Of a stretch of 40,265 bases of DNA, positions 1 through 40,265 are shown in pieces. Numbering within the stretch: position 1 is the first letter of the stretch; each line of letters begins with the position of its first letter. The notes under the pieces were generated by a model. That model did no database searches. It was not told the DNA's origin and saw only the letters and a list, made by a program, of their open reading frames with translations. A program made the position numbers and the translations under genes. Origin of the DNA: a virus; the IMG/VR virus record IMGVR_UViG_3300023202_000211, positions 1 to 40,265 of that record; one strand, written 5' to 3'.

Positions 1-1
1 T

Positions 2-3000
2 GATCGATCAATCATAAGAATAGACGATAATCTTTCGGAAATGGGTGGTACATCCATCAATCAAATCCGAGAGGCTATCTTTGCTATTGAAAGAACTCTT
101 GGTGTGAACCTGCAAGGCTCAATGGGAAGCCTTGCGGAACGCCTGAATGTATCTATCAATTCAGATGGAACTCTAAGAACAGATGCCCTTCAAGCTGTCG
201 GCTTGGCAACCTTGCCAATCCATGACAACCAAGTGGCTGCGACTGCTGGGATCCAGGAATCTAAGTTAGACCTGGATTTCAGCACGTCCGATCTTGCAAC
301 TCAGCTTGCCGCTCTCGATGCTCTGGTAAATTCCACAGCAGATCTTGCAACGCTAACCAACTCTGACTTGCTCATTCACATCGCTGGCGGCACGCTGCTA
401 AATGACAACTCTACCCAGGCACGTCACGTTGCCTCCCAAATCGATATCAACAGCGTTCCTCTTGACACTAGAGATGCTACCTACATCTGGGGTGGTCTCA
501 AGGACAAGAACGGCAACCTCCGCTCCGCAACTCAGGTAGCAGAGGCATTGCTTCAGATTAACGATGACTTTGTTGCCCACCAGAACGCTCTCTCGGAAGC
601 TCATGTTGCTACAGCAATCTCTGTAGATACAACCAATTTCCTTGAAATTCCTAAGGAACTTACAGATGTTCAATCTGTCCTTGATTATTTTGACGATCAG
701 GAGACTCTATCCACAGGTCTTGACCGAGCTACTTTACACACCAATGGCATCATTCGAGATGTGCGCGCAGAAGATCCGCGAGTAGCCGTAGACGGATACA
801 ACACCAACCTCGTACCAGAGACGAAGGTTGCGGCATACTTAGCTGAGCCAAGCCAGACAGCTCCAAATGACAACGCATCTAATGGTGATGATGTTATTCA
901 GTTTTTCCCAGAAGACAACTCTAAGTTCACCTTTGATGCTCAATTCTCCCAAGTAAAGGTTGGTGATACTTTACGTATTAACTACGGAACTGGAATTGAG
1001 GCAGTATTCCCAATTAAGAGCATTCGTTTCAAGCCAGGAACTGAATGGGCTGTTCGAATTAGTACTTATAACCTTAAGAACCTTGATGGTTACAATGGTA
1101 CAGACGGATACGATGGGTACGCTCGTATCGATAGATCTAGATTCGACAATAATACTTGGGGTGTGTTTGCAGCAGCTGGTGCTGTGCCTAACACCAATCC
1201 AGGTGGTGCGTGTGATATTCAACCACAAAGCGTTATCATTGGAAACCCAAGAGGGGCCACAGCGCTAGGTATAGGTTTCGATCCTGGTAAGCTGGATATT
1301 AATCATTACAAATTGTACCTAAGGCTTTACCCATCTGGAGATCCAGAGGTATCTACGGATCTTCCATTCATTGATGTAACTGGAAATGCCGGAACCACTC
1401 CGGGTGCATACAACATTGATAGAGTTGTAGAAGCTACAAATGCAGAGTTCCGCAAAGCAGGTTACAACTACAGATTCATTGCATTCAACTACAAGGGTGA
1501 GTTCGGTCTCATGCTTGCGGATGCTTACAACAATGCATCTTTTTCCATCATCGCTGGCCAGATTAATGGTACATCCATTGAGGAAGCCTCCTTTACAGAA
1601 AACGTAATTGGGGATGCTACAGATGGTTACGATGGTTTGGGATTGGGCGCAGGAAGAGCTGGATTTGCAACACCAGTCTTACCATCAGGATCTGACTTTA
1701 CAGATGCTCAAGCAGCAGCAAGCCTATCAACACTGATTATTCCTCCGGCAACTGGAAGAGATTCTATTATTGATGGTGCTAGGCAGGATATTTTAGGAAC
1801 ACCATCTCTTACTCAGGGTGATGGATATTGGGTTGGTACCGTTACGGATGTAACAACAAATATCATTGAAAACACCAAAACCGTAACATATACTGTTCCT
1901 TTAGATTTGTCCGCTCAAGAGCTTGCTGTTGGAAAAACTATTGTTGTACAACCTGTAGACTCTACAAATTCAGATATTTCCGGATATGGTCGCTTCATCA
2001 TTGGCAATGTTACTTATGATGATAATTGTGGCACAGTAAATCAAACTATCATTTCTGTTATCAATGGTATTCATGGAACTGGAGATCCGTTAGGTACGAC
2101 CCTACCTCTTAATACTGAGGTTAAGTTGTATTTCTCAGAGGACTCTGTTGGGTTTAACAATACCAATGTGGTTGGTGATACCGCAGACTACTTTAGGTAT
2201 CATGAGATTTTTGCAACTCCAACAAGAGAAACATTCGCTGTTGAGCGTGCGCGCATGCCAAAGCAGACTGAGACTGGTATTCTTCTTGGTACGCTAACAG
2301 AGAATTGGAGAATTAGAAAAGTATCTCCAAAGCTTAAAGGGGTTAGGACAGGATCTGATTTCCGTAGCTTTGTAAGGTTTGTTGTTACTGATTACGATCC
2401 TGTAACGGGAAGGTATGATGGTTACATTGGAGAGCCAGACGGAGACTCAATCCTTAACCCAGGACCAATTGTTAGTGGTAAGAAAGATCGTCCAGTACGA
2501 TTCTATGACGGAACTTATGTAAGTCATATAGACATAGAGTTTAGAGAGTTTTCTACCACCCCTGGTATTAACATTATGTCAGATACCTCTCCAAGGTATG
2601 TAGATATTGAGGTTTTTGACACTCTGCAAAGACATGATGAGTTCTTTGCTCTTGCTGGTGTTAGCCACAATGTTTTGGACTTTCAGTCCATTACCGATCT
2701 TCGCGAGTTTGGAACGCTATCTGAAGATAATTTTACAGATTCAGCAATCAAATTCATTCAAGCCGGGGAACGTTATCTTCATGCCAATGGAGTTGTTCGA
2801 GGATTTGAATACGAAGGTACGGCAACGAATTCTGAAGCAGTGCTTGGATTCACCGGAGGTATAGCGCTGGTTAATGGAGCATTTGTTGCAGTAGATTCCT
2901 TTGAAGTGAAACTTCCAGAAGTTAAATCTAGTTCTTCTGATGAGGTGGATTTCCTCATCTGCGTTACCGAGGGAGGGCAGCTTCAGGCTGTTGTTCAAGA

Positions 3001-5068
3001 GACTGGAACGGGTGCGCAATTTTATGCCGTAGACACCGGTTACTATGTTGAGACTTTGTCCTTCAAAGACATTGTGGACAGACATAAAGAACTGACCATT
3101 GTAGCTAAGGTAAACGCCACAATTGCAGATCAGGATGGTGGACTTGTTACTTATTCTTTAAATTCTGTAGCGGATGCAAGACGCTTTGTTTACAATCAAG
3201 ACATTAATGATTGGACAGTTTCTCAGGTTCTAGAGGGTGATGGTTACACCACTACATTCAGAAGCACTGATGCCCTTATCTGCTGGGCAAAAGAATACGA
3301 AATATGTGAAGCAAAAATTGTTTACATAGAATTAGAGGAGCCTGTTGATTTAACTCAAGTTACTCATGGATTCAAATTAAGCGGAGGAACTGTTGTTGTT
3401 AATTCTGATGATGGGTTTATTCTAGATCAGAACATAGAGCTTGATGGTATCGATTTTATTTACAACAACGTACTAACAGGATTTGATCCAGCGGACATAT
3501 CTCATCTTGAAGATACACAGGCGTGTGTAAGCATGCCGGAAGCAACCGGTAATATCAAGATTCACAATTGTAAGTTCAGACAAACTACAACCGGTGAGCG
3601 TGCACCATATATAGCGTACTTCAATGAAGACGGCGACTCACCAATAATAACAAATGTTAGAATTACAGATAATACCTTTGAAGAAAGTTCTAACTCTGCA
3701 AACTGTGCGGTTGGGTTTGCACTGTTTGTAGTAGCAGTTCAAACAGATGATACCGAGCGTTACTTCATTAATATTGATATTTCTAGAAATATCATTAACG
3801 GAAACCAAAGCATATTGATTGTAAGTAACGGCACTGGTGAAAAACCAATTGTAAAGGGATTGACGATAGATGATAACTACATGGAAGATGGCGTTATTGG
3901 TTATCAGTTTGCTTCAGACATTCCACAAACAGGACTTAACAACATCAATGTCGGTGCACGCATTAGCGGCAATTTGTGTCACACAATTATGAGCGCTAGT
4001 ATGGATGGAACATTCTTGCCTGGTTCTTATGGAACGCAAGGTGATGAAATTGTTTCAGGAAATACTTGTGCCAGAATGTACATCTTCCTATCAGGGTTTG
4101 GTGAGAATGGAAGCGTATTTGAAAACAACAAGCTTTATGCTCGGCCATTGATTCCTGAGCTTGATATCACATTCTCTGATGCTGCAATGTTCTTATTTGG
4201 AGGCGGACAAGCTACAATCAAAGGAAACTTTATTCATTACAACCCACGAGATTCCCTAGCTTATGTTACCGGTATGATTGTAAGCTCTAATGCTGTTATT
4301 ACCGAAAACCAATTGCTATCATTAAGCTTTACAGGAACCGGTATTGTTTGTGGTGCCAACTCTATCATCACAAACAATAGAGTTAATCGTGGAACCCAGG
4401 ACTTGACAGGATTCTTTATTCAATCTACGGGTGATGAGACAATCATTTCTGACAACTATCTAAGCCACAGATACACAGATGTAGCAGAAACAGATCCTGA
4501 TACAATTGACTATACATCTGGCGAGGCCGTTGTTACAAGAAATGTTAATCATCTTAGAACTGTTGATGTAGATTTTGGTGCTCATGGTACGGCAGCACCG
4601 GGCCAAAATGATAGTACCCTGTGGTTTGTTAGGACAAATGGAGATTTTGATTCTACAACATGGTTAAGCTCAATACAATCTGGCTCAACATTAATATCTT
4701 CATTTAGAGGGTCTGCATCAGATAGTGCCAGAATGGTATGGAAAGGTTCGTTTAACTCTATCTTACCCGCAGGTGCAAAGGTTGTATCAATAACTTTAGA
4801 TGCAAATGTTGCTGATAGAGCTGATTGGTCATTGGCTGCCGTTGAGTTGGCTATAAGAAATAACCAGTCAGTTACTGATGTTGATGATCATGCCTTGAGT
4901 TTTATTACTGAAGGTTCTGATAATTTAAGCCTATCGTTACCACAAGGTGTCTCTTCACCAATTGATGTTGAGAATACATATTTGTTTATGAGAGCACTTG
5001 GAACAAGAAGCGCTGGAACAAACGGAGACATAACACTTACCAACTGTGAAATTACATATACTTGGTAA
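2..5068 (+). CDS. Giant tail fibre/spike-like virion protein with beta-helix domain (5' partial)
   Basis: The frame is open to the left edge, so the true start lies outside; the first in-window Met is at 41 (1675 residues from there, used for numbering). The first 50 residues contain an amphipathic helix (IREAIFAIERTLG) and a GSMGSLAERL motif of a kind seen near the start of phage fibre and appendage proteins. The middle is beta-rich and carries eight DGY tripeptides. Residues about 1100-1480 show repeated short strands with Asn/Ile ladders (NIKIHNCKF, NVRITDNTF, NIDISRNII, TIKGNFI, IITNNRV), the hallmark of a right-handed parallel beta-helix of the pectate-lyase type used by tailspikes. The last 170 residues look like a beta-sandwich. 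Role inferred: receptor-binding or decoration fibre, possibly sugar-binding or sugar-cleaving; no catalytic residues can be assigned. The gene ends at a strong terminator. The beta-helix is fairly sure, the exact role is not. Confidence 0.7.
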   Translation, partial: DRSIIRIDDNLSEMGGTSINQIREAIFAIERTLGVNLQGSMGSLAERLNVSINSDGTLRTDALQAVGLATLPIHDNQVAATAGIQESKLDLDFSTSDLATQLAALDALVNSTADLATLTNSDLLIHIAGGTLLNDNSTQARHVASQIDINSVPLDTRDATYIWGGLKDKNGNLRSATQVAEALLQINDDFVAHQNALSEAHVATAISVDTTNFLEIPKELTDVQSVLDYFDDQETLSTGLDRATLHTNGIIRDVRAEDPRVAVDGYNTNLVPETKVAAYLAEPSQTAPNDNASNGDDVIQFFPEDNSKFTFDAQFSQVKVGDTLRINYGTGIEAVFPIKSIRFKPGTEWAVRISTYNLKNLDGYNGTDGYDGYARIDRSRFDNNTWGVFAAAGAVPNTNPGGACDIQPQSVIIGNPRGATALGIGFDPGKLDINHYKLYLRLYPSGDPEVSTDLPFIDVTGNAGTTPGAYNIDRVVEATNAEFRKAGYNYRFIAFNYKGEFGLMLADAYNNASFSIIAGQINGTSIEEASFTENVIGDATDGYDGLGLGAGRAGFATPVLPSGSDFTDAQAAASLSTLIIPPATGRDSIIDGARQDILGTPSLTQGDGYWVGTVTDVTTNIIENTKTVTYTVPLDLSAQELAVGKTIVVQPVDSTNSDISGYGRFIIGNVTYDDNCGTVNQTIISVINGIHGTGDPLGTTLPLNTEVKLYFSEDSVGFNNTNVVGDTADYFRYHEIFATPTRETFAVERARMPKQTETGILLGTLTENWRIRKVSPKLKGVRTGSDFRSFVRFVVTDYDPVTGRYDGYIGEPDGDSILNPGPIVSGKKDRPVRFYDGTYVSHIDIEFREFSTTPGINIMSDTSPRYVDIEVFDTLQRHDEFFALAGVSHNVLDFQSITDLREFGTLSEDNFTDSAIKFIQAGERYLHANGVVRGFEYEGTATNSEAVLGFTGGIALVNGAFVAVDSFEVKLPEVKSSSSDEVDFLICVTEGGQLQAVVQETGTGAQFYAVDTGYYVETLSFKDIVDRHKELTIVAKVNATIADQDGGLVTYSLNSVADARRFVYNQDINDWTVSQVLEGDGYTTTFRSTDALICWAKEYEICEAKIVYIELEEPVDLTQVTHGFKLSGGTVVVNSDDGFILDQNIELDGIDFIYNNVLTGFDPADISHLEDTQACVSMPEATGNIKIHNCKFRQTTTGERAPYIAYFNEDGDSPIITNVRITDNTFEESSNSANCAVGFALFVVAVQTDDTERYFINIDISRNIINGNQSILIVSNGTGEKPIVKGLTIDDNYMEDGVIGYQFASDIPQTGLNNINVGARISGNLCHTIMSASMDGTFLPGSYGTQGDEIVSGNTCARMYIFLSGFGENGSVFENNKLYARPLIPELDITFSDAAMFLFGGGQATIKGNFIHYNPRDSLAYVTGMIVSSNAVITENQLLSLSFTGTGIVCGANSIITNNRVNRGTQDLTGFFIQSTGDETIISDNYLSHRYTDVAETDPDTIDYTSGEAVVTRNVNHLRTVDVDFGAHGTAAPGQNDSTLWFVRTNGDFDSTTWLSSIQSGSTLISSFRGSASDSARMVWKGSFNSILPAGAKVVSITLDANVADRADWSLAAVELAIRNNQSVTDVDDHALSFITEGSDNLSLSLPQGVSSPIDVENTYLFMRALGTRSAGTNGDITLTNCEITYTW

Positions 5069-5071
5069 ATA

Positions 5072-5097
5072 AAAAGCCGGCTTATAAGCCGGCTTTT
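5072..5097. terminator. Bidirectional Rho-independent terminator (perfect 26-bp palindrome)
   Basis: A perfect palindrome with two GCCGGC cores separated by TTATAA and flanked by A-runs and T-runs. It lies between the convergent ends of the fibre gene (stop at 5066-5068) and the minus-strand lipoprotein gene (stop at 5107). Each strand reads a GC stem followed by U-rich sequence: TTTTATATG on the + strand and TTTTTATTTA on the minus strand. It should stop transcription from both sides. Confidence 0.9.
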
Positions 5098-5106
5098 ATA
5101 TGTAAG

Positions 5107-5823
5107 TTAGTCTCCTTGTGGGAATCCATTTGTATTTTCGCAACACCAATCAATTTCTGGAGTGTTACCAGAGGTTGGTGAGCATCCGTTTGATTGCGGC
5201 ATTTGATCTACGTAGTTGTCGCATGTTACAAGTTTTTTGTCTGGATGTTCAAGACAAACATCAAAATCTTCTTCAAAGTATTCACATTTGCCAAAACAAA
5301 TATTTTGGCTGGTACAAGAGGATCCGAGCACATCACACCCTCCACAATTCATTACCTGTCCGCAATTTCCAATAAATTCGCCACATGACATTTGAGTGTC
5401 TCCATTAGACACTCTTAATGCATGCTCTTCACAAGTTTCAGGAACGCAAACCCCATTACCACCAGTGGAAGTATCTCCACCAGTTGAGGTTTCACCTCCC
5501 GATGCACCGCCCGATGGCATCCCTCCGGAATTACCGGATCCTTCACCGCCTGTTCCTGTGCCGCCAGTTGATGATCCTCCGGACTCTCCAGATTGGGTAC
5601 AATCACAAAGACCCCATTCACCGGCCTCACAGAATTGAACGCCTGAGCATTCATCTTGGCCAGAGCAGTCAACTGAGTCTGCATTGTCAGGATCGCAAAT
5701 CGTTCCAGTGAGGTCGTTTGGAACTGGCTCCTTGGGCCCGGTTGATGAGGTGGTAAATTCATCACCACCACAGGCGATGGTGAAAGACATGCTCGCAATG
5801 ATTGTCAGAATGTACTTGTTCAT
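5107..5823 (-). CDS. Cys-rich lipoprotein with Gly/Ser/Thr linker, Myxococcota-like (phage moron candidate)
   Basis: 238 residues. The N-terminus is a lipoprotein signal peptide: Lys at residue 3, a hydrophobic stretch, then FTIAC with the lipidated Cys at 18. The residue after Cys is Gly, which in E. coli would favour the outer membrane. Residues 43-75 hold a Cys-rich block ending FCEAGEWGLCDC. Residues 78-124 are a GGS/STGG low-complexity linker. Residues 126-180 hold a second block (CGEFIGNCGQVMNCGGC) like those in secreted lipoproteins of myxobacteria and relatives. There are 20 further Cys, suggesting disulfides outside the cytoplasm. It is the only gene here on the minus strand and sits between structural genes, so it is probably expressed independently and displayed on the infected or lysogenised cell, perhaps for surface change or superinfection exclusion (inference). 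No good Shine-Dalgarno is visible before the ATG. Confidence 0.8.
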   Translation of the reverse strand: MNKYILTIIASMSFTIACGGDEFTTSSTGPKEPVPNDLTGTICDPDNADSVDCSGQDECSGVQFCEAGEWGLCDCTQSGESGGSSTGGTGTGGEGSGNSGGMPSGGASGGETSTGGDTSTGGNGVCVPETCEEHALRVSNGDTQMSCGEFIGNCGQVMNCGGCDVLGSSCTSQNICFGKCEYFEEDFDVCLEHPDKKLVTCDNYVDQMPQSNGCSPTSGNTPEIDWCCENTNGFPQGD

Positions 5824-5882
5824 GTGTTTTCGTTTCGTTTTGGTTTTCTAGGTCATCGGATATTCCGGGAATCGCTGCGGGC

Positions 5883-5904
5883 CTTGGGGTTTTTCGCCCC
5901 GAAG
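5883..5904 (-). promoter_or_regulatory. GGGG/CCCC hairpin in the lipoprotein leader
   Basis: On the + strand GGGG (5886-5889) pairs with CCCC (5897-5900), extendable by CTT (5883-5885) and GAAG (5901-5904) with one bulge. It lies about 60 bases upstream of the lipoprotein ATG, inside the predicted 5' leader. There is no U-tract on either side, so it is not a standard terminator. Its function is unknown. Confidence 0.35.
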
Positions 5905-5912
5905 ACACCCTG

Positions 5913-5941
5913 AAGCTACCTCAGACTAAGAGTTCTGTCAA
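5913..5941 (-). promoter_or_regulatory. Candidate sigma70-type promoter for the lipoprotein gene
   Basis: On the minus strand a perfect -35 box TTGACA (5936-5941) is followed after 17 bases by a weak -10 box TAGCTT (5913-5918). It lies about 90 bases upstream of the lipoprotein start, in the 210-base divergent spacer. The -35 and the spacing are ideal; the -10 matches only three of six positions. A host-like promoter would fit a moron gene expressed independently of late phage transcription. Confidence 0.35.
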
Positions 5942-6027
5942 GGAAAAAACGACACATTGCATTTGTATGCGCTTTTTTCGCTGTTTTGGATTCGCACATG
6001 AAGACTTCGCAGTGAATAATTCAGCAT

Positions 6028-6205
6028 CCTGGCATGACGCCAGGTACTCTCAATTTTCATAGGACAGATCTCTACCAGATCCACAACGTGGTTCAAAACA
6101 CGTTGATGTCCTATCCGAAGGAATTGGTCATCGACATCCTTCGGAAAGAGTTTTCCAAGGATTCTTTTTTTCATTACGTGGCCGATCCTTGGGGTTTCCC
6201 CAAGG
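6028..6205 (+). promoter_or_regulatory. Cluster of strong hairpins over the start of the tail-completion gene
   Basis: Successive perfect inverted repeats: CCTGGC/GCCAGG (6028-6033 with 6039-6044, the candidate ATG 6034 being in the 5-base loop); CAACGTG/CACGTTG (6084-6090 with 6099-6105, ATG 6106 directly after); TCCGAAGGA/TCCTTCGGA (6114-6122 with 6137-6145); CCAAGGAT/ATCCTTGG (6155-6162 with 6185-6192); and CCTTGGGG/CCCCAAGG (6187-6194 with 6198-6205). The last two share 6187-6192 and cannot form together, as in an attenuator switch. They overlap coding sequence. Function is inferred only. Confidence 0.45.
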
Positions 6206-6837
6206 TAGTTGACCACACGGACCTGCCATTAGATGCAGGATACAACAATGACCTGACCACCCGAATCTTCATCGGGGAAGCGTTCAGGCAGGATGCAATT
6301 CTGTACCCAGCGTTGATGGTTCGCATGACCTCAGCGAAGTCAGTGCCCATTTCGATGTCCCGTAACAAGGAGACCATCGAATATGAGAAGCAATTAGTAA
6401 TTGATGGGTATGGAAACACAAAGGAGTTTTTCATACCCCGGTACATCGACCTAGCTGGGGCATGGGAAGGATCTATTTCGATAGATATCTGGGCTAGAGA
6501 CATTCACTCTAGGGATAATTTGATAAGTCTTTTGATGTTGATGTTTACAGACATCAGATTTGAGACAATGAGGAAGGCTGGAGTACTGATCAAATCCGGC
6601 TCTCCTAGCGTAAGCGGGGTCTCGGAAGGGGACGATAGAAGGCAAGATAAGCTCTACAAAGCTACTATTAACATGGAGGTTAGGTCAGAGTGGAGGCGTC
6701 TCATTCCAGTGGGTGGAATCGTGGATCGTATCAATTTCTGCGTAGATTTTACCACAATAGATGGAACGGGAAATACCAACCCAAATCTACAGATAAGCCA
6801 ATCCCTATCCATCTTAGATCAAATTGAGGCTTTGTAA
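6034..6837 (+). CDS. Putative tail completion / neck protein
   Basis: 267 residues, directly before the sheath gene, where myoviruses usually encode tail completion, terminator or sheath-stabilising proteins. The N-terminal part (DLYQIHNVVQNTLMSYPKEL, then WGFPKVVDHTDLPLDAG) and the middle (RIFIGEAFRQDAILYPAL, then LAGAWEGSISIDIWA) suggest a compact alpha/beta virion protein, but I recognise no catalytic motif. One DGY lies at residues 124-126. The start is uncertain: no Shine-Dalgarno precedes ATG 6034, which sits in a hairpin loop; GTG 6088 and ATG 6106 are in-frame alternatives, also without a clear ribosome site. I keep 6034 because the residues before Met25 look like coding sequence. Role is inferred from position. 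Confidence 0.6.
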   Translation: MTPGTLNFHRTDLYQIHNVVQNTLMSYPKELVIDILRKEFSKDSFFHYVADPWGFPKVVDHTDLPLDAGYNNDLTTRIFIGEAFRQDAILYPALMVRMTSAKSVPISMSRNKETIEYEKQLVIDGYGNTKEFFIPRYIDLAGAWEGSISIDIWARDIHSRDNLISLLMLMFTDIRFETMRKAGVLIKSGSPSVSGVSEGDDRRQDKLYKATINMEVRSEWRRLIPVGGIVDRINFCVDFTTIDGTGNTNPNLQISQSLSILDQIEAL

Positions 6838-6925
6838 CGCATATCTGCGTATACATTTGAGCAAAGCCAAAAGGGTAATATTTCCACATTGTATTGAGCA
6901 ACACATGGCTTTGAGAGGATTCTAA
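6838..6925 (+). promoter_or_regulatory. Spacer upstream of the sheath gene with a good ribosome binding site
   Basis: This 88-base gap is one of the longer + strand gaps in the module, so it may hold a late promoter or processing site for sheath expression. A small hairpin ACGCA/TGCGT (6837-6841 with 6846-6850) opens it. AGAGGA at 6914-6919 sits six bases before ATG 6926 and is a good Shine-Dalgarno. No convincing -35/-10 pair was found. Confidence 0.4.
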
Positions 6926-9400
6926 ATGGCAGCTAATATTCCAGGCGCAACAAGCATAGTTCCTAGCGTTGTATCTGAAACCAGAACAATCCAGCGGGGA
7001 GTAAGTGTACCAACAGGTATTCGCACCGCTGTACTCATGGGTGAGGGTCTCAAGGAGGAAGTCCTTGTAGGTTCCGCAAATGGTGCTGGTAACGATGGTT
7101 TCAATCCAACCTACACTTCAACAAATGGGTCTGATGGCCGTCACTTTCTATTAGGAAAGGGTCAGGATGTCGTTGCCCCAGTAATCATTAATCGATCAAG
7201 ACTTTTCAAGAACGGCATTGAGTTGGCGCTTCTTGAAGACACAATTGATAGCAACCCTTTCGACTCTCGATTCGATGCGAGACTAGATCCACAGACAGGA
7301 CAGATTGAGCTTCAAGCCGCATATCTTGTAGACCAAGGTGGACAGAACTATCTTCCATCAGGAAGTAATGTCGGTGACGGAACTATTGATAACCTTTCTT
7401 TGCTCGATCCTAACGCACCACCAGAGACCTGGACTATTCGTTGCTCAAGCGTGCGTAGAGATGGATACGGAGATCCAATTGACGGTTATGCAAGGTTCAT
7501 TGCTCGTGGCTCCGAGAGTGGAATCCTTCTCGATGGTTACGGAAACCAAATTACATGGCAGTCTAACGGAACCATCGTTGATAACGGCGTTCTAAGATTC
7601 TCAATCTCAGAGGGTACAACTCCATTCCAGGAGGGCGACAGCTTTATCGTCCAAGTTGAGGGTGGAGCACTTGTAGCGGGAGACTCTCTCAGCGCTCGAT
7701 ACATCTCACTGCTAGACTTAAATGACCCAGAGTTTTTCTCTGACCTCAATGAATTGGTAGCTAAGCATGGACAGCCAACAGTAGATAATAGACTCTCTCT
7801 TGGTGCACAGCTTTCATTCGCTAACGGAACACCAGGTGTGTTTGCACTGCAGACTAAACCTTCTATTCCAAGGCGTGTTTCTTACCAGCTTGAGGATTCA
7901 GCTAACGGTCAGACAGATCTCGATGATCTTACTTTCGAGCTTCCTCTGAACGTTATTCCAGACGTTGATGCGAACATCAACTTCTTCGTTACCTCTCCAA
8001 CCACAGGTTCGGAGACACAGATTATTCCTAACAAGGTTGACTTCTTCGACCCAACCATCACCTCTAACCCATCTGGATTCGTATTCGGACCAGATGACTT
8101 CTCTTATACAGTTATCCTTGACGAGTCTGTACAGAAGAAGGCAGAGAATGGTGTGCTTACACTCACCTCCGCAACCACAGCAACACTTGCAAGTGCAACG
8201 GTAGAGTTCGGTGTTGAAGACCTTGCGGCAACCAGAAGTCTCAGAATTGAGAACTCACTTCTTGGTAACGATGGAACATTCACAATTACAGGTGTTGTAA
8301 ACGGTGAGCTTCAGCTCTCCAGCGCAGCACCATTCGGAGCCGACGAATCAGGAATTGAATTCTTTGTTCTTGACAGCATCGCAAGCTCTGCACGAATCCT
8401 GTTTACATCAGACTTGGCACTTCAGCTTGGTGAAGAGCTAAGAGCTACAGTTGTCGATGTAAAGGATGCAGACTTCTTCGACGCTGGTTGGCTTGAGGCT
8501 TACGAGGCAGCAGAGAGAATCGAAGTTGACATGGTTGTTCCACTTCCATCTCAGACAATCTCTGCAATCTTCCAGAACGGTAAGGTTCATGTTGAGACAA
8601 TGTCTAACATCCGAAACAAGAAGGAGCGTATCCTCTTTGTCGGAGCAATCCGAGGCTTGGATCCAGACAATGTTATCGGAACTGAGCCAGCTGCAGTTGA
8701 AGACATCGGCGTACTTGAAGGTATTCAGGGTGATGATGTTTCCGAGATTCTTTCTGGTAACGTCGAAGACCTTGCAAACTATGGTGTACAGGATGCTTTC
8801 GGAGACTCTTACCGCGTAGTTTACTTCTACCCTGACGAGATTGTTGTTCAGGCTGGAGCGGATAACGTACAGGTTGATGGATTCTTCATGGGCGCGGCGG
8901 CTGCGGGACACTTCTCTGGTTCCACACAGATTCCTGAACCACTTACTAACAAGAGGCTTTCTGGATTTACCATCCTTCGTGACAAGCTGTATCCACCGCT
9001 TGTTGAAGAAAACATCGCTCAGTCAGGCATGACTCTCCTTACACCAGTTGCTGGTGGTGGACGAGTTGTCTGGGGTAAGACCACAACGATCTCCCTGGAG
9101 CCAACTGAGGAGGAAATTTCCATCGTGTTCATTCGCGATAGGATTTCAAAGAGCATGCGCCGAGCATTCTTGCCTTACATCGGTCGTGCAGAGACAGCAA
9201 CCTTCAAGGCTACCTTGTTCCAGGTTGCACAGGCCCTAATGCAGACATTCATTCAGCAACGTCTGATTACAACATTCGGCGGTCTGACTGTTAATAGGGA
9301 TTCAGTAGAGCCACGTCAGTGGAACATCACAGTTGCTGTACAGCCAACCTTCCCAGTGAACTGGATCTACATCCTTATCAACGTTGGAAGGCTTGACTAA
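6926..9400 (+). CDS. Tail sheath protein
   Basis: 824 residues, larger than many sheaths. The C-terminal 200 residues carry the conserved sheath domain: YPPLVEENIAQSGMTLL, then VVWGKTT, then FIRDRISKSMRRAFLPYIGR, an ATFKATLFQVAQALMQ helix, and a final beta-strand ending YILINVGRLD. Sheath subunits form the contractile outer cylinder; the N- and C-terminal strands of the family mesh neighbouring subunits together. The N-terminal and middle parts are beta-rich, probably surface insertions, and hold three DGY tripeptides in one short segment (residues 179-181, 186-188, 203-205). The start is well supported by AGAGGA six bases upstream. The tube gene follows after ten bases, the normal sheath-tube order. 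Confidence 0.95.
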   Translation: MAANIPGATSIVPSVVSETRTIQRGVSVPTGIRTAVLMGEGLKEEVLVGSANGAGNDGFNPTYTSTNGSDGRHFLLGKGQDVVAPVIINRSRLFKNGIELALLEDTIDSNPFDSRFDARLDPQTGQIELQAAYLVDQGGQNYLPSGSNVGDGTIDNLSLLDPNAPPETWTIRCSSVRRDGYGDPIDGYARFIARGSESGILLDGYGNQITWQSNGTIVDNGVLRFSISEGTTPFQEGDSFIVQVEGGALVAGDSLSARYISLLDLNDPEFFSDLNELVAKHGQPTVDNRLSLGAQLSFANGTPGVFALQTKPSIPRRVSYQLEDSANGQTDLDDLTFELPLNVIPDVDANINFFVTSPTTGSETQIIPNKVDFFDPTITSNPSGFVFGPDDFSYTVILDESVQKKAENGVLTLTSATTATLASATVEFGVEDLAATRSLRIENSLLGNDGTFTITGVVNGELQLSSAAPFGADESGIEFFVLDSIASSARILFTSDLALQLGEELRATVVDVKDADFFDAGWLEAYEAAERIEVDMVVPLPSQTISAIFQNGKVHVETMSNIRNKKERILFVGAIRGLDPDNVIGTEPAAVEDIGVLEGIQGDDVSEILSGNVEDLANYGVQDAFGDSYRVVYFYPDEIVVQAGADNVQVDGFFMGAAAAGHFSGSTQIPEPLTNKRLSGFTILRDKLYPPLVEENIAQSGMTLLTPVAGGGRVVWGKTTTISLEPTEEEISIVFIRDRISKSMRRAFLPYIGRAETATFKATLFQVAQALMQTFIQQRLITTFGGLTVNRDSVEPRQWNITVAVQPTFPVNWIYILINVGRLD

Positions 9401-9410
9401 TAGGTGATTC

Positions 9411-10070
9411 ATGGTTTATCCTCATACACAATCCATACTAGAAGATGCGGGCCGTAACGTAACACGTACTGCGGTGTCCACTCAGATTATCATCCAAGTT
9501 GATGGTAATCCGATTGGTGCTATCAAGACTCTTGGCATTAACGAGAATCGTAGCATTAAGATGATTGACGAAGTCGGAACCGATGGCCACATCGACTCCG
9601 TTCCAGATAAGTCAACAGATATCGAGGGTGATTGCAAGAGAACTCGTTTCGACGGGCTTCGAATTGCATCTGCGTTCTCTCGCGGATATGTCCATGCAGC
9701 AGCTCAAAGAATTCCATTTGACATTGTCATCCTGGATATCTTTGCAGCAGATGAGGATGATGCTGATGGGTTCAATGCCGCAGACAATGTTATCACAACC
9801 GTTATCAAGAACGTTTGGATTTCCAAGATTGGTGTGAACTACTCTTCAGATGACTTCGTCATTGTTGAAGACATGGGCTGGAAGGCAGAGCGTATCTTCT
9901 CATACCTCGGCCAGGGCAACTCCTCCGTTCCATCCGCAGCAGCGGCACGCCAGATTCCAATTATCGATGACGATCCATTTGAGCGTCAGGCAGATATCGG
10001 TGAGCGCCGAGGTGCTCTTGATGCTGCAGGCCTTATCAACGTGGTTGATTCGATAGTAGGAACTCCATAA
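9411..10070 (+). CDS. Tail tube protein
   Basis: 219 residues, just downstream of the sheath, with AGGTGA (9402-9407) as ribosome site before ATG 9411. Size, position and composition (beta-rich with STQIIIQVDGNPIGAIKTL, IASAFSRGYVHAAAQ, and VWISKIGVNYSSDDFVIVEDMGW) match myovirus tail tube proteins, which stack as hexameric rings to make the DNA conduit inside the sheath. Sheath and tube are translated from the same transcript, as expected for proteins made in large equal amounts. It has no DGY tripeptide. Identification rests on synteny and general fold pattern rather than on a single diagnostic motif. Confidence 0.85.
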   Translation: MVYPHTQSILEDAGRNVTRTAVSTQIIIQVDGNPIGAIKTLGINENRSIKMIDEVGTDGHIDSVPDKSTDIEGDCKRTRFDGLRIASAFSRGYVHAAAQRIPFDIVILDIFAADEDDADGFNAADNVITTVIKNVWISKIGVNYSSDDFVIVEDMGWKAERIFSYLGQGNSSVPSAAAARQIPIIDDDPFERQADIGERRGALDAAGLINVVDSIVGTP

Positions 10071-10109
10071 CATAAAAGCACAATCTCTTGATATAGTGCC
10101 TGAATAGAC

Positions 10110-10135
10110 AAGCCCTCTGCACGTCCAGGGGGTTT
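10110..10135 (+). terminator. Attenuator-like hairpin between tube and chaperone genes
   Basis: A 10-bp stem (10110-10119 with 10126-10135, including two G-U pairs) with a 6-base loop, followed by GTTCT. It lies 40 bases after the tube stop and ends 15 bases before the chaperone ATG. The short U-poor tail suggests partial termination, which would lower expression of chaperones and tape measure relative to sheath and tube. Confidence 0.5.
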
Positions 10136-10150
10136 GTTCTATGGAGGTTT

Positions 10151-10897
10151 ATGACTAAGATTGAGAGTTCTATTGGCCAGTCGAGCGTTCGTGGTAATGC
10201 ACCACGGCGCTTTACTGTTTCTGATGAGAGTGCAGATACTCAAAGCGCTCAAAAAGAGCGTCAGGGGTTTAACACGCCCGAGGGGCGTATGAGAGCTGCT
10301 CAGGCCGCAGCAGCACAGGCAGCCCAGGCAGCTCCCCAACAAGAGCTGTCACAAGCTGAGGTGATGGCTCGTAGAGCCCAGGCTCAGTTCAAAGACGAGC
10401 AAGTTCAGTATCGATCTACTCAAGACGCTCGGCGTCGAGTGGATATTCTTACTGGATTGGGTCGTAAAACCAAAGATGTGCCTATTGAATTAGAAGGACA
10501 GCACGTAGTTATCACTCTGAGGACTCTCAAGACTTTTGAACAGACTATGTTGGCCCAGGTGATTGAGCAAGCAGAGCGCGTGCAGATATCTGAAACAATC
10601 ACTGTGTTTTCTCCTACCTCTGCGCACAGGGTTCGTCTTGAAGCACTGACCCATTCTGTCTTTTTGATTGATGGCCAGGACATAGATCTTGTACTAGGCA
10701 CTTACAATTCACCTTATGAGTCTCAACTTGAGGCTCGTCAGATGCTTATCTCCGAAATGGACGGGGCTCTGACTGAACACCTCTATTCAAAGTACCAAGA
10801 GCTATCAAAGGAAACCCAGGATGGTTATGCTCCGAAGACTGCAGCGCAAGCTGAGGAGGTGGTTGATACCATTCGAAAAAGCGGTCAGGACTCCTGA
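10151..10897 (+). CDS. Tail assembly chaperone, short form (upstream frame)
   Basis: 248 residues between the tube and tape measure genes, the fixed position of tail assembly chaperones (lambda G/GT, P2 E/E'). GGAGG (10143-10147) precedes the ATG by three bases. The N-terminus is disordered and Ala/Gln-rich (residues 55-75). The folded part follows: residues 105-130 (DVPIELEGQHVVITLRTLKTFEQ) and a helical C-terminus that includes one DGY at 224-226. Chaperones of this type coat the tape measure until the tube polymerises and are absent from the virion. The frame ends at UGA 10895-10897 inside the sequence GAC UCC UGA U, and a second frame, open without a stop from 10773, continues to 11228. 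This is the standard layout for a frameshifted long form. Assignment is by position and architecture. Confidence 0.75.
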   Translation: MTKIESSIGQSSVRGNAPRRFTVSDESADTQSAQKERQGFNTPEGRMRAAQAAAAQAAQAAPQQELSQAEVMARRAQAQFKDEQVQYRSTQDARRRVDILTGLGRKTKDVPIELEGQHVVITLRTLKTFEQTMLAQVIEQAERVQISETITVFSPTSAHRVRLEALTHSVFLIDGQDIDLVLGTYNSPYESQLEARQMLISEMDGALTEHLYSKYQELSKETQDGYAPKTAAQAEEVVDTIRKSGQDS

Positions 10898-11228
10898 TCA
10901 CCAGTTCATAAGATGGCTCATGAAAACCTTCAGGGAACTCCCTGACAGTAACTTCTATGAGCGCATAAATCCGTATTTAAAGGTGTGGTTGTATGAAAGC
11001 TGGCTTCATGAACGAGAGTTAGAGATTGAAACCTTACGCAACCAGGCAATTTTGATTGGCTCATTCTTCAATCCTGAAGCTGCTCAGAAGATGATCAAGG
11101 ATGAAAATCCAGACTTTGTCACAACTGATCTCGATGAAACTTCTGCAATGGTTAGGGAAAGCATCCTTGAACAGGAGCGCGAAAACAAGAAGGGCAAGAA
11201 ACGTAAAAAGCGTAAGGTTGTTGAATAA
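10821..11228 (+). CDS. Tail assembly chaperone, frameshift extension (downstream frame)
   Basis: This frame is +1 relative to the preceding chaperone frame. The first in-frame ATG (10821) lies deep inside the upstream gene and has no spaced Shine-Dalgarno; ATG 10920 also lacks one. Entry by ribosomal frameshifting near 10892-10897 is therefore the likeliest expression route, giving a fusion of about 358 residues in which Ser248 is followed by DHQFIRWLMKTFRELP. The extension holds a helical segment (NPYLKVWLYESWLHERELEIE) and a highly basic tail (KKGKKRKKRK) that could contact the acidic tape measure during assembly. Its stop overlaps the tape measure ATG as TAATG. A -2 shift would reach the same frame and cannot be excluded. 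Independent initiation is the alternative. Confidence 0.7.
   Translation: MVMLRRLQRKLRRWLIPFEKAVRTPDHQFIRWLMKTFRELPDSNFYERINPYLKVWLYESWLHERELEIETLRNQAILIGSFFNPEAAQKMIKDENPDFVTTDLDETSAMVRESILEQERENKKGKKRKKRKVVE
10885..10945 (+). other. Putative +1 programmed frameshift signal (UCC-UGA-U shifty stop)
   Basis: The last codons of the upstream chaperone are GAC UCC UGA followed by U. UCC UGA U is the site used for +1 shifting by eukaryotic ornithine decarboxylase antizyme, and a related CCC-UGA is used by Listeria phage PSA. An SD-like AGGA (10887-10890) lies one base before UCC, recalling the close upstream SD that drives +1 shifting in bacterial prfB. The site is itself a palindrome (TCAGGA C TCCTGA, 10885-10897). 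A similar stem (TCAGGG AACT CCCTGA, 10930-10945) lies 32 bases downstream. Confidence 0.65.
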
Positions 11229-13360
11229 TGGCAGAGATCTCACTTGAAATGCTAGAGAAACTTCAGGGACAGGTTGATTGGCCTGGTCTTGATGCTTTGG
11301 TAAAAGGGCTAAAAGACTCTGGTCAGTCAGCTATTGAATTCTCAGAGATCATTAATAACATTAAACCATCCGGTGCTTTTCTCGAAACTTTAGGAAAGAT
11401 CAATACACAGTTAGAGAAGAGTGCTGCCTTGGGCCTAAAGCTTGGCTCAGACATGGCTGACAGTTTATTAAGGGCAACTGGAGCTGGTGATTTAGCATCT
11501 GCTAACATGGAAGTGTTAGGAGTAAAAACAGCCCTAGCATTTGAACCATTGATAGGTGTTATACCAAAGTCCATTGATGGACTTGGGCAAATTGGTAAGG
11601 CTGGTGTAACGGCGGGCGCTCAAATCGAAAGCTCCTTCACCAAGCTTGAACCAGTTTTTTCAAAAGTCTTTGGTAAAATTCCTGGTGGCAAGCAAATGCT
11701 TGCACTAAAGGAGCAAAGTACCCAAGGTGCAGCGGCTGCGTTTTCTTATCAAAGAAGTATTGTTGCGTTATCTGCTGCTCAAGGTCGCCTAAGTAATGTG
11801 GTAGATGAGAGCACAGGTAGATTCGTAGATCTTAATAGTTCTTACGATGACATGATTGGTTTGACCTACAAGTCTGCTCAGGCTACTGGTCAGAGCGTAG
11901 AGTCCATGACAGGGTTAGCAACTCAGCTAGGAACTATTCCTGGAGCTATGAGTGATCCTATTGAGCTTGTTGGTAAAAGCATGAATCAATTGGTTGCTGT
12001 ATCTCAGCTGGCAACTGGTTTCATGATGGATCAATCCGTTGTCGCTAAGCAGCTTGGAGATATGTACACTAACCTTGGGGTGAGTGGTGAAGATGCATTC
12101 CTATCACTTTCAAATGTATATGAGCAGGCGGGTGATTCTAAACTGAGATTTGAGGCTTTTAACTCCACAGTAATGGAAATTGCCGAGTCCTTTAAGATAA
12201 TGGGCGACAATACAGAGGCCGCTACCAATATTGTTAAATCTTTTGATCTTGCATTTACAGACAGCAACATTAGCCCAGCCGCTATGCAAAGTGTAATCTC
12301 TGGTCTTACTGCTGGTGTTCAGCAGATGAGCACAGCAACTGCTTCGTTCGTCTCTGCTCAGACAGGTGGTCCAGGTGGTCTTGCAGGGGGCCTTCAAATT
12401 GAGTTCTTGAAGCAGGAAGGCAAGGCTGATGAGATCATGGTTAGAACCATGGAGGCTCTTCAGAATCAATTTGGTGGTGATGCATTAACTCTTAAAAATG
12501 TTAACGAAGACGCATCGCTAGCATCAGAGTTCTTTAAGCAACGACAGTTTATCCAGAACTTTCTTGGTGTTGGCCAGGAGCAAGCTAATAGAGCTTTAGA
12601 AGCTATGCAGTCTGGTGCTGTTGATATGATGGCAAATGCTGTTGGGAGAGAAGACGGTCTTATTGGCCAAAGCACTGCGCTTGATAGGGCAACTGACAGA
12701 GGTGCTGCTGAACAGCTTAGAACGTTAGATCCTATGATTGGTTTGCAGCAGGATTTTGAACTCTCCAGAGCCGTTCAGAACAAGCAATATGCTACAGCTC
12801 AGCAAGCACTTACTCAGCATATGGCTGCCACTGATCATCTGTCAAAGATAGCAGATGGTTCGGATAAGTACGCTGCAATGTATGGAGATACTCCGCCAGC
12901 TGCTTACAACGAATTCAAACCAGAAAATGAAATACAAGATAGGATTGATGATGTTAAGAGCCTGTTTGGTACGCTTATGGATGTTAGTGGGGCCACTGGA
13001 GAGGGTGGGGGTGGTATTGGTTCTTTTCTTAACATGTTAAGGGGTAAGAAAGAAAAAACCGATGAAGCCGGGATATTAGCAGAACCAGTGGGAGCCAGAG
13101 TGGGAACTACTGCAGGTCGTCCCACACTGCCCGGTGAGCGTGGTCCGGTAGAGACAGCCCCAGCTGTGTTTGGAGCAAATGTAGTCCAGCCTAGGGCTGG
13201 TGGAACAGAAGCTGGTGGTGTTCCGGACTTCGAATCCATTCCGCTTCAATTAACATCTGAACCTGTACGGGTTCAGGTTGAACTTGGACAGCCTTTCAAC
13301 CAGACGGTCGAAGGCATTGTTGACACACATCTGCAGAGACAGGTCGCACGAGGTGGGTGA
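11228..13360 (+). CDS. Tail tape measure protein
   Basis: 710 residues, immediately after the chaperones and overlapping their stop as TAATG. The sequence is largely helical with long Ala/Gly/Ser/Gln-rich stretches and hydrophobic helices (for example VKTALAFEPLIGVIPKSIDGLG, then AAAAFSYQRSIVALSAAQGRLS), as in tape measure proteins, which set tail length by spanning the tube and are later ejected. The C-terminal 110 residues change to Pro/Gly-rich, poorly structured sequence, perhaps the end that meets the hub. By the family rule of about 0.15 nm per residue it would specify a tail near 100 nm (inference). No peptidase or lysozyme motif was seen and there is no DGY. It is short for a tape measure of such a large baseplate. 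Confidence 0.75.
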   Translation: MAEISLEMLEKLQGQVDWPGLDALVKGLKDSGQSAIEFSEIINNIKPSGAFLETLGKINTQLEKSAALGLKLGSDMADSLLRATGAGDLASANMEVLGVKTALAFEPLIGVIPKSIDGLGQIGKAGVTAGAQIESSFTKLEPVFSKVFGKIPGGKQMLALKEQSTQGAAAAFSYQRSIVALSAAQGRLSNVVDESTGRFVDLNSSYDDMIGLTYKSAQATGQSVESMTGLATQLGTIPGAMSDPIELVGKSMNQLVAVSQLATGFMMDQSVVAKQLGDMYTNLGVSGEDAFLSLSNVYEQAGDSKLRFEAFNSTVMEIAESFKIMGDNTEAATNIVKSFDLAFTDSNISPAAMQSVISGLTAGVQQMSTATASFVSAQTGGPGGLAGGLQIEFLKQEGKADEIMVRTMEALQNQFGGDALTLKNVNEDASLASEFFKQRQFIQNFLGVGQEQANRALEAMQSGAVDMMANAVGREDGLIGQSTALDRATDRGAAEQLRTLDPMIGLQQDFELSRAVQNKQYATAQQALTQHMAATDHLSKIADGSDKYAAMYGDTPPAAYNEFKPENEIQDRIDDVKSLFGTLMDVSGATGEGGGGIGSFLNMLRGKKEKTDEAGILAEPVGARVGTTAGRPTLPGERGPVETAPAVFGANVVQPRAGGTEAGGVPDFESIPLQLTSEPVRVQVELGQPFNQTVEGIVDTHLQRQVARGG

Positions 13361-13368
13361 GGTAACTT

Positions 13369-14316
13369 ATGGTTGATGCATTAGAAACGATTAACAATAG
13401 AGTAGACCAGGCATACCAGAATGCGAAGATTAGAGTTCGTGGTGGTGGCGAGGATATTCCGGGGTTTAGCACTGGAGCAACTCCCTCTGCAAATGGAACA
13501 AATGTAAGGCAAGCAAGTATTCCAAACCGTCGTCTGGCAAGTGCCACCCGCAACATGGTGCGCTGGTTCCTTCCAGAAACCGGCATAGTGGAGATGTACG
13601 TTAACCCTCAGAACATCAAGTACATGCGCAAGAAGCATATCCCTGAGCCAACCAGGACTCGCGGAGGATACCTTATTCAGTATTGGGGCGAGGAGCTTGG
13701 TAAATTATCTATCTCAGGAACCACAGGATCGTCTGGCGTAGAGGGTATCAACGTTCTTGATGAGATATACAGAACCGAGCAGGTTTCTATGGATCCTTTA
13801 GCCTTAGCTATTGGGGCAAACAGAGATCGTCAAGCACAAGCAAATCTTACTGGTAGTTTTGGCGATTTCGCCAATAACTTTGTAGCTGGCGCTGTAGACT
13901 CTTTGTTTGATTCCGTAGATAACATTATCAATACAGGAAATGTAGATCCGCTTATTCCAAAACCAACTCTTGCATCTATTGCTTTTCAAGTTGAAATGTA
14001 TTGGTCAGGATGGGTATTCAGAGGATACTTCACATCATTCAATGTTACTGAGAAGGCTGATGCTATTGGTTTGTTTGACTATGATATGGAATTTACAGTG
14101 ACCCAGAGAAGAGGCCAACGTAATAACTTCTTCCCATGGCATCGAAGTGCGGTCAATGGTCCATCTAATTCGGATCCTGCTTTTGGTACGCCATACTCGT
14201 TTTCCAATCTTAAGGATCCCATTCCTCGTCGTAACATCGACCAAGATGCTTTATCTAGGCTGCGAAGGCAGGCTACCAGTATTGATAATGCTCTGCAGAG
14301 CTACCGAGCGGTGTGA
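13369..14316 (+). CDS. Tail/baseplate hub-associated protein
   Basis: 315 residues between tape measure and hub, start supported by GAGGT upstream. Residues about 60-130 contain VRWFLPETGIVEMYVNPQNI, then RGGYLIQYWGEELGKLSISGTTGSSG, a pattern typical of phage tail-end proteins linking tube to baseplate (the position of T4 gp53/gp54 or Bacillus XkdP-like proteins). Residues about 200-250 contain FQVEMYWSGWVFRGYFTSFNVTEKAD, a beta-rich segment also met in such hub-proximal proteins. The C-terminus is Pro/Arg-rich. Exact family cannot be fixed by eye; a LysM-type peptidoglycan domain is not evident. It probably forms part of the ring between tube and hub. Confidence 0.55.
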   Translation: MVDALETINNRVDQAYQNAKIRVRGGGEDIPGFSTGATPSANGTNVRQASIPNRRLASATRNMVRWFLPETGIVEMYVNPQNIKYMRKKHIPEPTRTRGGYLIQYWGEELGKLSISGTTGSSGVEGINVLDEIYRTEQVSMDPLALAIGANRDRQAQANLTGSFGDFANNFVAGAVDSLFDSVDNIINTGNVDPLIPKPTLASIAFQVEMYWSGWVFRGYFTSFNVTEKADAIGLFDYDMEFTVTQRRGQRNNFFPWHRSAVNGPSNSDPAFGTPYSFSNLKDPIPRRNIDQDALSRLRRQATSIDNALQSYRAV

Positions 14317-14329
14317 TATATCGTGAGGT

Positions 14330-17300
14330 ATGGGCTTTCTCTCTGACTTAGGTGGGGTACTGAACGATCAGTTTGGTATCGGCGAAAATACAACACATTC
14401 TCTTGATTCCGAGTACGCACAATATGGTAATCTTGGTGACTTTGCTGATAGAATAGATAAGACAGCTGAACGATCTTACATTGAGGATGGGTTCATAAGA
14501 AACCTGCGTCCACGTTCCAGGTCTGTACTATTTCAGCAGCCAGATATTTATGTTGTAGTCAAAAAGAGAATGTTCTCTACCTTGGATGATAATGTTCGTC
14601 TTGACATTTTAGAAGAGAAAGAGCGCATTCTTGTAGCTGCCTCTAAACGTTTGTTTCAGAACAAGTGCCGAGTCATCCAAGCATATGAGCGCTTAACAAA
14701 GATGGAACGTTTGTCTTTCGACTCTGAGCGTTTCAATACCTTTCTTGGCCCAAGCTTTTTGAACCTACTAGACAGTGGCAGCATCTTTGGGCTGTTTGAT
14801 CTTGGAGGTTCGACAAAAAGTGCGATAGATACTTTACGCAGAGTTGTTTCTTATGCAGAGCCGGGTGAGCTAACTAACTGGACGAATAATGATTTTGATG
14901 CGGTGTTTGCAGATACTCTTGGTGAGGGTCCGGGAACCTTTGAATTAACAAGTGTTGCATCTGTAAACACCACAGTAAGTACTGATTGGGGTGGTGGTGA
15001 GGCTAGGCTTACCATAGAAGATCCTTACAATTTAATGACGATTACTGAGCGTGATATCGATCAGGCTATTTCTGATATTGCTAATCCAACAAGAACGGGC
15101 GACTTCTTCAAGTTCACAATGAATGAACTTGGTAATCTTATTTCAGAATTAAAGTCTGAGCTAGCTGTAGTTCGTGGGTCTCGTGGTGCTTCACAGATTA
15201 GTTTTAGATTATCTCCGGGCACGCTTTTGTCTAAGCGTGTAAGGGCTATTCTAGATGGAGAAGGTGCTGAAATTAAGTTTGAATATTCAACAGGAGTTCA
15301 AGGTGCCTTGGAGGGTTCTGAGAGCGTAACGAACTTTGGTGATGTGGCCTCTTCTGTAGACTCTGCATTCTCAACAGGATCCGTAGAAGTTGATCCTCGA
15401 TTTATTCGTGGAAATGATCCCATAGATATCGACGAGAACAACCAGCTAAGTTCTAGTGAGCTTTCTATCTTCACTCAAATCATTGCTAATACATTTAATC
15501 TCCTGGCTCAGCGTCAAACTTCTCAAAGAGAACAAAAGACATTGAATGCCGAGTTAAATTATACGCGCAACAGAATGCGTCTATTCTTCAATGGGAAATA
15601 CATCATTCAGCCTCTTGATCAGATTAGTATCTTCATGACCTCTAGAACTAATGAAGACGGCCAGCAGCCAGGAGGTTTTCAGAAGCAGCAAAATCAAGCT
15701 GGTGTTCAAGTTGGTCAGGCGTTTGATACTTTACTTACCAACATCAATGGAGCTATTCAAGATCTTTCAAGCTCTTTCTCTGTGGGCGATGATGGTGGAA
15801 TCAATGGCAACCTATCTTTTGATGATATTGAAAGGTTAAACATTGTTGGTCCGCACATGCCTAAATGGTTGTGGCGACAGTTCAAACCAGATATCACCAA
15901 TCAACCAACTGGTCCGTGTATCTTCTCTGGTATTGTTGGTAAGCAAAACCAAGGTGTCACTGGCTCCTGGGAGAATGGAAAGTGGACTGTAAGCTTGTCT
16001 TGCGAGGATAACTCTGGATACTTCAACAAAGGACAGGTTAACTTCAAACCAGCTGCTGATGTTTTTAACTCTAGCATCTATGACCCGCTTACCCCATTTG
16101 ATGTAAGTTTTGATGCATCAACAGGCGCTCCAATTACCAACCTCAATGCTGGTGACTTCCCACCGCTTTTGCCTGAGAACCAGAAGCTTCTTCAAAGTGG
16201 TATTGCTACATTTAGATCTGGTCCTAATAGGGGCGGTGTGGCTAACGAAACAAACTACAAAAATCGTACTGATGAATTCTCATTTGAAGATTTTCGTCGT
16301 GTTCTACACAACCCTGAAGGTATGGTTTACCGATGGAAGCAGGGCATTCAAACACTGACATTTACATCCAGGCCGCAACCACAAACTTCCATTGATCAGG
16401 AACGTGCTGTTCTTTTAACGGAGCAGCCATTTGCTGGTCAAGATGTGATGAATGTAATATCACTGCTCATTACAGGTCAACCATATGATTATGGAAACTT
16501 CTTGAAGGCAGCGATTGAGAATGGAAACTCTCAGGGCGTTAAGAAAGATGATGTTACCAACATATCTGCGACGGCCACATTCATTCAGGGTCTTATTTCT
16601 GATCTAGAAAAGCAGAATGCTATTTGGGGTAATTTCATTCCGTACAAGAAGTTAACAATGAACCCGGCGATTGACAAATTCATTGCTGAGACATCTATTG
16701 CCAGTGTTACTTTGAATCAGAAAATTCGCCAGAAGATTTCGGAAAGAGCAAAGGCAGAAGATGAGCTAATGCTTCTAAACCTTGGTGGGAATGTTTCAAG
16801 ATCTGACTTTAGACACGATGAACAGGGCCGTCTTATTCCTAATAATGAAACTCTTGATACGAATGGTCTTGGTGCTCCAATTCAAACACGAGTCAACGCA
16901 CTCTCTCAGGAGATTGCAAACTTACAGAAGGAGTTTGATGAAACCATCAACAATTCTTTAGCTAATAATCCAGATGTTGGCATAACTCTTATTGGTAATG
17001 AGGTTGACAGAGACCCATCACTTACCTCTCTAAATGACACAAAGGATAATGTTGCTCAACGTCAACGAAATGAGTTAGAACTTCGCAAGCGTTTGTTCAG
17101 AAATACAGCTCGTAGATATTGGCAGGTCCGAGCTAATGAAGATAAGAACCTGTTCATTGTTGATGATCAATATGATAGAAACTTTGATATTCAAGCATTT
17201 AGTAGGGCTTTGGCTGCAGCGAACTCTATTGAAACATTCAATTCTCAGTATTCAACTGTTGGTGAAAAGATTGAGAACGTAGCTAAAATTTTAGGGCTTG

Positions 17301-19606
17301 AAGTATTTGCAAATACTCAAGGTCATATCGAGGTTAGACCACCTGGATACAACAGAATACCAAGCTCTGTGTTCTATCAGATGTTCAAGGATAAAGCCGA
17401 AAGAGGTGTGAAGGTTTACCCAGATTTCCTTGAGAATCTTTATTTCAATCAGATACGTGGATTATTCAATCAGATTGAGATTATCGAAGATGAAATTCGT
17501 ATTCGTGCAATAGCCCTCGGAGCTAACAGTGACAAGGAGGTTGTTGAGCTTATCGCTACCGGTAATGCTAACTCAGGGTTGAATTTTGATGCTACTTTGT
17601 TCCTTCTCACATCAGAAACGGGAGATGGTAGAATTGGTATCGAACCTATCAAGAACCTCCTTACTGAAACCGATCCTGATGGGAGGGAGTCTAGGCAAAG
17701 TCAAGCACTAGAAACGCTGACAGACTTTGGTGAGAGAATTTCTGACATTCTCAAGGTTAGAAACCTATTCACAACTTCAGTTCAAACGCAGGCTCTTGAT
17801 AGTTTCAATCCAAATATCACGCCTGATACACAGGCATCAAAGATGAAGGACATAAGGGATCGTCTAAGAAGAAAGACCGGACGCGAGCCAAAAGATATTG
17901 ATGACCTATTTGGTAACGATAGATTTAGAACAGCTACAGATCAGCAGACAGCCAGCCGCACTGACCGTGTAAACATCATTCGTCAGATTGCAGGATTTGT
18001 TGCTGAGCGGCAACGCGCTATGCGTTCAGCTCTAAATGCTATCAGAAACATGCAAGAGAGCGTGGTTGTTAACGGCAGCACCCCAGACAATACAAACCCT
18101 GACATTTTCAGTGGTGGCCTTCAGAATTTGTTTAGTCCAAGCAATAACAATAATGCGGCAAAGACTCTGAGCACCCCATTCCTTAACAGGGATACTGAAA
18201 TTCCTCAGGTGTTTGAGCACATGATTGAGTACGAGAATGATCATGACATTGGATATCAGTCAGGTCGTAGGTTCATTGTAACGGGTGATCGTATTGCTCG
18301 TCTTACTATCTCAGAGAACCCGCCTCCCTTTACGATGGTTGCTGTTAAGGGTTTGTTTGGTGAAGGCCTCCCTGCCGATCCGGCAGGGTTCAAAACCTCA
18401 GATGATGGTAATGGAATTACCACGGCTTATGCTGTGGATTATGACATGTGGTACCAGTATGGTTTCCGTTCTCCAAAGACAATTGAAGCGCCCTTCTTCA
18501 GCGATCCTGATTCTCAGTGTTCTCCATATGCTGTTGCAACTTTACTTACTGCCAGAGAAAACATTCTCCAAGGAAGTGTAGATATCGTAGGGTACAATGA
18601 GTACCACCAGCCCGGAGAGGTTGTTTACATTGAAGATAGAAATCTGTTGTTTTATGTTAAGTCGGTACAACATTCCTTCTCTTACGGTAAACTTACAACA
18701 ACACTTCAGTTGACTTACGGCCACTCTCCTGGTGAGTACATTCCTACTATGCTCGATGTGGCCGGTAAGGTTCTCTATGGCTCCAGAGGCTTCACAGGAC
18801 AGTTTAACAACGAGAAGCAGGAGCGTAATGGCCAGGCTCGTTCTATTGGCGCTCTAATCATTGATGATGTTGTAGGAACATCTGGGTTTGGAGATCCAGA
18901 TCCGATGGAGAAATTACTCAAAGGTAGATATGGCGAACGCAATAAGAGCATAATGAGTAACATGCTATTCTCTCTTTCTGGAAGTCTTAACAAGGTAACT
19001 TTCAGAAGACAAAAGGCAAGAGTTAAACTTGTAGTGTATAAGACTTCTGACTCTAACATAAATGAGATTGGTGCAGTTGTAGATGCTGTATCTGATTGGT
19101 TGATCAATCCAGAATCAGAATCACCTGAAAGTCTTGGTGGAGAGGGGGAGATTGGCTCATTACAGCCAATTCGTATGGCTGAAGGAACTCAACATAGAAA
19201 GAATTTTGGTCTAAACAAAGATGATATCATTGTTGAGATTGTAGATATTGAAACAGATACTATGCAGACAAGAGAAAGAATTAGACCAGAAGCTGAGAGA
19301 ACCGATCCATTACCAAACGATCAGGGTCCATCCAATGCTGCTTGGGCTGGTCTAAGGGCCCTTGTTCCATCGGAACAGTTAGAAGCTTCACGTATTAAAT
19401 TATACATGGCAAATGCGGTTATAGATGTTTTTGTGGATTACGAGAAGGTTGAAAAAACCACAAGTCAAAGCTCTGGTAATTCTGAGCAACAACAGGAAGA
19501 CAACGCTGATATACAAACAGCACGAACAGCCCAAGGTCAAAGATCTCAAAGATCTATTGAAGAAGATCCTGATTTTGTAGACCCATTCGGTGAGCAGAAC
19601 TTATGA
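14330..19606 (+). CDS. Giant baseplate hub protein (gp27/gpD-like)
   Basis: 1758 residues, far longer than T4 gp27 (about 390). Position between the tail-end protein and the OB-fold spike is that of the hub. Hub-like features include an N-terminal region with RPRSRSVLFQQPDIYVVVKKRM, beta segments such as YIIQPLDQISIFMTSRTN near residue 424 and CIFSGIVGKQNQGVTGSWENGKW near residue 525, and a late segment GEVVYIEDRNLLFYVKSVQHSF near residue 1430, the kind of strand pair that closes gpD/gp27-type hubs. Residues about 830-1000 are helical and may form a coiled coil. The Gln/Ser-rich C-terminus is probably flexible. GAGG lies only one base before ATG 14330, an unusually tight spacing. The stop overlaps the next start as ATGA. 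It has no DGY. Confidence 0.65.
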   Translation: MGFLSDLGGVLNDQFGIGENTTHSLDSEYAQYGNLGDFADRIDKTAERSYIEDGFIRNLRPRSRSVLFQQPDIYVVVKKRMFSTLDDNVRLDILEEKERILVAASKRLFQNKCRVIQAYERLTKMERLSFDSERFNTFLGPSFLNLLDSGSIFGLFDLGGSTKSAIDTLRRVVSYAEPGELTNWTNNDFDAVFADTLGEGPGTFELTSVASVNTTVSTDWGGGEARLTIEDPYNLMTITERDIDQAISDIANPTRTGDFFKFTMNELGNLISELKSELAVVRGSRGASQISFRLSPGTLLSKRVRAILDGEGAEIKFEYSTGVQGALEGSESVTNFGDVASSVDSAFSTGSVEVDPRFIRGNDPIDIDENNQLSSSELSIFTQIIANTFNLLAQRQTSQREQKTLNAELNYTRNRMRLFFNGKYIIQPLDQISIFMTSRTNEDGQQPGGFQKQQNQAGVQVGQAFDTLLTNINGAIQDLSSSFSVGDDGGINGNLSFDDIERLNIVGPHMPKWLWRQFKPDITNQPTGPCIFSGIVGKQNQGVTGSWENGKWTVSLSCEDNSGYFNKGQVNFKPAADVFNSSIYDPLTPFDVSFDASTGAPITNLNAGDFPPLLPENQKLLQSGIATFRSGPNRGGVANETNYKNRTDEFSFEDFRRVLHNPEGMVYRWKQGIQTLTFTSRPQPQTSIDQERAVLLTEQPFAGQDVMNVISLLITGQPYDYGNFLKAAIENGNSQGVKKDDVTNISATATFIQGLISDLEKQNAIWGNFIPYKKLTMNPAIDKFIAETSIASVTLNQKIRQKISERAKAEDELMLLNLGGNVSRSDFRHDEQGRLIPNNETLDTNGLGAPIQTRVNALSQEIANLQKEFDETINNSLANNPDVGITLIGNEVDRDPSLTSLNDTKDNVAQRQRNELELRKRLFRNTARRYWQVRANEDKNLFIVDDQYDRNFDIQAFSRALAAANSIETFNSQYSTVGEKIENVAKILGLEVFANTQGHIEVRPPGYNRIPSSVFYQMFKDKAERGVKVYPDFLENLYFNQIRGLFNQIEIIEDEIRIRAIALGANSDKEVVELIATGNANSGLNFDATLFLLTSETGDGRIGIEPIKNLLTETDPDGRESRQSQALETLTDFGERISDILKVRNLFTTSVQTQALDSFNPNITPDTQASKMKDIRDRLRRKTGREPKDIDDLFGNDRFRTATDQQTASRTDRVNIIRQIAGFVAERQRAMRSALNAIRNMQESVVVNGSTPDNTNPDIFSGGLQNLFSPSNNNNAAKTLSTPFLNRDTEIPQVFEHMIEYENDHDIGYQSGRRFIVTGDRIARLTISENPPPFTMVAVKGLFGEGLPADPAGFKTSDDGNGITTAYAVDYDMWYQYGFRSPKTIEAPFFSDPDSQCSPYAVATLLTARENILQGSVDIVGYNEYHQPGEVVYIEDRNLLFYVKSVQHSFSYGKLTTTLQLTYGHSPGEYIPTMLDVAGKVLYGSRGFTGQFNNEKQERNGQARSIGALIIDDVVGTSGFGDPDPMEKLLKGRYGERNKSIMSNMLFSLSGSLNKVTFRRQKARVKLVVYKTSDSNINEIGAVVDAVSDWLINPESESPESLGGEGEIGSLQPIRMAEGTQHRKNFGLNKDDIIVEIVDIETDTMQTRERIRPEAERTDPLPNDQGPSNAAWAGLRALVPSEQLEASRIKLYMANAVIDVFVDYEKVEKTTSQSSGNSEQQQEDNADIQTARTAQGQRSQRSIEEDPDFVDPFGEQNL

Positions 19607-21714
19607 GCAGACTTGGATCATTACCTGGAGTATGTATCAGGGGCGTTATCTCTGGTGAGATAAACCCCTCCACTGGAGTGGCGTTTGTGCGTCTTCCACA
19701 TACTTCATCTCCGACTCCTGTGCCAGTAAAGATGCCTCTTGGATGGTTAGGCTCAAGAGGTCAATGTTCTGGCGGTTATCCAGAGCGTGGTACGCCCGTT
19801 ATCGTTACCATGAGTCAGGGTAATGAATATGTCTTTGTGTCGTATGGGCAGAATGATAACAATACTAGAACATATGAATCTGACGGTAGGCGAAGAGTTG
19901 CATCTAAGATGAAGCCGGGGCGTTGGATTACTTGTGTTGAAAATGATGTTTCACTGCTAGTAGATCCTAAAGAGGGCGTTTCTATTGGCGATTCCATACA
20001 ATACCTTAGATCAGATCCGGTTGTTAAAACAAAAGGCGCACCTGCTGGTATTATCAGTTCTAAGACTTCTCAAGAGATGCACTTTACTGAAGCTCATCGA
20101 TCCATTACTGGGGCTGTGAAAAGAGATACTAGAGCTAACGACTCTCGTGGTGCTGCAGGCTCTGCACTAACAGGCCATGCTTACGAAACCACTCTTTCTA
20201 CAATTGGTCTAGATCCAAAAACATTTACTTCCGTATCTACAGCGGCAACTAGAAATCCATTATTGAATGAGTCCAGGTCGATGTACTATGAGTTCATTGA
20301 TTCGTTTAGATTCACCAATGATAGTGAAGAGGCTAGACTTTATGGAGGAGAAGATACTTCTGGAATAAAACCCTTCCAAAGAAAAGCTACTCGTACAGAT
20401 ACGATGAGTTTGACGCTGGATCAGCCCAATTATCTTCTTGAAACCATTATCGGCACAGTAGTCGATATCTATGGTAACATCCTTGATTTAAATCGTGACG
20501 TTTTACCAAATGGCCAGATTGATTCCCTGTCATTAACTAAGTCAGAAGATGATCTGGATACTACGTTTTTAAGATTAAGAGAGCAGCTTAGAAAGAGCAT
20601 TGCTTACCATTTCGAAATCAATGCTAGAAAGTCTGGGCTTGAAGATTCTCTAGTTGATTACAACGACTTTGATACCAACGGTCTACCTACAGACTATGGT
20701 CGAGCACGTTCTAGGTTCCATTTTGATGTTGATAAAGAGGGGCAGTTCAAATTGAACGTTCCATCATCATCCGAGGTGGGTAATGTTGGGCTTGCGGTTC
20801 GTCATGAGAACTTTTCTAATCTTCTCGGAGCTGAGAATGATAAGGATAGAAATAGCTTCATTCGCCCAGCTTCAAGAACAAGCACTTCAGTGGATATCAA
20901 GCTGGATGCTTTTGGAGGTACGGCAGGTCTGGGAAGCGAAGGTATTGAACTGATTTCGAATGAGGAATCTTTAAAAGCATTCGCAGCTCCACCAAACAGA
21001 CTTTCCGGTGGGGATCCAATTAGGCTTAACACTCCTTATCATGTGATTCAGGATTTGAATATTTTACACACATTAGAAGGTCCGTACTCTGACGCAACAG
21101 GTACAGGTGGCTTTAATGATTCGTTATTGAATGATGTTCCCCCACCCATTACATCACCATCTGAAGAGTCTGAATCTCCAGTGGTATCTCCACAAATTAT
21201 TGTATCTGGTGAAGGAGCGAATGCCGGTGGGCGATCAGGAACCATCAACATGGATGGTATGCTTTCTCTTAGCTTGGGAGCTAATACGATTGATAGACAA
21301 AGTCTTTGGCTTGACTGTGCTGGGGGTATTGTTGCCGCCATTGGTAGGGATAAATTTCAGCGCTCAATGGTCATGCAAATGGATGGAGATATGCTGGTTC
21401 AGATTGGTGGTCCAGGTATTTCTGATGATTCTAGATTCCAACCACCAGACTACAATAATGCTGGTAGAGATGGTGTGGCTGATATTCGTGTTTGGAACTC
21501 AGGATCTTTGCATACCATTAGAATAGATTCTCAGGGTATTACTGTTCATACTCCTCAGAGAATTGATATAGTTAGTGAGGGTGAAATGAGATTCAAGTCT
21601 GTACGGTCTGATATGTACTTTGATGCAGAGAGAATGTGGTTTTACGCTGGAAATCCAGACACCGCAAGAATGGTGCTTCGTGCCACAGAGGGTGGCGCTG
21701 GACGATCTATCTAA
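19603..21714 (+). CDS. Baseplate central spike protein (gp5/gpV-like, OB-fold)
   Basis: 703 residues, start ATGA-coupled to the hub stop. Residues 1-80 (GVISGEINPSTGVAFVRLP, then MPLGWLGSRGQCSGGYPERGTPVIVTMSQGNEYVFVSYGQ) form the OB-fold typical of gp5, gpV and VgrG spikes. The C-terminal 130 residues have short regular strands with Gly turns (RVWNSGSLHTIRIDSQGITV, HTPQRIDIVSEGEMRFKS), as in a trimeric beta-prism or beta-helix needle. The protein is expected to sit under the hub and pierce the outer membrane on contraction. The central 400 residues are unassigned. I saw no lysozyme active-site pattern like that of T4 gp5, so cell-wall cleavage may be done by another protein. No metal-binding HxH apex motif is evident at the C-terminal end. 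Confidence 0.7.
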   Translation: MSRLGSLPGVCIRGVISGEINPSTGVAFVRLPHTSSPTPVPVKMPLGWLGSRGQCSGGYPERGTPVIVTMSQGNEYVFVSYGQNDNNTRTYESDGRRRVASKMKPGRWITCVENDVSLLVDPKEGVSIGDSIQYLRSDPVVKTKGAPAGIISSKTSQEMHFTEAHRSITGAVKRDTRANDSRGAAGSALTGHAYETTLSTIGLDPKTFTSVSTAATRNPLLNESRSMYYEFIDSFRFTNDSEEARLYGGEDTSGIKPFQRKATRTDTMSLTLDQPNYLLETIIGTVVDIYGNILDLNRDVLPNGQIDSLSLTKSEDDLDTTFLRLREQLRKSIAYHFEINARKSGLEDSLVDYNDFDTNGLPTDYGRARSRFHFDVDKEGQFKLNVPSSSEVGNVGLAVRHENFSNLLGAENDKDRNSFIRPASRTSTSVDIKLDAFGGTAGLGSEGIELISNEESLKAFAAPPNRLSGGDPIRLNTPYHVIQDLNILHTLEGPYSDATGTGGFNDSLLNDVPPPITSPSEESESPVVSPQIIVSGEGANAGGRSGTINMDGMLSLSLGANTIDRQSLWLDCAGGIVAAIGRDKFQRSMVMQMDGDMLVQIGGPGISDDSRFQPPDYNNAGRDGVADIRVWNSGSLHTIRIDSQGITVHTPQRIDIVSEGEMRFKSVRSDMYFDAERMWFYAGNPDTARMVLRATEGGAGRSI

Positions 21715-21722
21715 GGTAAATA

Positions 21723-23852
21723 ATGGTTTGTGATCCTGCCAATAATAACATTAATATCCCACCTCCAGGAGGTGGTCCGTCTATTCCTGGGTTTGATCCG
21801 CCATTCGCAGTACCTAAACCACCATTCAAAGACGTTGGCTTACCTGATGGCATTCCGGAAGATATCATCGATCTCATCGATAGATTCTTTGCTTTGTTTC
21901 CTCAGAACATTCGTTTTGAAGTTACACCCGATTCTTTTATGAAAGGTATTTGGGATGCACTTGCAGATCTATTCAACAAGCTCGCCCCATTCCTAGCTTT
22001 CTACAAATTTATTCAGGCGTTACTTGATATTATTCTGTGCGTAATTGATGTGCTTTGTGCGCTTATGAATCCGTTTGCAACTTTGCGAGCAATCAAGCGT
22101 TTATTCTCACAGTGCTTACCTAACTTCCTATCTTTGTTTCCATGGATTGCTTTGATCTTAATGATCATAGCTCTCATCCTTTTACTCATCGCTCTTATCA
22201 TATACATCATTGAGACGATACTTGCTTACATTCAGCAGATCATTCGTAACATTCAGATTCTTGTTCAGGCGATTCAAAAGGCTGATGCTATTTCAATCGT
22301 CACTGCTGTTAACAAGCTTTCTGATATCTTGTGTTTGATTGAGGGGTTGTTTGGAATCTTGCTGGCTTTTGCGGCTTTGATTGCAATCATTGAACCACTG
22401 CTTGCTATTGGTGGTATTCCAAACTGTGCAGCTGGACAATCCTCCTGCTGTACCGATGACTTCTGTCCACCATGGATGCGAAGTGGTCCAGATGGACAGC
22501 CATCATTCACTGGTCGTATGATTTACTACCAAGAAGTGGGGCCAGATATTCCAGACTCAGCTTTCGATTGGCTTGCCAATGTTCCTGGATTTGTTCAGAG
22601 ACCAGAGAGGTTTCAGTTCATAGATGAAGATAATGAAAATTTCAATTTCATTGATATCATCACTCCTTCTCCCGAGTTCTTCCTAACATACTGGCCAGAT
22701 GGAAGTGTGTATGATAGCAGCTCAAATACTGTTAAGGTACCATACCTTGTAGATATGAACCTCTCTTTGGATCCTGCTGATTTTGGTAATCCAGATGATA
22801 CCGATGGTCCAAGATTCTTCAATATTAGAGACTGCATTGTGTCTGTTCGTCCACGTACTTATTTCAATGATTTTCAGAATGATAGGGTAAGCGTTACGGG
22901 TGGTTCAGTTGTTATAGTTGGAGGTCTTGTTTGGGAGTATGATTCGGACGGCACCGATGGATATTCTGAATATCGAATCAATGGAGATCAAGCAACTCTT
23001 GAAACTCTTATCGGTAGGGATGATGATTTAACTCAGATTCCGGCAGTTGATGATGGTTATCAATTCTTTGATATCGAATACTTGTTTAAGTACAATTACG
23101 AACCACTTATTGAAAAAGGTATTGTTACCTTGATGTGTCAGCCCGATGCTGGTGCGGAGGCGGCAACTCTTGGCGCAGAGTTTAACGATCTTCGTTCAGC
23201 CTTTGATAAGCTTGGACCTTTGCCAGACGTAGGAACTCTCAATGATGATAGGACAGATGGCACTGGAACATTGGGATGTATGGCACGGGCTCTGACTAAA
23301 TTCAGACGTGATATCAACGTAGAATCTACTGCGGTTTTCCAGCAAGAGATTGTTCAGTGTCTTGAGGACCTGTTGGATGATTCTAAAGAATTTTACTGTC
23401 AAGCGGCTGTGTTTGCAGTAGATAGATTTGGAAGTGATTTTACAATTGATCCTACTGAGCAATTTGTTGGGTTACCTATTGCTGTAACAATTGTTCCAAA
23501 GGACAAGTCAGGAACACCTGTTTTTGACAAAGTTGATCCGGAGCTTGTTGCCTGCGTGACTGATGCTCTTAAAGCAAGAGCTACATTTGGTGAGGTTTCT
23601 GACTTTGTTTATGATGGTTACAGCTCCTTTATTGCAGAGTTAACTTCTGACACTGCTGGTGCCGGAGAGATTCGTGCCTTCATTGATGAAGAGGTTTTTG
23701 CTGAAGTTATCAATAGAGATAACGAGGCCTTGAACTCTGAAATCATAGATAGGGTTCTTGAGTATGAGTTCATTGATCAGACAAGTATTGATTACCGCAA
23801 GGATCCTGCGACCCGCTTTGGTCCTGATGATATTGCTGAGGATGGTAGCTAA
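21723..23852 (+). CDS. Hydrophobic baseplate-module protein with three membrane-like segments
   Basis: 709 residues encoded between spike and wedge genes, with AAGG before the ATG. Residues 1-45 are Pro/Gly-rich. Residues about 88-116, 134-170 and 203-231 are strongly hydrophobic; the second is a 35-residue run rich in Ile and Leu. The intervening segment carries basic residues (RAIKRLF). A Cys cluster follows (Cys 235, 242, 243, 248) and then a long soluble acidic, beta-rich region with three DGY tripeptides (residues 412, 444 and 631). I do not recognise a family. Membrane segments are unusual for a baseplate component. One reading is a protein carried in the tail that inserts into the host inner membrane to guide DNA; another is a membrane-bound assembly factor. 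Both are inference. Confidence 0.6.
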   Translation: MVCDPANNNINIPPPGGGPSIPGFDPPFAVPKPPFKDVGLPDGIPEDIIDLIDRFFALFPQNIRFEVTPDSFMKGIWDALADLFNKLAPFLAFYKFIQALLDIILCVIDVLCALMNPFATLRAIKRLFSQCLPNFLSLFPWIALILMIIALILLLIALIIYIIETILAYIQQIIRNIQILVQAIQKADAISIVTAVNKLSDILCLIEGLFGILLAFAALIAIIEPLLAIGGIPNCAAGQSSCCTDDFCPPWMRSGPDGQPSFTGRMIYYQEVGPDIPDSAFDWLANVPGFVQRPERFQFIDEDNENFNFIDIITPSPEFFLTYWPDGSVYDSSSNTVKVPYLVDMNLSLDPADFGNPDDTDGPRFFNIRDCIVSVRPRTYFNDFQNDRVSVTGGSVVIVGGLVWEYDSDGTDGYSEYRINGDQATLETLIGRDDDLTQIPAVDDGYQFFDIEYLFKYNYEPLIEKGIVTLMCQPDAGAEAATLGAEFNDLRSAFDKLGPLPDVGTLNDDRTDGTGTLGCMARALTKFRRDINVESTAVFQQEIVQCLEDLLDDSKEFYCQAAVFAVDRFGSDFTIDPTEQFVGLPIAVTIVPKDKSGTPVFDKVDPELVACVTDALKARATFGEVSDFVYDGYSSFIAELTSDTAGAGEIRAFIDEEVFAEVINRDNEALNSEIIDRVLEYEFIDQTSIDYRKDPATRFGPDDIAEDGS

Positions 23853-25534
23853 TGGTAGATCCTACTAGAGTTGAACTAGAAGAAGAGACTGCTGAGAGCA
23901 TCATTGATGACTATCAGAGTATTGAGTTAAACATAGATGGTGACGGAGGTTTGATATCAAAATTCATTCGTCCTATCGATGAAATTCGAAGTAAGTCTTC
24001 TCCTGAGCCCACTGGTCCGTTGGATCAGCAGGATGCAACCCCGGCCAATGATTTAAAGGAAAGCAGAGCCCACGCTTTCTATAGGCTTCTTGGTCTTCCT
24101 ACCATTGCGCCTAATGGTAAGTATTTCAGTCCTGGTTATGATACAAGAGTGCGAAGTGATTTATCTTTACAAGAGATTAGAGAAGAGATTAATGATGCCA
24201 TCCCTCCAAATGTAAAGAGAGCAATCTCGGCTCGGGAAAGTGAGGCCAGAGAGCGGTATGCTTATTTTGCAAACAGAAGTGTAAATACCGCCGTCTATGG
24301 GTTGGCATTGGCAACTCCAAAAGGGCAGAAGCCGATCAATATGATTGACGCATCCATCAATGCTCTTGAAGAGGCAGATGAACAATTATTTGAGATTGAG
24401 TCTAGAAATAGTTTTATTACAACTCGGTTTATGCAAAAAGATGAATCCGAAATTACCAATACGTTCAGCTCTGTTCGTCATAAGTTGCGTCCATTTATGA
24501 CAGATCCGGTAATTGATGCTAACGTATCTCCAAATTCTGGTTCGGCCAACGTTAGAATTGCAGCACCTTTTATCTCTGAAGATCAGGCAGAAGAATCTAA
24601 GGGCAAATTGCTACGCCGATGTGGTCTTGAGTTTATTTTGAGATTGCGCTTGAGAGAAAGAAGTCTAGAGGAGCTTGCCGAAGAGCAGAGTGATAATATT
24701 GATCTTTCACTCTTTCCTGACGAGATTGCTGTTAACGAATCGGTTCTTTTAAACACATTGTTAGAGCTTGGTATTTCAAGAGATGACATTTCTAAACTGT
24801 CGGGTTCTTCATTGCTGGATGTTCAAACCATTCAAGATCTTACTAAGACTTACAAGGGTTTAATAGGCGAGTATGTTGGAGCCATTGAAACTATTGAGAA
24901 TGTGTATAAAGATATTAACTGGTCTCCTTTACCAGAAAAAGGTGGTCCGGAGAAGGGCACCAAGATTAACAACATCTATATTTCTCCTAAAAAATTTGAA
25001 AGTACCTGGGAGTTGAACCAGCGCATTTACAGGCTTGAACATAAAGCTGCAGTAGCGAAGCGCCAGGATGATCTAGGTTTAGATCAGGATGATGTTGAGC
25101 TTGGTACAAATAGATTTGCCATCCAGGCTTATCAAAATGTAGGAAAACTATTTGCTGAAGAGTTTGCTTCGGCAAAAGCCGAACTGGATCGTCAGGAAGC
25201 CATTGGCTCTAACGCTCTGAGAACCATAGAATTGATTTCTGGAGAGGTGAGTGGGTTAGGGCTTATTGATATCATTGCTATTTATATGGCTCTTTGGTCA
25301 GTACCGGTGAGTGTACTTCTCAATCTTCTAGATGACAGAGCAGCGGCCCGCCTTGGAAAGATAACTGCGCTGCAAACTTCAGATGTTATTGACAGAATTT
25401 CTGGAACCGGGGATGCATTGTCAGCATATGCTGATTTAGAGGAGCGGATCATAAGCATTCTTTCGTATGGAGATAGGCTGGTGAATCGATATCTCCAACA
25501 GGAGAATGTTGAAAATGATGGCGGCAGCCCATAG
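23852..25534 (+). CDS. Baseplate-module protein of unknown function
   Basis: 560 residues, TAATG-coupled to the preceding gene. Largely charged and helical: an acidic N-terminus (ELEEETAESIIDDYQSIELN), a possible coiled coil around residues 240-290 (KLLRRCGLEFILRLRLRERS and following), and a hydrophobic helix near residues 470-490 (GLIDIIAIYMALWSVPVSVL). The C-terminus is helical and acidic. I recognise no domain. The position just before the gp25-like wedge and translational coupling to the hydrophobic protein suggest the two work together in the baseplate. It has no DGY and lacks the beta-rich character of its neighbours. Confidence 0.55.
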   Translation: MVDPTRVELEEETAESIIDDYQSIELNIDGDGGLISKFIRPIDEIRSKSSPEPTGPLDQQDATPANDLKESRAHAFYRLLGLPTIAPNGKYFSPGYDTRVRSDLSLQEIREEINDAIPPNVKRAISARESEARERYAYFANRSVNTAVYGLALATPKGQKPINMIDASINALEEADEQLFEIESRNSFITTRFMQKDESEITNTFSSVRHKLRPFMTDPVIDANVSPNSGSANVRIAAPFISEDQAEESKGKLLRRCGLEFILRLRLRERSLEELAEEQSDNIDLSLFPDEIAVNESVLLNTLLELGISRDDISKLSGSSLLDVQTIQDLTKTYKGLIGEYVGAIETIENVYKDINWSPLPEKGGPEKGTKINNIYISPKKFESTWELNQRIYRLEHKAAVAKRQDDLGLDQDDVELGTNRFAIQAYQNVGKLFAEEFASAKAELDRQEAIGSNALRTIELISGEVSGLGLIDIIAIYMALWSVPVSVLLNLLDDRAAARLGKITALQTSDVIDRISGTGDALSAYADLEERIISILSYGDRLVNRYLQQENVENDGGSP

Positions 25535-25543
25535 GGAGTATAA

Positions 25544-25972
25544 ATGTCATTTGACCTAAAGCTATTTGGTGGGGATCTGGTTTTCAAGGATGGAGACTTT
25601 GATACGGTAGAAAACTCAGATAAGTTGGTACAGGATGTTCTTAAACTGGTAAGTACTCAGATTGGAAGTAATCCGTTCTTCCCTGCTTATGGCTCCCCGA
25701 TTACACAGGCCCTCATCGGTACAGCGTATGAAACTGACTTTGTAGAAAATGTAGCCTCTCAGCAGCTCAGAGCGAGCCTTGAGCGTCTTCAAGAGCTGCA
25801 AAGGGACCAGGTTCGTCAAAACCAAATTGTAACGGCAGAGGAGCAAATAGCCTCCATTGAGAACGTGCGGGTTTCACAGGACCGCGCTGACCCCAGAAGA
25901 TATATTGTTAACCTAACAGTCATCTCAAAGGCATTCCAGAGAGTTCCCGTTTCATTTGCTGTAGTTGCGTAA
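25544..25972 (+). CDS. Baseplate wedge protein, gp25-like (gpW family)
   Basis: 142 residues, the usual length for the gp25/gpW family. The N-terminus has FKDGDFDTVENSDKLVQDVLKLVSTQIGSNPFFPAYGSPI, the typical pattern of a short beta-hairpin then a helix leading to a Gly/Pro loop, and the end has RRYIVNLTVISKAFQRVPVSFAV. In T4 and P2 this small protein joins the wedge at the inner baseplate and helps trigger sheath assembly. The family is often labelled lysozyme, though enzymatic activity is doubtful. AGGGAG (25533-25538) gives a strong ribosome site five bases before the ATG and overlaps the upstream stop. The gpJ/gp6-like gene follows, the classic W-J order. Confidence 0.85.
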   Translation: MSFDLKLFGGDLVFKDGDFDTVENSDKLVQDVLKLVSTQIGSNPFFPAYGSPITQALIGTAYETDFVENVASQQLRASLERLQELQRDQVRQNQIVTAEEQIASIENVRVSQDRADPRRYIVNLTVISKAFQRVPVSFAVVA

Positions 25973-26041
25973 GTTAACAACGCATTTTTCAGCATTTGGT
26001 GAGCGGCTGGATATATGCTCTTTTGTAGCATTTGAGGTGAA
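25973..26041 (+). promoter_or_regulatory. Spacer with strong ribosome binding site before the gpJ-like wedge gene
   Basis: A 69-base gap in an otherwise tightly packed cluster. GAGGTGA (26034-26040) lies next to ATG 26042. A TTGGTG...TATATG arrangement is present but too weak to call a promoter. Confidence 0.3.
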
Positions 26042-29000
26042 ATGGCAAGGCAACGAACTGTAAACGACATCGTTCTCAGCATTCTGGATTATTACAGAAC
26101 TGCACAACCACAACTTGATTTGAAGCCTGGTCAAGTTGCCCGCGATTTGCTGGTTGATGGTCCAGCTGTTCAGATCGCTAGATTGTATGAAGAGCTTCTG
26201 CGTGTGCAGGATGCTCAATCACTATTTCTGTCTCTTGGATCTGACCTGGATGCCATCGCATCTAACTATGGTGCATCCAGGCGTCAGGGTTCTAAAGCAA
26301 CGGGAATTGCTCTTCTCACCTTTAATGAGATCGAGGCGGATATTCCCATTAACTCTGGAAGTATTGTCACAGCCGCTAATGGGGCCTCTTTCACCGTCAC
26401 AAACTCCCGTACAGTGTCTGTGATATCTAAGAACACCTACCGAGCTACCGCTTCTAAAAACCGCGCAGCGCTCGATTTCGTGGGCATAGATGATGAATTT
26501 GCGGTGGAGGTAACAGTAGAAGCCACCATTACAGGTTCTGCTGGTAACATTTCAAGATATTCTTTGAATAACACTACAATTCCTGGTGTATCTGGTGTGA
26601 CCAATCCTGCCTCTTTTGGTGGAGGCGCTCCAGCCGAAACAGACTCTGTATTCAAGCGCAGAGTTCTTGGTATTTTCAGCGGTGCAAATACCGGAACTGA
26701 GACTGGTTATGTAAATACAGTCTTAGCAGATCCAGATGTTATTGATGCCCTTGTGGTAGGTCCTGGAGATGTGCTCATGACCCGTGATGGAACTGAAGTG
26801 TTCACGGCCGAGGATGGTACGCAAACTATCATTTCAGAAGGGCCGGGTGGTAAGGTAGATATTTTTGCCTACGGGTTTCGCCTCACCGAGATTCTCGACT
26901 CTTACATATATTTCGATCAGTCCAATCAGGATGATCCAACAGACATCTCCAATGACTTTGTACTTGGTCAGATTGATGGGGACGAAAATAAAACCGTTGC
27001 AAGAAAGCGCATCGATAACATCGCCGCGAATGAGCTTCCAAACCAACCGGTTACTAATATCCTCAATGTAACAGGATCTTCATCAGGCTCAAACTTTGTA
27101 GCAAGATCTGTAGACTCTCTGGGCAGAGTCTCTGGTAACTACCAGCTTGTATTTGATGATGGAGTATATGCCGGATCTCCATGGGGATTTGATCGTCTCC
27201 GATGGATTGATGATCGTATTAGAGATCTTCCCGAGGATATTACTAAGGGCAAGTTCAACTCACAAGACAGTACTGGATTTGTTGATGTTACACGAATTGG
27301 AAACATTACTCAAAACCTTACTGTTCAAAATGAAAATGCACAGGTTGCGGCAAATAACCGTTCTAGTATTCAGCTAGCTCATAAACCAATTAACTCTGTA
27401 AGCCGTGTGTTTAACCAAACCACAGGTGAGAGGTATGTTGTATCTAATCAGAACCCTGATGGTGGAGATAAGAATACAACTGGACGTATTACTATCTCCG
27501 GTTCTACTTTACCAGCAGTTTCTGACATTTTACAGGTAGATTACATTTGGGAGTTTGATTACGATCCTAACTGGGATTATGATAACCGAGTTAACTCCGA
27601 TAACATTCGTGATGCGGTGGATTCTATTGATTGGGGTTATTCAAATGATGTTCGTCGTGAGGAATCTACAGTTGTCGCGGCCGGAACTCAGAGAACCATC
27701 ACAGTCACTCATCCGGTAAATGCCGTAGTGAGTGTTAACACCTTTGAAGAAGAGTCAAATGGGGTTATTACTCTTGTAGGTGGTCGTCTTGCTGTGGTTG
27801 TAGCTCAGCAAGTTGTAGATGTCATTTCTGTTGTTCGCACCGGAGATGGGGCTGACCTTTATAATACTGGTGAAGATGATGGATCCTTCAGTTCATTCAC
27901 AGTATTTTTACCAACAGATACTATTGCAGAAATAGGCGACATTGTAGATGTTAGGTTCAATTCTGAAGATAAGTTTGTAGTTAATGATGTAAGTGGATCT
28001 TTTAGTGGAAGTGTGATTACTCTTCCAGCTACCACAGATGCAATAGCTGGTACAATTGTAGAGGTGAATTATCTTGCAGATATTCGTCAGCTTGTTCCGG
28101 CCACAGCAATTTCTAACCTTCCTGTTTTTAGAGACGGTAATGGTTTCCAAAACAGTTCTGATACTGGGTTTGGCACCCAACCAACAACACATATTTATTC
28201 TTCCGGAACCACCATTGAGCGTAACCTAAGAAGAGCACCATCTAGATTGAAGATGACCATTGCAGGCACCATCTCTCCTGGTGTTCTTACTGTTGCCGGA
28301 ACCTCATCTCAAGGTATTTTTGACGGTGTGTTTACAGCTAGCGCAAATGGTTTGACCCATGATTTGTCGTCACTTATTCGATCTGCTCTTGGCCTTAATA
28401 GTAACGAGTCTATTCCTTCTAATGTAGAGATGATTAGGCTTTCTAGCTTTGAGAGGGTTCAGGTAAATGGAGGTGAAGTCATAGCTGTTGAGCAGGAGTT
28501 TGATGTGTTTGGTTATGAGATTCGTAACAATGACTTTGTAAAGCGAGAAGCGCTAAGAAACACAGCACTTACTCCAACACAGGTAACCCTACCAAGTACA
28601 CTGACTAATACTGAAAACTCACCATCTATCGGGGAGTCTTTCAGAGTAACATTCTACATTGGAACAACCAATGATACTGAAAGTATTTCTTTCAGCAAGA
28701 GCGGTTCGCTGTCAACTCAGAAAATCTTTACATTCGCGGACTCCATCTCAATATCCAGCGGTTTTACTTCAGGATCCTCACAGTCTGCTACGTTGACAGT
28801 TACCCCTCAGAATCAGCCAGCACAGGGATCTAGGTATACATCACTTTACGATTATCTAGCCCCAAAACCAAATGAGAGAATTTCGATTCGATATAACAAG
28901 AATCAGGCGATCACTGACAATACCTTCGCCATTGAAAGAACACGCCCAATTGGAGCAGATGTTTTAGTGAAGGGAGCGGTACCAATTCTGGTCAACATCA

Positions 29001-29281
29001 CTCTGGTTATCGTTGTTAATCAGGGCTTTGAAACTTCAAGTACGGTGGTTGCACAAAACGTTCAAGATGCTGTTACTAACGCCCTCAATACGAACACTCT
29101 TGGAGCTATCGTTGACGAGTCTGATTTCATCAATGTTGCTTACGGTGTGAGCGGTGTGGATCGAGTAAGATCTACACAGTTTAATGTAGACGGGGAAGTT
29201 GGTAGGGTGCTTAGCATCTCAGCAGGAAAGAACGAATACGTTCAAGCGAACGTTGTGACTATCGAAGTTGAAGAGAGATAA
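26042..29281 (+). CDS. Baseplate wedge protein, gpJ/gp6-like
   Basis: 1079 residues. The N-terminus is characteristic of baseplate J proteins: helices ending ARLYEELLRVQDAQSLFLSLGSDLDAIASNYGASRRQG, then a beta domain (INSGSIVTAANGASFTV), then GSAGNISRYSLNNTTIPGVSGVTNP and the conserved ETDSVFKRRVLGIF segment. The C-terminus (residues about 950-1079) again matches the family: ADVLVKGAVPILVNITLVIVV, VQDAVTNALN, and the final GVSGVDRVR strand. J/gp6 dimers form the iris-like ring that opens at contraction. The middle 500 residues are an insertion of repeated beta modules not present in P2 J (about 300 residues), as in large myoviruses. The stop overlaps the next start as TAATG. It has no DGY. 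Confidence 0.85.
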   Translation: MARQRTVNDIVLSILDYYRTAQPQLDLKPGQVARDLLVDGPAVQIARLYEELLRVQDAQSLFLSLGSDLDAIASNYGASRRQGSKATGIALLTFNEIEADIPINSGSIVTAANGASFTVTNSRTVSVISKNTYRATASKNRAALDFVGIDDEFAVEVTVEATITGSAGNISRYSLNNTTIPGVSGVTNPASFGGGAPAETDSVFKRRVLGIFSGANTGTETGYVNTVLADPDVIDALVVGPGDVLMTRDGTEVFTAEDGTQTIISEGPGGKVDIFAYGFRLTEILDSYIYFDQSNQDDPTDISNDFVLGQIDGDENKTVARKRIDNIAANELPNQPVTNILNVTGSSSGSNFVARSVDSLGRVSGNYQLVFDDGVYAGSPWGFDRLRWIDDRIRDLPEDITKGKFNSQDSTGFVDVTRIGNITQNLTVQNENAQVAANNRSSIQLAHKPINSVSRVFNQTTGERYVVSNQNPDGGDKNTTGRITISGSTLPAVSDILQVDYIWEFDYDPNWDYDNRVNSDNIRDAVDSIDWGYSNDVRREESTVVAAGTQRTITVTHPVNAVVSVNTFEEESNGVITLVGGRLAVVVAQQVVDVISVVRTGDGADLYNTGEDDGSFSSFTVFLPTDTIAEIGDIVDVRFNSEDKFVVNDVSGSFSGSVITLPATTDAIAGTIVEVNYLADIRQLVPATAISNLPVFRDGNGFQNSSDTGFGTQPTTHIYSSGTTIERNLRRAPSRLKMTIAGTISPGVLTVAGTSSQGIFDGVFTASANGLTHDLSSLIRSALGLNSNESIPSNVEMIRLSSFERVQVNGGEVIAVEQEFDVFGYEIRNNDFVKREALRNTALTPTQVTLPSTLTNTENSPSIGESFRVTFYIGTTNDTESISFSKSGSLSTQKIFTFADSISISSGFTSGSSQSATLTVTPQNQPAQGSRYTSLYDYLAPKPNERISIRYNKNQAITDNTFAIERTRPIGADVLVKGAVPILVNITLVIVVNQGFETSSTVVAQNVQDAVTNALNTNTLGAIVDESDFINVAYGVSGVDRVRSTQFNVDGEVGRVLSISAGKNEYVQANVVTIEVEER

Positions 29282-32200
29282 TGGCTAATCTTAGGATCCT
29301 AGACATAAATGCAGCAGACAGCAGAACAATCAAGGTCAGATTCTCAAGTGAACTGGCTAAAGATATAGGTGCGTCTAATGTAAGGATTGTTTCCGAGGTT
29401 GTTAATGTTCCAGATGTACAGGTTGAGAACGTTTCTTCTATTCAAGATATTCTCATCATTGAAACGCTTCCTCAAACACCATATGTTCGTTACAAAATTT
29501 TCTTTGAAAGTACAAATGCTGTTCGTTTCCGTAGCCTAGACGAAACCTCATTCCTTGTTGAAGATGGGCGTTCAAATACTGCTAAGATTATTGGCGCTGA
29601 GAACGATTGGAATCCAACTCGATCTGAGTTTGTTGGGTATCTTGGTGGACAACAGGGTGTCTATGACCTTTCAAGAGAAACAAAGGTTCGCTCCATCATT
29701 AACAACCTTGCAGATCTTATCAATAAGGGTCGTTGGGATGTTCGTCAGGCAAAGACTGCAAACTATCTTGAGTTGGAAATCAAGGATGAGCGCAAAACTC
29801 GTAGATTTGGACCATGGGATCGTCTTAATCAAGAAGGTGCTTTTGAGGTGAATCGTGTTGGCCTTACCCCAACAGACGAAAACCTTCCTGGAGTAATTGA
29901 ATTTGATAGCTTCCCAAATGAACCCATTACTTTACAAAGAGAAATTGTTACATCTGAAACGCTTGTTCTTGGAGTTGGCTCGGGAACATATGAAAACCTC
30001 ACTCTTACAGTAAATCGTAAACCTGTTACTAAGCTAACCGCTGTTCAAATTAGGTATGAAAACGGAGACATATTCAATTATGACATTCGTTCTTTCGGAT
30101 ACCAGATTCAAGACCCACAGTATGATCCATCATTTGGTCGTAGACTGATCACTCTTGGTGAGGATCAATTTAGACTCAGTGCAGAGCTTGCTGAGGATCC
30201 TTCGTTCAACCTCCCAGGCGGTGGGGACCAGATTGTCGTCAGCTATGAATACAAATCTCTTGGTAGAGTTATCGACTCCGACTCCGTTACTGTTACAGAG
30301 GTAATTGAACAGGTGCGTGAAGCAGCACCAGCACTAACCACCATGTTCTCCCTTGAGGCTCCTATTGTCACCTCGGGAGATTCTATCCCAACATCAGGTG
30401 GAGTTACCTTCTTAGATCCATATTCCGTTACTCCATTCAAGAACACTCACCCAGCATTCTTGCGTGAAATTCCTTTCCGTGAAGGAGGTCTTCCAGGCCG
30501 TGCCGGAGAATATTCTATAGACTACTCTACAGGTCGTGTCTTTGTATGGGGAGCTGAAACCAATGATGGTACTGGAGTTTTCCCTCCAGCAATGACCTAT
30601 AATTACCGAAAGACCTACATTCCCAACCTGGACTACACTTACGTTCCAGAGTTTAGAGATTTGGTAGCTTCTCCTTTGCGTGAGCTTATCGGTAAAAATG
30701 CTAAAATCAATTATCTCTTTGAACAGACACTTGTTCCTGATGTAGATTACATTGCCAACGTACATGTAGAGAGCCAGAACGAACGCATTGAAAATCGTCT
30801 TGCGTCTTTGGACTCATTGTACACACAAAACTCTCCAATTACCAATGTTTTCCGCATTTACAACGAAACAACTGGAGAGCTATACAACCTAAGAAGGTTC
30901 ACCAACAATCGTGTGTATTTTGATGCGAGGACTCCTCCAAGAATTAGTGATGCCACTCGTGAAAGGGCCACCTTCCATGTTGAAGGGAATGAGCCGCTGA
31001 TCTTAGAGCGTGAGTTTGTGAATGTTCTGGGTACTAGAGTGTTCATGTTCCGAGTTCAAAACCAGAATATCATCTCTACTACTGAAGATGTTATTGGTAG
31101 TAGTTATAATTCAAGTGCTGAGTTTAGTCAAACAGACATTTTTACTCAAGAACTATACTACGATGCACAAGAACTAACAGAGGAAACCAACACCAACCGA
31201 TTGATGGTTGGTCAGTATCAGATAAACTATCGTGAAGGTATTGTTTATGTTGGTGTTACACCCGGTCAACTACTTAATGTAGGAACTATCTCCTACAGGA
31301 TACCAACCATTGATCCAAAAAACCCACATGTGGTTTCTGTTTCGGATGTTTACAACTCTATCAATGCTAACTTTGGACCTTCAAAGGTATTGGACTACGA
31401 CTCTTTTGGTGAAGATCAGATTGTTCCAACTCCAACGTTGCTAGACTTCTCTGATGAACGTTATAGAATGAACGATACAACCAACCCTCTGATTGTTTTT
31501 GATGATCAGATTGTGGTTGATGATGACATCAAAAATGTGCGAGGCATATATGATGCTTTCGACCTAAACAACAGCGATGCTCCAACTAACTTTGCAGAGG
31601 CATCTACTTTTGAAGCAAATGTTATCACGCTTGATAATGTAGGAATTACCAAGACTGTCACTACAATTGTAACCGCTGGTCTGGTTATTACAGTTCCTTT
31701 CATTTCTCCTGGTATTGTCATAGGTACAGCACAAAGCGTAATACGTTCATCTGATGAAACGCAGCTGCTTGATGGTTATGAAAGCATCACTGGAAACACC
31801 ATTACCCTTTCCGGAACGTCTGGGGCTGTTGTAAGTGATGTTGTAGAAGTTATTTACACGGTTGTTCTAAACAGCGCATCCACTCCTATTGTTGATTACA
31901 ATCGTGGAGATTTCTTTGTAGATTACTCATACCTACTTGATGAGATTTTGGTGTCTTATGAGTGGGGTGACAATGTCATTGACTTCCGACAGAGCAACAC
32001 ACTTGAGGAAAATGACATTTACTATGTTACTTACTCTGTAGGTGCGCTTAGAAATTCTCTGCTTGAAAACTTTGGTTCTCTCGTTCGGGTTGAAGAGCTT
32101 CAAAACTTTGATGAAGAGTTAGATAGAGAGATTTATCGAGACATCTTGCAGGGTGCTCTTCAAACATTCACTCAGGGTCCAACTATCCCTGCAATGAAGC

Positions 32201-35200
32201 AGCTGATTGCTCAAGTTACGCAAATTGAACCGCGCATTGTCGAGGCCGCTTTCTGGTCACTTGGAGTAAGCTACTTAGAAAAGGTCACCTCTGAAGTGCT
32301 TGGTGCACCTTATTTAACAGTTGGGTGTTTTGATCAGGGTCTCGCAGTGCGCAATGCCGGAGACGGGGTAACATTACCAATCTCTAACAACCTAAGACTA
32401 GAAGAGGGTACTCTGGAGATGTGCCTTATTCCAGATTGGGATGGTATCGACAACGATGCAGATCTTACATTTAGAATACAGAAAGACGGCTATCTCCTAC
32501 CAAGTACAGATGTCTACATTGGAGCGAGTTCTTTCAACCCAACATACAACAAAGAGGGTGAATTCACCATCAGCCGTTTGGACGCCAAGTCCCCAGAAGG
32601 TCTACCAGCCCTTATTTTCACTCAGACGGGCATCTTTATTTACTACGATCCGGACAACAAGCAGTGGAAGATGTTGGCAAAGGATCGTCCGGGGCCAAAT
32701 GGTTCAGTCTATTCTGGTAACGTCACCTCCTCTGGTGAGTTCTATGATGTAAAGTTCATCCCATCTTTGGGGGAGCTTTCAGACGTACTTCGTTCCGGTA
32801 TAGGAACCCTTGAATTTGAATTTCATCTAGATGGTTACGACGCCGCATCTCCAGACGGATATGACGGCTATGATGGCTACGTCATTCCAGGCTTCTCATT
32901 CGATGGAATTCAGTTCCTTTCTGATAACAAGCACTACTTTTTTGATTTTGGCACGAACGAATACCAGAACCGTTTTTCACTTTACAAAGATGGTAAGGGA
33001 TACCTTGTCTTTGAGGTGTGGGACCGTGGTGGCTTGGGCGCAATCAAGCCAGATAGAAGATCGGTTTATCAGGTGAGCGCTGACATCCAAGATTGGATGG
33101 CGGGGCAAGAATATGACATAGCTATTTCTTGGGTACTAAACTCTGCAGACAGAAGAGATGAGATGCATCTTTATGTTAACGGGTTTGAAACACCTAACCT
33201 AGCGCGTTACGGTAACGTTCCATCAGTGGCTAGTACAAACCGATTCAGAACAGTTGTTCCAGAGCAGGTTGCTGGTGTCGTTGCCAAGAACTCTATTGTT
33301 GGAAATGACCTCGTTACTGCTCAAGGATCGGATACTGTTAGCTCTGCAAGTACAAACTTCTCTGGTGCTGGTATTTCGATAGGGGATACTATTGAAATTC
33401 TTGAACAGGGTTTCATGACGTATGTGATTTTGGGCATTTCAGGTAATGAGCTGACCCTTAATATGCCAATGCCAGCAACCCTAACAAATGCAAGATTCTC
33501 TGTGAATCCGGTAGAGTTCATTGTAGGTACAGAAATTGATGTTTACAAGAATATTGGCGTATTTGTAACAGATGGAACAACTGAAACAGAAATTCCTGGA
33601 ACAAGAGCTAGTATTCCGTCTTACTCAATTGAGCGCAATACCCTGAACCAGCGAATTCTTAAGGTTTTAGGCAACATACAAACCGGAGATCAGATTCTCA
33701 TTAAGACCTTTGGTTTGAACCACCGACGCTGCAGAGATGATGTTTATCTTTGGAGCCAAAAAAGCCTGTTGAAGACAGCCTTACCACCGCCAATTAACTT
33801 GGATGATGTAGTTGTCAAAACCATAGTTCTTCCGTTAACACCAATTGGTCCGGACAATGCAATTCTTGTAGGTTCTAATTTTGAAGCTACAATTACAGAT
33901 GGATATACACAACCATCTAACCCTCTTGAAGGTCGTAGATTAGAGATTCGTGTTACCGGATCTAACACTGACTTTAGCACTCCCGTTGAAGTAACACTTA
34001 ATGGAGATTCTTCTGGAGGTGCGTCCGAGACTATTACATTCTCTGCACCAGGAAAAAAGACCACTGTAAATAAGTGGCGTGTTGTTTCAAGTGTTGATGT
34101 ACAGGTTACACCTATCGTTGACACGATGGATGCTACTGCTATTGAAATCAAGGACGCATACTCTATTACAGAGCCCGCTGGTAATATGATGTACCCAGTC
34201 ATCAGGTTCTCTTATAGAACTCAAGCAGGGCTTGATCTACAGGGTGATGGTGGTCCAATTCTAGCAGACCCACAGGGATACTTCCCAGCCTCTGAGATTG
34301 GAAACCTTCTAGAGATCTCAGATCCTCCAGCGGTAGCTGGAATTTACAAGATTGAAGATCGTCTAGACAACAACACCATTCGTGTTGACAGGAATGTGGG
34401 CGCAGCATTCAGCTCTGGTGACTATGAATCCTTCAATGTAAGTATTGGGCGTTCTGGTTTCCAGAACGGATTCTTCTTTTTTGAAATGGCAGGGTTTACA
34501 AACATGCCATATGAGCTTCCAGCGGGCTATTATGAGTTTGATTATGCATCTTACCTTGAGGTGCCGTTCGATCCTCTTTGCCAGGTAGGAATAATTGGTA
34601 ACGACATTACTCTGCAAAAGCCGGCAAAGGCTGTAATTGATGAATTCCGTATCTTGAACCGTCAACTTACAGACACACGCATTGGAGAAACTATTTCCCT
34701 CAATGAGCAGTCTATCACAACAGGCGCTACTAAGTTCGGACCTTTCGAAAAGGACCAAGACACATTAACATTGTTCCATTTCGAAGAACTTCCACCTGTC
34801 AATGATGCTGACTTCTACAAGTTCGCTAACAAGGAATACGTCCAGTCTGGCGAGTCTGTGAACTCAAGATTTGGACACTCCATTGTGGTTCGTGATCGTG
34901 GTCTTGTGTTTGAAAACAGAGGGCGTTTGGATACCTCCAATGAGGGTCTTATCGAAATGTGGATCTCACCACGGTTTGATACTTACAATGATCCGGTAAT
35001 TAGGACTTACTTTGATGCTGCAGCGAATACGGTTGAAGATGTAGTAAGCCTGACCAAGGGAAGGGTGCGGGTTTCTCGTAGAGCAAGCCAGGTTACATAT
35101 GTTCGTCTTGAGGGTGATACTAACTTACAGGGTACTGACTTCTTCAATGGCGGAACCATTGATGATGATGGAAGAACTTTGATTCTTAACACGCCACTTC

Positions 35201-35958
35201 CATTTCAGAACACACCAGTTCGTGTAGCTTATGTACCTACAGGGGTTCAGGGTGACAGAATTAACATCACGAAAGATAGAGAAGGGTTCATCGCATTTAC
35301 GGTTACTGCCAGTGGCAAAACATACCAGACACGACAGCCTATTTTTTGGCCTCGCGATACCTGGCATAGAATCAGGGCGTCATTCAAATTCAACCGTCCT
35401 GATAACAAGGATGAGATTCGTCTCTTCGTTGATGGCGAGGAGAGAGGATCACTTCTTTTCGGTGCCGGAGATCTTGTGTTCGGGCAAGGCCTTATTTGGG
35501 GTCAATCAGCCGTAGGTGGTGTGACAGATCAGATCTACACAGCTGATATAAACTTCTTAGACACAGTGACTCAGTTTTCACTTGGTCAGGATTTCGCCGG
35601 GAACTTCGGAGCAGAGGCACGATTCGATAACGTAAAACTATCAAATAGGTCCATTGAACCATTACTTATTGCAGGTCAGCCAAGAGACGTTTACTTCAAC
35701 ACAGTCAAGGATTGTATCTTCCCATCTATTGATGATGCCTTTACTACCTTCTTGTTTGATTTTGATCAATTCGTAGAAAAAACCGAAGATTTCGCTGTTA
35801 TCCGCGATCCTGCCTTTGGCATTTTCAACTTTGACATCGATATCATAGACTCTTTCAGCATAGTGACAGGGGATCCAAGGGTCCAAACTGTACTGGAAGC
35901 CTTAATAGATGCCCTAAAGCCAGCTGTTTCGAAGGTTGGCATCCAATACGTAAAGTGA
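29281..35958 (+). CDS. Giant baseplate/tail protein with two concanavalin (LamG)-like regions
   Basis: 2225 residues, TAATG-coupled to the J-like gene, the position of P2 gpI or T4 gp7-type wedge proteins. Around residues 935-1010 a helical segment (ELDREIYRDILQGALQTFTQGPTIPAMKQL) resembles the gpI-type wedge core. Two related lectin-like regions follow. The first begins near 1038 (EGTLEMCLIPDWDG), contains DEMHLYVNGFE near 1300 and closes near 1800 with VIDEFRILNRQL. The second begins near 1880 (EGLIEMWISPRFDT), contains DEIRLFVDGEE near 2045 and ends near 2130 with FDNVKLSNRS. Such jelly-roll domains bind or display carbohydrate, so surface contact is likely. Seven DGY tripeptides occur, four within residues 1184-1200. 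The closing region resembles other wedge C-termini only weakly. It is probably the largest wedge protein here. Confidence 0.7.
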   Translation: MANLRILDINAADSRTIKVRFSSELAKDIGASNVRIVSEVVNVPDVQVENVSSIQDILIIETLPQTPYVRYKIFFESTNAVRFRSLDETSFLVEDGRSNTAKIIGAENDWNPTRSEFVGYLGGQQGVYDLSRETKVRSIINNLADLINKGRWDVRQAKTANYLELEIKDERKTRRFGPWDRLNQEGAFEVNRVGLTPTDENLPGVIEFDSFPNEPITLQREIVTSETLVLGVGSGTYENLTLTVNRKPVTKLTAVQIRYENGDIFNYDIRSFGYQIQDPQYDPSFGRRLITLGEDQFRLSAELAEDPSFNLPGGGDQIVVSYEYKSLGRVIDSDSVTVTEVIEQVREAAPALTTMFSLEAPIVTSGDSIPTSGGVTFLDPYSVTPFKNTHPAFLREIPFREGGLPGRAGEYSIDYSTGRVFVWGAETNDGTGVFPPAMTYNYRKTYIPNLDYTYVPEFRDLVASPLRELIGKNAKINYLFEQTLVPDVDYIANVHVESQNERIENRLASLDSLYTQNSPITNVFRIYNETTGELYNLRRFTNNRVYFDARTPPRISDATRERATFHVEGNEPLILEREFVNVLGTRVFMFRVQNQNIISTTEDVIGSSYNSSAEFSQTDIFTQELYYDAQELTEETNTNRLMVGQYQINYREGIVYVGVTPGQLLNVGTISYRIPTIDPKNPHVVSVSDVYNSINANFGPSKVLDYDSFGEDQIVPTPTLLDFSDERYRMNDTTNPLIVFDDQIVVDDDIKNVRGIYDAFDLNNSDAPTNFAEASTFEANVITLDNVGITKTVTTIVTAGLVITVPFISPGIVIGTAQSVIRSSDETQLLDGYESITGNTITLSGTSGAVVSDVVEVIYTVVLNSASTPIVDYNRGDFFVDYSYLLDEILVSYEWGDNVIDFRQSNTLEENDIYYVTYSVGALRNSLLENFGSLVRVEELQNFDEELDREIYRDILQGALQTFTQGPTIPAMKQLIAQVTQIEPRIVEAAFWSLGVSYLEKVTSEVLGAPYLTVGCFDQGLAVRNAGDGVTLPISNNLRLEEGTLEMCLIPDWDGIDNDADLTFRIQKDGYLLPSTDVYIGASSFNPTYNKEGEFTISRLDAKSPEGLPALIFTQTGIFIYYDPDNKQWKMLAKDRPGPNGSVYSGNVTSSGEFYDVKFIPSLGELSDVLRSGIGTLEFEFHLDGYDAASPDGYDGYDGYVIPGFSFDGIQFLSDNKHYFFDFGTNEYQNRFSLYKDGKGYLVFEVWDRGGLGAIKPDRRSVYQVSADIQDWMAGQEYDIAISWVLNSADRRDEMHLYVNGFETPNLARYGNVPSVASTNRFRTVVPEQVAGVVAKNSIVGNDLVTAQGSDTVSSASTNFSGAGISIGDTIEILEQGFMTYVILGISGNELTLNMPMPATLTNARFSVNPVEFIVGTEIDVYKNIGVFVTDGTTETEIPGTRASIPSYSIERNTLNQRILKVLGNIQTGDQILIKTFGLNHRRCRDDVYLWSQKSLLKTALPPPINLDDVVVKTIVLPLTPIGPDNAILVGSNFEATITDGYTQPSNPLEGRRLEIRVTGSNTDFSTPVEVTLNGDSSGGASETITFSAPGKKTTVNKWRVVSSVDVQVTPIVDTMDATAIEIKDAYSITEPAGNMMYPVIRFSYRTQAGLDLQGDGGPILADPQGYFPASEIGNLLEISDPPAVAGIYKIEDRLDNNTIRVDRNVGAAFSSGDYESFNVSIGRSGFQNGFFFFEMAGFTNMPYELPAGYYEFDYASYLEVPFDPLCQVGIIGNDITLQKPAKAVIDEFRILNRQLTDTRIGETISLNEQSITTGATKFGPFEKDQDTLTLFHFEELPPVNDADFYKFANKEYVQSGESVNSRFGHSIVVRDRGLVFENRGRLDTSNEGLIEMWISPRFDTYNDPVIRTYFDAAANTVEDVVSLTKGRVRVSRRASQVTYVRLEGDTNLQGTDFFNGGTIDDDGRTLILNTPLPFQNTPVRVAYVPTGVQGDRINITKDREGFIAFTVTASGKTYQTRQPIFWPRDTWHRIRASFKFNRPDNKDEIRLFVDGEERGSLLFGAGDLVFGQGLIWGQSAVGGVTDQIYTADINFLDTVTQFSLGQDFAGNFGAEARFDNVKLSNRSIEPLLIAGQPRDVYFNTVKDCIFPSIDDAFTTFLFDFDQFVEKTEDFAVIRDPAFGIFNFDIDIIDSFSIVTGDPRVQTVLEALIDALKPAVSKVGIQYVK

Positions 35959-35962
35959 GCTT

Positions 35963-36542
35963 ATGACTATCCGTAATGATATTGGAACAATTTATGTTAT
36001 AACAAACATAGTGAATGGTAAACAATATGTTGGTCAAACGTGGTTTAATATAAACATTAGACTTAAACAACACTTAAGACAAAAAAAGATGTGTAAAATT
36101 AGCTCGTGCAATTCAAAAGTATGGATCCAAAAATTTTTCAATAAAAGAAGTTGATAAAGCGCACACTCAAGAAAAATTAGATAATTTAGAAAAACTATAT
36201 ATCAAAAAACTTAACACTGTGACTTGTGGATATAATTGTACTGATGGTGGTCTTGGTGGAAGATTACAACCTGAAGTTATTGAAAAAATTAGAGCTTCAA
36301 GACTTGGCAAAAAAGCTTCAGATGAAACAAGAAAAAAGATTAGCATTAATAATAAAGCTGGGCAACTCCATGTTAGAAAAAAGATGTCACAATCTAGTTT
36401 AACAAAAACAGATGACACAACAAAATCTAAAATTATGAAATTGTTAAAGCAAGATATGACTCAGCAAATGGTTGCAGATTTTTTGGGAATCAGTCAATCT
36501 TATGTAAGCAGAATAGTTAATGGAAATAGGAGAGCGCTGTGA
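35963..36542 (+). pseudogene. GIY-YIG homing endonuclease, disrupted by a one-base frame change
   Basis: Read across a frame change at the A7 run 36081-36087, this encodes about 193 residues. The first frame gives the GIY-YIG core (GTIYVITN, KQYVGQT, and IRLKQH with the catalytic-type Arg). The second frame continues LARAIQKYGSKNFSIKEV, NLEKLYIKKLN (catalytic-type Glu) and CGYNCTDGGLGG. A NUMOD3-like DNA-binding segment follows (SRLGKKASDETRKKISINN), then a helix-turn-helix (QQMVADFLGISQSYVSRIV). The first frame alone stops at 36152-36154. The gene is much more AT-rich than its neighbours, a sign of transfer. One A too many would explain the break: real mutation, sequencing error, or slippage on the homopolymer. 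It sits free-standing between two tail genes, and its stop overlaps the next start as GTGA. Confidence 0.85.
36528..36532 (+). promoter_or_regulatory. Ribosome binding site deciding the GTG start at 36539
   Basis: AGGAG lies six bases before GTG 36539, inside the last codons of the homing endonuclease. It supports GTG as the start of the 996-residue gene and shows that the inserted element supplies the translation signal for its downstream neighbour. Confidence 0.7.
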
Positions 36543-39529
36543 CAATTAGAAAACCCGTTTCAATAATTCACAACCGATACTATGATGGTCAGAGAGTTGA
36601 CCAGATAGATATGGATGTTGAGCAGGATCGTAACGTTGGAAAAGACGCTTCGATTGTGCAGAACCACTTTGGTTCTGGTATTTTACCTGCCTCAGCTTCT
36701 CAGAAGGTACTTTTTGATACGGATAACCTATTCCCTGATCAAGTAGCTCTCATTGCATCTAACGACTTCGACGGTACAGGTCTGTGCTTAGCAGATCAGC
36801 CATCAGATAACGTTCTAGGAAATCAACTTGAAGTACAGCTGTTAGATTCCGATCTAAACCTCAACGGCCTCTCAGAGGTAGGTGGTCGTTTAAGTACAAA
36901 AGTGCTAATTATTGGGCTAGATTTCCAAGGCAACCTTCAGTACGACAGATTCTATTTCTACCGAAAAGAGAGACAGATTACCAAGAAGCATTACGCTCAG
37001 ATTTTGACCGTATTCTTCAATGATTTTTATGGTAACAATAACTGTTCACGACAGTTGGGTGGACGAGTCATTATTCGAGAGACATCATCTTTCCAGCTAT
37101 CTCGTGATACTAGGATGATTTCACAGGATGTTGAGCCCAATCTCTTTTTCCGTGATTTCAAAGTCTCTAACACCACTGTTGGTAGCAACCCATCTGTTAC
37201 ACTAGCTCAAACCATTCAGGCTGGTATTGGTCCTGACTACAGCGTAGATGCTCTAGATATTAATACCACCGTGAAGCGTGATTTTGAGCTTGTTTCTGGA
37301 GATGTAACAACCTCTATTGCTCAGAAGTTTTTAGCAAAGACCAACAACATTCAGAAGATATCTATTCTTCTTGGTGTGCGGCGAGCCCAGGGTGTAAGTT
37401 TAGAAACACAATTTAACTGGTCTGGTGAATTGATTGTCAATGTGTTTGAGCTACAGAGTTCAGTAGATTGTCCAACTGATATTATCCCAGAATTGGCAAT
37501 TGAATTTGATCCGAACCCAGTACCTATCACTCAGTTTAGTCTTGATCAGGCAACGCTAAGAGAGCAGGGGTATATCTTGTCAGATGTACTTCAGCCCATT
37601 GATTTGGTGTTCAACAATACACTTCTTGGCAGCACAACAAATCCAGTAATTGTACCTGGAAGATACTATGCAATATCCATTGGACGTGCGGGAGATGCAT
37701 CTACCGGAACTCTCTTTACTGGTATTGGTAACTCTAAGAGTACAGATGATAGATTCTCTGTGTTCTCTAGTCAGTGGACCGACATTCCTGAAGAAGACAT
37801 GTGGTATCAGGTATGGTCTGATACTGCAAAGATTGCAGATGGCCAGGCTTACGATGCTGGAAATGGAATGGAGATTCCAAAAACTGACATTAATCAGCTG
37901 GGCGCTACGATAGATTATGTTCTTGACCAGCAGCCATTTGCCGATACTGGTCAGAATACTCTTAACACAGCGATTGTAGAGGCTATCGCTGTACAGTCTC
38001 AACAAGAGCAGGATGAGCGTACTGGAAACCCAGTATTTGCGCGTCAGCAATTTGATCCATCATTTAGTTTTGCTACAAATACAACCCTAGCCACCCTACA
38101 AGACTCTTCAGAGCCTCTAATTGTTGGTTGTGCTCGTGATATCAATGCAAAGTCCAACAGTCCTATCTCTGACTTTCAGCCTTTCCCAGGATTGGTCAAG
38201 GGCAACGTCTTTACCATTGTCGATCCTGAACCTGATTTCATCTCTCAGCAGTTGATTGGTTCTAGCTTGATTCCTAACGATGACTGTGCTGGTATCGAAT
38301 ACAAGATTGTAAGGGTTATCCTTTGCACTGATGGGTATGGAGATGTAAATGGTGATGGTATCATCGATGATGATGATGTTATTCGAGCAACCCAGCTCAT
38401 TGGTGAGTCTCTAGAGCTTACATCTACCCAGAGCAAGATTAACTCTGGCCAGGTTGATACCTTAGAGATACTTCGTGCCGATGTAGATGGTGATGGATAT
38501 GTTACCACTGCAGACGTATCTCTGATTTCTGACTTTGTTGCTAGAAACATCAACTCATTCCCTGTTGGAGCTTCCTTCAGACATCTTGAGCTGACAGTAC
38601 AGAATGCTACTGGACGTTTTGACGGGTACTATGATTGCGATGGGTACGTAAGGCTCGATGGCTATTGCGGTGTCAACATCGTCAACCCCGCAGATCTGAG
38701 CGATGCAGAGCTTGAGTACTATGGCTGGAACGGTTTGCCAGACATGGTTGCTAACGATCCTGCATTTGCAACCGTCCCATATGATACTTTAGCGTATCGA
38801 GTAGATCCATTACCATTCTGGCAAGACTACTTACTACAATTTAGCTCAGAAGCAAGGCTTGTTCCAGCTACATTTACGTCAACAGATGACCCTCAAGTAC
38901 TATTTGATAACGATGGCAACTGTATTGGTAATGAAGTTTCCACATGTGGTGCTGTTTTTGACCTTGGAGACTCCTGCAACCCAGGAAGAAACGACTTCTT
39001 CGTCCCTGATAACCTTATCATTGGCAAAGGACAGATTCTTAACACCCAAGGTGACCTGTTCAAGCAAGATTTTGAGGTCAAAACCATCACTCTGGAGTTA
39101 CCAGAGAAGCAGTTTGCTCAGGCCGTGCTCAATGTGTTTGAGAAATTGGTTGCAGACTCCGGAGATGGTTTCACTTCTGCGGGTCTACCAGCTGCTAAGT
39201 TCTCAGATTGCTCTACGGTGCAGTCTGATGCACTTCTGAAGAACCAGATCCGCTTTGCTGTGGCTATTCAAAGCATTTATCCTAACCTGGACGGGTACGA
39301 CGAGGATGGATATGGCGTAATTGTGGACAATATCATTGGTGTAAACATGTCTCAGGCAACGGGTATCATGACTTTGAGTATGAAAGACATTGCTTACGAC
39401 TCAATTTACGCAGATTTGAGGACCAAGATCGAAATTACGGTCTATCTCAAGAAGGCGGGTTGGAATAACACCAATACTATCATCCCATTTGACCAAGTTG
39501 AGGGTTTGTTCACGACGGGTGTGACGTAA
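36539..39529 (+). CDS. Large tail/baseplate protein with dockerin-like calcium-binding domain
   Basis: 996 residues from GTG. The N-terminus (VSIIHNRYYDGQRVDQIDMDVEQDRN) looks like that of a structural protein that assembles onto the wedge; the body is beta-rich. Residues about 598-672 contain two EF-hand-like loops: D602-V-N604-G-D606-G-I-I-D610 with D613, and D648-V-D650-G-D652-G-Y-V-T656 with D659. Each is followed by a helix (VIRATQLIG; VSLISDFVA), the layout of a type I dockerin, which binds two calcium ions and in cellulosomes docks to cohesins. No cohesin was seen in this window. Seven DGY tripeptides occur, clustered at 598-715 and 918-925. Scattered Cys in the second half (FDGYYDCDGYV, DNDGNCIGNEVSTCG) may bind metal or form disulfides. 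Tail location is inferred from neighbours. Confidence 0.65.
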   Translation: MTIRKPVSIIHNRYYDGQRVDQIDMDVEQDRNVGKDASIVQNHFGSGILPASASQKVLFDTDNLFPDQVALIASNDFDGTGLCLADQPSDNVLGNQLEVQLLDSDLNLNGLSEVGGRLSTKVLIIGLDFQGNLQYDRFYFYRKERQITKKHYAQILTVFFNDFYGNNNCSRQLGGRVIIRETSSFQLSRDTRMISQDVEPNLFFRDFKVSNTTVGSNPSVTLAQTIQAGIGPDYSVDALDINTTVKRDFELVSGDVTTSIAQKFLAKTNNIQKISILLGVRRAQGVSLETQFNWSGELIVNVFELQSSVDCPTDIIPELAIEFDPNPVPITQFSLDQATLREQGYILSDVLQPIDLVFNNTLLGSTTNPVIVPGRYYAISIGRAGDASTGTLFTGIGNSKSTDDRFSVFSSQWTDIPEEDMWYQVWSDTAKIADGQAYDAGNGMEIPKTDINQLGATIDYVLDQQPFADTGQNTLNTAIVEAIAVQSQQEQDERTGNPVFARQQFDPSFSFATNTTLATLQDSSEPLIVGCARDINAKSNSPISDFQPFPGLVKGNVFTIVDPEPDFISQQLIGSSLIPNDDCAGIEYKIVRVILCTDGYGDVNGDGIIDDDDVIRATQLIGESLELTSTQSKINSGQVDTLEILRADVDGDGYVTTADVSLISDFVARNINSFPVGASFRHLELTVQNATGRFDGYYDCDGYVRLDGYCGVNIVNPADLSDAELEYYGWNGLPDMVANDPAFATVPYDTLAYRVDPLPFWQDYLLQFSSEARLVPATFTSTDDPQVLFDNDGNCIGNEVSTCGAVFDLGDSCNPGRNDFFVPDNLIIGKGQILNTQGDLFKQDFEVKTITLELPEKQFAQAVLNVFEKLVADSGDGFTSAGLPAAKFSDCSTVQSDALLKNQIRFAVAIQSIYPNLDGYDEDGYGVIVDNIIGVNMSQATGIMTLSMKDIAYDSIYADLRTKIEITVYLKKAGWNNTNTIIPFDQVEGLFTTGVT

Positions 39530-39577
39530 TCTCTTTCTAAGTCGAGAACTTTACCATAACAACAAAAACTGTTGTCT

Positions 39578-40265
39578 ATGAGAGTTAAGATACAGCAATT
39601 TCTATTCGGGGCCAATCATAGCTGGTCGGTTGTCGGTATGAATTTAGGTCGTGCTTTCATTAAATTGGGGCATGATGTTGAGTTCGTATCTACAGATGGC
39701 AAATTTGACAGGTATATCCCGGATGATATCCGAAAATACGTCCGTGATGAGCCTTCTGGGACCTATGATTGCCAGATAAGTTACACAGCGCCTCACAATT
39801 GGCCTGCGTACCTCCAAAACGGCTCTAAAAACCGTTTTGGCATCTGGAATTACGAGTACAACAACAAAAAGTTCGATGATAAGTACCGAGCGCTCTTGAA
39901 AGGGTTCGCAAAGTACTACAAGGCCACAGATATGGTCTTGCCATCATCAAATTTTACACATGAAGTGTTTCAGAGTATGGGAATCCCAGATGAGAACATG
40001 AGAGTAATTCCTCATGGTATCAATTTGGAAGACTTTACAGGAGATGACACTTGGGAGTTAAAGACAACAAAGAGTCGTAAGGTACTCCTCAACATCGCCC
40101 AGCCCCATCGTCGAAAGGCGCTTCATTTGGCGTTTCAGGCATTTGGAAAAGCTTTTACGAAAGTAGACGATGTATGTTTGGTTGCAAAAGTGTTCAAACA
40201 GAACAAGGCTAACCATAACTTTGATGTAGACTTCGATAGCATATTTAAAACTTTCAAAAGGAAGT
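39578..40265 (+). CDS. Glycosyltransferase, GT-B fold, GT4-like (3' partial)
   Basis: The frame opens at ATG 39578 and runs off the right edge after 229 codons. Residues 1-45 form an N-terminal Rossmann-like start (IQQFLFGANHSWSVVGMNLG, then RAFIKLGHDVEFVST). Residues 87-95 read FGIWNYEYN. Residues 121-152 contain LPSSNFTHEVFQSMGI and VIPHGINLEDF, the central hallmark of GT4-type retaining glycosyltransferases. Residues 168-181 (KVLLNIAQPHRRKA) begin the C-terminal nucleotide-sugar domain. The donor-binding E-x7-E motif would lie beyond the edge. The 48-base spacer before it has no clear Shine-Dalgarno. It may modify a virion protein, phage DNA bases or host envelope sugar; the sequence does not decide. 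Coming after the tail module, it opens another gene group. Confidence 0.8.
   Translation, partial: MRVKIQQFLFGANHSWSVVGMNLGRAFIKLGHDVEFVSTDGKFDRYIPDDIRKYVRDEPSGTYDCQISYTAPHNWPAYLQNGSKNRFGIWNYEYNNKKFDDKYRALLKGFAKYYKATDMVLPSSNFTHEVFQSMGIPDENMRVIPHGINLEDFTGDDTWELKTTKSRKVLLNIAQPHRRKALHLAFQAFGKAFTKVDDVCLVAKVFKQNKANHNFDVDFDSIFKTFKRK

Follow-up and report, generated by a model that had tools for sequence, protein, structure and literature searches.

The tripeptide Asp-Gly-Tyr (DGY) is strongly overrepresented in the exterior virion proteins of a large set of related, uncultured phages, and it is very probable that some trans-acting factor reads it. With less assurance, but still as the favoured reading, I propose from sequence comparisons that DGY is a sequon at which the phage's own enzymes would O-glycosylate virion tyrosines; the sugar chemistry is the part that I infer.

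The window (the whole stretch of DNA analysed) is an IMG/VR virus record 40,265 bases long, in which lies the cluster of tail and baseplate genes of a phage with a contractile tail. It contains exactly 30 in-frame DGY tripeptides, spanning positions 791 to 39313 and distributed over seven proteins: eight in the fibre, one in a 267-aa protein, three in the sheath, one in the chaperone, three in a hydrophobic protein, seven in a 2225-aa protein and seven in a dockerin protein. The initial annotation had given the same number, distribution and coordinates, and its statement that the tape measure, hub, spike, J-like, gp25-like and tube proteins of the window have none was borne out by the recount. 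When residues were shuffled within each protein (2000 trials), the mean number of DGY was 2.4 and the maximum 9; this null reproduces the 2-3 copies that had been expected from composition and gives no counts similar to the one observed. No other tripeptide of the window's proteins comes near DGY in enrichment (the runner-up, AQA, occurs 10 times as against 2.8 expected), and once the DGY copies are removed, the dipeptides DG and GY are at chance level. The copies, their principal carrier genes and the adjoining glycosyltransferase gene are as follows.

791..799, + strand: DGY 1, beta-helix fibre g1
1085..1093, + strand: DGY 2, beta-helix fibre g1
1103..1111, + strand: DGY 3, beta-helix fibre g1, in a cluster
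1112..1120, + strand: DGY 4, beta-helix fibre g1, in tandem with DGY 3
1622..1630, + strand: DGY 5, beta-helix fibre g1
1820..1828, + strand: DGY 6, beta-helix fibre g1
2417..2425, + strand: DGY 7, beta-helix fibre g1
3239..3247, + strand: DGY 8, beta-helix fibre g1
6403..6411, + strand: DGY 9, 267-aa protein g3
6926..9400, + strand: g4, contractile tail sheath (PHROG tail sheath, E=2e-11), with three DGY
7460..7468, + strand: DGY 10, sheath g4 residue 179, loop; DSA, DSS or DSL in the outgroup
7481..7489, + strand: DGY 11, sheath g4 residue 186, loop; PGL in the outgroup
7532..7540, + strand: DGY 12, sheath g4 residue 203, loop; DSS in the outgroup
10820..10828, + strand: DGY 13, tail assembly chaperone g6, overlapping the ATG of g7 (10821)
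22956..22964, + strand: DGY 14, hydrophobic protein g12
23052..23060, + strand: DGY 15, hydrophobic protein g12
23613..23621, + strand: DGY 16, hydrophobic protein g12
29281..35958, + strand: g16, 2225-aa baseplate-region protein, main DGY carrier of the clade
31771..31779, + strand: DGY 17, g16
32485..32493, + strand: DGY 18, g16
32830..32838, + strand: DGY 19, g16, in a cluster
32854..32862, + strand: DGY 20, g16, in tandem
32863..32871, + strand: DGY 21, g16, in tandem
32872..32880, + strand: DGY 22, g16, in tandem
33898..33906, + strand: DGY 23, g16
36539..39529, + strand: g18, dockerin-containing DGY carrier (Dockerin_1, E=1.7e-5)
38330..38338, + strand: DGY 24, dockerin protein g18, directly ahead of the first dockerin loop
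38492..38500, + strand: DGY 25, g18, in a dockerin/EF-hand loop (DVDGDGYV)
38621..38629, + strand: DGY 26, g18, in a cluster
38639..38647, + strand: DGY 27, g18, in a cluster
38657..38665, + strand: DGY 28, g18, in a cluster
39290..39298, + strand: DGY 29, g18
39305..39313, + strand: DGY 30, g18
39572..40265, + strand: g19, GT4 glycosyltransferase gene, cut by the window end; the proposed DGY-reading enzyme, and proposed opening gene of the glycosylation locus

The codons at these sites are mixed (22 GAT and 8 GAC; 11 GGT, 9 GGA, 6 GGG and 4 GGC; 15 TAC and 15 TAT), as the earlier tallies had it, and the choice is indistinguishable from gene-wide codon use (Fisher p 0.12-1.0), from which it follows that DGY is not a recent DNA repeat. 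The sequence GAYGGNTAY occurs 31 times on the plus strand of the window, 30 of these being the in-frame DGY, and not once on the minus strand. A DNA-level repeat or mobile insertion is ruled out by the gene-like codon use and the lack of minus-strand copies, and the claim that selection acts on the peptide is supported by the codons, the bias in strand and frame and the spread over divergent relatives. Two of the copies are special cases. The one in the chaperone, at 10820, shares bases with the start codon (ATG at 10821) of the gene that follows (GATGG, GATGGTTATG) and is retained at that overlap (window 10820-10830) in three relatives; it may be an effect of the overlapping coding sequences and probably does not belong to the DGY system. 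The dockerin-protein copy at 38492 sits within an ordinary dockerin/EF-hand loop.

Two further reading frames of the window deserve brief mention. On the minus strand, 5107-5823 encodes a predicted lipoprotein rich in Cys, Gly, Ser and Thr (MNKYILTIIASMSFTIACGGDE...), with no homologue in six relatives; by eye it is like secreted lipoproteins of the myxobacterial type, and the gene may be cargo derived from a host. A small ORF at 36219-36542, between g16 and g18, has a weak NUMOD3 match and an HTH; it looks like the remnant of a homing endonuclease and is missing from the relatives compared.

The enrichment recurs in the relatives: across about 100 related contigs from uncultured phages, the longest of them 473 kb, DGY is the tripeptide most enriched in exterior virion proteins. 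Relatives found by their tandem pattern are biased towards DGY; the sets obtained by sheath search and by J-like profile are unbiased. The sheath search yielded 31 related loci, with DGY enriched about 7- to 17-fold where sheath identity is at least 55% and 0- to 3.5-fold, on few copies, at distant loci (about 39-45% identity). A profile scan for the J-like baseplate protein, picked regardless of DGY, gave 80 loci; the phages that they come from reach 473 kb. Among the 67 examined, which range in G+C from 27 to 48%, DGY is in most cases the top tripeptide of the downstream g16 and g18 homologues, at 8- to 29-fold in the nearer groups and mostly 4- to 10-fold in the farthest; two partial far sequences have zero DGY in g16/g18. 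Ordinary phages also show a mild excess (10 as against 2.8 expected in T4, or 3.6-fold, with one per gene; 4 as against 2.7 in phage G, or 1.5-fold), and therefore only excesses well above that level are counted here. As to the host, a 383-kb contig (L382) in a Chitinophagales MAG carries a relative of the capsid protein (76% identity over 154 residues); this sole co-binned contig is a weak hint of a Chitinophagales host, too little for naming one.

A wider view was obtained from long stretches (130-392 kb) of six related records. The virion blocks hold 70 DGY as against 4.5 expected in G001 and 49 as against 4.0 in G002, and outside these blocks the ratio falls to about 1.2-2.2 in G001, G002, G005 and G009. 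G003 has 42 DGY outside its virion blocks (13 expected), half of them in two fibre-like proteins with 10 and 11 copies, where about 0.5 would be expected in each. Both have lectin-like laminin-G domains and one has a weak match to T7 tail fibre; neither has a homologue in the other genomes compared.

Within the particle, the distribution of DGY is exterior-biased, matching the outside of the virion, where the positions of g12, g16 and g18 are presumed. Family counts, taken from deduplicated homologue sets, give enrichments of 16.0-fold for the fibre, 16.1-fold for the sheath, 18.8-fold for g12, 22.5-fold for a 531-aa protein, 11.4-fold for g16 (406 DGY as against 35.7 expected in 59 homologues), 26.0-fold for g18 (260 as against 10.0 in 46 homologues) and 29.2-fold for the head decoration protein (88 as against 3.0). 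The interior proteins do not rise above chance: hub (6.6 expected), probable major capsid protein (2.2) and gp25 (0.7) have none, and tube (1 as against 0.8) and spike (6 as against 6.6) are near chance. There is also none in g9 (1.0 expected), and the J-like wedge protein is intermediate (3.8-fold). The decoration protein, identified as such by a match to PHROG_49 (E=4.5e-4) and by gene order, retains its main DGY column in 63 of 64 relatives, in a loop otherwise variable in length and sequence; the outgroup G010 protein does not have this DGY. The predicted structure (mean pLDDT 74.9) also places DGY in a loop, and a fold search with that model found nothing below E=0.001, the best match being the phage capsid entry 9kmg (E=0.76). 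The probable major capsid protein is the 346-aa protein adjoining the decoration protein, so assigned by its extreme conservation and gene order; a search with the gp23 family found no match. The DGY-rich 531-aa protein (G005:10462) had also been considered for that role and was dropped on its alignment.

What is recognised appears to be the tripeptide and little else. In 241,627 residues of exterior virion proteins from the main group, DGY occurs 955 times as against 53.3 expected (17.9-fold), a short strict motif common to many unrelated targets, with flanking residues that are nearly free. Words one residue away are at most mildly enriched: in the same proteins, EGY occurs 7 times (31.7 expected), NGY 45 (53.9, or 0.83-fold), DAY 54 (42.7), DGF 99 (67.3) and DGW 5 (9.0), and DGT and DGF are enriched about 1.5- to 2-fold. 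The usual replacement of Tyr is Phe. Among variable Tyr columns, 13 of the 40 at DGY contain Phe, compared with 255 of the 313 ordinary ones in the same proteins (Fisher p=5e-10, a value that is indicative only: each column is a site of its own, but the sequences share ancestry), and its mean share of Tyr replacements is 0.13 at DGY as against 0.43 at ordinary columns. When DGY sites lose a single residue, Tyr most commonly gives way to Thr, Val or Ser and DG is kept (DGT, DGV, DGS); replacement of Asp by Glu or Asn shows no clear by-column difference. The rarity of Phe implies that the tyrosine is not there for packing and that its hydroxyl matters. In the group with low DGY no alternative sequon was evident, in a weak test where the pooled list was dominated by conserved homologous words.

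The history of the sites can be traced best in the sheath, whose fold matches solved sheaths by Foldseek (best E=2.8e-12) and the PHROG sheath family (E=2e-11). Where the outgroup has RDSAGNPIPGL...IKDSSGSPI, the clade has RDGYGNPIDGY...LDGYGNQI, and the three sheath DGY are, on this alignment, substitutions into existing turns. In the AF2 model (mean pLDDT 71.8 overall, about 80-91 in the DGY stretch) all three lie in loops between strands of a beta-rich stretch, at about residues 150-245. The suggestion that DGY arose by old insertion is thus wrong for these traceable sites, though some sites elsewhere are insertions. When 59 g16 sequences are aligned, DGY occupies 109 distinct columns, of which 52 have it in no more than one sequence each, a number somewhat inflated by alignment error in this long protein; sites there come and go while the DGY load per protein persists. 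The homologues do not, therefore, merely conserve DGY: many sites turn over and the total stays high. In phages of the G001 type, the 531-aa protein (L121:10001-12082, L122:10001-12028) has an insert resembling the sheath's DGY-bearing domain, an apparent domain transfer between structural genes on an alignment judged by eye.

The candidate enzyme lies directly downstream. The partial g19 (39572) is 74% identical, over its part, to a full-length G005 protein that matches Pfam Glyco_transf_4 (E=2.7e-9), and of 28 diverse relatives searched with an HMM of GT4, 27 have a homologue. Its distance mostly fits a gene lying immediately 3' of g18, with exceptions such as G015, where it is about 10 kb further. 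A phage-encoded glycosyltransferase thus stands beside structural genes, after the baseplate genes, in both the window and its relatives. Most full-length copies have the catalytic EX7E motif of GT4 enzymes (ECWHLPSLE, ECFWLPGLE, EGFGLPMLE, EGWGMPFLE), and the window copy ends ahead of it; a sequence search of the PDB with GT4 gave only spurious ubiquitin-fusion matches. In G005, the GT4 gene after g18 is followed by genes for four GT2, GT10, GT11, GT47-like and Glyco_trans_1_2 proteins, and the locus also encodes two proteins of the GDP-mannose-dehydratase family, a nucleotidyltransferase and a methyltransferase-like protein. Inteins with LAGLIDADG endonucleases were observed in two genes of the glycosylation locus, a nucleotidyltransferase (L110:16051-17805) and a GT4 (L212:11086-13788), and downstream of the locus lies a TubZ/FtsZ-like tubulin gene (L111:3433-4815) with homologues in G001-G003. 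Huge-phage glycosyltransferases could act on DNA instead. The presence of GT4 does not track DGY density one to one: it is present in the group at 35-38% identity, though DGY in the g16 homologues is only about 4- to 10-fold enriched there, and the G010 outgroup also has a glycosylation locus. Either the target of the enzyme is looser or different in the low-DGY group, then, or GT4 is not the reader.

One lineage spells the word differently. The g16 and g18 proteins of L248, L249, L250 and L207 have 20 DAY as against 1.9 expected (10-fold), together with 36 DGY as against 2.6, and DAY sometimes swaps with DGY (e.g. LLDAYSFDGQ and LLDGYQFDGQ); the enrichment was spotted post hoc in the survey of J-like loci. 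Acceptance of Ala together at many sites in two proteins is what would be expected from one changed trans-acting reader and is hard to explain by local structure. The two full-length GT4 copies of this lineage, 745 and 758 aa long, carry a second GT4 domain as a fusion (a third related copy, truncated by its contig and interrupted by an intein, in L212, begins the same extension), compared with open frames of 360-407 aa in other relatives, and other genes separate the lineage's GT4 from g18. The shift in spelling and the fusion are a single co-occurrence, since they are seen in one lineage only.

The mechanism I propose is that a phage-encoded trans-acting enzyme, most likely the GT4 (g19) encoded 3' of the baseplate genes, recognises DGY where virion proteins display it in exposed loops, and modifies the hydroxyl of its tyrosine. 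The neighbouring GT2, GT10, GT11 and GT47-like transferases and NDP-sugar enzymes would then extend the glycan, probably with fucose, and the outcome would be a glycan coat on the sheath, fibres, baseplate periphery and head decoration that protects or disguises the virion. I infer glycosylation as the modification, GT4 as its initiator and the protective or disguising role of the coat. The broader proposal, that the entire superclade of huge phages practises its own tyrosine O-glycosylation of the virion outside, at dozens of DGY sites and with sequon specificity (DGY, D[G/A]Y) co-evolving with GT4, I hold to have an even chance.

The tyrosine might instead receive some other modification (sulfation, phosphorylation or an oxidative cross-link) from another enzyme, while the nearby glycosyltransferases serve elsewhere. 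The apparent need for the hydroxyl and the drift to D[G/A]Y would suit any tyrosine-modifying enzyme, and the locus includes some conserved genes that fall in no Pfam family (L110:1224-2195 for one), but no match to a sulfotransferase, kinase or radical-SAM protein was found among the locus genes scanned, and the neighbouring gene that is conserved most widely encodes a glycosyltransferase; I think this explanation unlikely. Also improbable, in my estimation, is that DGY is a short linear ligand to which either an accessory protein of the virion or a surface molecule of the host docks non-covalently. Loop placement, the 71 immediate tandems, the exterior bias and the tolerance in the flanks all fit such a motif, and Phe would fail here too if the hydroxyl makes contact; binding motifs, however, usually tolerate conservative changes, whereas EGY, NGY and DGW do not exceed chance and the enrichment of DGF is just 1.5-fold. 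Short of a systematic search, no gene for a DGY-binding partner came to light either.

A structural role has still less to recommend it. If DGY were just a tight turn that beta-rich virion proteins favour, under selection for how they fold or pack, one could account for DG being a common turn, for DGT and DGF at about 1.5- to 2-fold, for the 3.6-fold DGY of T4 and for the commonest one-residue losses keeping DG. NG is also a good turn, yet NGY is at 0.83-fold and DGY at 18-fold; moreover, Tyr is not swapped for Phe as it is elsewhere, the spike is at chance (6 as against 6.6) and there is a lineage that uses DAY, Ala being a poor turn residue. Such a turn is accordingly a quite improbable explanation. 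Metal contact, one of the meanings suggested in the initial annotation, would take the form of calcium-binding loops of the DxDGDGY kind (EF-hand, dockerin, thrombospondin-3). There is a dockerin domain in g18 (E=1.7e-5), and one of the window's 30 copies lies in its loop, but the DxDxDGY context, with Asp at loop positions 1, 3 and 5, accounts for just 33 of 1056 copies (about 3%), 26 of them in g18. Membership in these families is rejected for the bulk of DGY, and the chance that calcium loops explain it is slight in the extreme. A modification site, another of the three meanings suggested there, is the one that the evidence favours.

Tyrosine glycosylation of the virion can be set beside several known systems. 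The general protein O-glycosylation of Bacteroidetes (B. fragilis, T. forsythia) uses the motif D-(S/T)-(A/I/L/V/M/T...) and is alike in its three-residue motif beginning with Asp, its many unrelated protein targets and its locus of glycosylation genes; its glycan contains fucose, which is only proposed here (PMC8698959). That system is cellular and its acceptor is Ser or Thr (PMC8698959), whereas here Tyr is proposed, with virion proteins as targets and genes carried by the phage; with D-G-Y in place of D-(S/T)-X, DGY is not a member of it. SpaA of Paenibacillus alvei and other S-layer proteins bear an O-glycan on tyrosine, as proposed here, and are likewise self-assembling surface proteins, with 2-4 sites per protein, variable surroundings of the sites and a proposed O-oligosaccharyltransferase (PMC2943079); here, by contrast, there are a strict tripeptide, many sites and transferases of GT4/GT2 type. 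Structural proteins of mycobacteriophages carry shielding glycans, described for the C-termini of capsid and tail-tube subunits in the work of Freeman et al. (2023), as cited in PMC12619734; unlike the sites so described, those found here are a strict tripeptide in dispersed exterior loops and avoid the probable capsid and tube proteins. Moraphages are aquatic phages with four core groups of glycosyltransferases and are similar in being large, uncultured, tailed and in possession of conserved GT genes that lack a known target, and their account proposes no motif or target (PMC12619734).

The DGY system, judged on its sequences, seems a blend of the Bacteroidetes, S-layer and mycobacteriophage designs and is a proven member of none. 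A search of the available literature turned up nothing on a DGY motif in phages or on phage virions glycosylated at tyrosine. To my knowledge, neither a strict tripeptide sequon for protein tyrosine glycosylation nor a virus-borne one has been described, and the glycosyltransferase genes that are common in huge phages are, so far as I am aware, mostly without a known target.

If the proposal is true, glycosylated virion proteins and their sites would be predictable from genome data alone by means of a sequon readable in sequence, the purpose of the glycosyltransferase clusters in this group of phages would be explained, and there may be a small set of enzymes able to put a glycan on tyrosine within a three-residue tag. 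The DGY sites are also a case of convergent evolution, in which one tripeptide has arisen at hundreds of unlinked sites and the recognised word has shifted in one lineage.
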